Origin: Microglena sp. YARC
Taxonomy: Eukaryota > Chlorophyta > Chlorophyceae > Chlamydomonadales > Chlamydomonadaceae
Length of the DNA stretch: 64,000 nucleotides
Direction: 5' to 3'
Assembly (NCBI GenBank): GCA_022414725.1
Contig: CM039463.1
Span: 52,715,405 to 52,779,404, forward strand
Below are positions 1 through 64,000 of the stretch, piece after piece (positions within the stretch are counted from its first letter, which is position 1; every line of letters starts with the position of its first letter). The position numbers and the translations under genes were made by a program. A model generated the notes under the pieces. The model made no database searches. It had not been told where the DNA came from and saw only the letters and a list, made by a program, of their open reading frames with translations.

Positions 1-1447
1 AACACTGTCCTCTCGATCAATCGGGGACGCAACAATTACGGCATAGTTAATACAACACAATTCCATCAGCAGATTGGGCAGGGCAGCGACGCCCGTGAGC
101 TTCTTGGGGAGTTGAGGACGCTTGCACTGATGTAGTTAGATACGAGCAGTTGGGAGTGCGCGCATTGCATCTGGCAACCATAACTGGCACGAAGGATCCA
201 TCATGGTGTGGTGGAACAGACACGGACAAACTTACAGGTCCTGGGCTCAACGCCCTTGCCGGAGGAAGCCTTACAAGACACGCCACGGCGGGCGACAGAG
301 TTGTTTACGAGCTTCATGGACATCTTGATGTGTGTGAGAGTTGACAAGTGAATTGATCGGGATGACTGAATGAGCCGCGTTTCCTGGTTATATACCGTTT
401 CAAAGACCCAGGGTTGTAGTATAGAAACCATACTCACCTAGGCAGCTTCGACAGCCACACATGCATCGACATCCAACGGCTGGCAGTGCATTTAGTGCCT
501 GGTATCGTGGCTCGCCTGCCTGTCAGGGGGTTTCAGGACCCCCTGCTTTGTGTCCTGAGACGCAACTAATCCTACAGCCTGCGTCCTGAGACTCAATCGA
601 CCCGCAACCGATCAATTACCGGCAAACCCAGTGAAGCTGCTACCGTGCGATATGCTACCATACGATATTTTCGGAATTATCGTACGATACATCGTGTTTA
701 CCGGGATATATGAAAGATTACAAGGGGCTCATGACCTAGCAGTGAAACAACACCGCCCTAAAGTCGGACTCGAGAAACCACCCGCCGTCTTCCGGCAGCG
801 GAGCTCGAACTCCGGTGGCCGAAGCCGTACCGATATATCGTACTAGTGTAAGAAGAAGAAGAAGATTACAATGGGCACTTATCCTGGCAGTGGAAACACC
901 ACCGCCCCCGAGGGAACGGACTCCGAACCCACTGTCTTCCGGCAGTGGGACTCGAACTAGTGTGATGTTTTATAGAAAGAAAGATTACAATGGGGAATGG
1001 TGTATAAAAGATTACAATGGGCTCATGTCCTAGCTGTGGATCAACACCGCCCTAAAGTCGGACTCGAGAAACCGCCCGCCTTCTTCCGGCAGCGGGGCAC
1101 GAACTCCGGTCACCGAAGCCTTAATGACCGGGTCTGGACCATACCGCCCTCCAGACTGGGACTGTTTTATGTATCGTTTGATGTACATCACGTGGAGTGC
1201 AATAAGACGTAATTTCACATCGACCACTACTACGTATTTTTGGGCGGTCGCGGGTTCGATCCCGGCAGGCAGGCACACATTGCCTCCGCGCACATTTTTG
1301 CTCGCTCGCAGATGCTCTCGAGGGCAGCACACTCCCCATGGCATCAGCAGCTATGAAAGTGGTGAGCGTGATTTTCCATGCACTTCTGGTGCTATAGGGT
1401 GGGTGCTATAGGTGGAAGCGTAGTTTGGGGCTTCATGTGGAGGTGAA

Positions 1448-1470
1448 GTTTGGTCTAGTGGTATGATTAG
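1448..1470 (+). other. tRNA 5'-half-like fragment
   Basis: The words TTTGGTCTAGTGGTATGATT match the acceptor/D-arm region of a eukaryotic tRNA-Pro-like gene, but the sequence then diverges and no anticodon arm or T arm follows. A separate B-box-like word, GGTTCGATCCC, lies about 200 bp upstream near 1252. It is most likely tRNA-derived repeat debris, not a functional tRNA. Confidence 0.3.
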
Positions 1471-1507
1471 CAGATTTGCCTGGGATTCCCTTGCACTGGG
1501 TCTGGGC

Positions 1508-1793
1508 CAGGGAATTCAGTATATCGCCTTACCGTATACCGCACCATATATCACGATATATCGTACGGTAATAGACCACGATATTACCGTGTTTTCTATC
1601 TCCCTCAGTATTGGTTCATTTGACTTGATTTTAAGTGTATGGTCGTGTAAATGGTATTTCCTGTTATATCCCCTTGGTCTTATACTGATTTCCCTCAAAA
1701 AGGGTATACAAATATCGTACGGTATCGATACCGTACGATATATCACGATATATCATACAGTAATTGAAAATACCGTACGATATTGACAGCCCT
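1508..1793. mobile_element. Palindromic MITE-like element
   Basis: The segment starts CAGGGAATTCAGTATATCGC and ends with the near reverse complement (TACCGTACGATATTGACAGCCCT). Its interior is full of nested palindromes such as ATATCGTACGGTATCGATAC. No transposase is encoded. Terminal AGGG/CCCT with AT-rich palindromic interiors is typical of non-autonomous hAT-like MITEs. No convincing target-site duplication was found, so the class is tentative. Confidence 0.4.
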
Positions 1794-3719
1794 CGGCACA
1801 GTATACTTTTTGTTCTACGCATACCTGCCGCGTGCCCCCTCCATTCTTCGCTCCTCCCCTCCCCTCTTCTGCGCTCTGATGAATTTGCTCGGAAAACCCG
1901 TGCAGGAAGGAGAAAATAACTACCCAAGGTCGCAAGCTTCGTTAGAACGGCGTCCGAAGGGGGGAAGGGCTGCAGGACAGGGGGCTTGTGTTGCGGAGAC
2001 ACTGAGTAGTGAGTACCCATCATGAGAGGAGGAAAAAAATGATTTGTTCGCGTTTACATTTTTCTGGTTATACCGGTAATATTTTTACTGCCGAAGACGG
2101 CGAGCAGCCAAATTGCTGGCTGATGCTACGTAACAAGTTCAAGTTCAATTACCCATGATGGGTAAAGACTGCAGAGGGAGATGGATCCAAACTTTAACCT
2201 GGCTGTAAGAGAGGCAGCTTGAGAGTCTTAGATCAGTTAGGATTCGTCATACTTGCAGTTTACAGATGTTTCCATTTCCCATTTTCGCAGAATCATGGAA
2301 CTTGGTTCATTTCATGATTTATGGAGCGCTCGAGATTCGAAAATTCCGCCAATCGAAGTGCCTAGAAAAGTGGGGTCACTTTTTGGCCTCCAGCCGAGTT
2401 CAATTGCTACCAATTTATCATGCGTCTACGGGCAATTCAAAACATTCAGAATGAGGTTGTCAGGTTGATGAATTACAGACTTAAAACATCACTTTCTTGT
2501 TCACAAATTACCATTTATAATATATTACCATTTATATTATATTACCATTTATATTATATTACCATTTATGTTATATTACTACTATACTATATTATATTAC
2601 TACTATACTATATGCCGGTATTATGATATTTATTAGTATTGTATTATATTAAATTTATATTTGACATGGATGCACTTCCTGGACTGATTTGCATATGACA
2701 GAACAAATGCATACACTCGGCGGCACTCAGCAAATATTTTATGTTGAACACATTTTCACGCTTTGGTGAAGTTCCAATTAGGGCAAATAAATAAACGTGA
2801 TTTGATTGTTTTGATCACATATGCATTTCCCCTGAAAAATATAGTACTGCTAGGAAGACGGTGACCAGGCAAACTGCTAGCTGGAGCCATGCAACCAAGT
2901 TCAAGTTCTAAATGTGATAAATAAAAGCACTGATTATTTTTTGGGCAACATGTAGCAGCTACTAGGCAGCTCCCTTGCTCTGTCATTGGGCCAAATTTGA
3001 AGCTGGCTAGTGTACATGAAAGCTGATATGACAAGCATTCCAAGGCAGCTGGTTGGCCATTGGAGCTGGCGGGAAGCTGCCACGAGTAGCCCCAAAATGA
3101 AACAGAGTATAGAAGGAGCTAGCCTGCTCAACAGAGAACATGGCACAGGGTGCTCTGGCTTTTGGGCGTATTCTTGTCTCGGCGACATTATTAATGGAGT
3201 CAAAACAAAATAAGAACACACATGCCATTGGTCTGTCTTCATATCTCCAGCATTGTCAATGAAGTCGAATCAAGCAAACAAAAACCATTGCACAGCCCGT
3301 TGGGCTGTCTTACTATCTCAACAGCATTGTTAATGAAGGTCCTCTATATAATATCAGCCCCCATACACCCAACATGGTCACACAAGCCATAGCTGGCCCC
3401 CAACATGGGCCACACAAGCCATAGCTGGCCTCCAACATGAGCCACACAAGCCAGACCTGGACCCCAGCAGAGCCTTTCGCGTGCTATGATGTACGACTGT
3501 ACGAGTTACTCCGATGTACAACTGTAAGAGGTACCATCATGTACTACTGTAAGACGTACTATGATGTACTACTACGAGAGAAGCATCCAACACTGAATCA
3601 TTAACATTGCTGGTTGGTCCGCCTCACTACTTATGCAGCCCCCCTAAAATAGGATGGGGAAGAAGCATCCAAAAGAGTGACACTGCCCTTCTAGATAGAC
3701 CTAGAATAGGACCCGGGCA

Positions 3720-3960
3720 AAATTATCCCAGATTAGGGTCAACCCATAACAGGGTAGACGCATATCAAGATAAACCCATAACAAGGTAGACCCAGATCAA
3801 GATAAACCCAGATCAAGGTAGACCCAGATCAAGATAAACCCAGATGAAGATAAACCCAGAGCAGGGTAGTCCCAGATCAAGATAAAGCCAGATCAGCGTA
3901 GACCTAGGTCAAGATATAACCAGATCAGGGTAGACCCAGATCAAGATATCAAATAGATAT
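3720..3960. repeat. Short tandem array, about 17-bp unit
   Basis: Around fourteen degenerate copies of a unit reading roughly ATCAAGATAAACCCAG alternate with versions reading AGGGTAGACCCAG. It lies in intergenic DNA and has no coding interpretation. Confidence 0.7.
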
Positions 3961-4014
3961 TAAGACATCAGGATGGATCCCTAACAGGCGGAGAACATTT
4001 GGCAACGGAACGAC

Positions 4015-4165
4015 AGGTGGCAACAATGGAGCTGGCCGAAGCCAGTTAGTTATGAAACGGTTGGCTGATGCGTCAGGCTTCATCTCGGTTGTCGGTCGGA
4101 CGGACAAACGGACAATGGGGTGTATCTGGGGGCTCCTGCCCCCCAGGAGGGGGGGCTCCGCCAAT
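4015..4165 (+). repeat. Dispersed repeat with GC-rich terminal hairpin (copy 1)
   Basis: This copy shares the words CGGTTGGCTGA, GGACGGA and GGGGGCTCC-GCCCCCC with copies at about 20004-20133 (+) and 52697-52763 (reverse orientation). The 3' part can fold into a G/C hairpin. Three copies in 64 kb, one inside an intron of the OPR-like gene, indicate a small non-coding mobile element of unknown class. Confidence 0.55.
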
Positions 4166-4174
4166 AGATCCCAA

Positions 4175-5215
4175 ACCTGCGGAGAACACTACTCTTCCTT
4201 CTCCTCTGCCTCCCCAGCCTCCTCGTCCTCAGCTGGCACCTCAGTCTTCTCCTGTCCTGTTTGGATAAGACATCAGAATAGATCTCAAACACACGAATAA
4301 CACTTCTCTTCCTTCTCCTCTGCCTCCTCAGCCTCCTTGTCCGTTTGCTTTCACTGGGGCCAACCACCATGAGGTGGGTGGGTGGGTGGGTGGGTGGGCC
4401 TGGAGGAGGGTTTTGGGCCTGCTCCATGTGTCGTCTGCACGCGACAATGGACAGGAAGGAGACAGTGGCATGGGTGTGAAGTATGGTGTTAGGCGGAGAA
4501 CACTACTCTTCCTTCTCCTCCGCCTCCCCAGCCTCCTTGTCCTCAGCTGGCACCTCGGTCCACTCCTGTCCTGTTTGGATAAGATATCAGAATAGATCCC
4601 CAAATCGCGGAGAACACTACTCTTCCTCCTACCCGCTTCGATGAATGACTCAATGGTAGAGCTCGAAGAAACAAGAAGGGTTCAAATCCCTACGGGTGCG
4701 CTTTAGTGTTCGCGGTCGCTGTCAACCGCCATGGCAGCTTTGTCCAGGTAAAGTAGTAGTCCGTTCTCTACCGCTGTAAGACAGGGCTCCCTTAATACCA
4801 CGCCCCACCAGGCGTTCTCATCATTACTCTTCCTTCTCCTCTACCTCCCCAGCCTCCTTGTCCTCAGCTGACACCTCGGTCTTCTCTGTACAATATCAGC
4901 CCCCCTGCACCCAACGTGGGCCACACAAGCAATAGCTGGCCACACGAGCCATAGCTGGAGATGACAGCTGGGGACAAAGAGGGTGGGGAGTCTGGATCCC
5001 AAACACACGGAGAAGACTACTCTTCCTTCTCTTCTGCCTCCTCGTCCGTTTGCTTTCACTGGGGCCAACCTCCATTAGGTGGGTGGGTGGGTGTGGGGTG
5101 GTGCTATCATCCCCCTGGAGGAGGGTTTTGGGCCTGTTCCATGTGTCGTCTGCACGCAGCAATGGGCTGGAAGGAGACAGTGGCATGGGTGTGAAGTTTG
5201 GTTTTAGGCGGAGAA
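4175..5215 (-). repeat. Downstream copies of the DNAI2 terminal exon end
   Basis: About five degenerate copies of the acidic C-terminal coding end of DNAI2 lie just 3' of the gene, near 4180-4260, 4295-4345, 4495-4565, 4820-4885 and 5010-5050. Several include the GAAGAGTAG stop context. They are separated by a GGTGGGTGGG-type sequence and a SINE. They are not in frame with any other exon and appear to be tandem duplications of the gene's last edge. Confidence 0.75.
4630..4823 (+). mobile_element. tRNA-derived SINE, full-length copy
   Basis: An internal RNA polymerase III promoter is visible: an A-box-like TGACTCAATGGTAGAGC near 4646 and a B box GGTTCAAATCC near 4679, at normal tRNA spacing. 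A conserved non-tRNA body follows (CGCGGTCGCTGTCAACCGCC ... ACCACGCCCCACCAGGCGTT). Related copies lie at 19229-19375 and 37785-37978. The word ACTCTTCCT occurs on both flanks and may be a target duplication. The host sequence is a copied DNAI2 exon end, so the SINE arrived after that duplication. Confidence 0.7.
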
Positions 5216-5217
5216 CA

Positions 5218-8200
5218 CTACTCTTCCTTCTCCTCCGCCTCCCCAGCCTCCTCGTCCTCAGCTGGCACCTCGGTCTTCTCGTCACTGCCGTCTGCTTGGG
5301 TGACCTTAAAGAACTCGACCTCTAGAGCCTTCAGCTGCTCTTCAGTCACGTTGTCAGCCACCTCATCCTTCCTGGCAGCCTCCTTACGGGCCTTGACCTG
5401 AAAAAAATGGAAAATGAAAGAATGTTTTAATGGTCAAATATCGGTAAAATGAAAAAAATGACAATGGGGGATGTGACCTGTAGGAGATTGGGTGGGGTGG
5501 GACAGGATATGGAGGGTGAGATGGTGATGATGTCGTCAGCCACCTCATCCTTCCTGGCAGCCTCCTTAGAGCCTTGACCTGTACAAAAATGGAAAATGAA
5601 AGAATGTTTTAATGGTCAAAGATCGGTAAAAGGGGGAAAATATCAACGGCAATGGGGGATGTGACCTGTAAGAGATTGGGTGGGGTGGAATAGGATAGGG
5701 AGGGTGAGATTGTAATGACGTTGTCAGTCGCCTCATCCTTCTTGGCAGCCTCCTTATGGGCCTTGACCTGTAGAAACATGGAAAAATGAAAGAATGTTTT
5801 TATGGTAAAATGGGAAAAATTGCAGTGACAATGGGGGATGCGACCTGTAGGAGATTGGGTGGGGTGGGATAGGGAGGGTGAGATGGTGGTGATGATGGCA
5901 ACAAAAATACGCTACTGACAAAAAACTACTTGGCCTGAAATAGACATGGTGGGGTGGGATAGGATACGAGTGGTTGCATGATGGTAATGATGTTGTCAGC
6001 CACCTCATCCTTTCTGGCAGCCTCCTTACGGGCCCTGGCCTGGAGGGGATAGGGTGGGGTGGGATGGGATATGGAGGGTGGGATGGTGGTGATGATGGTA
6101 ACAAAAATATCCAACTAAAAAAAAACACTTGGCCTGAAGTTGACAGGGTGGGGTAGGATAGGATTAAAGTGGTTGCATGACCACTTACTCACTGACAACC
6201 AACCAACTACCAACCAACCGATCCACCTACCTTAGCCTCCTTGATAGCCTTCTCCAAGTTCTTCTCCCTCTGCGTCTCCCTCTCAAACATGTTGTTAATC
6301 GACAACTTCTCATTAGGTGCCATCTCAGACAGCCCCGAGGACAGGTTGAGGATAGTGCAGCTGCCGTCAGCAGTTCCAATGGCTATGGTAGCGCCGGAGT
6401 CGTGAGCAGCAAAGGTGGTCAAGGGGCAGTCGGACACCTGTGGGGGGGATCAAACGGGAAAGATATTAGCTTGATATGGTCAAGGGGCAGTCGGACACCT
6501 TTGGGGAGGATCACAAGGGAAATATATTAGCATGGCATGGTCAAGGGGCAGAGGTGGTCAAGGGGCAGTCGGACACCTTTGGGGAGGATCACAAGGGAAA
6601 GATATTAGCTTGGCATGGTCAAGGGGCAACAAGGTGGGGAACCAAAAGAGGGAGCAATGTGTTTGACACAGAGTGACAACACGCCAGGTCACCAACCTAG
6701 TGTGACAACTCACCAGGTTGAGTGGGTGATCAAGTAGGCGAGAATCCCTAAACACAAAAATAGCCTACCTGTACAGTCAATGTCGGCTCGTTGTGCTTGT
6801 AGAACAAATCCCACACGTCCAGGTTGCCGTCCATCTTGATGGTGTAGAACATGCCAGGTCATGTGAGTGATCATGTGTGCGAGAATAATGAAAAATAGCC
6901 TACCTGAACAGTCAATGTCGGCTCGTTGTGCTTGTAGAACAAATCCCACACGTCCAGGTTGCCGTCCATCTTGATGGTGTAGAATACGCCAGGTCGAGTA
7001 GGTGACCAAGTGCCCCCCGTCAAGTACGTTGGGTGGTACTTGGTGGTGAGGATGGGGGTGCGCACAGCAGTATCGTCAGTCCAGATGCGTGCGGTCCAGT
7101 CTCCAATACTCATGAAAAACTTTGAGTTGAAGGGGTTGCGTCTCAGGCCGTAGATGGGGCCGTGGTGGCCGGACAGGGAGTACTTGACACGATCAGCCGG
7201 GTTCTTGGCCTTTCTGTTGCAAGAGAAGATGGAGCCCTGCGGAACAAAACACAACACATTGTGAGTAATTTAATGACAGTGCAGCATCAGTGATAGAGGG
7301 CAGGACAGGTGGACTGTGGTGGTGCTGGTAGTGGTGGTAGCATGACTGGTGGACTGTGGAGGACTGGCGTGGCAGGGAGTACTTGACATGATCAGATGCG
7401 CTCTTAGCCTTCCTGTTGCAAGAGAAGATGGAGCCCTGCGAAACAAAACACAAAACAATGGGATGATGGTGGTGGTGGTGGTGGTGGTGGTGATGATTTT
7501 TCTGGTGCCCTACTGGAAGTATGCCTGTCCTTGGTTTGTGACCATGGGGGGAGTGGTGCTTAAGTACGACCCCGCTGATCCTATTGTGTAGTGTTTTGTT
7601 TTGCAGGGCTCCATCTTCTCTTGTTACAGGAAGGCCAAGAACCAGCAGGCCAAGATGGAACCCTGCAAAACAAAACACAACACAATAGGATCAGCGGGGT
7701 CGTACTCAAGCACCATTCCACACATGGTCACATCAAAGCCCTTCTCCCCCTCTCCCCCCCCTCTCTCCCACACACAGTTAGGATCGCACCTGCTCAGTTC
7801 CAACCATGAAGTTGGTGGGGCCAGCAGCCGGATCGCACTCCAGCACCATTCCACCCATGGTCACATCAGAGCCCCCCCCCTCACCCGCCCCCCCCTCCAT
7901 TTCGCCCCTTGCTCACCTTAGCCCCTTGCCCCCTCCCCCCCCTCTCCCACACACAGTTAGGATCGCACCTGCTCAGTTCCAACCATGAAGTTGGTGGGGC
8001 CAGCAGCCGGATCGTACTCCAGCACCACTCCACCCATGGTCACATCAGAGCCCTTCTCCTTCAAAGGCATCTCCTCAAGGCGCTCACTCAACTTACGGAT
8101 ATCCCACCAGAGGACCTGGCCATCTGTTGACACCTGATGCATAGAGGGGTGGGGAGGGGTGAGGAGGGGTAGGGGGGTTGCATGGAGGGGTGAGGGGTTG

Positions 8201-10109
8201 AGGGGGTTGCGTGGAGGAGTGGGGAGGGGTAGAGGGGGTTGCATGTAGGGGTGGGGAGGGGTGAGGGGTGGAGGGGGTTGCGTGGAGGGGTGAGGAATGA
8301 AAGGGTGAGTTGTGGTGAGGGGTGGAGGGATCAGGGGTTTGAGTGGTGAGGGGTGGAGGGGTGGAAAGGTGAGGGGTTTACATGGAGGGGTCAGGGGTGG
8401 ATGGGTGGGGAAGGATGAGGATGGGTGGGGAAGAGACGGGGAAGGGGTTAGGAGGGGTAGGGAAGAGTGGGAAAGGGCTGAGGAGGGGTGGGGAAGGGGA
8501 GAGATTGTCAAAGTACAGCTACAGCCTGGCTCACTATCCCACCACATCCACCACCACAACCATCACGACCACTTCCACCACTATCTCACCTGGAGAGCCA
8601 TCAACCTAATAACCACCACCACCACTACCACACATGGCCGACCCACTGACATGGCCTGAGCTCTAGTCTTATATTGCAACCAAGCAAGGTCTCTGCATCA
8701 TCTACTGCCAGCCTGCCCCCCCCACTACCACCACATACACACAACTACCCCCCCCCCCCCCCCCACCCCACCCACCCACCCACACTTACACCCACCTCCA
8801 CAACCCCACACACACTCACCGACATGGCCTCAGCTCCAGTCTTAGATTGCAACCAAGCGAAGTCGTAGATGGGGTCACGATGAGAGATGTCAATGGGGGT
8901 AGTGTCCACAGGGCTGGTTCCCTTCCTAGGGTCGTAGTACGAAAACTGGCCGTTGTACAGACCAGCGCCGATCAAATTGGTGTCCTTCAGGTTAAATTTA
9001 GACGTGCAGATCTGGCTGCTGGGGACCATCTCGTAGTCCGGAGTGTTCGGGTTGTTCACGTCCCATACGTAACTGCTGAGCGGCATGTCTGCAGGCTGCT
9101 GCTGGAATTGCAGGATTGAGTAGGAGACGACGACCTGTGACAACAATGTTTTGTTAGCCCTTGAAGTAATTCGTTAGCCCTCGAATAAATTGAACAATTG
9201 AAAATTGAAAGAAAGAAAATGAACGCTTTGTCACATCCCATACGTAAGTGCTGAGCAGCATGTCTGTGGGCTGCTGCTGGAATTGCAGGATTGAGTTGAG
9301 GATTCACAGACCTGTAGACAAGACTTCTTCATTAGCCCTTGATGCCATTGGCCCCCCATTACCCCCCCCCCCCCCCCCCACCCCCCACCCGTTCCTTCTC
9401 CCCTCCTTCTCTCCTCCCCCTCCCTCTCTCCTCCTTCCTACCCCCTCCCTCTCTCCTCCTTCCTACCCCCTCCCTCTTTCTGTCTCCTATCCTCCTTTAT
9501 TTCCTCTCCCCCCTCTTTTCATCTCCCCCCCAACAGTATACTTCACATTGGGAACGGAGGCGTCTGGGTGCCAACTGGTGGATGTGTGTGTGGATGTGTG
9601 TGTGTGTGTGGATGTGTGTGTGTGTGGATGTGTGTGTGTGTGGATGTGTGTGTGTGTGTGTGTAAATGTGTGCATGTGGATGTGTGTGTGGGGTGTGTGT
9701 GTGTGGGTGTGTGTGGGTTGGTGGATGTGTGGGTGGGGCACAAGCATGTCGTCCCCCCCCCCTCCCTTCACCCCCCCTCTGTATACATTACCATCGGTAA
9801 CTGCCTTACCTTGGGAACTGAGGCGTCTGGGTGCCAACTGACGTAGGAGGCTGAGCGTTGGACGTTGCTAGGGTCCTTGAACACGGTTACAGTCTTCACA
9901 CTAGGCACCTCAGCGTTATGGCTGGGGATGTTGGCATCTGGGGATAGGGTGGGGAGGATGGGTTGGGTTGGGTTGGGTTGAGTTGGGTTGGGTTGGGTTC
10001 TTCACACTAGGCACCTCAGCGTTAAGGCTGGGGATGTTGGCATCTGGGGATAGGGTGTGTGTGTGGGGGGGACCGGTTGGTATGGGGGGAAGAGGGAGAG
10101 GGAGAGAGG

Positions 10110-10199
<90 letters not shown>

Positions 10200-11463
10200 T
10201 TGGGGGGGAAGAGTTCATGGTGAGAGGGTGGATATATAAGCAGATATGAGAATTGACACTTTTCTACTTAGTACTTTGTGCGTGTACACCTGTACAGCTT
10301 TACCAAAGACATAAACAGAGACCATGATTGTAGTATGGATGTACAATTTTGTACATCACAGATGCATGTGAACTCATACATTTAAGAACACGAGCACTTC
10401 CGTAGATTTAATTCTCTTTCTTATAAGCAGGTGTAAGCAGATTAAAAGTGGATGCGCTTCATGGTGAAGGTGGATGAATGGTGGATTAATGGTGGAAAAA
10501 CACTGTTTTATTTTTAGGCTACTCATGGCAGCTTCCAGCTAGCTTCAATAGCCAGCCACTGGGTCGAACCCAATGCTTGAAGTTGCAAGCCCCCCCACAC
10601 ACAAACACCACCACACACACACCCTATCTGGAGCTCTCTTCGGCAAGAGTCCTGGAGGTAAAACATTCCAATGTTTCCCATATCTTCAGAGACTAACTTG
10701 TGTTTAATAACCCGGAATAACTACACATGTTACGCGTGGCCTGTTGGTAACTGTCACCCCCCGTGCTATTCCCCCACCCCCATGACCCCCCCCCCCCCTG
10801 CCTCCCCCCCTTTGCAACAGGCTGTGCGGAGGTATCAGGCCCATGGCCACATGGAAGCTGTAAACTAGAGCTGGGACCTCTGGATGGGTCTATGTGGTGT
10901 GGTGTAGAGGGGCTTGGGTGTTGGCTTGGCTTGGAACTTGCCTGAGTAGTAGTGCTGGTAGATGTCGATGGCATTGTTCTGCTTCAATAACTCCTCAACG
11001 GATCCTCCGAGCACAGTAACGGTCTTGATGTAGTCCTCATCCTTCTCGACTTTCTTACGATACCTAAGGACCGGGAGGGGGTTGGGGTCAGTCAGACATT
11101 CGGCGAGTGCGGGTCGCTTCACATGTCAATATGGTACATTTCCGTCATGCTCCCGACATTTTTGCCATCGCCGCTTTACCTGATGGTATGCTCCGCTTCC
11201 GTATAATCGACATCCTTAGGCCATCCGCCCTCAACGTGGCACATAACTTTAGGTGCTAGGACAACTGCCATTGTGTTCGCTTCGTGCTCAGACATCTCAG
11301 GAATGCATTGAGTTACGGTTATGACCGGATTGCGAGGGATATATTCCTTCGCGTGCTCCTCGTTGGGACGGATGTCAGCGAACATTTCAGCGCCTTCATC
11401 AGTGAATTTGGGATGGCGCCCAAACTGCTTTCGCAGGCGCACATACTGGTGATAAATCTCCAT
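5218..11463 (-). CDS. DNAI2: Outer-arm axonemal dynein intermediate chain 2 (DNAI2 / IC69-ODA6 family), 8 exons, 577 aa
   Basis: WD-repeat intermediate chain at the base of the ciliary outer dynein arm. Exons (5' to 3', minus strand): 11463-11180, 11063-10942, 9937-9810, 9134-8820, 8133-7969, 7236-6904, 6437-6231, 5397-5218. All junctions keep phase. The protein begins [16 protein letters not shown], as in Chlamydomonas IC2, which fixes the start, and the total is close to the family's roughly 570 aa. WD-type motifs are seen at about 200-204 (YVWDV), 292-296 (WWDIR), 383-390 (GDWTARIW) and 433-437 (DVWDL). A charged helix around 480-550 leads to an acidic tail rich in Glu. Intron 2 uses a GC donor (CAG/gcaagt). 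Introns 2-7 contain copies of neighbouring exon edges; intron 1 (116 bp) does not. It lies head-to-head with the transporter gene. Confidence 0.95.
5520..6045 (-). repeat. Three copies of the DNAI2 exon-8 acceptor edge
   Basis: Intron 7 carries three degenerate copies of the first 40-50 nt of exon 8 plus the upstream intron, near 5525-5580, 5725-5772 and 5993-6045, spaced about 210-260 bp apart. Each preserves the coding word for [14 protein letters not shown] in mutated form and an AG-like acceptor. Only the copy at 5397 continues into the open C-terminal frame. Confidence 0.8.
6470..6620 (-). repeat. Copies of the DNAI2 exon-7 acceptor edge
   Basis: The word GGTCAAGGGGCAGTCGGACACC at the 5' end of exon 7 recurs near 6478 and 6560, each followed by CTTTGGGGAGG, so each copy keeps an AG acceptor. 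Partial copies (TGGTCAAGGGGC) occur at 6538 and 6617. These are possible alternative acceptors, but each copy runs into intron sequence after about 25 nt. Confidence 0.75.
6765..6870 (-). repeat. Copy of the DNAI2 exon-6 donor edge
   Basis: About 100 bp repeat the 3' end of exon 6 (coding for [20 protein letters not shown]) together with its donor. The true exon edge at 6904 is contiguous with the rest of exon 6. This copy is cut off from it by intron sequence, so it has a donor but no acceptor. Confidence 0.8.
7370..7960. repeat. Mosaic of DNAI2 exon-5 and exon-6 edge copies with an inverted repeat
   Basis: Intron 5 contains a direct copy of the exon-6 start (about 7375-7440), a direct copy of the exon-5 donor edge (about 7787-7870), and an inverted repeat with arms at about 7537-7616 and 7655-7735. 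The arms hold an internal piece of exon 5 joined to the intron-5 acceptor and exon-6 start. A (GGT)n run lies at 7465-7490. Confidence 0.75.
9234..10050 (-). repeat. Copies of DNAI2 exon-3 and exon-4 edges around exon 3
   Basis: Near 9234-9305 is a copy of the exon-4 acceptor edge, and at 9540-9575 a copy of the exon-3 donor edge. At about 10000-10050, on the other side of the exon, is a copy of the exon-3 acceptor edge. The true exon 3 is 9810-9937. A (GT)n-rich stretch (about 9580-9725) lies between. Confidence 0.75.
10110..10195. repeat. (GA)n microsatellite in DNAI2 intron 2
   Basis: An almost uninterrupted GA dinucleotide run of roughly 85 bp. It is CT on the transcribed strand and so pyrimidine-rich in the pre-mRNA, but lies well away from the exon-3 acceptor at 9937. 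Confidence 0.95.
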
Positions 11464-11866
11464 CCGTGCGACTGCACTAAGTTAGGTTAGTAGCTGTTGG
11501 ACACTTGGGAATCAAACGTTCACTTGTATGTCAAATTAAACGAGTAAAGAGTTAACACTAACATATTATGCGGAGAGCATCATGCGCAGTTTCTCAGAGT
11601 CGCGTCGAACAGAACAAAAATTGAGGGATCATAAAATGTGAGCAGTACAACCTCTTGGACCGTGGTCCAGCTGAAGCCGTGGACCGTGGAGAAATTTCGA
11701 AAGACGGGAAGTGACAACGACTACGCCATCGCGTCGGTCAAGGAAGCTGTCTTATCATTCTACTCTCGAGGCGGTATCAGCGTAGAGTGTCACATTCATG
11801 TATGTATTGTAATATCGCGAACTCTTCATCCGACCCTCTGAGTTAGTTGGTCTCACCAAATCAAAG
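11464..11866. promoter_or_regulatory. Divergent upstream region between DNAI2 and the transporter
   Basis: The two start codons face away from each other with 403 bp between them, so both promoters and 5' UTRs must fit here or overlap. I see no convincing TATA box. The interval is inferred to be a compact bidirectional promoter purely from gene arrangement. Confidence 0.5.
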
Positions 11867-14800
11867 ATGAAGACTTCAGAAAAGAAAAGCCTCAATGCGG
11901 AGCTGGCTACCCAATATGGGTGAGTCTCCAGTTCTCCACAGCGCGGCCTGCGCCCCTTTTTCATTAGCAGCCAGCTGTCCGAGATCTGACCTGTCCCTGC
12001 TGCTCGACCAAGTATCTCACGCTGCTCCCAATGCACAGATACATGTTCCTGTGGATCACGCTGTCCGCCTCGGTCATTCTCATCAACAAGTACATCCTAT
12101 CCATATCTGGTGAGTAGCTGCGACGAGCCTGGCCAGTCGGATCTGCGCTCCGAGCAAGAGCAAGTCGCTGACTTCACAAAGCCGCAGCAACAATTATACC
12201 CCTTTTGAACGCTTCCTCCCCTCCCCAATTCAGGATTTCCATACCCCATATGCCTGACCGTCACCCACATGGGCTTCTGCTCTCTCCTAGCGCTCGCTAT
12301 AGTCAAGAGTGGCTATGTGGAAGCTGTGAACATAACTGCAGAGACGTACCTGAGGTAGGGAGACTGCATGCGGTCAGAATCGGGGCGTCAGACAGCAATA
12401 GCAGGCCACTAGTTTGACCACTAGTTTGACCAGTGCCTCCCCATCACAACCCTACTATGCCTCACTGCCTCTTGCATCACTCTACTATTGGTACATGTTC
12501 TGCAATTACATGTCAAGGCCATTGCCTTGCGTGGTGGAGCCAACAATTGCAGTCCATGTTACTAACGGGCGCAATTTTGTGAGCCTATCCCATCCCAGTC
12601 TAGTGACTCGTGATCTGTGTGGTCTGCGCAACTGATATGTAGGGAGTGATCTGCACCCTACAGTCATGGGTGGATATCTAAGTCAAAGCCATGCACGGTG
12701 GAGTCAACAATTGCAGTTATTGTATCCCTGGGGGGGGGGGGGGGGGGGAGTTGGTTGACAGGTGGTTGGCATCCCAACTGCAACAAGATCAAATCTCTTA
12801 ACAAAACACATGCTTGTTCCCGAGCGCAGCAAGATCGAATCTCTATACGACACCCATGTTTCTTGAGTTCTCAACCACTCCCAGGTTGAATCTCTAAACA
12901 GCACCCATGCTGGTTGACGTCCCATGCGCAACAATATCGAATCTCTAAACAACACCCACATTGGTTGATGTCCCAACCACAACCAGGTTCTCTAAACATC
13001 CTCCCTTTTCCATTTGCAGCTGCATCCTTCCTATCGGCCTCTTGTTCGCCGGGACCTTGTGGGCTGGCAACGCTGCCTACCTGTACCTTAGTGTGTCCTT
13101 CATCCAAATGTTGAAGGTGTGTTAAGGTTCTCCTTATTGATTATGGGCCCCGGTCAGTTATGGGTATAAAATCAACGATATCATATGATGCCGGCAGTCT
13201 GACTAGTCTAAAGTTACCTTTTATAGACAATATCATACTCGCCTTTGGTAAACATCACATGATATGCCGGTTCCTAATTATGGGTCCCTGTCAGTTATGG
13301 GTCTAAAATCTAGTGACAAAGTATGTGAATGCTACCATTACTATTTGCATAGAGAATGAAGAGAATCTGATTTACAGAAGAGTGCATTATCAACTCTGCC
13401 ACTGCCAAGCTGCCTGTCTATCTATCTACAGCTATACAAATACCTACCTACCTACCTACCTACACCTATATACCGAACTGCCTGTACCTACATATTTATC
13501 TATATACCTACATCTATACATCTACCTATATCTATATACCTACATCTATACATCTACCTACATCTATACATCTACCTATATCTATATACCTACATCAATA
13601 CATCTACCTATATATCTATGTACCTACATCTATACATCTACCTATATATATATATACCTACATCTATACATCTACCTATATATCTATATACCTACATCTA
13701 TACATCTATACATCTACCTATGTATCTATATATCTACATCTACACATCTACCTATATATCTATATACCTATACCTACATACTTATCTATGTACATATCTA
13801 TCTGAGTGCAGCTTCCCATGTCCATGGTTAAAGTGACCCCCCCTCCCCTGATCCACTCCAGGCTTCCAGGCCCATGGTGCTGCCCCTGTCTATATATCTA
13901 TCCACATGCCTTTGCCCCTGACCCTTAACCCAAATCTATCTACCTGCCTGGTCATGACTAAAGCAACCTCCCTTAACTTGATCCACTCCATGCTCCCATG
14001 CTCATGGTGGTGTTCCTATCTATCTATCTATTTATCTATCTATCTATCCACATGCCTGTCTATCTATCTACCTCCCTGTCTATGGCTAAACTGGCCTCCC
14101 TTCCCCTGATCCACTCCAGGCGTCCATGCCCATGGTGGTGTTCCTATCTATCTATCTATCCACATGCCTGTCTATCTATCTACCTCCCTGTCTATGGCTA
14201 AAGTGGCCTCCCTTCCCCTGATCCACTCCAGGCCTCCATGCCCATGGTGGTGTTCATCGTAGGTGTCGGGTTTGGCACAGAGAAGTTCACTATGAGCAAT
14301 GCTCTCAACATGGTCGTCGTCGGTACTGGTATCGCCATTGCATCATACGGTAGGTCCTGCAGGCCAGTTTGAAATGATAGCTGTCCCTGTGTAGGTATCC
14401 CAGCACTGGTATCGCCATTGTATCACATGGTAGGTCCCGCAGACCAGTTTGAAATGATAGCTGTCCCTGTGTAAATGACCATGCATTGGTATTGCGATTG
14501 CATCATACGGTAGGTCCTGTAGACCAACTTGAAATGATAGCTGTCCCTGTGTAACTGAACATGCACTGGTATTGCAATTGCATCATACGGTAGGTCCTGT
14601 AGACCAGCTTGAAATGATAGCTGTCCCAGTGTAAATGACCATGCATTGGTATTGCGATTGCATCATACGGTAGGTCCAGCAGAGCAGCTTGAAATGATAG
14701 CTGTCCCTGTGTAAATGACCATGCATTGGTATTGCGATTGCATCCTACGGTAGGTCCAGCAGAGCAGCTTGAAATGATAGCTGTCCCTGTGTAAATGACC

Positions 14801-17800
14801 ATGCATTGGTATTGCGATTGCATCATACGGTAGGTCCTGTAGACCAGCTTGAAATGATAGCTGTCCCAGTGTAAATGACCATGCATTGGTATTGCAATTG
14901 CATCATACGGTAGGTCCTGTAGACCAGCTTGAAATGATAGCTGTCCCAGTGTAAATGACCATGCATTGGTATTGCGATTGCATCATACGGTAGGTCCAGC
15001 AGAGCAGTTTGAAATGATAGCTGTCCCTGTGTAGATGGCCCAGCACTGGTATTGCCATTGCATCCTACGGTAGGTCCAGCAGAGCAGTTTGTATTGATAG
15101 TTGCCCCTGTGTAGGTATCCCTGCACTTGAATTGCCATTGGGAGACATGTATACTGAACAACTTGTAATTCTCGCAACAGCTCCTGATCACAGATCAACA
15201 AGTACTTGTTAGATCAACCCCTCCTGGGCAGGGATTCATATTCAAATCTGAACGTGTTTTTTCCAGCTTTGTATTTTTAGGTTGTATTGTAGTAGGGCCG
15301 GTCCCTACCTGTTATACACGTACATTTGCACACACTTACATGCACACATAATGAACTATCCATGAACTGCCCTTATGTGCCCTTCCCTTCCCCAGGTGAA
15401 ATCCTTTTCGTTGCCGTTGGAGTCGCCCTTCAGGTGTGTTAGTCTGGCTAAGGGAATAACGGAGACTGTGTGTGATGGTCATGTTTTGTGCGGAGGAGGG
15501 GGGGGGGGGGGGGGGGCTCCAGGTGAGTTAGTTTGGCTGAAGGAATATCGGACGCAGTGTGTGATAGTCTTATTATGTGTGTGTGTTGGGGGGGGGGCTC
15601 GAGGTGTGTTAGTTTGGCTATGGGGATATCGGAGGCTGTGTGTGATGGTCGTGTTCACCTCTTCACCCATGTTGCTGAGAGCTGCATGGAAACTGTTGGC
15701 CTATCCTATAGCCAGATCCACTGGGCTACCCCCTACAACACTCATAGCCTGCAAAAATAGAACTGAAACATGCCCGCCACAACCACCCCACAACCACATA
15801 TAGCCCACAGAGACAGAACTGAAACATGCCCACCACACCTACCACCCACCACACCACCACGCATAGCTTAGGATGATAGAACTGAAACATGCCCACCACA
15901 CCTACCACCCACCACACCACCACATATAGCCTACGAGGATAGAACTGAACATGCCCACCACACAAAGCCTACACATATAGAACTCAAACATGCCCACCCC
16001 ACCTACCACTCATCACACAACCACACTTAGCCCACAAAGATATAACTGAAACATGTCCTCCCCACTAATTTTCTGCAGTGCGCCAGCATCTGCACAGAAT
16101 CTGTCCGCCTCACCTTGGTCCAGATCTTGCTGCATAGGCGTGGCATCAAGATAAACCCGTCTTCACCCACCCAACAACAACACATAACCTACGGAGATAT
16201 ACCTAAAACATGCCCACAATACTCATTTTCCGCAGTGTGCCAGCATCTGCACAGAGTCTGTCCGCCTCATCTTGGTCCAGATCTTGCTGCAAAGGCGAGG
16301 CATCAAGATATCCCTGTCTCCACCCACCCCAGGACCACACATAACCCACTAAGATATAACTCAAACCTGCCCACCACACCCACCACACCACACATAGCCC
16401 ACGAAGGAATAAATCAAACATGTGCACCCCATCCAGGGTGCCAGCATGTGCACAGAGTCGGTCTGTCTCACTTTGGGTCAGATCTGGCTGCAAAGGCGAG
16501 GCATCAAGATATTCCCGTCTCCACCCACCCCAGCACCACACATAGCCCACTAAGAAAGAACTCAAACATGCCCACCACACCTACCACCCACCACACATAC
16601 CATACAAAATAGAAGTAAAACATGCCCACTCCACCCATTTTCCGCAGTGTGCCAGCATCTGCACGGAGTCTGTCCGTCTCACTTTGGTCCAGATCTTGCT
16701 GCAAAGGCGTGGCATCAAGATGAACCTCGTCTCCAGCCTCTACCACACACAGCCCACTAAATAGCACTGAAGCATGCCCACCCCCAACCATTTTCCGCAG
16801 TGTGCCAGCATCTGCACAGAGTCTGTCCGCCTCACTTTGGTCCAGATCTTGCTGCAAAGGCGTGGCATCAAGATGAACCCCGTCTCCACCCTTTACCACA
16901 TTGCTCCCTGCTGCTTCGTCTTCCTCTTCCTGCCCTTCACCTACATTGAGCTCCCCAAGATGTTCAGTGACCCCAACCTCAATCTTAACATTCCTCTCCT
17001 GTTGCTATCAGCATCTGTTGCTTTTGGTGAGTTTGTTGTGAGGGCTATGTGTGGTGGTGGGGTGGGTGTGGTGGGCATGTTTCAGTTCTATCTTTGTAGG
17101 CTACGTGTGGTGGGTGGTAGGTGTGGTGGACATGTTTCCATACTATCTTTGTAGGCTGTGTGTGGTGGTGAGGTGAAGGTGGTAGGTGTGGTGGGCATGT
17201 TTCAGTTCTATCTTTGTAGGCTATGTGTGGTGGTTAACATCCCTCTCCTGTTGCTATCGGCATCGGTTGCTTTTGTGTGGTGGGTGTGGTGGGCATGTTT
17301 CAGTTCATTCTTCGAAGGCTACGTGTGGTGGGTGGTAGGTGTGGTGGGCATGTTTCCGTTCTATCTTCAAAGGCTACGTGTGGTGGTGGTAACATCCCCC
17401 TCATGTTGCTATCGGCATCGGTGGCTTTTGGTTAGTCTGCTGTGTGGGCTATGAGTGGTGGGTGGCGTGGGCACGTTTCAGTTCTATCTTCAAAGGCTAG
17501 GTGTGGTGGTATGGCTTGGTGAACACCTTTCTACTGGATGCAAATGGCCTCTGTAACAGTTTTCTCGTGTCTGCCCTTGACTTACATGGTTTGGTCAACT
17601 GCTTTCTAACAGATGCAAATGGCATGGGCACCAGATGACTCGAGTCTGTCCTTGACTTACATGGTTTGGTCAACTGCTTTCTAACAGATGCAAATGGAAT
17701 GGGCACCAGTTGACTTGTGTCTGTCCTTGACTGACTTGGTTTGGTCAACAGCTCATACTGTGGTACTGTCTCCTATATTTGCTTTTGTGTCACCATGACT

Positions 17801-19876
17801 TACCCACAACCTGCCACTTCCCAAAATTCTGAACATGTCCGTGTTCTGACTGCAATTTACTAATTTACTACCACTCACCACCATCTCTGACCTTACAGGG
17901 CACTGTGTTACTGTCTCTTGTATTTGCTTTTCTTTGGCCATGACTGCAGGGTTTTTTTCCGCTTCATACAGCGATCACTAGTTTGGACCCCGTTTTAGCA
18001 AAAAATTCACTCTTGACCTGCTTTAAAAAGTGTTGTTTTGCCTATGAATGGCCCTGTACAGCTCTAAAAGCTAAAAACACTCAAACGCTGTCCCTGGAGG
18101 AGACCTAGAAAGCATTAAAACTGTACAATATGCTAGAAAAAAACACTTTCAGATTTGAAAACAAAGCACTGCATGACTAAACCCACAACCTGCCCCTTTC
18201 CACAGCTCTGAACATGTCGGTTTTCTTGCTCATCGGCAAGACGTCTGCTCTGACCATGAACGTGGCTGGTGTTATCAAGGACTGGATGCTCATCTTGCTC
18301 TCTGTGTTGATCTATGGGTGAGTCGCGGTCAAATGAATGAATCAAATCAATGAAATTAATTCATGAATGAAATGAAATATATCAAAACAAATGAATGAAA
18401 ACAAATGAAAAAGGAGGTGTGGGGTTCGAATCTTGCTCTCTGTGTTAATCTATGGGTAAGTCGCGGTCGCTGTCAAATGAATCAAATCAATGAAATGAAA
18501 TGAATTCATGAATCAAATGAAATGAATAAAACAAATGAAAAAGGAGGTGCGGGATGCTCATCTTGCTCTCTGTGTTAATCTATGGGTAAGTCGCGGTCAA
18601 ATGAATGAATCAAATCAATGAAATTAATTCATGAATGAAATGAAATATATCAAAACAAATGAATGAAAACAAATGAAAAAGGAGGTGTGGGGTTCGAATC
18701 TTGCTCTCTGTGTTAATCTATGAGTAAGTCGCGGTCGCTGTCAAATGAATCAAATCAATGAAATGAAATGAATTCATGAATCAAATGAAATGAATAAAAC
18801 AAATGAAAAAGGAGGTGTGGGGTTCGAATCTTGCTCTCTGTGTTAATCTATGGGTAAGTCGCGGTCGCTGTCAAATGAATCAAATCAATGAAATGAAATG
18901 AATTCATGAATCAAATGAAATGAATAAAACAAATGAAAAAGGAGGTGCGGGATGCTCATCTTGCTCTCTGTGTTAATCTATGGGTAAGTCGCGGTCAAAT
19001 GAATGAATCAATGAAATTAATTCATGAATGAAATGAAATATATCAAAACAAATGAAAAAGGAGGTGTGGGGTTCGAATCTTGCTCTCTGTGTTAATCTAT
19101 GGGTAAGTCGCGGTCGCTGTCAAATGAATGCATCAAATCAATGAAATGAATTCATGAATCAAATGAAATGAATAAATGAAATATATCAAAACAAATCAAT
19201 GAAAACAAATGAAAAATGAGGTGTGGGGTTTGAATCCCTACGGGTGCACTTTGGTGTTAGATGTCGCTGTCGACCGCCATGGTAGCTTTGTCTAGGTAAA
19301 GTAGCAGCCGGTTCCCTACCGCCATAAGACAGAGCTTCCTTTATACCACGCCCCACCAAGCGTTCTCATTACATGTAAGTCTCCTTACCTTAATTCTGTA
19401 TTTGTCTTAATATCTCTCTGTATGTCTGATTAAGGCACACATGTGAATGCTTTGTTGGCTGCGCATATCTAACGTGACATATACCCAGCCTCCGTCCCGC
19501 CGTTGTCTCCATCTCTGCCTATCTGTTTGCATTTGTCCATCTTCCTATCTTTCTTGCTAACAAGTTCCCTTGGTAGGCTGCGCAGATCTCCCGTGACCCA
19601 GACCTAACCTCCGTCCAGTCTTTGTCTCCATCTCTGCCTATCTCTTTGTACGTGTCCATCTTCCTGTCTTTCTTGCTAACAAGTTCACTCTGTTGGCTGT
19701 GCAGATCTCCCGTGACCCAGACCCAGCTGGGGGGCTACGGCCTTGCCTTCCTTGGTGTGTGCTACTACAACTACCAAAAGGTCCAGGGCATGAAGGCAGC
19801 AACTGCAGGTGCTAGCAAGGCTCCTGAGAAGGCCCCCTTGTTGAACGACGAGGAGAAGGCCTCCGGGAAAGTTTAA
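11867..19876 (+). CDS. Sugar-phosphate/phosphate translocator-like DMT transporter, 9 exons, 335 aa
   Basis: Member of the TPT/nucleotide-sugar branch of the drug/metabolite transporter superfamily, closest in feel to the plant 'probable sugar phosphate/phosphate translocator' proteins of endomembranes. Exons: 11867-11919, 12039-12109, 12234-12354, 13020-13116, 14232-14349, 15396-15433, 16801-17026, 18206-18317, 19705-19876; all phases match. About ten hydrophobic helices are seen. Family signatures are an early SNKY-like INKYIL (about 32-37), SFIQMLK-ASMP (about 108-118) and, late, [17 protein letters not shown] (about 262-278). There is no long N-terminal transit peptide, which argues against a plastid inner-envelope TPT. 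The hydrophilic tail ends near EEKASGKV. The substrate cannot be told from sequence. Introns 4-8 hold decoy exon edges; introns 1 and 2 (119, 124 bp) are clean, and intron 3 has only its own tandem repeat. Confidence 0.93.
12760..12995 (+). repeat. Tandem repeat of about 50 bp within transporter intron 3
   Basis: Five degenerate copies of a unit containing ATCGAATCTCTAAACAACAC and GGTTGATGTCCCAAC. Unlike other arrays here I could not relate the unit to either neighbouring exon. A run of about 20 G lies just upstream (12730-12748). Confidence 0.7.
13140..13284 (+). mobile_element. hAT-like MITE copy in transporter intron 4
   Basis: The interior (GATGCCGGCAGTCTGACTAG ... ATACTCGCCTTTGGT) matches copies at 32499, 36927, 46723 and 50537. 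The right end (ATGCCGGTTCCTA) is recognisable. The left terminus is replaced by a 34-bp sequence that also flanks the right end as a direct repeat (beginning ATTATGGG). Confidence 0.65.
13400..14070 (+). repeat. Tetranucleotide-like CTAT/CTAC arrays in transporter intron 4
   Basis: Long stretches of CTATCTAC, ATATCTAC and ACATCTAT repeats create a spurious Tyr/Ile/Thr-rich open frame. There are no gene features. Confidence 0.85.
13855..14150 (+). repeat. Three copies of the transporter exon-5 acceptor edge
   Basis: CTGATCCACTCCAGGC followed by a mutated coding start (TCCATGCCCATGGTGGTGTTC) occurs near 13849, 13978 and 14107 before the true exon at 14232, at about 129-bp spacing. The second copy has lost the AG. 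Each then runs into CTATCTAT repeat instead of the rest of the exon. Confidence 0.85.
14320..15120 (+). repeat. 80-bp array of the transporter exon-5 donor edge, 10 copies
   Basis: The exon-intron junction CATCATACG/GTAGGTCC recurs at exact 80-bp steps (14341, 14421, 14501, 14581, 14661, 14741, 14821, 14901, 14981, 15061). Each unit has about 30 nt of exon and 50 nt of intron, and nearly all keep the GT donor. Only the first copy is attached to the whole exon. Confidence 0.93.
15515..15660 (+). repeat. Copies of the transporter exon-6 donor edge
   Basis: Two copies (near 15520 and 15600) of the region around the exon-6 3' end, reading AGGTGTGTTAGTTTGGCT in mutated form. They sit behind G homopolymers of about 20 and 9 residues. 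Confidence 0.65.
16065..16740 (+). repeat. Four copies of the transporter exon-7 acceptor edge
   Basis: Copies begin near 16078, 16234, 16437 and 16648. Each carries the acceptor (TTCCGCAG-like, lost in the third) and about 70-90 nt of the exon (coding for [18 protein letters not shown]), then reverts to intron. The true exon starts at 16801. The copies are clearly diverged (premature stops, a missing acceptor), so they are pseudo-half-exons. Confidence 0.9.
17040..17510 (+). repeat. Copies of the transporter exon-7 donor edge
   Basis: Words coding for [13 protein letters not shown] recur near 17236 and 17388. They are embedded in a GTGTGGTGGGTGTGG tandem repeat that derives from sequence just inside intron 7. 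Confidence 0.8.
18318..19210 (+). repeat. Array of transporter exon-8 donor edges fused to SINE-like words
   Basis: Six or more copies, at roughly 130-bp spacing, of ATCTTGCTCTCTGTGTTAAT-CTATGGGTAAGTCGCGGTC, separated by (AAATGAAT)-rich spacer. Each retains a GT donor, and most have the strong GTAAGT form where the true donor is GTGAGT. The spacer word GTGGGGTTCGAATC and the word GCGGTCGCTGTCAA also occur in the local SINE family, so the unit looks chimeric. Confidence 0.85.
19229..19375 (+). mobile_element. tRNA-derived SINE, 5'-truncated copy
   Basis: The copy begins at the B-box-like GGTTTGAATCC and continues through the conserved body (TCGACCGCCATGGTAGCTTT ... ACCACGCCCCACCAAGCGTT). It lacks the A box. 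It lies in intron 8 of the transporter, at the end of the exon-8 edge array. Confidence 0.7.
19440..19635 (+). repeat. Two copies of the transporter exon-9 acceptor edge
   Basis: TTGGCTGCGCATATC and TAGGCTGCGCAGATCTCC, near 19455 and 19576, mirror the true acceptor TTGGCTGTGCAG/ATCTCC at 19704. They are followed by CGTGACCCAGACC-like coding sequence for about 20 nt. The second keeps an intact AG. Confidence 0.8.
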
Positions 19877-19879
19877 AAC

Positions 19880-21565
19880 GAGTTGCCATTAGTCTGATGA
19901 TGGTTACAGCATGTATGATGATGATGGTCGCCCTTTTTTGCTGCTGGGCCTATTTATCAACAAGTCCTAGGCAGTTAGGAAATTAGTGGAGAATGTCGGC
20001 TACGGAATCGAGCGGACCGAAGGCAGTTGTTTCTACGAAACAGTTGGCTGACGTGACGGGCTTGGTCTCGGGGGTTCGGACGGATAACAGGGTGGCCCTG
20101 GGGGCTCCCGCCCCCCACAAGGGGGGGGGGGGGAACTGCCAAAAACTCGTTCTACCTGTGGAGGTAGCGTCACACTTGATCTGCTGTATGAAGGGTGATC
20201 CACCACACAACCTGATCTAGCTTTCATATATAGTCCGGAGATAGCACAGGGTTCAACCGATCCTTAGACCAAGTACTGAACCCTCGGTGGCCCTGGTTTG
20301 TGTATGGGGTCCCACTTTGTGGGATGAAAATCCTTTCAATGGTACAAGTGGGCATCACTTGTCCTTGGTCTGTACATTGTGTATCATCCTTATCTTGCAA
20401 AACAGGGGTAGCCAATCAGTGATTCAATGCATTATAGTCAATAAGACGGCTCTAGATATTATGATTTGGAGTTATCTCCTATTACCCCTCTTTCCGATGC
20501 ACAGGCTGGTTCCCTGACGTTTGGGGGGCAACACTGTGGATGGCCCACCTGGCGTTCGTATCTTCTCAAATATTTGAACAACCTTACGTTGATGTAATTG
20601 GAAACCGGCAAAAGGATTTCCAGTTTTTCACCTCAGCCACTTGGACTTGAGCTTGGTTACATAGCTCAAGCCAGCAATTTAGCTGCTCGCTGTCTTCGGC
20701 AGTAAAACAACCACCTAGGAAAAAAGGCGAGGACAAAGGGAATTCCCACCCTCTTCCCCCTGGCCTAGGTCCACAGAACCAGAGTAACCATGCCTATCTG
20801 ACCCTCATCCGGATGGACATTCAAGGAGCATCATCCGCAGGCTGCAGGAGCTGCCACCCCTTAATCGCATTTACTGCCCCTCCTCCTCCCCCCTTTTTTG
20901 CCGTTTTTTTTCTAGCCATCAGAATGAGATGCGAGTTGAACTGGGGCGTTCCTCGTATAAAAACCAGTCCATTGAAAAAAAAATTAACCAGTCCATTGAT
21001 GATATTAAGGAAGCCCACCCCCACCCCTGATTTGGAGTAGGGTGGTTCAGAAACAGGGGGAGAAGAGGGGGTGCGGGTGATGAGGGTGACCCCATGGGCC
21101 CACTGCTGCTAAAGCTCTAGGATAAATAGAAAGGTTGGTTGGCTAGGTGATTGGTTGTAATAGGCTGAGCATGTGATTGAATTGCCAAAGATGTTACTTA
21201 GATAGGCTAGGGCATATGGGGGCCCGGGGGACTTACACCCCAGGCCCTACCTCTTTAGTGACATTGATGGCGATGATGGTGCTTCGTCCGTGTGCCCACT
21301 AACGCCGATTGGTTTGTCTGATTTACTTTTTCTTCCATTTGGTGCATGGGAGAAACACCATGGATAGGCCTTTTCAAGATATACTGTATGCCTCCCCTCC
21401 CCTATTATTACCATACTAAACCTAATATAGTAATATGCCTACCCTACCTTGACCCCTTGTTAGTATTATTGTGGGAGGAGATAATGGCCTCCAAATGGTT
21501 TCTTGAGCCGGGGATAGGCTGCTCATCCAACTTTAAGGTATTAAGGCATGGGGGCTGGAGACTTT

Positions 21566-21600
<35 letters not shown>

Positions 21601-22340
21601 CCCTCGGTTATGAAAGGGAGTTCACCCCAGGAGGTGGGTCTCCCGACACTAACCAGGGGCACCGAGGTTTCAGTTCGAATGGTGCTTATTTCTTTACTGT
21701 CCAATACGGCGAGCAGCCAGATTGCTGGCTGAAGCCACCATTTATCCAAGTTCAAGTTGAAGAATGGTGCTTGGGGTTGGCGGGATTACACGATTACATA
21801 TTGATACGTTGTGCATTATATGGTACATTACTAAATAATTGAGAGTAACATACATACAAGCTAATTCTGACAGTATAAAACGACACGGTAAGAATAATAA
21901 TTGATTGATTTTGTTCCAGGCTCTCAAGCCATTCCAAGCTAAGTACACAGTGTAAAGCACCAAAACCTCCCCTTATCCACCAGGAACTCGCTTAGTATCC
22001 TCCCTGGTTTCCAGGGGTCACGCATAGGGGGATCTGGAACCGGAAGATGGTGATGAAGATGGTGGTGATGATGGCAGCAGGGTTGTTCAGGACGCTGCGT
22101 CCTCTGTCGCAGGTGCAACGTTGAAGGCTCCGTTGCGTCGCAATACGTATGCGTTCTATGCAGGGTTTAGCAAGCCCTGCACTACATCCTTCTTGAACTT
22201 GGTTACAAGTCTCCAGCCAGCAATTTTGGCTGCTCGCCGTCTTCGGGCACTCCTCCTCCTCCTTCAACTACATCCTTCGTGAGGATCAGCCAGTTGCTAA
22301 CCATGTCCAAGTGAACTACGTAAACAAATACAGTGGACGT
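19880..22340. other. Convergent intergenic region with dispersed repeats
   Basis: This lies between the 3' ends of the transporter and CPN20 and has no gene. It contains a copy of the GC-hairpin repeat (20004-20133), two copies of a repeat including CCTGGGGTGAAAATCC or variants (20275-20345 and, inverted, 21606-21680), and copies of an AGCAGCCAAATTGCTGGCT repeat (20655-20712, 21693-21758, 22185-22250). A C homopolymer lies at about 21569-21598. Confidence 0.6.
20004..20133 (+). repeat. Dispersed repeat with GC-rich terminal hairpin (copy 2)
   Basis: Shares CAGTTGGCTGACGTGACGGG, GGTTCGGACGGATAAC and the hairpin GGGGGCTCCCGCCCCCC with the copy at 4015. The copy at 52697-52763 is the reverse complement of its 3' half. 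Confidence 0.55.
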
Positions 22341-22344
22341 GGAT

Positions 22345-22494
22345 TTACTCCGAGGCAGCCGGGGCGGCAGCAGGCTCGGCAGCAGCGGCAACGTGGATTT
22401 ACTCCGAGGCAGCAGGCTCGGCAGCAGCGGCAACGTGGATTAACTCCGAGGCAGTGGGGGCAACGGCAGGCTCGACAGCAGCGGCAACGTGGAT
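22345..22494 (-). repeat. Tandem copies of the CPN20 C-terminal coding end, each with a stop codon
   Basis: Three further copies of the Ala-rich 3' coding end (GCTGCCTCGGAGTAAATCCACG on the minus strand) follow the true stop in units of about 42-60 bp. In one copy the stop is displaced by a base change. They would lie in the 3' UTR. Confidence 0.8.
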
Positions 22495-25115
22495 TTACTC
22501 CGAGGCAGCGGGGGCGGCGGCAGCGGCAGCAACAGCACTGGCTGATGTCTTGCACAGGATGTCATCCTCCCTCAAGACAACATACTTATCACCGTTAGGC
22601 TGCTCCATCTGGTCGCCGGCATACTTGAAGTACAAGATCTTGTCGCCAGCCTGGACCTGGAAAAGGTAGAAGGTGTGATGCGTGTGTGAGCATTTTTGTA
22701 CAGCATGTTACGGTTCAGCGGTACGAGATCTTGTTGCCAGGCTGGACCTACAACATGGAGAAGGTGTGCGTGTGGGGGGGAATGGCACAGTTCAGCGGTG
22801 CGAGATCTTGCCGCCAGGCGAGATTTAAGAACATGGAGAAGGTGTGCGTGTCGGGGGGAATGGTACAGTTCAGCAGTACGAGGTATTGTTGCCAGGCGGG
22901 ACCTAGAACATGGAGAAGGTGTGTGTTTGAGAGAGAATGGTACAGGTTAGCGGTACGAGGTCTTGTTGCCAGGCGGGACCTAGAACATGGAGAAGGTGTG
23001 AGTCTGTGTGAGAGAGAATGGTACAGGTCAGCGGTAGGAGGTCTTGTTGCCAGGCGGGACCTAGAACATGGAGAAGGTGTGTGCGTCTGTGAGAGAGAAT
23101 AGTAGAGGTCAGCGGTACGAGGTCTTGTTGCCTTGCGGGACCTAGAACATGGAGACGGTGCGTGTGTGTGTGTGTGCGAGAGAGAGAGAACTGTACAGTG
23201 CAGCAGTGCAAGACCTTGCCGCAAGGCGGGACCTAGAACATGGAGTAGGTGTGCGTGTGTGAGAATGGTACAGTTCAGCAGTTCAATCTCTTGCCGGGAG
23301 GCGGGACCTAGTACATGGAGAAGGTGTGCGTGTGTGTGGGAATGGTACAGTTAAGCTGTACGATGTCTTATTGCCAGGCAAGACCTAGGTACATGGAGAC
23401 GGTGTGTGTGTGTGAATGGTACAGTTCAGCAGGACAAGACCTTCCGAGATCTAGGAACAAGGAGGAGGTGTGCCTTTAAGGACTGGGTGTTCTGACTGGA
23501 GACGGGACACACCTACTTCATATAGGTTGCAATGCTTTGGAAGTGTAAGACTCGCGCTCATGGCCTTGCGCTGGCCGTCAGCGCTCTTTCGTACTGCCTG
23601 GTCCCACAGCGGCGATGGTGCACATGAGAGCTGATTAATGACCGGAAGGCCTGTCGTTTTGACTGCAGACGACACATGCGTACTATATACAAGGTGCAAT
23701 GCACGGGTAGCTTAAGTCTCACGCTCATGGTCTTATGCTGGCCGTCAGCCAGCGCTCTTGAGTATTGCCTGGTCCCACAGCGGCGATGGTGCACATGAGA
23801 GCCGATTAATGACCGGAAGGCCTGTCGTTTTGACTGCAGACGACACATGCGTACAATATACGAGTTGCAATGCACGGGTAGCTTAAGTCTCACGCTCATG
23901 GTCTTACGCTGGCTGTCAGCCAGCGCTCTTGAGTATTGCCTGGTCCCACAGCGGCGATGGTGCACATGAGAGCCGATTAATGACCTAGGCCTGTCGTTTT
24001 GACTGCAGACGACACATGCGTACTATATACAAGGTGCAATGCACGGGTAGCTGAAGTCTCACGCTCATGGTCTTACGCTGGCCGTCAGCCAGCGCTCTTG
24101 AGTATTGCCTGGTCCCACAGCGGCGATGGTGCACATGAGAGCCGATTAATGACCTAGGCCTGTCGTTTTGACTGCAGACGACACATGCGTACTATATACA
24201 AGGTGCAATGCACGGGTAGCTGAAGTCTCACGCTCATGGTCTTACGCTGGCCGTCAGCCAGCGCTCTTGAGTATTGCCTGGTCCCACAGCGGCGATGGTG
24301 CACATGAGAGCCGATTAATGACCTAGGCCTGTCGTTTTGACTGCAGACGACACATGCGTACTATATACAAGGTGCAATGCACGGGTAGCTGAAGTCTCAC
24401 GCTCATGGTCTTACGCTGGCCGTCAGCCAGCGCTCTTGAGTATTGCCTGGTCCCACAGCGGCGATGGTGCACATGAGAGCCGATTAATGACCTAGGCCTG
24501 TCGTTTTGACTGCAGACGACACATGCGTACTATATACAAGGTGCAATGCACGGGTAGCTGAAGTCTCACGCTCATGGTCTTACGCTGGCCGTCAGCCAGC
24601 GCTCTTGAGTATTGCCTGGTCCCACAGCGGCGATGGTGCACATGAGAGCCGATTAATGACCGGAAGGCCTGCCGTTTGACTGCAGACGACACATGTGTAC
24701 AATATACAAGGTGCAATACACGGGTAGCTTAGCAAGTCTCACGCTCATGGTCTTGCGGTGGCCCTCGGTATCCTTGTCCCACTTACCATTTCCCACAGTG
24801 ACGATGATGCCCATAAGGGGTCACTCTAATGGGTCATACAAACATGTAGGATGCAGGTAGAGTGGGAAGACTGAAACAATCATATGTTTGCACTTGTAGG
24901 TTGCAACACACGGGTAGCTTAAGACTCACCGTCATGGCTTTGCGCTGGCCCTCAGCATCCTTGTCCCACTTGCCAGGTCCCACAGTGACGATGGTGCCCA
25001 TAAGGGGTCGCTCTTTTGCTGACTCAGGCAGCATAACACCTCCAACAGTCACGTCTGCGGTATCCTCAACCTGGGGGTGAAGGGGTGAGTGGGGGTGAGA
25101 GTGTGTGTGAGGTGT

Positions 25116-25146
<31 letters not shown>

Positions 25147-25226
25147 GGGGGGGGCTTCTTGGCTGACTCAGGCAGCATAACACCTCCAACAGTCACGTCT
25201 GCGGTATCCTCAACCTGGGGGTGAAG

Positions 25227-25257
<31 letters not shown>

Positions 25258-25384
25258 GGGCTTCTTGGCTGACACAGGCAGCATAACACCTCCAACAGTC
25301 ACGTCTGCGGTATCCTCAACCTGGGGGTGAAGGGCGTGAGTGGGGGTGAGAGGTGTGTGAGGTGTGTGTGTGTGTGTGTGTATG

Positions 25385-25419
<35 letters not shown>

Positions 25420-28400
25420 ATAACAGATCGGCTCCTTGGCTAACTCAGGCAGCATAACACCTCCAACAGTCAAATCTGCGGTATCCTCTACCTGAGGGTG
25501 TCTCATCCTTACCATTATCCAAACCATTTTATAATCAACGTCCAAAGCAATACAATCAACACTAAAGTATTATACTCAACATTCGATGCATTAAAATCAA
25601 CATTACAAGAATAGCTATCAACATTCACATCACTCCCATCGTTATCATCATCCAAAGCATTAAAATAAAAACTGAAAGCACTGTCATCAACATTCAAACC
25701 ACTCTCGTCCTTATCATCATCCGAAGCTTTATAATCAACGCCCAAAGCATTTTAACTCATAATCAACGCTAGAAGCATTGCCATCAACATTCAAAGCCTT
25801 ACAATCAACACTAAAAGCAGTACACCTGTTTACGTCCTATTTATTTATGTATTTAATGACAGCATTCTCCTCACCTTAACAAGTACACGATCTCCTAGGG
25901 GCTGTAGCTCGGGCACGTCCTCCGCTTGGGCATCTGAGGTGCGTGGTGCAAGGTGTATTATTTAATATAATTTGACATTTTAATTATTTTTTACCATAAA
26001 TTTCTGTTTTGTTGTCATGGTTGTGTTGATCTCCTAGGGGGTGTAGCTCGAGCACGTCCTCCGCTTGGGCATCTGAGGTGCGCAAGGTGTATTATTTAAT
26101 ATATTTTGTCATTTTTATTATTTGTTACCATAAATTTCTGTTTTGCTGTCATGGTTGTGTTGATCTTCTAGGGGCTGTACCTCGGGCACGTCCTCCGCTT
26201 GGGCATCTGAGGAGCGCAAGGTGTATTATTTAATGTAATTTGTCATTTTTATAATTTATTACCATTAATTTCTGTTTTGCTGTCATGGTTCAATGAGACA
26301 CTGTCAAATGTGTGGGTTCCAAAAACCTGAGGATGAAATGCATATGTTTGAGTGCCCTTTTTATAATGATATTCGCCTCCGCTACCAGAAGCTGTTTACA
26401 GATATTTATAGGCATGTCCATGAGGATACCAACTTAACCGTATGGAATGTGGAATTCTGCGATTCCACATTCAGAACCTTTATGAATGGAAATGGCACTA
26501 AGTCTTTTTGGAGCAACCTAGCCGACTATCTTTCTACTTGTAGAAGAGCAAGACAGGAAGCCCTGGACTGCTTAGTGGCACCGTAATTTATCATCCCTTT
26601 TTTTCTTCTTCTTGTGACTTCTCATTTGTTAGCTTCTTACCTCCGCCACTGTAAGTGGTTGAGATCTGGGTCCGGCTCTAAGGGGTTTAATACCTACGCC
26701 ACCAAAACGGTGGTTGGGAGTTTGGTTTGTTTGTCCTCGACACACCCCTGATGTAATGGGGTTTTTTGCTTTGTGGGTGCTTTTTCTTTTTGTTTAAAGC
26801 ACAGAGTCTCATACACCCTCGCGGTGTCAAGTAGACTTTAACATGTAATGTAATGTAATGTAATGTAATGGTTGTGTTGATCTCCTAGGGGCTGTAGCTC
26901 GGGAACATCCTCTGCTTGGGCATCTGAGAAGAGCAAGGTACATCCTCATTGTATTTATTATGGTTGTGTTGATCTCTTAGGGCTGCAGCTCTGCTTTGAA
27001 TTCGCCCAACCGACACCCTCTGCCGGTCGCCAACCCCCACCCGACCCCCTTCACCCACCCCAACCCCTCCGCCCTTCACCCACCACCACCTAACCCCCTC
27101 CGCCCTTCGCTTTGGTGGGTTGGGTCGTGGTGGGTGGGTTGGATCAGAGATGGATGTGGTGGGCATAATGCCCAGGATGGATTCAACCCACCCTGCTCTC
27201 ACCCACCCCTGTTCCAACCCATCCACGCACCTCTCCTGGGCATGATGCCCATCACATTCATCCTCAATCCAACCCACCCACACCTCATCTGACCCTGATC
27301 CAACCCACCCCCCTCTCATCTGACCCTGATCCAACCCACCCACCCCTCATCTGACCCTGATACAACCCACCCCCCTCTCATCCGACCCTGATCCAACCCA
27401 CCCCCCTCTCATCTGACCCTGATCCAACCCACCCCCCTCTCATCTGACCCTGATCCAACCCTCCCTTCTCTCACCCACCCCCGATCCAACCTATCCACGT
27501 ACCACTCCTGGGCATGATGCCGATCACGTCATCCTCACGAATCAAGATGAACTCATCCTCTCCCGACTTGATCTCAGTGTACATGAAACCGAACTTGCTG
27601 TACAGCACAGTCTGGCCCTCCTTCAAGAAGAAGGGCTTGGTCTCGGGGCCAACGCGGCCATCACCAAGGACGGCAACATCTCCTGAGAAGAAGAGGGGGA
27701 AGGTTGAGGGGGGGGGGGTTGAGGGGGGAGGGGGGGGGGGGGAGGTTGCATGGTAAGGGAGCATATGCGTGCCTTTTTGTGCCTATTTGCCTTTATGTGT
27801 GTGTGTGTGTGTGTGCATTGGGGGGCTGAGGTGAAGGTAAGTGTCGAGGGGTGGGGGTGGGGAGGTAGAGTGTCAGGGGGGGATGGGGGGGGGGGGGGGG
27901 GGGGGGGAGGGGGGGGAAGAGGGAGAGTGTCAGGGGGTGAGGGTGTGTGTGTGTGTGGGGGGGGGGGGGGGGAGGAGTGTCTACACTAACCATGTTGAAT
28001 CCTACAGATGGTGAGCAGTCTGAAGGCTGATAGACTATTTAATCAAAGCGGTGCTGGTCCCAGTCGTAACATGGCATACCTGGGGCAAGGCCCTTCACAG
28101 CAATAGGGGGCGGGAAGATACCCCCATGCATCTCCACCTCTTCTCCACACCTTTCACCCCCCCCCACCCCCACCCCCACCCCCCACCCCCCCCACACACA
28201 CCACCCCTTTTCACCTCATACTCTTATTCAATTGAACACTGCTGGGCCCAGTTGTTACGTAACATACCTGGGGCAAGGCCCTTCACAGCAATAGGGGGCG
28301 GGAAGATACCCCCATGCATCTCCACACCTTTCACCTCCTACCCTTCACCCCACCCCACCCCTTTTCACCTCATACTCTTATTCAATTGAACACTGCTGGT

Positions 28401-29463
28401 CCCAGTTGTAACGTAACATACCTGGGGCAAGGCCCTTCACAGCAATAGGGGGCGGGAAGATACCCCCATGCATCTCCACACCTTTCACCTCCTACCCTTC
28501 ACCCCACCCCACCCCCACCCCACCGCCCCACACACACACCACCCCTTTTCACCTCATACTCTTATCTAATTAAACACTGCTGGGCTTTGTCGTAACATAA
28601 CATGCCAGATATAAGGCCCTTCAAAGCAATAGGGGGCGGCAAGATACCCCCATGCATCTCCACCTCTTCCCCACACCCTTCACCTCCTACCCTTCACCCT
28701 CCCCACACCCCCCCCCACACACACCACCCCTCTTCACCTCCTACCCATATTTCATTTTACACTGCTGATCACAGTCGAGACATAACGCACCTGAGGTAGG
28801 GCGCTTCACAGCCGAGGGGGCAGCAACACACACACCCTTCACCTCCTACCCTTCACCCCCCAACATTCACATCAGACGGAATATTACACACCTGAGGTAG
28901 GGCGCTTCACAGCTGAGGGGGGCAGCAAGATACCCCCCCGGGTCTTAATCTCCTCCTTGGCCACCTTCACCAGGATACGGTCTCCACGGGGGACAACCTA
29001 TAACACCAGGGGGGGAGGGAGGTTGGGCGGGGTGAGAGGGGGAGGGTGGGTGGTGGGTGGGGTGATGGAGGGAGGGAGGTTGGTTGGTACTTAATCTCCT
29101 CCTTGGTCACCTTTTCCAGGGGGGGGGGGGGGGGGGGGGGGGGGCGTTAAGGGAGGATGGGGTGAGAGGGGGGGGGGTGAGATGGGTGGTGGTGTGTGGG
29201 GGGAGGAGAGGGAGGGAGGGTGGCGGAGGTGAGAAGGGGGGGGTGAGGGGGGGGGGGTGAGGGAGGGGGGTGAGGGGGGGGGGGGGGAGGGAGAAAGGGG
29301 GGAGAGGGTGAGGGTGAGGGTGAGGAGGATGGGGGGAGGGGGGGGGGGGGGGAGGGAGGGTGAGGGAGGATGGGGGGGGAAGTGAGGTGTGGGTGAGGGA
29401 GGATGGGGTGAGGGAGGTGAGGTGTGGGTGAGGAAGGTGAGGTGTGGGTGAGGGAGGAGGGGG

Positions 29464-29495
<32 letters not shown>

Positions 29496-29959
29496 GCTGG
29501 CAATTGTTAAGGTTGTTTTTGTTTTTAATTTGTTTTTATTCAGAGGCGGCACAGTTGTTTTGTTATGTTGGAGTTGCTCTTGGTGTTGGTGCTGATTTTG
29601 ATGCTGATATTGATGTTGATGTTTAGGATATTTGGAATGGTTTAGTATGATTTTGTCTGGCTATGGGGAAATATCCAGTGCGATAATTGTGGTGGTTGCA
29701 TATTATGGTGCCCTCCTGGACTCTAATTTTCAGAATCGTGAAGTCAAGCTGGAAGTTCATGAGGGGGGGATGGTGTGTGTGTGGGGGTGGTGGGGTGGGG
29801 TGGGGTGGGGTGGTGGGGGGGGGGTTGTTTGGGTGTATGGGAGGTGGGGGGGGCTTAAAAAAAGTACCTTAACTTGTCTTGAGCACAAGCGGGACTCGTG
29901 AAGTCATGGGGGGGTTCATGGGGGGGAATGGTGGTGGTGGTGGTGTGTTTGTGTGTGTG

Positions 29960-29990
<31 letters not shown>

Positions 29991-30458
29991 TGTGTGGGGG
30001 GGACATGTCCTTGACTTTGTGCCAATGCAAATTTCACATGGAGCATATGAGCGATCCGCGATCCTTTCGAAACTTCGCGAAGCTCGTCAGCAGTGTCGAG
30101 GAAAAAGGGGGGGTAGGAGTGGGGTGGGGCGTCGGAGTAGGAACCAATTAACACAGAAAGAAGAAAAAGGGGGTCGTTGCATTAGACACATTGCTGGTTG
30201 ATGCCAGGAGCATGGAGGCCGAGGCATGCACCATAGGTAAGAAAGATAAGACCCTTCGGCGGCAGTACGACCATTGGCCGAGCTAATTAATTCCCAGAGA
30301 TGATCAGTAATTCTGTGTTGCGATAAGTTAAGGAGTGCGAGTAATTCCAGTACCTTGGTGAAGCCATCGGGGATTTCGATAGCCGCGGCGCGAACTTGAA
30401 GATCGCGCCTGCCGCGAGCAACAGGTCGGGAGGCAAAGTTGCGGTTCAGAACCTGCAT
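22495..30458 (-). CDS. CPN20: Plastid co-chaperonin 20 (tandem GroES domains), 6 exons, 250 aa
   Basis: Double-domain co-chaperonin that caps the plastid Cpn60 chaperonin. Exons (minus): 30458-30354, 28997-28892, 27682-27503, 25933-25875, 25070-24930, 22656-22495; all phases match. Residues 1-32 form an Arg/Ala-rich transit peptide. An in-frame ATG at 30524 would add 22 residues. GroES domain 1 spans about 36-130 (PRGDRILVKV; mobile-loop GGILL at 56-60). Domain 2 spans about 140-230 (PLGDRVLVKV at the exon 4/5 joint; mobile-loop GGVML at 160-164; GPGKWDKDAEGQ). The tail ends in poly-Ala. The length matches the roughly 250 aa of plant Cpn20. Introns 1-5 all contain copied exon edges, and intron 3 also contains a LINE fragment. 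Confidence 0.94.
22700..23465 (-). repeat. About ten copies of the CPN20 exon-6 acceptor edge
   Basis: The junction CTAG/GTCC-CGCCTGGCAACAAGA (minus strand), matching the exon-6 start, recurs at about 75-85 bp steps with short GT-rich spacers. Most copies keep an AG acceptor. The true copy at 22656 is the only one joined to the full exon. Confidence 0.85.
23545..24800 (-). repeat. 169-bp array of the CPN20 exon-5 donor edge, 8 copies
   Basis: The word ACGCTCATGG (exon end coding KAM plus donor on the minus strand) is found at 23721, 23892, 24061, 24230, 24399, 24568 and 24741, with a diverged copy near 23551. Four consecutive steps are exactly 169 bp with nearly identical sequence, so the central units are recent. 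Each holds about 90 nt of exon-like sequence. Confidence 0.93.
25130..25500 (-). repeat. Three copies of the CPN20 exon-5 acceptor edge behind G homopolymers
   Basis: Copies coding for VEDTADVTVGGVMLP occur at about 25157-25217, 25263-25323 and 25432-25492. On the plus strand each is immediately preceded by a run of 17-33 G, where the true exon (24930-25070) continues. Each has its own AG acceptor, so a homopolymer replaces the second half of the exon. Confidence 0.88.
25985..27000 (-). repeat. Copies of the CPN20 exon-4 acceptor edge
   Basis: Copies of CCTAGGGGCTGTAGCTCGGGCACGTCC, with CATCTGAGG marking the acceptor, occur near 26034, 26168, 26884 and partially 26975. The two closest are separated by about 134 bp. 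A LINE fragment splits the third repeat interval. Confidence 0.85.
26291..26870 (+). mobile_element. 5'-truncated non-LTR retrotransposon (LINE) with (TAATG)n tail
   Basis: A 97-codon open frame (26293-26586) has the C-X2-C-X9-H-X3-C knuckle (C4, C7, H17, C21) usual at the C terminus of LINE reverse-transcriptase proteins. A non-coding 3' region and five tandem TAATG units (to 26870) follow. The insertion splits TGTCATGG/TTGTGTTG, a sequence intact in sister intron repeats, and ATGGTT is present on both sides. Only the last part of the ORF remains. Confidence 0.75.
27160..27480 (-). repeat. CPN20 exon-3 donor-edge copy and GATCCAACCCACCC array
   Basis: Near 27215-27275 is a copy of the exon-3 3' end (CTCCTGGGCATGATGCCCATCAC on the plus strand) with its donor. 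From 27260 to 27480 the flanking intron word CTCATCTGACCCTGATCCAACCCACCC is repeated about seven times at roughly 33-bp steps. Confidence 0.75.
28060..28830 (-). repeat. Five copies of the CPN20 exon-2 donor edge
   Basis: GGGGCAAGGCCCTTCACAGCAATAGGGGGCGG-type copies lie near 28082, 28270, 28424, 28608 and 28790. They mimic the true exon-2 3' end at 28892 (plus-strand CACCTGAGGTAGGGCGCTTC). Most keep the donor GT. C-rich spacers separate them. Confidence 0.85.
29085..29510. repeat. CPN20 exon-2 acceptor-edge fragment followed by G-rich tract
   Basis: A 35-bp copy of the exon-2 start (CTTAATCTCCTCCTTGGTCACC, plus strand) is followed by roughly 370 bp of almost pure G with GTGA and GGA interruptions. 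In the pre-mRNA this is a C-rich tract. The apparent Pro-rich frames here are compositional artefacts. Confidence 0.8.
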
Positions 30459-30524
30459 TTTTAGATGCGCAGCAAGAAGAATGTGTGGAGTTTGGAGTTG
30501 CAGCAGTCTGGAGGAAAGGTTCAA

Positions 30525-31254
30525 TAATTTTCTAGACCGGTGTGTTGGCCCTGGATGTCCACCGCCAAACCCTGTGACGTCTGCTGTCAGGCCGTGCCGA
30601 GGTCGTGGATGGACTGGGCGGGTTGCGCCTTGCGGTCTTGCCTGAAGATTGACTTGGTGGTGGTCCCCAGGAGGTGCCCAGGCCTATGTTTTACTCGTCC
30701 CGATCGATTTATTCTGAGAATTGGGCTACAATGGCATGATTCATGGCGACATTTTGAGCCATTTCCAGGTCATTCTGAGCCCCCCTTCCTTCCCCCCCCA
30801 CCACCACCAGTCCACCACCAGTACCACCACCACCACCACACACACACAGACAAATGAGGTTCTCCTCGTGATTTTTGCTATCTTTTTACTTAGACCTCCA
30901 AATTATATTCTGAATCTCTGACACCACCATTGAGATTGTGTTGACAGGGGAATTCGCACCACTCAAGTCCCGGGGGGGGTGTATGGGTGGGTGAATGGGT
31001 GGATACTGTGGGTGGGTATGGGTGGTGTGAATGGGTATGGATAGGTGGGTATGGATGGGTGAAGGGATGGGTGAAGGGATGGTTGGTGGCCTGGTGGGTG
31101 AATAAGTGGGTGAATGGGTGAGTATTTCGATTCTCACAAAATGCCTATTTGGGGATTATGGAGATGCCTTTGTGTGCGCCATAGTAAAGGAAATGATCCT
31201 GAATCTTTGCTTAGCAACTTTGTGCTCCTAGTAGCTTTGGGGTTGTTAGTTGTT

Positions 31255-31299
<45 letters not shown>

Positions 31300-31847
31300 T
31301 ATACGGGAGGCTTGAAAATACCCAGAATGCGATTATGTCAGCGCCCGATGAGAGACTGGGCGGAAAGCTTCTCTCCAAATAAATCCCAGTTCACTTTTGT
31401 GTCAACCCTCATCGGGAGGAGTAGGAGGGGTGCCCGAATGTCCGATGCGATGCTGCTGGGAGGAAAGCTTCTCGCACACACCGTGTCTCGCACACGGTGT
31501 CTCGCACATCGGTGCTCGCACATTGATGCAATGTATATTCCAAGCCACGCCACAGGCCAATAGGCCATAGGCCAGTGCCCAGCAGCCCAGCCCAGGTCAT
31601 ACGGTGTGACCCTACGACATCCGCTTGCGTCACACTTCCACGTGGACAGATCAGAAAGTGTCACGAACTACTGCTCTCTTTGCATGGAGACAACCCACAT
31701 ACCTAGTTCTCAACAATTCAAGCATATTCCCTGATCAGCGTATTCGCTGACGAGCGACTGCTGCTTACCACCACTTTGGCTGTTGCTTCCTTCCCCAAGA
31801 TTGACCGTTGAGTTTATTTGTAGTGGTCCCCCCCCAGGCAAGACAAA
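30525..31847. other. Divergent intergenic region between CPN20 and TenA
   Basis: The genes face away from each other, so both promoters should lie here. The region contains (GGGTGAATGG)-type repeats at 30970-31120, a C homopolymer of about 40 at 31259-31299, and tandem TCTCGCACA repeats near 31465-31525. No TATA box or gene is evident. Confidence 0.5.
31259..31299. repeat. Poly-C homopolymer, about 41 bp
   Basis: An uninterrupted C run. Similar G/C runs of 20-33 bp occur across the window (for example 21569-21598, 25387-25417, 44540-44573). The exact length is unreliable in any sequencing technology. Confidence 0.9.
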
Positions 31848-32501
31848 ATGTCTGAGGGCTTTTCTGGAAAGTTGCGCGTGGAGGCAGGACAGGCATGGGA
31901 GGCAATTGTGAAGCATCGTTTCACGGATGAACTCGCGGCTGGCACGATCTCCGCACCAGCGATGAAGAAATACCTCATCCAAGACTATCGCTTCCTAGAC
32001 GCTTTTGTGGTTCTCTTGGGAGCCACCATTGCGCATGCTCGCACGCTTCAAGACCGTATCCCTGGGTGCCAGTTCATCGCGCTCATTACGGGCCGAGAAA
32101 ACACCTACTTCCACAGATCTTTCGAGAGCCTCGGGGTTTCTGCCGAGGAGCTGGAGAGCACGCCAGACGACCCTGCGATGACAGGCTTCCAGAACCTTAT
32201 GCTCAGCGCCGCGCGCAGCGGTGAGCTTTCGGAGATGTTGGCCGTGTTGGTTGTTGCTGAGTGGTCGTACATGTCTTGGGCAGACCGAGTCCTCCCCACA
32301 GCGGTGGCAGAGCCGTTCTGGAGCAGAGAGTGGGTGGACCTCCATACCTCCTCAGCTCTAGGATCCGTGGTGGATTGGCTGCGCGGTCTTCTGGACAAGG
32401 AGGAGCCCCATCTCAGTGAGGAGCAGGCTCAGGTGGTGCGTGGCCGATTCATGGAGGCCATAAAGCTGGAGAAGGACTTCTTTGACATGGCTTATGCATA
32501 G
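31848..32501 (+). CDS. TenA/THI-4 family protein, TenA_E type (thiamin salvage), intronless, 217 aa
   Basis: TenA enzymes hydrolyse thiamin breakdown products to recover the pyrimidine for thiamin synthesis. One uninterrupted exon covers the whole all-helical domain. Family residues are visible: a QDY motif at 45-47, Tyr141, and a C-terminal LE at 207-208 in KLEKDFFDM. At the place of the nucleophilic Cys of TenA_C enzymes the sequence is VVAEWSYMSW, with Glu138 where Cys would lie, which marks the TenA_E class (aminopyrimidine/formylaminopyrimidine hydrolysis in plants). No transit peptide is apparent. The lack of introns contrasts with all neighbours and could reflect a retrocopy or lateral origin. 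The TAG stop coincides with the first three bases of an inserted MITE. Confidence 0.93.
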   Translation: MSEGFSGKLRVEAGQAWEAIVKHRFTDELAAGTISAPAMKKYLIQDYRFLDAFVVLLGATIAHARTLQDRIPGCQFIALITGRENTYFHRSFESLGVSAEELESTPDDPAMTGFQNLMLSAARSGELSEMLAVLVVAEWSYMSWADRVLPTAVAEPFWSREWVDLHTSSALGSVVDWLRGLLDKEEPHLSEEQAQVVRGRFMEAIKLEKDFFDMAYA

Positions 32502-32668
32502 AGGGAACGGCAATATGATATAATGTCATCTTATGATATCATATGATGCCGGCAGTCTGATAAGGCTAAAGTTACCAGTGATATACACGATCATGTGATG
32601 CAATGTGTGTGATATCTTTTGATATCATACTCGCCTTTGGTCAACATCATATGATATGCCAGTCTCTA
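32499..32668. mobile_element. hAT-like MITE abutting the TenA stop codon
   Basis: This is a 170-bp element with terminal inverted repeats (TAGAGGGAACGGCAATATG / CATATGATATGCCAGTCTCTA). It is flanked by 8-bp direct repeats CTTATGCA (32491-32498) and CTTGTGCA (32669-32676). The 8-bp duplication and the TAGGG-like ends fit the hAT superfamily. The first TAG of the element is the TenA stop; a TGA stands directly after the right-hand duplication. It has no coding capacity. Confidence 0.75.
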
Positions 32669-32689
32669 CTTGTGCATGAGAGCCGGACA

Positions 32690-33965
32690 GTTGGGTTGAG
32701 AACTCGAGATCGTAGAGCATGGATCCTGGATCCTGGAGCATAAATAAATTGAGTGAGCAAAATAATAAGTGAGCTGAAAATAAATGGCTGGAAATAAATA
32801 ATTGAGTGAGCCAAAGAGTGAGCACGAAGCTGACTGTTGGGTTGAGAGCTTGAGAGCATGGAGCATACAGAATTGAGCTGTGGACATGATTTAGCTGCAT
32901 GAATCATGAAGCTGACTGTTAGGTTGAAAGCTTGAGAGCATGGGGCATACAGAATTGAGCTGTAGGCATGATGTAGCTAAATGAACCATGGAGCTTGGTA
33001 AATCATGAACCTATATATAATGTTATGATCTTGAAATCGTGGAGCAGAAAGTGTGGAGCATGGAGCATAAACAATTTAGCTGTGGACATGATACAGCTTA
33101 ATGAACCATGGAGCTTTATGAATCCTGAAGCTGGCTGTTGGGTTGAGAGCTTGAGAACATGGAACATACAGAATTGAGCTGTGGACATGATGCAGCTTAA
33201 TGAACCATGGAGCTTTGTAAATCATGAAGCTGACTGTAAGTTTGTGAACTTGAGATTATGGAGCATGGAGCATACCGAATTGAGCTGTGGATATGACGTA
33301 GCTTACGAAACCATGGAGCTGAGTGTTGGGTTGAGAACTTGAGATCCTGGAGCATGGAGCATACAGAATTGAGCTGTGGATATGACGTAGCTTACTGAAC
33401 CATGGTGCTTCATGAATCATTAAGCTTTCTGTAAGGTTTTGAACTTGAGATCATGGAGCATGGAGCGTACAGAGAGCCGAACTGCTGGGTTGAGAACTTG
33501 AGAACATTGCGCAAATATAATTGAGTTATGGACAATTGGACATGATGTAGCTGCATGAGTCATGGAGCTTTATAAATCATGAAGCTTTCTGTTGGGTTGT
33601 GAAGACATCATGGAGCATACAGAATTGAGCTGTGGACATGTTGTAGCTTAAGGAACCATGGAGCTTCATGAATCATGAAGCTTTCTGTTGGGTTGTGAAC
33701 TTGACATCATGGCGCATAAAGTGTGGAGCATGGCGCATACAGAATTGAGCTGTGTACATGATGTAGCTGCATGAGTCATGAAGCTTTATACATCATGAAG
33801 CTTTCTGTTGGGTTGTGAACTTGACATCATGGAGCATAAAGTGCGGAGCATGGCGCATACAGAATGGAGCTGTGGAGTGTGGACATGATGTAGCTGCATT
33901 AGTCATGAAGCTTTGTATATCATTATTCATGAAGCTTTCTGTCAGGTTGTGAACTTGAGATCATG
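32690..33965. repeat. Tandem array of about 105-bp units
   Basis: About eleven degenerate copies of a unit containing GAGCTGTGGACATGATGTAGC, AACCATGGAGCTT, TGAAGCT and GTTGGGTTGAGAACTTGAGA, with indels. There is no open frame through it and no relation to a nearby exon that I can see. Confidence 0.85.
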
Positions 33966-33969
33966 GAGC

Positions 33970-36900
33970 ATAAACATATATGTCATCATTAACCATATGC
34001 AAAAACTGTCTTGCATTATTGCTTCTTTGCCGAATTGCTTTAGTGCTTGTACCCTTTGATTTTCAGGATGGTTGGAAGGATGATGAAAATATCTGCACAC
34101 TGAATGGGGTAGGTGTCCCTACGTATGCATTTAAGTGGTATAATGGTATAATATTGATGTAACTGGACAAGTCTGTGAAGTGTCTAGTCAGCTTTGTGTG
34201 CTCCCTGGTTTCCGTGGGTATCGCTTGGGGGAAATGAATTGGAAGGCGGTGAGCAGCCCAGAACTTTCAAGGATTGTTACACACTCTAAAATAGTAGGGT
34301 GCCCTGGCGGGTCCCCTGGAGCTCGATACAGGGGGTGGTTTAATGTTCGTTAAGCAGCAGTGGCAGCCTCCTTGGTGAAAGATGCACAAGCAGTTGCTTA
34401 CTTCCTAACTTCTCCGTTCAATTTAATGTTTGGGGGGTCAAGAATCTTTATAGCATGGCATGGCATTATTATCAACTTGGTGGCCTGTAAGGCTAATGAA
34501 TTTAATAGCTCACTAACTCCCCGAAGTTCCATGGAGGCAGGTGCAGCAACTCCCGAGGCTACAGTTGCTACTGCGCAACCTGTAGGAACTAGTGCGAAAC
34601 AGCAGATTTCCTTGTCAAGCACAATGCGCTCATGCAATGAGCTGCGAGAGGCACGGAGATGTAAATTTTCGAAGGGGAAATCGTAGACATGCTCCAGGTC
34701 CCTAGATTGAATCCATAGGACAGGAGGGAAACAAAAAAGTGAAAACGCCGCGTCCACAGTCCGCAACCCTGAGATCCGTGCGCGAAAAATGCTCTTCAAG
34801 GTAATCCGCCCCCGACGGGAATCGAACGCGCGTCACTTAGATTTCAGGGCAGGCAGTTCAACCGGCAAATTTGGCCTGTTTTCTTGGAAAATTTGAAGAA
34901 ACAGCACGATTTGAATCTGTCAGCTGATAATTTGATTAAGTCGCGTAAATATCTTGGTCTTGTGTTTGCCTTTAGACAGGGAGTGTTAAGGCCGCCTTTC
35001 TAGAGCTCTATGCCTCTCTCCTTGTTTATTTGGTGATTTCCTGTGCCTTTTGTCCCGTTACGTCTTCTTGTGGAATCTCGCTTTTTAGGCCACGGCAACT
35101 CTCAGCCCTTCTACAATATGCACTTAATTCGCTAGTTTCTCTATGCCTTGGTAGTTCGCTTTGCTTGTTGTCAAGCCTTTTAATTTGCTCTTTCGTACGC
35201 TTTTGGGGAGGCTACCTCCTGGACCAGGTTCTGAGGGGTATGTTGCCCAAAACCTCACTGTTATAAAACTGCCCAGCTGCCCCGGGGTTAAAAAACTGCC
35301 CAGCTGCCCCTAAATTATCGCTTGGGTCTGCGCCACTTATAGGGGGCCGACCAATTAATGCAACTATTAAAACTAATGCAACTATTGTTACATACTCTAA
35401 AACTAATCAGAACTATGCAACAATTAAGATTAAATAGTATGGTTTTGATGGAACTCTACATTGAAGATGTGTTACCCTTATCAAGCTCAGTCTGGCTGGT
35501 TCTGAGTTATGCGCATGGCTTGATAGGTCAGTGGTTCGAGCCCGGTTCACGATTCCTGCCGCCACGGAAGAGGTTGAGATACTCCCTCCGTGCTGTTGCG
35601 CGGTAATCAGAGCTCAGGCGCGGTAGCGGATGCGAAAGGTTCCTTCAAACTCTCGCCCCGTGGCCAGGCGTATCGATGAATTGAATCCTTAATTCAATGT
35701 ATTTTATATAATTGTAATATAATTGTATTTAATCCGTATTTAATGTTGTGTTATTTTAATTCGATTTATTCCTTTCAATTTAATTGAATTAAAGTTATTT
35801 GAATGCTTGTAATTGCTTTAAATTGTATCAATTCGAATAGGATTAAATTAAATTAAATTTGATGTAATTGAATTTCATTGGATCGATAGATGTTGCAGCT
35901 TTGTTGGCTATAAAGTGACGAAAATGAGAGTTTTTGAAGGGTTGTTGGATTTGAAGTATAACTGGACGTTCCATTGGTAATGTAATGCAATGCATATATG
36001 TAGATTGGCTTCATTTTAAAGGAATTTATACAAGAAAAATGAGACCAATCAAGGATCTGTTTCATTTTAAGGAGCTTTTACCGTTAAAGTTATTATTAAC
36101 TTCCTTTTAAGGGGGGCAAGTTTCAGCGCCCCCTTAAAAAGTCAAAAATAAGAATAGTTTTAACTATAATTACTAATAAGGTATTGCATGTTTGGGCCCA
36201 GCCCAGATGTGAACAGTATGTCCCGTCCTCCTGTACGGGTTTTTGGCCAGCGGCAGGTGGCGTGGCTTGCTCCTGCCCCCGCCCACGCACGGCCCCACCG
36301 GCACGGCCTTAAGGTGGGGTCCGTGGGCTAATTATAGCACAAGTGCCCTATGGGATTGTTTCGTCCATTGTGATGCTTACATGTTTCGCCTCGATTTTTT
36401 GACGACAATTCTGCTCCCAAATCTATGTACACTCACATGTGTAAGTGGTTCAAATTTGAAATGTTGGCTCAATACACCCTTAAAGCAAATTGTTAACCGT
36501 TAATTATAGCTATTTGGCCCAACCTGAACCTGGAGTCTTCCAACATATCCTCAGGAAAAAGGCAATATTGCAGCAAGCGAGCATTATTATTCACTATTTC
36601 CATATAATTTATATTCATTGCCTTGGATGAAACAGTTGTTTCACTAGGTTGTGATTAGTGTACGCTTTCTAAGTCGATGGCATCATATGATGAATCTAGC
36701 AACAGTGTGCGGGTCGGTGTTTTCAACGATGTAGCAAATCATGTTATCATGGTTGGTGATCAATATAGTTGCGTGCCTTGGGTGAGATTGTGTCACCCCT
36801 TCCTGATGTTCGCTAATGATTATGTTATCACCAAAAGGCTCATACTATTAGAGGCGTAATCGAATGATGCCTGACTGACTGCATGCATGCAGGTGTAAGT
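33970..36900. other. Non-coding or unassigned stretch, partly AT-rich
   Basis: No gene is recognised. Short open frames on both strands at 34360-34800 have no family features. A tRNA-like word (GTTCGATTCCCGTCGGGGGC, minus strand, near 34810-34835) lacks a paired T stem. From 35640 to 36200 the DNA is strongly AT-rich. A repeat word CCTGGTTTCCGTGGGTATCGC near 34204 recurs near 39756. Confidence 0.5.
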
Positions 36901-36926
36901 GCGCAATGAATAAACTCTCCCATGTG

Positions 36927-37099
36927 TAGAGACCGGCATATCAAATGATTTTGACCAAAGGCGAGTATGATATCATATGATATCATACAAATTGCATCAT
37001 ATGATATTGTCTATAAATGGTAACTTTAGCCTGGTCAGACTGCCGGCATCATATGATATCGTATGATGATATAATATGATATCATATTGCCTTTCCCTA
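36927..37099. mobile_element. hAT-like MITE, intergenic copy
   Basis: This 173-bp element begins TAGAGACCGGCATATC and ends GCCTTTCCCTA. It is flanked by CCCATGTG and CACGTGTG (6 of 8 identical), consistent with an aged 8-bp target duplication. The interior matches the 32499 and 46723 copies in the words CCAAAGGCGAGTATGATATC and TGGTAACTTTAGCC. Confidence 0.7.
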
Positions 37100-37259
37100 C
37101 ACGTGTGTGCATTGACTTCCAGCATAGAGACTCATGATGCAGTCTTGCTAAGACTGTCGTCTGCAGCGTGAGCCGGTACGCCATGGGCAGCAGACGACTA
37201 GGAAAGGTCTTATCAACGGGAGCACACCAAGATCCACTCATTCTTGGTAGGCTCACGCT

Positions 37260-37690
37260 TCACCACTAACCGTGTATTATTCTGTATATTATTCTGCATA
37301 TTCACACATTCACGCTTCACTACTAACAGTGTATTATTCTGCACATTCACACTTTCACTACTAACTGTGTATTATTCTGCATATTCACACATTCACTACT
37401 AAGCGTGTATTATTCTGCACATTCACACTTTCACACATTCACGCTTCACTAGTAACCGTGTATTATTCTGCACATTCACACATTCACTACTAAGCGTGTA
37501 TTATTCTGCACATTCACACTTTCATACGTTCACGCTTCACTACTAACAGTGTATTATTCTGCACATTCACACTTTCACACATTCACGCTTCACTAGTAAC
37601 CGTGTATTACTCTGCACATTCACACTTTCACTACTAACTGTGTATTATTCTGCACATTCACACTTTCACGCTTCACTATCCTACTAACCG
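37260..37690. repeat. Tandem array, about 45-bp unit
   Basis: About ten copies of CACGCTTCACTACTAACCGTG-TATTATTCTGCACATTCACA with variable loss of segments. Intergenic and non-coding. Confidence 0.85.
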
Positions 37691-37784
37691 CGAATTATTC
37701 TGAGTATTCAAATGTATGCATTGGCACATGAAACTTCGTCGATCAAGTATACTTCACACATGCATACATCATGCATCCCGTTTC

Positions 37785-37978
37785 GCGAATGGTTCAATGG
37801 TTGATCATTTCGTTGGACCGAAGCAGGTGCTGGCTTCAAATCCTTACAGTTGCACTTTACTGTTTGCGGTCGCTGTCAACCGCCATGGTGTTTTTGTCCA
37901 GGTAAAGTAGCAGCCCGTTCTCTACCGCCGTGTGAAGGGGCTCCCTTAATACCACGCCCCACCAGGCGTTCTCATTAC
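37785..37978 (+). mobile_element. tRNA-derived SINE, full-length copy
   Basis: A-box-like TGGTTCAATGGTTGATC near 37790 and B-box-like GCTTCAAATCC near 37832, followed by the shared body GCGGTCGCTGTCAACCGCCATGG through ACCACGCCCCACCAGGCGTT. It has the same architecture as the copy at 4630, with a diverged tRNA head. Confidence 0.7.
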
Positions 37979-37979
37979 T

Positions 37980-38440
37980 TTTTATACATCCTTCACAACA
38001 CTGCACAAGCTCAAGGCAAGTGCAAATATGGATGGACACCAGATTTGTTCAAAGCGCTTAGTTACGTCTCAAGCACCGAAAGTGCACAAGGTCAACGCAA
38101 GTGCAAATATGGATGGACACCAGATTTGTTCAAAGCGCTTAGTTGCGTCTCAAGCGCCAAAAGTGCACAAGCTCAAGGCAAGTGCAAATATGGATGGACA
38201 CCAGATTTGTTCAAAACGCCTCGTTGCGTCTCAAACGCAGATTCAGTAGGTCAGTTACGTTTTTGGAGGGTCCGTGGCATCTGAAACACAGATTCAGTTG
38301 GTCAGTTACGTTTATGGAGGGTCCGTTGCATCTGAAACACAGATTCAGTTGGTCAGTTGCGTTCTTGGAGGGTCCGTTGCGTCTGAAACACAGATTCAGT
38401 TGGTCAGTTGCGTTCTTGGAGGGTCCGTTGCATCTCAGAT
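37980..38440. repeat. Two adjoining tandem arrays (about 81 bp x3 and 53 bp x4-5)
   Basis: The first unit contains GCAAGTGCAAATATGGATGG and the second CAGTTGGTCAGTTGCGTTC. Both carry the word TGCGTCTCAA or TGCGTCTGAA, also seen at 38648 and 39646. They are open in several frames because unit lengths are near multiples of three. No gene is called. Confidence 0.8.
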
Positions 38441-38704
38441 GCAGTGGTTGGAATTGGGAGCACGAACCCAGGGCCCCATTCCCAAAGGGTATCACTGTAG
38501 CACGAACTCAGGGCCCCCGTTAGTTCAGCGATTATTCGGGGTTCAGCTCATCAGCGCCTCTCCGTTTTAGCCCCTCCTGTCTCGGTTGGGCAAGTCCTTT
38601 TTAGCCTAGTTGGCCTACCCCTGGACTGTAACAACATATATACACATACGCATGGGTGCGTCTCAAGATGCAGACTTTGGAATCCCCCTAAACAACCCTG
38701 ATGG

Positions 38705-39570
38705 TCATTCCAGGCTCAGTAGATAAAGAATACTCTCCAGCACTGCTGCAATCTTGGCGCCTAGCACAGTGGCTGGCTCACGGATCTGCCTAGAAGCTGC
38801 TAAGAAAGGCCGGAAAGAAAAGCTTTGGCATGGGCAATCCAGGTTGAGTTTATGAAAAATACTCTCCAGCACTGCTGCAATCTTGGCGCCTAGCACAGTG
38901 GCTGGCTCACGGATCTGCCTAGAAGCTGCTAAGAAAGTCCGGAAAGAAAAGCTTTGGCATGGGCAATCCAGGTTGAGTTTATGAATAATTATTTCCAGCA
39001 CTGCTGCAATCTTGAAGGCTAGCACCGTGGCTGGCTCAGGGATCTGCCTAGAAGCTGCTAAGAAAGGCCAGAAAGAAAAGCAATGGCATGGGCAATCCAG
39101 GCTCAGTTTATAAAGAATACTCTCCAGCACTGCTGCAATCTTGGCGCCTAGCACAGTGGCTGGGTCAGGGACCTGCCTAGAAGCTGCTAAGAAAGGTCGC
39201 AAAGCTCTGGCATGGGCAATCCAGGTTGAGTTTATGAATAATTATTTCCAGCACTGCTGCAATCTCGGTGCCTTGCACAGTGGCTGGCTCAGGGATCTGC
39301 CTAGAAGCTGCTAAGAAAGGTCGCAAAGCTCTGGCATGGGCAATCCAGGTTGAGTTTATGAAAAATACTCTCCAGCACTGCTGCAATCTTGGCGCCTAGC
39401 ACAGTGGCTGGCTCAGGGATCTGCCTAGAAGCTGCTAAGAAAGGTCGCAAAGCTCTGGTATGGGCTATCCAGGTTGAGTTTATGACGCATTATTTCCAGC
39501 ACTGCTGCAATCTTGGCGCCTAACACCGTGTCTGGCTCAGGGATCTGCCTAGAAGCTTTTAAGACTAGCC
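38705..39570 (-). repeat. Array of about eight exon-like units downstream of the OPR-like gene
   Basis: Units of about 110-125 bp code, on the minus strand, for variants of LAASRQIREPATVLGAKIAAVLE. Each follows a TTTCTTAG/CAG acceptor-like junction. Four consecutive units stay in one open frame (165 codons, 38705-39202). The unit end (GAGAGTATTCTTTATCTACTGAG) resembles the stop region of the OPR-like gene at 39808. These may be exon-edge copies or a real downstream exon; I cannot decide. Confidence 0.6.
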
Positions 39571-39807
39571 CTGGTGTGGGCATTCCTGAGCCCTGGTGTA
39601 GGGAAGTATTGTATTCAGCAGAGGGTCTGTTGTGTTTCTCTGGTTGCGTCTCAGTCACAGATGTTGGAACTGGGTGCGTCTCAAAATGCAGAACTTGACA
39701 AGTTGTTAAACGGCCGGTGAGTTGGACATGTCTATCATCGGTCTGAGTTCAAACCCTAGTTTCCGTGGTTATCGCACGGGGGTAAAATATTGTATTCTGT
39801 AGACGGC

Positions 39808-42800
39808 TCAGTTGATAAAGAATTCTCTCAAGTAGGCAAGGAAGTCCCTCAGGGGGGAGTCTGCTGATGTCACTCCCGGGGCATCGCGATAGTAGGTCTG
39901 TATCTGAAGCAGCACCTTGGTGAGTTCATTCAACTGTGCCAGCCCAAAGGAGTTGATGTTGCCGCGCGCTGCTTGCACTAGCGCCTCAACCCACGGCGAG
40001 GCGTCGTCGGGGGTGCATGGGCTTGCCTCCGCTGGAAGGGACCAGAAAAGCGCCAAGGCGGAGGCCGATGCTGTGATGCTCGCAGGCTCAAGGGTGGGCA
40101 GCACGGCAGGGGTACGATTCAAGAAGTTCTGCAAAACAAAACAGGGCACAGATGGCTCAGTCTGGCTTCAACTGAATCATTTACAATGTATCATACACCA
40201 TTCAACTGTACAATTCAACTGTACCATTCAAGAACCATGGGTGACCAATGACCATGCACGGCAGGGGTACGAGTCAAGAAGTTCTGCACAACTAAAGGGT
40301 GGGCAGGGGTGATGCTGTGATTCTTTCCAGAATTCTGATGCTGTGATGCTAGCAGGCTCAAGGGTGGGCAGCACGGCAGGGGTACCATTCAAGAAGTTCT
40401 GCATAACAAAACAGGGCACAGGTGTCTCAGACTGGCTTCAATTGAAATTGAAATTGAAATTGTTACATCCGTGTAAAACCGTTACTCACAGGACGTGAAG
40501 TTAAGGACACCATAGCGTAAGCCGGAGCTAGCTATAGTCACCGTACTGGCTTCAACTATACCATTCAACTGTACCATTCAAGAACTATAGGTGACCAATG
40601 ACCATGCTTGGCAGGGGTACGATTCAAGAAGTTATGCAAAACAAAACAGGGCACAGGTGGCTCAGTCTAGCTTCAACTGAATCATTTACAATATATATAT
40701 ATTACACAATTCAACTGTACAAAATTTAATTGTACCATATGCAAATTTAATTGTGCAATTCAATTGCACCATATACAAACTCAACTGTACAATTCAACTG
40801 CACAATTCAAATGTACCATATACAAATCCAAATATACAATTCAAATGTACCATTTACAAATTCAAATATACAATTCAAATGTACCATATACAAATCCAAA
40901 TATACAATTCAAATGTACCATTTACAAATTCAAATATACAATTCAAATGCACCATTTACAAATTCAAATGTACAATTCAAATGTACCATTTACAAATTGA
41001 AATATACAATTCAAATGTACCATTTACAAATTGAAATATACAATTCAAATGTACCATAAACAAATTCAAGTGTACAATTTAAATGCACCATTTACACATT
41101 CAACTGTACAACTGTACAGCTGTAAATAGTGAATTCAGTTGTGCCATGGAACACTAACTGGTTCAACTCACATCACACCATATCACATCACACCACGTCC
41201 CGCCACACCACATCATGCCCTACCTTCAACAACCCTTGTTGGGCCATGGAGCATACTAGCTTGTTCAACTCACATCACACCATATCATATCACACCAACT
41301 TGGACATACAAATTACTTGGTAAGGTCACTAGCAGCTTACAACGTTTTGAACCCAGCTCATGCACACTTTAATGGGCGGACAGCCTGGCCCATATCATGC
41401 CCCACCTTCAACAACCCTTGTTGGGGCTCGGCCTTCAGTTGTGCCATAGAACAAGCCAGATACATGTCACAACACAACACATCACATCATGCCTCACCTT
41501 CAACAACCCTTGTTGGGGCACAGCCTTTAGTTGTGACACAGAACAAGCCAAGTACAAGCCACATCACACCGCATCATGCCTCACCTTCAACAACCCTTGT
41601 TGGTGCACAGCCTTTAGTTGTGACACAGAACAAGCCAAGTACAAGCCACATCACACCGCATCATGCCTCACCTTCAACAACCCTTGTTGGGGCACAGCCT
41701 TCAATTGTGCCATGGATCATACAAGCTGGTACAACTCACACCACACCATATCACACCATATCAAATCACCCCACTTCCCGCCACACCGCATCATGCCTCA
41801 CCTTCAACAACCCTTGTCTGGGCACAGCCTTAAATTGTGCAATATAACACTAGCTGGTTCAACTCACATCACACCATATCATGTCCCGCCACACCACCTT
41901 ATGCCCTACCTTCAACAACCCTTGTTGGGGCACAGCCTTTAGCTGTGCCATGGAGCAGGCCAGGTGCAAGTCACACCACACCACACTTCATCATGCCCTA
42001 CCTTCAACAACCCTTGTCTGGGCACAGCCTTAAATTGTGCCATGGAGCAAGCCAGGTGCAAGTCACACCACACCACATCACACTTAATCATACCCTACCT
42101 TCAACAACCCTTGTTGGGGCACAGCCTTTAGTTGCGCCATGGAGCATACTAGCTGCTACAACTCACACCACACCATATCACATCACCCCACTTCCTGCCA
42201 CACCGCATCATGCCCTACCTTTAACAAGCCTTGTTGGGCCATGGAGCATACTAGCTTGTTCAACTCCCACCACACCACATCACACCACACCACGTCCCGC
42301 CACACCACATCATGCCCTACCCTCAACAACCCTTGTTGGGGCAAAGCCTTTAGTTGCGCCATGGAGCAAGCCAGGTGCAAGTCACATCACATCACACTGC
42401 ATCATGGCCTACCTTCAACAACCCTTGTCGGGGCACAGCCTTTAGTAGTGCCATGGTGCATACTAGCTTGTTTAAGTCACACTACACCATATCACATCAC
42501 CCGACGTACTGCCACACCGCATCATGGCCTACCTTTAACAACCCTTGTCTGGGCACAGCCTTTAGTAGTGCCATGGAGCAAGCCAGGTACAAGTCACACC
42601 ACACCACACCACACTTCATCATGCCCTACCTTCAACAATCCTTTTTGGGGCACAGCTTTCAACTGTGCCATAGAAAAATCCAAATACAAGTCACACCGTA
42701 TCACATCACCCCACTTCCCGCCACACCGCATCATGGCCTACCTTACGACGATTTGAACCCAGCTCAAGTGCACTTTAATGGGCGAACAGCCCAACCCACA

Positions 42801-43691
42801 TCATGCCCCACCTTCAACAACCCTTGTTGGCGCACAGCCTTCAGTTGTGCAAGAGAATACTTGCTGCTTCAACTCACAACACACCATATCTCATTACCCC
42901 ACTTCCTGCCACACCACATCATGCCTCACCTTCAACAACCCTTGTTGGGGCACAGCCTTTAGTTGTGCCATAGAGCATAATAGCTGCTTCAACTCACAAC
43001 ACACCATATCTCATCACCCCACTTCCTGCCACACCACATCATGCCTCACCTTCAACAACCCTTGTTGGGGCACAGCCTTTAGTTGTGCCATAGAGCATAA
43101 TAGCTGTTTCAACTCACAACACACCATATCTCATCACCCCACTTCCTGCCACACCACATCATGCCTCACCTTCAACAACCCTTGTTGGGGCACAGCCTTT
43201 AGTTGTGCCATAGAAAAATCCAGATACAAGACACACCATATCACGTCCCGCCACACCACCTATGCCCTACCTTCAACAACCCTTGTTGGGGCACAGCCTT
43301 TAGCTGTGCCATGGAGCATACTAGCTGGTTTAACTCTTGGGGGGAAAAAGAGTCTCGAGATTTCTCACAAGCCTGAAGAAAAGTGCGTACATGGTGGGTG
43401 GGTGAGAAATGGGTGGTGGGGTGGTGGGTGTGTGTAAATGGGGGTTGGGTGGTGGGTGTGTATATATGGTGGGTGTATGGGGGTTGGGTGGTGGGTGTGT
43501 ATATATGGTGGGTGTATGGGTGTGGGTGGGGTGGGGTTGGGTGGTGGGTGTGTATATATGGTGGGTGGTTGGGTGAGAAAGATTATTGGGTGGGTTGGTG
43601 TGTGTGTGGGGTGTGTGGGGTGTGGGGCGGTGTATCAGATTTCTCAGAAGCCTGAAGGTGCGTACATGGTGGGTGGGTGAGAAGGCGTCTT

Positions 43692-43732
<41 letters not shown>

Positions 43733-43922
43733 GGGGGGGGGCAGTGTGTGGGATTTCTCAGAAGCCTGAAGAAAGGTGCGTACATGGTGGGTGGGTGAGG
43801 AAGCATCTTGGGTGGTTGGTGTGTGTGTGGTGTGTGTGTGTGTGTGGGGTGTGTGGGGCAGTGTGTGGGATTTCTCAGAAGCCTGAAGGAAGGTGCGTAC
43901 ATGGTGGGTGGGTGAGGAAGCG

Positions 43923-43963
<41 letters not shown>

Positions 43964-44537
43964 GGGGGGGGTATGTGTGTTTATATGGTGGGTGGGTGAG
44001 GAAGCGTATAGGGTGGGTTGGTGGGTGAGGGGGAGTGGTGTGGTGGGTGTGTGGATAATGTAGGTGGGTGAGGGATCGTATATGGTGTGTGTGTGTGGAT
44101 GTATATACGGCATTGAGTATATGTGTTGATCTTTTGATGTAAATATCCCACCTGGAGGAAGGCGCTGGTCCATGCAGGCAAGGGCTCGTAAGCAGCAAAA
44201 GCAAGGCCACTGGCAACAGCTAAGACCGGTACAGCAATACGTATTATTATACCCTTATTATACCCACCGAGTATTATATATAATGAGTATATGTGTATAT
44301 TTTTACATGTATATATCGTTATTGAATGTCCCACCTGGAGGAAGGTGCTGGTCCACGCAGGGGGGGTCTTATCATATGCAGCGAAGGCAAGGCCTCTGGC
44401 AACATCTGATATCCGTATAACAATATGTATTATTATAAGTATGATTATTCTATATATAATGAGTATATGAGGTGATTTTTACATGTGTATATTTCGCTAT
44501 TGAATGTCCCACCTGGAGGAAGGTGCTGGTCCATGCA

Positions 44538-44575
<38 letters not shown>

Positions 44576-46592
44576 ATCAGAAGCAGCAAAGGCAAGGCCA
44601 AATTCAACACCTGATACCGGTATAACAATATGTTTTATTATACGTATGAGTAGTCTATATACGGTACATTGAGTTTCTGTGATGATTTTTACATGTACGT
44701 ATATTGCTATTGCATGTCCCACCTGGAGGAAGGTGCTGGTCCATGCAGGGGGGGGGGAGGGGGGGTATCAGAAGCAGCAAAGACAAGGCCAAATTCAACA
44801 TCTGATACCGGTATAGCAATATGTATTATTATACGTATGAGTATTTAATACACATTGAGTATATGTGTTGATTTTTACATGTATATTTTTACTTGTATAT
44901 ATATCGCTATTGAATGTCCCACCTGGAGGAAGGTGGACGTCCATGCAGGTGAGGGTTCATAAGAAGCAAAGGCAAGGCCACTGGCGACATCAACTAAAGC
45001 TTGAGGACTCATACTTGGCAGTTTGGCTCGCATCTGAGAAACAGAGAATGTGAACAGAATTATAATAATAAATAAAACAATTGTAATAATGATAATAAAA
45101 AAACATCTATTAAAGATCGAGGACTCATACTAGGCAGTTTGGCTCGCATCTGAGAAACAGAGAATGTGAACAGAATTGTAATAATAAACAAAACAATTGT
45201 AATAATGATAATAAAAAAACATCTATTAAAGATTGAGGACTCATACTAGGCAGTTTGGCTCGCATCTGAGAAACAGAGAATGTGAACAGAATTATAATAA
45301 TAAACAAAACAATTGTAATAATGATAATAAAAAACATCTATTAAAGATTGAGGACTCATACTAGGCAGTTTGGCTCGCATCTGAGAAACAGAGAATGTGA
45401 ACAGAATTGTAATAATAAATAAAACAATTGTAATAATGATAATAAAAAAACATCTATTAAAGATTGAGGACTCATACTAGGCAGTTTGGCTCGCATCTGA
45501 GAAACAGAGAATGTGAACAGAATTATAATAATAAACAACACAATTGTAATAATGATAATAAAAAAACATCTACTAAAGATCGAGGACTCGTAGAAGGCAG
45601 TTTGGCTCGCAACTGTGAAACAGAGAATGTGAAATGAATCATTATAATAATAATAATAATGAAATGAATTAAAATAATTATAATCATAATAAAAAATGAA
45701 TAATCATCATAATAATAAAAACATTTACCAAAGCTCGAGGACTAATATCTCGAGATACTAGGCAGTTTGGATCTCATCTGTGAAACAGAAAATGTGAAAT
45801 GAATCATAGTACAACAACAAAACAATAATCTGTACATCACACACTGCTAAGCAGTACATCACACACCGCTAAGTAGTACATCACTCACCACCAAGCAGCA
45901 CATCACACACCACTAATCGTTACATCACTCATCGATAAGCAGTACATCACACACCGCTATGTAGTACATCACTCACCGCCAAGTAGTACATCACTCACCG
46001 CTAAGCATCACATCGCACACCGCCAAGCAGTACATCCCTCATCGATAAGCAGTACATCACTCACCGCTGAGCAGAAGGCGTCCCAGAACTCTCTCCCCGA
46101 GACAGCCGCATCCATATCTTGGAGACCTTTCACTATGGTTGCAAAAGCCTGCGCATCATGGTGTTGTAGCGTGGGATGAGATAGGGTTTCCAGCCTTGTG
46201 TGTATGTATGTATGTATGTATGTATGTATGTATGTATGTATGTATGTTTGTCTGTCTGTCTGTCTGTCTGTATGCATGTATGCATGCATGTCACAGTGTA
46301 TGTATGTTACAGTTTGCATGTATGTATGTACTAGTACATTACCCGTGTCGCCGTTGGCCACCCCCCACCCCCTCCCACCCACCTCGTCCTTTGTCCTGGT
46401 CTGGGTTACAGACCGTGTGACAACCTTGCATGCCCCTCCCCCCTCCACACACACACACAAACACCACACATCCACACCCACGCACACACCATACCATGGC
46501 TCACCTGACCACAAAGTGTTTCCATGCCCGCACTTAATCCACAAATGATGCAGACACCTGTAAGCTTATACCTAGCCCCCCCGCCCCCTCCC

Positions 46593-46623
<31 letters not shown>

Positions 46624-49461
46624 ACACATACACACGCGTCGCACAACTTTATTTCCCTTGGCAAACACATGGTAAACATATTTCCCCCTTAGCAACAGAA
46701 AATATGTAAATATGTAAAATATGACCAAAGGCGAGTATGACATCATACACATTGCATCCTATGATATTGTTTATAAATGGTAACTTAAGCCTAGTTAGAC
46801 TACCGACATCATATACACATACGAAATCTTATTATGACATGATATCATATTATATTATATCATATTGCCGTTCCCTAGACATCACTGACGTGTCCATCCA
46901 GTAGCGGGAGGTAGGCATGGACGATACTCAAGTAGTCGGATATCTACACATATGTACAGTGTAACACCAGTACAAGCAAACACCTATACACAAACAAACA
47001 TGCATGGTGCAAGCAAGTAGCAACACAAACATACTCTTTGCAACATCACAGACCTGACCATCCAGTGCCGGGAGTCAAGCATGGACGATACTCAAGTAGT
47101 CTGACATCTAGACGGTGTCACATCAATACACAAACACACAGGCATGGTGCAAGCAGCACAAAGATCCTCTTAGCGACATCACTGACCTGACCATTCAGTG
47201 CTGTAAGGTAGGCACGGACGATACTCAAGTAGTCTGACATCTAGACAGTGTCACATGAATACACAAACACATAGCTTTGCACAAACACACATGCATGGTG
47301 CAAGCAACACAAACATACTCTTTGCAACATTACCGACCTGGCCATCCAGTGCTAGGAGGTAGGCATGGACGATACTCAAGTAGTCGGATATCTTCACATC
47401 TGTACAGTGTAACACCAGTACAAGCAAACACCTATACACAAACAAACATGCATGGTGCAAGCAACACAAACATACTCTTTGCGACATCACAGACCTGACC
47501 ATCCAGTAGCGGGAGGTAGGCATGGACGATACTCAAGGAGTCGGACAAATATGCAGTGCCACATCAATACAAACAAACATGCATGGTGCAAGCAAGTAGC
47601 AACACAAACATACTCTTTGCGACATCACAGACCTGACCATCCAGTGCCGGGAGGTAGGCATGGACGATACTCAAGGAGTCGGACAAATATGCAGTGCCAC
47701 ATCAATACAAACAAACATGCATGGTGCAAGCAAGTAGCAACACAAACATACTCTTTGCGACATCACAGACCTGAACATCCAGTGCCGGGAGTCAAGCATG
47801 GACGATACTCAAGAAGTCGGGCATCTATGCACAAACAAGCATGTCATATTATATCAAATCGCCGTTCCCAAAACACCACTGACCTGTCCATTCAGTGCTG
47901 GGAGGTAGGCATGGACAATGCTCAAGTAGTCAGACAGCCACTCAGTCTCTGGCTGGTACCCTAATCGCACAAACGAAGGTAGGAGAGAAACAAGGTCCTG
48001 AGGGGCCAGGTGCAGGTAGTTTAGGTTTAGGTGGTTAAGAGTTCAGGTTGTTTAGGTTTAGGTACCCTAATCGCGCAAATGAAGGGAGGAGAGAAACAAG
48101 GTCCTGTGGGGTCAGGTGCAGGTGGATTAGGTTTAGGTGCCCTAATCGCGCAAATGAAGGGAGGAGGGAAACAAGGTCCTGTGGGGCCAGGTGCAGGTGG
48201 ATTAGGTTTAGGTGCCCTAATCGCGCAAATGAAGGGAGGAGAGAAACAAGGTCCTGTGGGGCCAGGTGCAGGTGGATTAGGTTTAGGTACCCTAATCATG
48301 GAGGCCATGCGGGGAAAGCTGGTCAGCACTTAGCTGGTCAGCACTTTGGTATAGGTGGTTTAGGTTTAAGTGGCTTAGGGTTCAGGTGGTTTAGGTTTAG
48401 GGTTCAGATGGTTTAAGTTTAGATACCATAATCGCGTAAGCAAGGGGGGGAGAGTAACAAGGTCCTGTGGGGCCAGGAGGGGGAATGGTCAGCACTTAGC
48501 TGGTCAGCACTTCGGTATAGTTGGCTTAGGTGGCTTAGGGTTCAGGAGGTTCGGGTTTAGGGTTCAGATGGTTTAGGTTTAGATGCCCTAATCGCACAAG
48601 CAAGGGGAGGAGAGAAACAAGGTCATGTGTGGCCAGGTTTAGGTGGTTAAGGTGGCTTAGGGTTCAGGTGGTTTAGATCTTGGGTTTAGATGGCTCAGGT
48701 TTGGGTGGTTTTAGGGTTTAGGTGGTTCAGGAGAAAAAGTGCTGAGCAGCTAAGTGCTGACCAGCTTAGTGTTGACCAGCTAAGTGCTGACCAGCTTAGT
48801 GTTGACCAGCTAAGTGCTGACCAGCTTCCCCCTACCTACCTGTGGGGACATTCTATCCCGGTGCAATTGACTGGTTCACCAGCTAAGTGCTGACAAGTTA
48901 GGTGCTGACCAGCTAAGTGCTGACCAGCTTCCCCCTACCCACCTGAGGGGACATCCTATCCAGGTGCAATCCACTGGTTGAGCAAAAGCGCTCCATCCAG
49001 TCGTTACAAGGAATCTGTCCAAGCTCGGCAAAAGCCCACACCAGAGTTGACAGGTTGCCAGGGTCAAAGGTATCCATCACTTCGAAGCATCCCTCTTGAA
49101 AGGCCGTGGTCCACTCGGCAGATGGCCTGGCACAAAGAGAGAGAGGGAGAGGTGTTAGGTGTAGGGAGAGGGAGAGATCCCTAGACTTCACTTCCCCCCC
49201 CCCCCACCACCACCACCACCCACCACCACACACACACAACTACCCCCCCCACCACCACACACCCCCCACACACAACTCCAGGGTCAAAGGTATCCATCAC
49301 TTCGAAGCGACCCTCTTGGAAGGCTGTGGTCCACTCGAAAAATGGCCTGCCACTTAATGTGTGTGTGTGTGTGCCGGGGGGGGTTGGGGTTGGGGGGGGG
49401 GGGGGGGTTGGGGGGGGGGGGAGACAGTTAAGGCTGTGGTCCACTTGGCAGATGGCCTGCC

Positions 49462-49504
<43 letters not shown>

Positions 49505-50187
49505 CAAGGGAGATGTGTTAGGGAGAGATAGTAAGTGCTTAACGCACCTGTGGTGTAGCTTGGCCATGCCCCACACTACAGTGGCCAGCTCCTTGGGACT
49601 GTAGGCCTCCAGTCGCAATGAGACGTGATCTTCCACCGCTCCCATCCAAGTGTAGCTTGTCACATGCTGCAGTTTTGCCACAGTGCCCATCACCAATGCA
49701 ACATTGTGGGGCAGCATGGCGGGCAGAGAGTAGGCGACACAGTCCAGCATCTGTGGGTTAAGAAGTTTGTTTGTTGGTGTAGCTTGTCACGTGCTGCAGT
49801 TTTACCACAGTGCCCATCACCAATGCAACATCGTGGGACAGCATGGCAGGCAGAAAGTAGGCGACACAGTCCAGCATCTGTGGGTTAAGAAGTTTGTTTG
49901 TTAGTGTAGCTTGCCAAGTGCTGCAGTTTTACCACAGTGCCCATCACCAATGCAACATCGTGGGACAGCATGGCAGGCAGAGAGTAGGCGACACAGTCCA
50001 GCATCTGTGGGTTAAGAAGTTTGTTTGTTAGTGTAGCTTGCCAAGTGCTGCAGTTTTACCACAGTGCCCATCACCAATGCAACATCGTGGGACAGCATGG
50101 CAGGCAGAGAGTAGGTGGCACAGTCCAGCATCTGAGGGTTACGCAGTTTGTTTGTTTTTGTGTCTCATTTCATTTTGATTTCTTGGT

Positions 50188-50232
<45 letters not shown>

Positions 50233-53200
50233 CATGGCAGGCAAAGAGTAGGCAACACAGTCCAGCATCTGTGGTTTGCTTGTTTGTTTGTTTGTTTGTT
50301 TGTTTCAAGTTGATTTTTGTTTGTTTTTTGGCAGAGAGTAGGTAACACAGTCCAACATCTGTGGGTCAAAACAATTGTCTCTTTGTTTGTTTGTATCAAT
50401 TCATTTCAATTTGTGTTGTTTTATAGCAGAGAGGGTTATAAGGTGAGGCTTCTATGTTTGTTTGTGTGTTTGTTCCAGTTCATTTGAATTTTTGTTAATG
50501 TTTTGGCAGAGAGTGGGCGACGCAGTCTAGCATATGTAGGGATAGGCAATATGATATCATATGATATCATGTCATCATATGATATCATACGATGCCGGCG
50601 GTCTGACTAGATAACTTTGGCCTACGGCATCATATCATATGATATTTGTATGATATCATATGATTTGCCGGTCCCTAAGCATCTGTGGATTCAAAATTGT
50701 AGTTTATTTGTTTCGATTCATTTTGAGTTTTCCTTGTTGTTTGGTAGAGAGCGGACATCACAGTCAAGCATCTGGGGGATAAAAACATTGTTTGGACACT
50801 GGGAATCCCTACTGCACCTGATCAACAAAGTTTGCGTCCATGGGGCACCTCAGAGACTGTAAAGAGTCAAAGATAAACGCCAGTTGGTGCGGCTTCGGCG
50901 AGTCTCCACCCGTATTCAACTTTCTATGATATAAGCCTGTCAAATTTAATCCAATCCCGTGAACCGGGAATCCTTACAGTACCTGATCAACAAAGTTTGC
51001 GTCCATGGGGCACCTCAGTGACTGTAAGGAGTCAAAGATAAGCACCAGTTGGTACGGCTTCGGCGAGTCTCTACCCGCATTCAACTGTATTTTATAATAA
51101 AAGCACTCAAAATTCGACATAATCCCGAGAACCCAGAATCCATACCTGGTCAACAAAGGTTGCGTCCATGTGGCACCACAGAGACTGTAAGGAGTCAAAG
51201 ATGAAGGCTAGTTGGTACGGCTCTGTGAGTCTCCACCCATATTCAACTGTATTTTTATAATCAAAGCACTCAAATTTGATACCATCCCGTGAACCGGTAT
51301 TCCTTACTGCACCTTAACCTGGAATCCTTACCTGGTCAACAAAGGTTGCGTCCATGGGGCACCTCAGGGATTGTAAGGAGCCAAAGATAAACACCAGATG
51401 GTACGGCTCTGTGAGTCTCCACCCATATTCAACTGTATCTTTATAATCAAAGCACTCAAATTTGATACCATCCTGTGAACCGGTATTCAAGGTTGCGTCC
51501 ATGGGGCATCTAAGTGACTGTAAGGAGCCAAAGATGAAGGCCAGTTGGTACGGCTTCGGCGAGTCTCTACCCGTATTCAACTGTATCTTTATAATCAAAG
51601 CACTCAAATTTGATACCATCCCGAGAACCCAGTTATAAAAATTCGACTGCATTTTTATAATCGAAGCTTGTCGAAGCACTCCAATTTGATATCATCCCGT
51701 GAACCGGGAATCCTTACTGTACCTGGTCAACAAAGGTTGCGTCCATGGGGCACCTCAGGGATTGTAAGGAGCCGAAGATGAAGGCCAGTTGGTACGGTTT
51801 CAGCGAGTCATCATCCGCCCCTGCTGCCTGGCTCAGCATGAGCGACTGTTGGTGTGCGACTGCTGCACGAGCCTCTAGCAGCCAAGGGGTTTCCAAGGGG
51901 TGGCCCAGGCGAGCAAGGGCCCACAGCGTGTTGGTGAGATGCATAGCAGGGAGGTTGGGGAGGTGGGGTTGCAAGGCAGTGACCATGGCCTGCAGGTGTG
52001 TGTGTGTGGGGGGGGGGGGGGAGAATGGGAGTGAGGGGAGTTGCGGGGGAGGGGGGCCCAGGCGTGCAAGGGCACACAGTGTGTTGGTGTGATGCATAGG
52101 AGGGAGGTTGGCGAGGTGGGGTTGCAAGGCAGTTACCATGGCCTGCAGGGGGGATGGTGGGGGAGAGAGTGGGAGTGAGGGGAGTTGCGGGGGGGGGGGG
52201 GGGGGGGGGGGGGCAGGCGTGCAAGGGCCCACAGCGTGTTGGTGTGATGCATAGCAGGGAGGTTGGTGAGGTGGGTTGCAAGGCAGAGACCATGCCAGGC
52301 AGGGGATGAGGGGGGAGGGGGGGGGGGGGGGGGGGGGGGGAGTGAGGGGGGGGGGTGTGTGGGGGGGGGGGGGGGAGTGAGGGGGGAGAGGGGGGGGGGG
52401 GGGGGGAGTGAGCGGACGGGTGTCCCTGGCGAATGGGGGCATTTGTGGTCTGCAATAGTAAACAAGCCTCACCCTCACCTGCACGGGCTCATACCCTCAG
52501 GCTTGTGGTTGACAGTGGCCAGCAGATAAAAGGGCTGTCCTCCTTAACCACAGCTTGCTGACTGTTCTGCACCATGGGCTAGTTTGCTTGCTGAACAGGT
52601 AACAGCCCTCACCTGCACGCGCTCTTACCCAGACGTGTGGTTGACAGCGGCCAACAGGAAACAGGCCTCACCTGCACCTGCACGCGCTCATTGGTGGAGG
52701 CCCCCCCTCTGGGGGACGGGAGCCCCCAGGGTTATCCCGTTGTCCGTTATACCGATCGAAAAACTCTGGCGTGTGGTTGACAGTGGCCAACAGGAAACAG
52801 GCCTCACCTGCACGCGCTCATAACCAGGCTTGTGGTTGACAGTGGCCAACAGGATACAGGCCTCACCTGCACGCGCTCATACCCAGGCTTGTGGTTGACA
52901 GTGGCCAACAAGTACAGGCATACAGGGCCTTCCAGGTCCACTTGAGGATGCACGGGATCAGAAGACGTTGAGGCTTTGCTGGGGTCACGGAGTGTCTGGA
53001 CTGCGTTGCTCTTAGCCCGAGTTGCGACGTCATCGGCTAGCTTGTTGAGAAAGCTGAAACCCATTGGGATATCCATGTCCTGGATGAAGGGAGGGACATA
53101 GGGAAAGGCTTTTGGGTTAGTCTGGAGTGTCTGGTCTGCGTTGCTTGTAGCACGAGTTGCGCCCTCATGCGATAGCTTGTTGAGAAAGCTGAAACCCATC

Positions 53201-56200
53201 TGAATGTCCATGTTCTCGATGAAGGGAGGGGCAGCGGGAAAGATGTGTGGATTAATATAGAGTGTGGAGTGTGGAGTAGAATTACACACATAGAATTCCT
53301 CCACCCCGTCCTTGGGGTAGCACATACCCGGCCCCCACCCCCTGGTGGCTAGTGCAAGTCCCTTCAGCCTACTTGTCCACTCCTGGACAGTCACATACAC
53401 ATATACACACATACACACCTCAAGCGCTTTGAGTAGGTCCACCAGCTCATGGGTATTTTCAAAGCTCCCCAGCTGTTTACCCACTGCTGTGTGGTACTCC
53501 TCCACCCAGTCCTTGGGTAGCACATACCCGGACCTCTTCAGCACCACGATGAAGAGGTAAGCTGGTCAACAATTAGGTGTAGGTGCTTTAGGGGTCAGGT
53601 TTAGGATTTAGTGCTGATCAGCTTCCCCCTACCTTCAGCGTGAATATGATTATTGAACTCATCCACCCAGTCCTTGGGTAGCACATACCCGGACCTCTGC
53701 AGCACCACGATCAAGAGGGAAGCTGGTTAACAATTTGGTTTAGGTGGTTTGGGTTCAGGCGCTTTAGGATTCAGGTTTAGGATTTAGTGCTGATCAGCTT
53801 CACCCTGCCTTCAGCGTGGATATGATTATTGAACTCCTCCACCCAGTCCTTGGGTAGCACATACCCGGACCTCTGCAGCACCACGATCAAGAGGGAAGCT
53901 GGTTAACTATTAGGCTTAGGTGTTTTGGGTTCAGGCGCTTTGGGGTTCAGGTTTAGGATTTAGGTGGTTTAGGTTGTTTTAGGGTTAGTATTTAGGTGGT
54001 TTAGGAAAAAAAGTGCTGAACAGCTAAGTGCTGACCAGCTCCCCCCTACCATCAGCGCGACGATCAAGAGGGAAGCTGGTCAACAATTAGGTTCAGGTGG
54101 TTTGGGTTCAGGCAGTTTAAGGCTGAGGTGGTTCAGGTATAGGGTTTAGGATTTAGGTGGTTTAGGTGGATTAGGTAGTTTGAGGGTTGGCGCTTAGGTG
54201 GTTTAGGAAAAATAGTGCTGACCAGTGAAGTGCTGACCAGCTTCCCCCTACCGTCAGCACCACGATCAAGAGGGAAGCTGGTCAACAGTTAGGTTTTGGT
54301 GGTTTCGGTTCAGGCGGTTTAGGGCTGAGATGGTTCAGGTGTAGGGTTTGGGTGCTTTAGGTGGTTTTAGGGTTATTACTAAGGTGGTTTAGGAAAATAA
54401 GTGCTGATCAGCTTCCCCCTACCTTCAGCACCACGATCAAGAGGGAAGCTGGTCAACAATTAGGTTTAGGTTGTCTTGGTTCAGGCAGTTCAGGGCTGAG
54501 GTGGTTCAGGTTTAGGGTTTTTGGTGGTTTTAGGGTTAGCGTTTAGGTGGCTCAAGAAAATAAGTGCTGACTAGCTAAGGGCTGACCAACTAAGGGCTGA
54601 CCAGCTTCCCCCTACCTTCAGCGCGACGTTCAAGAAAGACAGGCTCTCTGGAAGGAGCTCGTGCAGAGATGGAGCGTGGGTGTAGGTGTAAGTATTGGTG
54701 GTGGGTGTAGGCGTGGGTGTGGGTGTCGGCATGGGCATGGGCATGGATGTGGGGTGTCTTCATGCTGTTCCCATGATAACCAGCTTCTCCCTACCTTCAG
54801 TGCGACGATCAGAAGGGACAGGCTCTCTGGAGGGAGCTCGTGGAGAGATGGAGCGTGTGTGTGTGTGGTGGTGGTGTCGTGGGGGTGGGTGTAGGCGTAG
54901 GTCTGGGTGTCGGCCTGGGGGTGGGCACGGGCATGGGTGTGGGGTGTCTCCATGCTGTTCCCAAGATAACCAGCTTTTCCCTACCATCAGCGCGACGATC
55001 AATAAGGACTCTGATCAACAATTAGGTTGTGGTTTAGGAAAATAAGTGCTGACCTGCTAAGTGCTGAGCAGCTTCTCCCTACCTTCAGCGCGACAATCAG
55101 TAGTGACAGGCTGTCTGGAGGGAGCTGGTGTAGAGATGGCTGCAACACCGCTGTGATGGCGGGGAGGAGGAGGGCAGGCATGCGGCAAGTGCAAGGGCCA
55201 GAGAGGCAGCGGATGGCCAGGCGGGGGTCGGTTTCCGCGGTGGACGCGAGGTGAGATGAGACGGCCTGAGATATGGCCGTGAGGGAGTCCACGTCTGGGC
55301 AGGTGGGGAGCTGACGCTCAATGCCTGTGGGGTGTGTGTTGTGTGGTGGGGGGGGGGGGGTGATTCGAGTTCTGGTTGGTCTTGATCGAGGTGTGTGTGT
55401 GTGTGAGAGAGAGGGAGTGTTTAAGGGAGACCACGTCTGAGCAGGTGGGGGGCTGATGCTCAATGCCTCTGGGGTGTGTGTGTGTGGTGAGGGGTGGGGT
55501 GGGGGTAGGTAGGTAGGTGGGGATCTGGCGCTCGATGCTTGTGAGGTGTGAGGGTGTATGTGATGCCACACTGAACTGCATTGCACTGCACGGTTTGAGG
55601 AGTCGGTTGCACAGGTTCTCACCACCACTCTCACCACGAACAAAAACACCACCAACACAAACACCACCAATACACCACCACCTCCAGCGGCAACAACAAA
55701 AACAACAACACAACAATTACACCACCACCACCACTACCAACAACAGCAACACAACAATAACACCACCAACAACAACAACAGCAACAGCAACAACAACAGC
55801 ACACTTACCAGCTGCAGGGCCCATCAAAATGCTGCTCATGCACGACCATACGGCCGAACTCATCCCAGAACCCTTCCACATTCTATGGCATCTCCTCTCC
55901 AGACCACCCACATGTGCATCTCCTCTCCAACCCACACACACATGTGCATCTCCTCACCAATTCCATCCCCCCCCACCCACCCACCCACCACCACCACCAC
56001 CACCCACCCCCGCCACCACCGCACCACCCACACCACAATATGATATGCCGGTCCCTACTTACCGGCTGCAAGGGCCACAGCCTCCAAAGCATCCACCAGC
56101 TGCTCAATGCTTATCTGGGCCGAGATGACAGCCGGGGCTATCACTCTCAGGGTAGCCCCAGCCATAAGGCTCCCAGGGGGCTGACCATTTCCCGCAAAAG

Positions 56201-59200
56201 CTGTCAGAAGACGCGCTGCGTCCTTTGGGCTCATTAATGCAAGCACACTTGAACCTGCAGGGTGGTTCCATAGGGGAAGGGGTGGTATGATCCTGATACT
56301 TGATCAATGATAGGAACTGATCAATGAGCTGATGAACTAATCATTTCCCGCAAAGACAGTCAGTAGTCGGGCTGCATCCTTTGGGCTCATTGATGCAAGC
56401 ACACTTGAAGCTGCAGGGTGGACCCATTGGGTGGGGTTAGGGGAGGTGTGGGGGTGCATAGTTTTAGACAGTGTTGCTGATCAATGATCCGATGAACTGA
56501 CCATTTCCCGCAAAAGCTGTCAGAAGACGCGCTGCATCTGTAGGGCTCATGGATGCAAGCACACTTGAAGCTGCAGGGTGGTTCCGTAGGGTGGGGTAAG
56601 GGGTAGTGTGGGGGTGCGTCGCAAGACGGGGTGCGTAGCAAGACGGTGCTACATTTTGCTGACACATGAGCCGATGAACTGACCACTTGCAGCAAAGGCA
56701 ACCAGATGGCTGGCCTGTATCTGTTGTAGTCATGGATGCAAGCACACTTGAACCTGCAGGGTGGTTCCATAGGGTGGGGTAGAATGATAATGTTACTTGA
56801 TCAATGATAGGAACTGATCAATAAGCAAACTGACTTCTTGTCACAAAGGCAAACAGATACCAGGCTGTATCGGTGGGAGCCATGGATGCAAGCACACTTG
56901 AAGCTGCAGGGTGGTTCCATAGGGTGGGGTAGTATGATAATGATACTTGATCAATGATAGGAACTGATCAATGAGCAAACTGACTTCTTGACACAAAGGC
57001 AAACAGATGACAGGCTGTATCGGTGGGAGCCATGGATGCAAGCACACTTGAAGCTGCAGGGTGGTTCCATAGGGTGGGGTAGTATGATAATGATACATGA
57101 TTAATGATAGGAACTGATCAATGAGCAAACTGACTTCTTGACACAAAGGCAAACAGATGACAGGCTGTATCGGTGGGAGCCATGGATGCAAGCACACTTG
57201 AAGCTGCAGGGTGGTTCCATAGGCTGGGGTAGTTTGATAATGATACTTGATTAATGATAGGAACTGATCAATGAGCAAACTGACTTCTTGACACAAAGGC
57301 AAACAGATGACAGGCTGTATCGGTGGGAGCCATGGATGCAAGCACACTTGAAGCTTCAGCGTGGTTCAATAGGCTGGGGTAGTTTGATAATGATACATGA
57401 TCAATGATAGGAACTGATCAATAAGCAAACTGACTTCTTGAAACAAAGGCAAACAGATGACAGGCTGTATCGGTGGGAGCCATGGATGCAAGCACACTTG
57501 AAGCTGCAGGGTGGTTCCATAGGGTGGGGTAGTATGATAATGATACATGATTAATGATAGGAACTGATCAATGAGCAAACTGACTTCTTGACACAAAGGC
57601 AAACAGATGACAGGCTGTATCGGTGGGAGCCATGGATGCAAGCACACTTGAAGCTGCAGGGTGGTTCCATAGGGTGGGGTAGTATGATAATGATACATGA
57701 TTAATGATAGGAACTGATCAATGGGCCCATGAATTAACCGCTTGACACAAAGGCAAACAGATGACAGGCTGCATCCTATGGGCTCATGGATGCAAGCACA
57801 CTTGAAGCTGCAAGGTGGACCCGGAGGGTGGGGTTAGGGGTTGTATGGCACTGATACATGATTAATGTTAGGAACTGATCAATGAGCCGATGAACTGGTG
57901 TGGGGGACGGTCGCTGGTCTGTTTCGGTAGACCTACCTCCTGGGGTGAAAATCCTTTCACACACAAAAATTTGACCCATAGGGTGGGGTAAGGCGTGGTG
58001 CTGGGGATGGTATCGCCCACCAACCCTTAGTGCGCCTACTCTTTTGTAGGAGTGGCAACGCCATTCAAACTGAATCCTTGGTCTCGCTGGTTTGTGTCGG
58101 GAGACTCACCTCCTGGGGTGAAAAACAAAGGCAGTTGGCTTGGCACCAAACTGGCCAGGCCTGGGTCGCTGGTTTGTGTCGGGAGACTCACCTCCTGGGG
58201 TGAAAAACAAGGGCAGTTGGCTTGGCACCAAACTGGCCAGGCCTGGGTCGCTGGTTTGTGTCGGGAGACTCACCTCCTGGGGTAAAAATCCTATCACAAC
58301 CAGTCACAACTTAAAAAAAACATTGGGTGGGGTAAGGGATGGTGGGATACGCTGCTCACCTGCCCCATCAGGATCCTCACCACCCACCTACCTACCTACC
58401 TCCCACCCACCCACCTACCCCCACCCTCCCACTCAACCACCTTCCCACCTACCCACCCACCTACTCATCCACCTATTCACCTACCCACCAGCTGCAAGGG
58501 CCACAGCCTCCAAAGTATCCACCAGCTGCTCAATTCCTATCTAGGCCGATTCATCTCCCCCTCCCCACCCTCCTACCTACCCCCCACCCTCCTACCCCCA
58601 CCACCCCTCTCAACCACCGACCCACCCACCCACTCAACCACCTATCCACCTACCTTCCCCATCCGGAGACAGCAGTTGCTGAGACAGACCGAGGATGAGA
58701 TCACGATCGAGCCTTGGTGAAAATCCTTTCACAACTAAAACAAAAATGGGGTGGGTTAAAGGATGGTGGGATATGCTGCCCACCTTCTCCATCAGGATCC
58801 TCCCCACCCTCCTACCTACCCACCACCCACCCACCTACCTACACCCACCCACTCAACCACCTATCCACCTACCTTCCCCACCAGGAGACAGCAGTTGTTG
58901 AGACAGACCAAGGATGAGATCACGATCGAGCTTTGGGCTCTCAGTGAAAATCCTTCCACAACTAAAAAAACAATGGTAGGGTAAGGGGTGGTGGGATACG
59001 CTGCTCACCTTCCCCATCTGGAGACAGGAGTTGTTGAGACAGACCGAGGATGAGATCACGATCAAGCTTGGGGCTCTCGATCCAGCAAGCAGCCTCCAAG
59101 AATGAAATGACCTCCTGACCGCTCAGTGAACGGTGATTTTCCCCGACCTGGTAGTAGACAGCCTCTACCCAGGACTCTGGAGGCTGCACCCGCATCTTGG

Positions 59201-59501
59201 CCAATACTAACAGCAGACCCACAGTGTGCTTCAAATCTGTTTGTGACATAGATGCCTCCCACACCTTGTACAGCTTGACGAGCCAGGCTGGCGAGGGCAC
59301 ATGCCCCGCTCGTCCACATGTGCTTAAATAGGACACTATCAGGCTAGGCTCCATTTGGTTCAGACAGCTGTGGGAGGTGAGCTCAAAGACGCCTAGGAAT
59401 GGCGCTGCTAGCTGGGCCATGGCTGAAGGGAAGGGGGGCGCCGCCTGGGGAGAGGAGCCAGATAGGGGCCCCCCACTGTATGCGAAGGCAATGGCTCCAC
59501 C
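39808..59501 (-). CDS. OPR/TBC2-like helical-repeat protein, at least 13 exons, about 880 aa, 5' end unresolved
   Basis: Probable organelle RNA-binding gene-expression factor. Exons (minus): 59501-59009, 56254-56063, 55324-55083, 53535-53419, 53079-52867, 51989-51723, 49750-49548, 49126-48943, 47997-47884, 46148-46065, 45033-44923, 43372-43271, 40128-39808 (stop TGA); all phases match. The product is a string of roughly 37-40-residue alpha-helical repeats with motifs such as LTNTLWALARLG (about 437-448), ELATVVWGMAKL (562-573), NLSTLVWAFAELG (600-612), LVSLLPSFVRLGYQP and ALVDVASGLAFA. These are typical of octotricopeptide-repeat proteins like TBC2, abundant in green algae. No RAP domain is seen. 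The first exon may open at a CAG acceptor (59502) or at ATG 59420. The exon at 46148 has an alternative, out-of-phase acceptor near 46194. All twelve introns carry copied exon edges. Confidence 0.75.
40245..40660 (-). repeat. Copies of the acceptor edge of the last OPR-like exon
   Basis: GGCAGGGGTACGATTCAAGAAGTTCTGCAAAACAAAACAGGGC occurs at the true exon (40105-40145) and in degenerate form near 40258, 40375 and 40612. Each retains a TGCAG-like acceptor except the last (ATGCAA context). Confidence 0.85.
40750..41115. repeat. AT-rich tandem array, about 35-bp unit
   Basis: About ten copies of ACAATTCAAATGTACCATTTACAAATTCAAATAT in slightly varied form within the last intron of the OPR-like gene. 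The repeat gives spurious Tyr/Asn/Gln-rich frames. Confidence 0.9.
41215..43205 (-). repeat. Eighteen copies of an OPR-like exon donor edge
   Basis: The exon end CAACAAGGGTTGTTGAAG/GT (minus strand; true copy at 43271) is repeated about eighteen times over 2 kb, at spacings of 85-180 bp. Three neighbouring copies near 42930, 43050 and 43170 lie exactly 120 bp apart and are almost identical. Each copy carries about 30-50 nt of the exon and a GT donor (gtagg or gtgag). The spacer is CACACCACATCATGCC repeat. Confidence 0.93.
43385..44110 (-). repeat. Exon-acceptor copies within GT-rich satellite
   Basis: GGATTTCTCAGAAGCCTGAAG-GTGCGTACATGGTGGGTGGG, the acceptor edge of the exon at 43372, recurs near 43637, 43752 and 43868. 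Between copies are (GT)n runs (43697-43730, 43926-43960), short G tracts and TATATGGTGGGTG repeats. Confidence 0.85.
44145..44800 (-). repeat. Four copies of an OPR-like exon donor edge
   Basis: TCCCACCTGGAGGAAGGTGCTGGTCCATGCAG (plus strand) recurs near 44148, 44328, 44507 and 44718 before the true exon end at 44923. Each has an intact GTGGGA donor on the minus strand. Two copies are interrupted by G homopolymers of about 33 and 17 residues. Confidence 0.9.
45105..45790 (-). repeat. Six copies of an OPR-like exon acceptor edge, about 117-bp period
   Basis: GAGGACTCATACTAGGCAGTTTGGCTCGCATCTGAGAAACAG, the start of the exon at 45033, recurs near 45119, 45236, 45351, 45468, 45585 and 45737. The first four are almost identical and keep the TTTCTCAG acceptor. 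Spacers are AATAAT-rich. Confidence 0.92.
45838..46064 (-). repeat. About 22-bp array of a splice-donor junction
   Basis: The exon/donor word CAGCG/GTGAGTGATGTAC (minus strand) of the exon ending at 46065 is repeated ten more times in about 225 bp, as plus-strand ACATCACTCACCGCTAAGCAGT and variants. Almost every unit keeps a GT donor (gtgagt or gtgtgt). Confidence 0.88.
46198..46330. repeat. (TATG)n / (TCTG)n microsatellite
   Basis: About twelve TATG units, then TCTG units, then degenerate TATGCATG. It lies just 5' (in transcript order) of a predicted OPR-like exon. Confidence 0.95.
46723..46877. mobile_element. hAT-like MITE, left-truncated copy in an OPR-like intron
   Basis: Shares the words GACCAAAGGCGAGTATGA, GGTAACTTAAGCC and the terminal GCCGTTCCCTA with the 36927 copy. 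The left terminus is missing. A piece of its right end recurs near 47845-47870, showing that it was itself included in a later tandem duplication. Confidence 0.65.
46885..47830 (-). repeat. Seven copies of an OPR-like exon donor edge
   Basis: ACCTGACCATCCAGTGCCGGGAGGTAGGCATGGACGATACTCAAG recurs near 46890, 47052, 47187, 47336, 47491, 47632 and 47771, with 135-160 bp spacing. The true exon ends at 47884. Most units keep a GTCAGT/GTCTGT-like donor and a spacer with ACAAACATGCATGGTGCAAGC. Confidence 0.9.
48010..48725 (-). repeat. Copies of an OPR-like exon acceptor edge in TTTAGG-rich satellite
   Basis: CCCTAATCGCGCAAATGAAGGGAGGAGAGAAACAAGGTCCTG (plus strand) copies the start of the exon at 47997. 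It occurs near 48064, 48141, 48213, then degenerate copies near 48424 and 48585. The spacer is GGTTTAGGTGGTTTAGGGTTCAGG, resembling but not equal to TTTAGGG telomere repeat. Confidence 0.85.
49765..50345 (-). repeat. About 127-bp array of an OPR-like exon acceptor edge
   Basis: Copies of the exon at 49750 (plus-strand CACAGTCCAGCATCTGTGGGTTA marks the acceptor) recur at 49878, 50004, 50132 and in part near 50270 and 50355. Each holds about 85 nt of the exon. The last are broken by G and TTTG repeats. Confidence 0.9.
50537..50677. mobile_element. hAT-like MITE with 8-bp target duplication in an OPR-like intron
   Basis: This 141-bp element begins TAGGGATAGGCAATATGATAT and ends ATGATTTGCCGGTCCCTA. 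It is flanked by AGCATATG and AGCATCTG. The target is itself a copied exon acceptor (CAGCATCTGTGG), so insertion came after the exon-edge duplication. Confidence 0.75.
50800..51560 (-). repeat. Five copies of an OPR-like exon donor edge
   Basis: AACAAAGGTTGCGTCCATGGGGCACCTCAGGGACTGTAAGGAG recurs near 50823, 50988, 51156, 51338 and 51488, at about 150-180 bp spacing, before the true exon end at 51723. Each has about 90 nt of exon. Confidence 0.9.
52010..52420 (-). repeat. Copies of an OPR-like exon acceptor edge with long G tracts
   Basis: Two copies (about 52060-52147 and 52212-52300) of the start of the exon at 51989, coding for variants of LPAMHHTNTLWALARL. They are followed by nearly pure G sequence to 52415. 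Confidence 0.85.
52470..52866 (-). repeat. Copies of an OPR-like exon donor edge
   Basis: CCTCACCTGCACGCGCTCATACCCAGGCTTGTGGTTGACAGTGGCC recurs near 52479, 52608, 52667 and 52800 before the true end at 52867. A GC-hairpin dispersed repeat (52697-52763) is inserted in one unit. Confidence 0.85.
53570..55075 (-). repeat. About 180-bp array combining two OPR-like exon edges
   Basis: Eight or so units between the exons at 53535 and 55083. Copies nearest 53535 contain GTCCTTGGGTAGCACATACCCGGACCTC (acceptor edge). Copies nearest 55083 contain CCCTACCTTCAGCGCGACGATCA (donor edge). Intermediate units have both donor-edge words and TTTAGGTGG spacer, so edges of two exons merged into one satellite. 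Confidence 0.8.
56330..57800 (-). repeat. 150-bp array of an OPR-like exon acceptor edge
   Basis: The junction CTGCAG/CTTCAAGTGTGCTTGCAT (minus strand) of the exon at 56254 recurs near 56396, 56568 and 56738, and then at exact 150-bp steps near 56888, 57038, 57188, 57338, 57488, 57638 and 57788. The unit length is a multiple of three, so a spurious 50-residue periodic open frame runs through it. Confidence 0.93.
57900..58300. repeat. Dispersed repeat with TCCTGGGGTGAAAA word, locally triplicated
   Basis: GGTTTGTGTCGGGAGACTCACCTCCTGGGGTGAAAA occurs three times at about 85-bp spacing (58088-58285). Single copies are near 57910-57960, 20290-20340 and, inverted, 21606-21660. It is a non-coding mobile repeat of unknown class. 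Confidence 0.65.
58340..58965 (-). repeat. Copies of OPR-like exon edges in the first confirmed intron
   Basis: Three copies of the exon end at 59009 (CCCCATCAGGAGACAGCAG-TTGTTGAGACAGACC, plus strand) lie near 58365, 58655 and 58880. One copy of the next exon's end (GCTGCAAGGGCCACAGCCTCC) lies near 58490. CCACCTACC spacer separates them. Confidence 0.85.
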
Positions 59502-59509
59502 CTGTCACA

Positions 59510-60290
59510 AGGGGGCGGGATGGGATGGGATGGGATGGGAAGGGATGGATGGGATGGGTTGGGTTGGTTGGGGTGGGATGGGGTGGGATGGGATGGAATG
59601 GGATGGGATGGGATGGGATGGGATGGATGGGATGGGATGGGATGGGTGGGATGGGGTGGTTGGTTGGGTTGGTTGGGTTGGGGTGGGGTGGGTGGGTGGG
59701 GGGGAGCATGTATCAATACAAATGCTATGAATCGAGGGGGGAGGGGAGATGGAGCAGTGTATCAATACAAAATGCTATACATCGAGGGGGGGGGGGGGGG
59801 GGTAAATGAAGAAGTGTATCAATAGAAAATGCCTAAATCGAGGGGGGGGGGGGGGGGGGGGGGGGGGGAAGAGCGGGGGAGCAGCTGTATCAATACAAAA
59901 TGCTATACATCGAGAAGAGGGGGAGGGGGATGGAGCAGTGTATCAATAGAAAATGCTCTAAATCGAAGGGGGGGGGGGGGGAGGGGGGGGGGAAGCAGTG
60001 AATCAATAAAAAATGCTCTAAATGGAGAGGGTGGAGGGGGGGGGGGGGGGAGATGCAGCAGTGTATTAATACAAAAAGGCTATAAATCGAGGAGGGGGGG
60101 GGAAGGGGGGGGGGGAGGGGAGATGAAGCAGTTTATCGATACAAAATTCCTAAATCGAGGGGGGGGGGGGGGGGGGGGGGAGCAGGGGGAGAAAGTGCAA
60201 CAATATGCAATGCTCAAATTGAAGGGGGGAGAGGGGGTTCAAAGAAGTGCATGAATATGAAATGCTATAAATTGAAGGGGGAGAGAGGGG
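59510..60290. repeat. GGGAT-rich and poly-G satellite
   Basis: 59519-59700 is a run of GGGATG and GGTTGG units. From 59700 to 60290 about nine copies of GTATCAATACAAAATGCTATA-AATCGA alternate with G tracts of 8-25 residues. No gene is seen. Confidence 0.85.
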
Positions 60291-60294
60291 GGTG

Positions 60295-60935
60295 AAGAAG
60301 CGCAACACTCAACGTTCTGGAATATCTTCTGAATGATTGTTGCCATCTGAACTTCTGGAATGGTATCGGAAAGAGTGCAACATTCCAACCTTCTGGAATA
60401 TCTTCTGAAAAAGTGCAATACACTTATCCTCTGGAATATCTTATGAAGGAGTGCAACACTCTAATCTTCTGGAATGCCTTACGATGGAGTGCGACACTCT
60501 AACCCTCTGGAATATATTCTGAAAAAGTGCAATACTCTAATCTTCTGGAATATCTTCTTAAAAGTGCAATACTCTTATCCTCTGGAATATCTTTTGAAGG
60601 AGCGCAACACTCTAAACCTTCTGGAATATTTTATTAATGATTGCTGCAATCTGAACTACTGGAATGGTATCGGAAAGAATGCAACACTCTAACCTTCTGG
60701 AATATCTTCTGAAAAAGTGCAATACTCTTCTCCTCTGGAATATCTTCTGAAAAAGTGCAACACTCTAACCTTCTGGAATATTTTATGAATGATTGCTGCA
60801 ATCTGAACTTCTGGAATGATATCTGAAAGAGTGCAGCACTCTAATCTTCTGGAATATCTTATGAATGATTGCTGCAATCTGAACTTCTGGAATGGTATCG
60901 GAAAGAATGCAACACTCTAAATTTCTGAGCTAGTC
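60295..60935. repeat. About 58-bp tandem array, possibly exon-edge derived
   Basis: About eleven copies of CTCTAACCTTCTGGAATATCTTCTGAAAAAGTGCAACA. On the minus strand each contains CACTTTTTCAG/AAGATATTCCAG, an acceptor-like junction. By analogy with other arrays it may derive from an upstream exon of the OPR-like gene that I could not identify. Confidence 0.6.
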
Positions 60936-60939
60936 TCTG

Positions 60940-63900
60940 GGATAATGCAACGCCTTCTTTGGAAACAGATGATGCAGTGCACCTTGTACAACGGTTATAC
61001 CTTGTACCCCGGTTATATGTACTGCTACCCCCCTGGCCCAGCTTCAACTAGCTTCCTACAGTAGTAGGGTTCCACAAGCTCTAGACTTCTGAACTAGCTT
61101 CTGTGAGATTGCAACGAACTCTGATCTAGCTTCAACAGACTCCTCAGCTAGCGTTTAGATGAGTTGGAGCCTGAGGCATGACCACTTCTGATGCAGCTTC
61201 AACTAGCTTCCTATTGTAGTACTGCCATCCCCCGTCGGAGGTTACAAGGGTTTCCCCGGGTTTTCCAAGCACTCTGACAGCGGCCATAAAGCGATGAGCG
61301 GCAAGCTCGTAGATCACTGAATGGAAAGCTATTAATCGATACATTGGGATCTGCCTCCAGCTGTCTGTCGGATAATTGTTGGAGGCTACAGGGTCTCGAT
61401 GCAGGGCCGATGCATGCACAAGTGCGATAGAGTGAAATAATAATTTCAGGCGCAAGAGTAGAAGGGGAAAGCATGCACTCTTGCTCAGCTGCGCAGCAGG
61501 GTCGGGGGGAAACCGCAAAAAACGCACGCACCTTGCGAGCGACTCCACGTGGCCTCCCATGCACCTGCGGACAAAATATCGCCAGGACATTTGTAAGAAT
61601 ACTAGCGTTGTGGACAGCCAAAGAAGGCTTCTAAGTGCGATTAATAGCTGTGGCGACAGGTTCCTCGTGCACCCGCGCCCGCGGTTGGCCAGTTGCAGAC
61701 ACATTTTTCAGCAGATCGAATTGAAGCGTGCCGCCTTAGCGAGCATCAATGAAATTTGTTGATGCTATGAATGGCTATGGTTGGGAGCAAACTCGCCGTT
61801 CGAATTCTGGGCGCAGGTTCCAACACAGCATGCCTCCGTTGCGTCAGCGACAGCGCATGTGTGGGTGTAGACAACGAAAAATGCATCTCAAGCTGCTGTG
61901 TGCGATGGTAGAACTGAGAGGCAGATTATACGAGGAGCGATCTGGGAACAGCACAATTGCGGACAAGTAACGGAAAATAGGCGCGGCTTGAGGAATACAA
62001 GACTCGAGCGAGCAATGACAAGCGAATGAGACAGGAAGGGATAGAGGGAGGAGTCTTAAGAGATGCGCTGCACAGTCGAAACAAATTGTCAACGTTATAC
62101 AACTTTCATATTCAGCTGTTTACTTCTAGGGCTTTTTCCCGGACAAATGTCCCGCGCAGCGCAGCAGCAGCCGTATCTAGAAAGGGGGCCTGGTTGGACC
62201 AGACCCCCGGACCTCCCCCCCCCCCCCCCCCCCCCTGCGCCCCGCGCCCCCGATTTGCATGCTGGAGCAACCAAGCCATGCCCCGCCTTCCCCTCATTGT
62301 CCAACCCTTGTTGACCAACCCCAGCTTAAGCTGATGATGCGTATTCGCCTTATTCCTCTGCCGCTTTTCCAGTCACAGAAGCGAGCAGGAACGCTGAGCA
62401 GGAGGAGACCAACGAGCCTGCCTGGATTGGTTTCGAGCCATGTAGAGCACGACAAAAAACCTGCAGATCCGTGGAGATCGGCATTTTTTCTTGTTCCGAC
62501 CCTGATCCCTCGCTGCTCTATACATCCTCTTTCCTCGATTATCCTCGATCCTTGACCTTCTATGTACGATCCTTGCCTCCCCGCGCTCGTGTCACATGCG
62601 AATCTGAATAATTGTATCTGCTTCCTGCTGCTTGCTGCCATATTTTGCTTTTCCGGCCCAATTCGAATGTCTCCCTCTAGCTGCTGAAAATGATGGATGG
62701 AACTATGGAAGATTTATGCTGCCAATTCTAGCTAGACTGGATCTGCTGCATGGTTCACATAGTCTTCGATGCTAGGCTTTGCCTCCATTGCATAGTCTGC
62801 AAGCCTATGACACGGCTAGATGGGTGTTAAGGGTGCATTAGCTGTTACCACTGAGATTCTGAGATCAGGTCCGTAACTATAACTCTGCATTCCTAACCAA
62901 TCAGTCAGTGGGATAACTTAGGAGTTCTCTACACCAAGCAGTTCCACTTGAACTGGCTCATCGTCTACTTGCTGCCACCACAGGGTATGTCCCTGGTAGT
63001 GATGCTCTAGAACGAAAAGAAAAAAAATTAGTAGCCCTGCAGGAGGTACCAAAATGGTTTGGCCTCAGTAACCGGCCCCCTGGCTGGCGTCTGTGGAGGC
63101 TCATGTTGCGTTTCTCACCGTTTGGTTGGGCGTTGAGTGTTCTTGGACGTGGGAGTCCGGGGAAGCAGTAGGCAGAGACGACAGCGGCCAAAGTGGTTCT
63201 GGAGTTCTTTGACGACAGCGGGGTCTCGACGCAGAGGGGTTAATTCCTGGGCAGGTTCTGAGAGACAAAAGACGAGTGAGTGTTACATAATAAGTGTAGA
63301 TAATAATTAATTGAAGGCCGCAGTCGGTTATTGACTGGCCGTAAGACTAGCTCTCTAGTAAGTAAATAGCGGGCTTCAAAAAGGGCAAGAAGAAAGTCGC
63401 TGGAGGTGGCTGCACGACTGATCAATGGCAAATGAAGTTCGATCGGCTTACTAAAGGGTTACTAGCTATTAATACGAGTCAACCAGGGGCGGCTTAGCAA
63501 GCTATCGAGTCAAGAGCACGGATGGCGCTCTGTCGGCTGCTGGAGGCTGGAATGGTTAGGTGTTATCAATACTAATCAGCCAAGGGCAGCTTTTGCTAGT
63601 AACCGAGCAAAGGGCATGGGTGGCCTCGGCTGCTGGAGGGTGAATGGTTACGTGTTATCAATACCCATTAGCCAAGGGCAGCTCTGCTAGTAACCGAGCA
63701 AAGGGCACGGATGGGATCAGCCGGCTCACAATAGGCTGAATGGGCAATCAAGATAAGGTCTGTCAACAGGCAGCATCATCATCACGACTCGGACACTAAC
63801 TGAACGCACCTGAGAGACAAAAGACGAGTGAGGGTTGTGTTCAGCTCGCTGCTCTCTTTATTGTGGCGCGAACTCATTCATGGCTTAGGGCTTAAGGAAT

Positions 63901-64000
63901 TGAGATGTGAAATGATGCTGTCCTGGCCGGCATCTGCTGCCAACCGGGTTGCAATTGGATATGGGAATATATTGCCGCAGCTGCGGGGTAGCTGCGCTTG
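60940..64000. other. Unassigned 3' segment of the window
   Basis: A 186-codon open frame on the minus strand (61144-61704) has no recognisable domain and overlaps another open frame. It could hold the 5' exon of the OPR-like gene but is not called. A C homopolymer lies at 62216-62236. Near 63475-63725 there are three copies of an about 100-bp unit (GCCAAGGGCAGCT ... ACCGAGCAAAGGGCA). TGAGAGACAAAAGACGAGTGAG occurs at 63259 and 63811, both acceptor-like on the minus strand. Confidence 0.45.

Follow-up and report, generated by a model that had tools for sequence, protein, structure and literature searches.

Tandem arrays of single exon edges in the introns of four Microglena genes

Introduction

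Duplication of exonic and intronic segments within genes was reportedly treated by Gao and Lynch in 2009 under the heading of internal gene duplication. Tandem genomic duplication has been described as a route to intron gain in the Rogers model, in ATP2A1 and in the potato RdRp gene, where the duplicate takes in the 3′ side of an intron together with the beginning of the exon that follows (PMC4974935), and in Drosophila (PMC2891723). In Chlamydomonas reinhardtii and Volvox carteri, introns are the densest class for tandem repeats, with an excess toward intron–exon junctions (PMC3887541); the passages of that study cited here contain no statement of units that include exon sequence and splice sites. 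Border-induced selection holds that deletions protruding across a border are rejected, which results in an insertion bias in short introns (PMC9748784). Finally, core-Reinhardtinia introns show no peak at 60–110 bp and have medians of 198–343 bp, the advantage of which “remains unknown”; the mechanism is left open, and the passages cited here describe no edge-copy mechanism (PMC8226300).

Here we describe a window of 64,000 nucleotides (the whole stretch of DNA analysed) from Microglena sp. YARC, in which introns contain copies of one edge of an adjoining exon. The best named matches of G2, one of the genes described below, also place this green alga in the Chlamydomonadales. No title or abstract opening among the literature matches listed describes this pattern of one-edge arrays.

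Results

The study set consists of four genes with 32 introns in total (median length 1,018 bp). G1 (5218..11463, minus strand; 8 exons, 7 introns) encodes a dynein outer-arm intermediate chain (IC2/DNAI2-like) that is collinear with C. reinhardtii 8glv_Ac along 552 amino acids, and the same-species prediction P0122 equals our model except for three residues missing at one junction. G2 (11867..19876, plus strand; 9 exons, 8 introns) encodes a sugar-phosphate transporter whose protein body is collinear with six relatives, and G3 (22495..30458, minus strand; 6 exons, 5 introns) a Cpn20/23-type co-chaperonin collinear with chaperonin 23 (7ekq_Q). Splicing out all copies results in homologue-collinear proteins in three genes. 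G5 (39808..59501, minus strand), a FAST-kinase-like (PF06743) protein, is modelled with 13 exons and 12 introns, its 5′ part being uncertain. Its public automatic prediction from the same species, P0121, matches the model across much of exons 2, 3 and 5–13, and translates as protein three extra copies of the start edge of exon 7 and one extra copy of the end of exon 6, an example of how edge arrays mislead gene prediction.

The presence of exon-edge copies in the introns of these genes is confirmed. Specifically, when 45-nt edges were compared with the adjoining intron, the best score exceeded 17.5, the maximum of 1,752 comparisons of edges with non-adjacent introns, in 27 of 29 long introns. 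Direct copies above this threshold were found for 38 of 58 edges, against 1 of 58 in the reverse-complement control, the sole inverted copy lying in G1 intron 5. Introner-like or transposed intron sequence would recur in many unrelated introns, and none of the 1,752 comparisons with non-adjacent introns, which cover the edges and not every array, scored above 17.5.

With extended probes (a copy being called at a score of at least 20 with at least 12 exon nucleotides), direct copies of an adjoining edge were found in 28 of the 29 introns of at least 339 bp, and the introns of 116, 119 and 124 bp contained none, both much as a first-pass annotation of the window had claimed. The 163 copies comprise 91 of donor edges and 72 of acceptor edges, with up to 19 copies of one edge within one intron and both edges copied in 15 introns. 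The junction is crossed by 159 of the 163, which bears out the earlier proposal of junction-straddling tandem duplication, and copies with both splice sites, previously reported as nearly absent, number 0 of 163. Copies grow scarce deeper in the exon: 45-nt exon windows on the donor side had copies in 30 of 55 cases at 0–29 nt from the edge and in 0 of 101 at 90 nt or more, and those on the acceptor side in 36 of 55 cases near the edge and 2 of 105 far from it. Median identity is 0.83, with only two of the 163 copies at 0.97 or above, and the copies are therefore not echoes of assembly. Copy number rises with intron length (Spearman 0.78 across the 29 long introns), in line with the suggested intron growth. 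Furthermore, in all but one of 14 introns the donor arrays come first and the acceptor arrays second, an order that, judged from the sequence, would be consistent with exon definition.

The distribution of copies differs from intron to intron. In G1 (minus strand), intron 1 (116 bp) has no copies, and intron 2 (1004 bp, 9938..10941; GC donor) has no donor-edge and one acceptor-edge copy. Introns 3 (675 bp, 9135..9809) and 6 (466 bp, 6438..6903) each have one of each kind, intron 4 (686 bp, 8134..8819) one donor-edge copy, intron 5 (732 bp, 7237..7968) two of each kind, and intron 7 (833 bp, 5398..6230) three acceptor-edge copies with a unit of ~190 bp. The 119- and 124-bp introns of G2 (plus strand) are copy-free, and its intron 3 (665 bp, 12355..13019), correctly singled out earlier as the long exception, has interior repeats only. 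Introns 4 (1115 bp, 13117..14231) and 6 (1367 bp, 15434..16800) have three and four acceptor-edge copies, respectively, intron 5 (1046 bp, 14350..15395) nine donor-edge copies with an 80-bp unit, intron 7 (1179 bp, 17027..18205) two donor-edge and one acceptor-edge copy, and intron 8 (1387 bp, 18318..19704) six donor-edge and two acceptor-edge copies.

Likewise in G3 (minus strand), intron 1 (1356 bp, 28998..30353) has one acceptor-edge copy, sub-threshold in the plain 45-nt test, intron 2 (1209 bp, 27683..28891) five donor-edge copies, intron 3 (1569 bp, 25934..27502) three of each kind, intron 4 (804 bp, 25071..25874) three acceptor-edge copies, and intron 5 (2273 bp, 22657..24929) eight donor-edge copies (169-bp unit) and nine acceptor-edge copies (81-bp unit). 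For G5 (minus strand) we give donor-edge copies before acceptor-edge copies: four and ten in intron 1 (2754 bp, 56255..59008); none and two in introns 2 (738 bp, 55325..56062) and 7 (421 bp, 49127..49547); eight and two in intron 3 (1547 bp, 53536..55082), which alone has a mixed array order; one, which does not cross the junction, and one in intron 4 (339 bp, 53080..53418); two and two in intron 5 (877 bp, 51990..52866); five and seven, tiling it nearly end to end, in intron 6 (1972 bp, 49751..51722); one and none in intron 8 (990 bp, 47953..48942), where interior repeats predominate; seven and none in intron 9 (1735 bp, 46149..47883); one and six (116-bp unit) in intron 10 (1031 bp, 45034..46064); five (four crossing the junction) and three in intron 11 (1550 bp, 43373..44922); and 19 (18 crossing the junction) and three in intron 12 (3142 bp, 40129..43270).

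The arrays resemble minisatellites in that they consist of direct copies, head to tail, with units of tens to hundreds of base pairs. Long introns of the four genes hold 43 edge families and 14 interior families, and the unit is 80–213 bp in 41 of the 43 edge families (median ~145 bp). Edge arrays make up ~23.6 of 35.5 kb of long-intron DNA (about 67%) by probe masking; Tandem Repeats Finder on its own assigns 17.9 kb to edge-derived arrays. Among 135 tandem-repeat rows with units of at least 25 bp, 26 cross one exon edge, none lies inside an exon and none contains one; border-invading events, on which border-induced selection would act, are thus missing from these rows as they are from the 163 copies. 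At the junction, repeats cover 81 of 111 windows, and coverage continues level into the intron (paired Wilcoxon P = 0.22), where interior windows can belong to the edge arrays themselves. Into the exon it fades (0.58, 0.29, 0.15), approximately as a random unit of ~145 bp predicts, the exon share of units being slightly low (0.34 versus 0.36–0.48 expected). Arrays of similar unit are also present between genes, array coverage being 57% in introns versus 24% in intergenic DNA, and tandem arrays cover on average 34% of 18 genome samples of 3 kb each.

Gene ends extend the comparison. Stop-codon ends are copied in three of five genes (weakly in G5) and start ends in none of the five, which agrees with the prediction of a selection filter. 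The copies at ~4175–5060, taken in the first-pass annotation for splice-junction copies, in fact repeat the end of the G1 coding sequence with its stop codon six times (4179..5041, minus strand), 3′ of the real stop; the reversed control in this test is high, 20 against 43 observed. G3 likewise has its coding tail, with the stop-codon end, repeated (22337..22528, minus strand).

It is informative to examine related genes and the rest of the genome. G2 and its paralogue T_C1 have seven exon sizes in common (71, 121, 97, 118, 38, 226 and 112), and the eight introns that T_C1 shares with G2 contain no arrays. This suggests that the G2 introns are old and grew later, again in line with the growth proposed earlier. 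Array-free introns reach 1,072 bp in T_C1 and 1,513 bp in T_C3, indicating that intron growth has other routes too and that some genes are spared. (In T_C2, a dubious first junction was dropped, and three of four introns were counted.) Among 13 genes elsewhere in the genome, located by protein homology, nine have same-side copies of the edge of the exon match and four have none, two of the four with introns above 1 kb; same-side edge copies were found in 13 of 22 cases and wrong-side copies in 0 of 22. The pattern is therefore common in the genome and not universal. For 11 single-exon loci in this survey the edges are the ends of protein matches, and in two of these loci (L009 and L010, long single open frames of 398 and 384 amino acids) the copied end may be a gene end. 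The right edge of L029 has copies in one scan and none in a stricter one, and L023, scored negative, has two weak matches (18, 20) just outside the exon match. Three transporter genes had made contig C2 a candidate for a special chromosome, a notion rejected in that loci on C3, C4 and C1983 show the pattern too.

Discussion

We favor, with a probability of about three in four, the explanation that edge arrays arise by local tandem duplication filtered by selection. Tandem duplicates of segments of ~80–210 bp are seen in the sequence within and between genes, the high rate and the enzymology of their formation being inferred, and their fate would depend on place. A unit inside an exon would alter the protein and be lost, as would a unit with both splice sites, which adds an exon; a unit crossing exactly one edge would keep the real edge beside its own exon and be tolerated. 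In short introns, almost all tolerated units would have to cross one edge, and deletions of equal size would nearly always strike exon: by placement arithmetic, a 120-bp intron offers 234 harmless placements to duplications and 0 to deletions, and a 1-kb intron 1147 versus 793. Hence, introns would lengthen step by step, with little way back, and come to consist largely of copied half-exons. Production of the encoded proteins would require that splicing use, in each array, the donor that comes first and the acceptor that comes last, a choice that we infer exon definition would make. The lack of two-site copies, the preponderance of direct over inverted edge copies and the level coverage across the junction argue for this explanation, as do the arrays between genes and in the genome samples, the copying of stop-codon ends and not of start ends, the array-free shared introns of T_C1, the placement arithmetic, the growth simulated from 120 bp, the order of donor and acceptor arrays and the same-side copies elsewhere in the genome; the edge excess over random placement, the array-free long introns and the slightly low exon share of units argue against it, as do two results of the simulations below.

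The alternative that survives best, although we consider it unlikely, is an active bias of tandem duplication toward exon–intron junctions. DNA damage coupled to transcription or to splicing could be a cause, as could positioned nucleosomes, with which the median unit would accord. Tested on repeat-collapsed introns or on the intron lengths of T_C1 and T_C3, random placement predicts an edge share of 0.26–0.43, and 43 of 57 was seen (P from 4e-14 to 6e-8 across expected shares of 0.27–0.40), although the collapsed lengths, being upper bounds, push the expected share down, and interior families, which decay on both sides, are harder to detect. With edge arrays collapsed (median intron 369 bp, likewise an upper bound), 43 arrays compare with 27–40 expected (P = 0.002), and 28 introns with edge copies compare with 18–26. 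The greater array coverage of introns than of intergenic DNA also favors a bias. Dropping 53 arrays at random into introns of present length predicts only 4–12 introns with edge copies, so that growth from shorter introns, edge bias, or both are needed. A growth simulation that starts, by assumption, at 120 bp and draws its units and copy numbers from these very data gives 26–29 of 29 introns with edge copies; a start of 300 bp gives 16–25 and never reaches 28. Introns with both edges copied, of which 15 were seen, number 4–14 from 120 bp, a difference that also favors a bias, and 6–16 from 60 bp. Against a bias, the intron interior is covered as fully as the junction, and stop-codon edges behave like splice edges. 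The first-pass interpretation is partly supported: its view of exon edges as a special substrate is weakened by level coverage, copied stop ends and intergenic arrays, with the excess over random placement in its favor. We hesitate over a bolder synthesis, to which we would give only a small chance, in which junctions are true hot spots for tandem duplications of about nucleosome length, intron growth in the lineage is driven chiefly by repeated one-edge duplication (fixed in place by the lethality of equal deletions), and exon definition is all that guides the spliceosome in its choice when as many as 19 additional, similar donors are present.

The decoy splice sites look strong. On a matrix built from real sites, the real donor is equalled or outscored by half of the donor copies (42 of 84); GT is retained in 81 of 87 copies and AG in 63 of 72, and GT identity is 0.95 versus 0.86 in the exon flanks. 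One could imagine that arrays are kept as extra donors and acceptors that regulate or safeguard splicing. However, constraint on the real sites alone raises identity, and clear selection for decoys was rejected because dinucleotide diversity among copies shows no clear reduction (P = 0.04 for donors and 0.34 for acceptors). Moreover, use of a decoy donor is predicted to bring in a stop codon in 84 of 84 cases, and use of 71 decoy acceptors a stop in 61, a frame shift in 7 and an open, in-frame product in 3. A functional role is therefore very improbable.

An origin of the introns themselves in tandemly duplicated exon segments is suggested by copies that are tandem and carry splice sites, as in the potato case (PMC4974935), but is scarcely credible, in that similar ends occur in 1 of 32 introns only, by a low-complexity match. 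The paralogue of G2 (the gene compared, as distinct from G1, G3 and G5) also has introns in the same places without arrays. Repeats are difficult to assemble, but the copies differ from one another (two of 163 reach 97% identity), none carries both splice sites, and the pattern is present on several contigs; an assembly artefact, which the first-pass annotation had named as an outcome that would overturn its reading, is very improbable.

The edge arrays offer a readable record of intron lengthening and a natural setting in which to test how splice sites are picked out from a crowd of look-alike decoys. As in internal gene duplication, reportedly, the duplicated segments lie inside genes. Intron gain likewise involves tandem duplication of a segment bearing a splice site, but yields a new intron (PMC4974935), whereas in Microglena old introns appear to lengthen with the real splice pair kept. 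Border-induced selection resembles our reading in that deletions into conserved borders are rejected; it is an indel model, in the cited text of which “tandem” is absent, whereas in Microglena tandem duplication across one border would be tolerated, leaving a visible record (PMC9748784). The related algae share the junction-ward excess of tandem repeats, although the top motifs listed for them are 1–17 nt and the Microglena units are ~80–213 bp and cross the junction (PMC3887541). Finally, the Microglena introns (median 1,018 bp, n = 32) are longer than the core-Reinhardtinia medians of related algae, and their arrays bear on the cause of long introns in the Chlamydomonas group, a question left open in that work (PMC8226300).

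Exon-edge copies in the introns

Four multi-exon genes with 32 introns were modelled in the window (C2:52,715,405-52,779,404, in an assembly of 568 Mb and 2,390 contigs): G1, an outer-arm dynein intermediate chain; G2, a sugar-phosphate transporter; G3, a Cpn20/23-type co-chaperonin; and G5, a FAST-kinase-like protein. The first-pass annotation held that nearly all long introns carry degenerate copies of an adjoining exon edge, almost never with both splice sites in one copy, and this description stands. Matches are far commoner in the adjoining intron than in controls; extended scans place 163 copies in 28 of the 29 introns of at least 339 bp and none in the three introns of 116-124 bp, and 0 of the 163 contain both splice sites. 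The copies form 43 arrays, and no edge has more than one of them. The unit is 80-213 bp in 41 arrays, while the other two show apparent spacings of 264 and 378; the exon part has per-array medians of 16-94 nt (overall median 48). By masking, edge arrays occupy 23,588 of the 35,462 bp of the 29 long introns and fill more than half of the intron in 19, while Tandem Repeats Finder alone reports 34 loci at edges (17.9 kb) and 19 in intron interiors (3.3 kb). The only inverted match among 58 edges is to the start of G1 exon 6, in intron 5 at about 7596-7650 (position read by eye).

Of 87 donor copies, 81 still have GT, and 63 of the 72 acceptor copies retain AG. Scored with a matrix built from 32 real sites, half of the donor copies (42/84) equal or exceed the real donor, and on the site matrix 15 of 71 acceptor copies do so for the real acceptor. 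Any of the 84 decoy donors, if used, would lead to a stop codon, an outcome that chance alone would probably give for the most part in introns this long. G1 intron 2 is a GC-AG intron, starting CAG|GCAAGT (minus strand) at 10936-10944.

Over 552 residues, spliced G1 aligns with the outer-arm dynein intermediate chain of Chlamydomonas reinhardtii, the only gap being one residue long. The transporter body of G2 matches that of six relatives and has no gaps inside it, and G3 shows two one-residue gaps against Chaperonin 23. The protein closest to G2 is from C. reinhardtii (81% identical), on which basis the source is taken to be a chlamydomonadalean green alga. Because these proteins are collinear with their homologues, the copies lie outside them. 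For G5 the same claim rests on the gene model: the one match obtained among the 7,994 candidates scored is a public automatic prediction of G5 itself, which fits large parts of exons 2, 3 and 5-13 but not exon 4. That prediction (P0121, 39808-59501) translates decoy exon edges as protein, with the MLDCVAYSLPAML-type sequence four times, one of them in real exon 7, and FIFGSLQSLRCPMDATFVDQ twice, one of them in real exon 6. An intronless TENA/THI-4 family gene (PF03070) lies at 31848-32500, and the 1,500 bp on each side of it hold no edge copies.

Is the exon edge a special substrate?

The annotation also set the exon edge apart as a substrate; by four controls it is mostly not one, and what survives of that claim is an excess of edge families over interior families and over random placement. 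A direct copy exists for 0.73 of junction windows and for 0.63-0.86 of those in the intron; on the exon side the share drops with distance to 0.58, 0.29 and 0.15. A paired comparison of junction and intron-interior repeat share finds no difference (P=0.22), a level coverage to be read knowing that interior windows may themselves lie within edge arrays; of the 407 windows that fall outside all edge arrays, 133 are repeated. Coding ends at stop codons likewise have downstream copies: G1 scores 43 (against 20 for the reversed control), G3 30.5 and G5, weakly, 19, with none in G2 and G4, and start-end copies are found in 0 of 5 genes; a second stop does no harm, a second start does. Between genes the window holds 17 arrays with units of 25-152 bp, including the G3 stop-end array, and their similarity in unit to the edge arrays counts against a special edge. 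Tandem arrays cover a mean of 34% of genome samples (18 pieces of 3 kb taken at round coordinates, 8 of them from C2) against 41% in the window (P=0.29). As the fourth control, 0 of 135 repeat rows with units of at least 25 bp lie inside an exon or contain one.

The rival reading, that tandem duplication is actively biased to exon-intron junctions, is kept alive by the edge excess. There are 43 edge families and 14 interior ones, where random placement in repeat-collapsed introns, or in introns with the lengths of two transporter genes elsewhere (T_C1 and T_C3, on contigs C1 and C3), gives an expected edge share of 0.26-0.43; the observed 43/57 has P from 4e-14 to 6e-8 over shares of 0.27-0.40. 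With edge arrays collapsed first, intron by intron, 27-40 are expected against 43 (P=0.002). When simulated introns start at about 120 bp, 26-29 introns with edge copies are expected and the excess is gone. The excess thus implies either short starting introns or an edge preference, and the two may have acted jointly.

Generality and the growth of old introns

All 13 further genes retrieved with two protein queries were examined. Nine carry same-side edge copies (the transporter T_C2 and homology loci L009, L010, L021, L028, L029, L033, L034, and L069 with L071); these are absent in T_C1, T_C3, L023 and L068. The L028 copy is weak (score 22.5), and in L021 the copied part extends deep into the exon. 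Across 11 exons of homology loci, whose edges are protein-match ends and so putative splice sites, 13 of 22 edges have copies on the same side and 0 of 22 have any on the wrong side. As 11 of the 13 genes came from one transporter superfamily search, the sample is small and related.

T_C1 has the same exon sizes as its paralogue G2 (71, 121, 97, 118, 38, 226 and 112 nt), and therefore introns at the same places. The shared introns measure 83, 154, 346, 1072, 259, 371, 258 and 639 bp in T_C1 and, in the same order, 119, 124, 665, 1115, 1046, 1367, 1179 and 1387 bp in G2. Repeat coverage of these eight T_C1 introns is 0, one further intron reaches 36%, and none of its 10 modelled introns (6 above 300 bp) has edge copies. 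In a second pair, T_C3 and T_C2, exon sizes of 118 and 98 nt are shared and 165 nt of the last exons are 86.7% identical; T_C3 has hardly any arrays (coverage 0-4%, edge copies in 0 of 4 introns), whereas T_C2 is loaded (28-85%, 3 of 3). It follows from these pairs that the introns predate the arrays, and T_C1 and T_C3 show that introns can pass 1 kb without them. These two transporter genes, at C1:140.22 Mb and C3:45.31 Mb, have introns above 1 kb but hardly any tandem arrays, in contrast with sampled genome DNA, a third of which is arrays. T_C1 (L037/L038, C1:140.22 Mb) also has an extra 486-bp intron within the single last exon of G2, which is an intron gain or loss.

Dispersed repeats

A roughly 180-bp element carrying ATCATATGATATC-like palindromes occurs in both orientations (32501-32680 and 36926-37098), with partial copies at 13177-13268, 46722-46876 and 50559-50606. 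A second element (37781-37985, 4678-4821 and 19233-19372; copies 83-88% alike) is possibly a SINE; ahead of its copy at 4678-4821, at about 4640-4690, are stretches resembling tRNA promoter boxes. In the G1 3′ flank, 5046-5202 has at least 41 genome matches (83-89%, mostly spanning about 155 bp; of 625 candidates, 40 were scored) and is therefore a dispersed repeat.

Proposed mechanism and known systems

The edge-copy pattern is a strong, checkable observation that reaches beyond the window. Most likely, short-segment tandem duplication strikes widely (the pattern is seen in the sequence, the mechanism is inferred), and exon borders decide which duplications survive, as the missing classes show. 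With units as here, a 120-bp intron admits 234 harmless duplications and 0 deletions, and a 1-kb intron 1147 against 793, in counts where a deletion must leave 60 bp; arrays can also shrink by losing units. A correct protein requires the outermost splice sites of the arrays. In 13 of 14 introns the donor arrays come before the acceptor arrays, and acceptor-to-donor copy pairs less than 500 nt apart occur only in G5 intron 3; exon definition would be the simplest rule by which splicing could ignore the decoys.

Known processes explain most of the pattern, though here they are combined in an unusual way and to an unusual extent. The survival filter set by the exon borders is a form of border-induced selection (PMC9748784), with the difference that here a duplication may cross one border.
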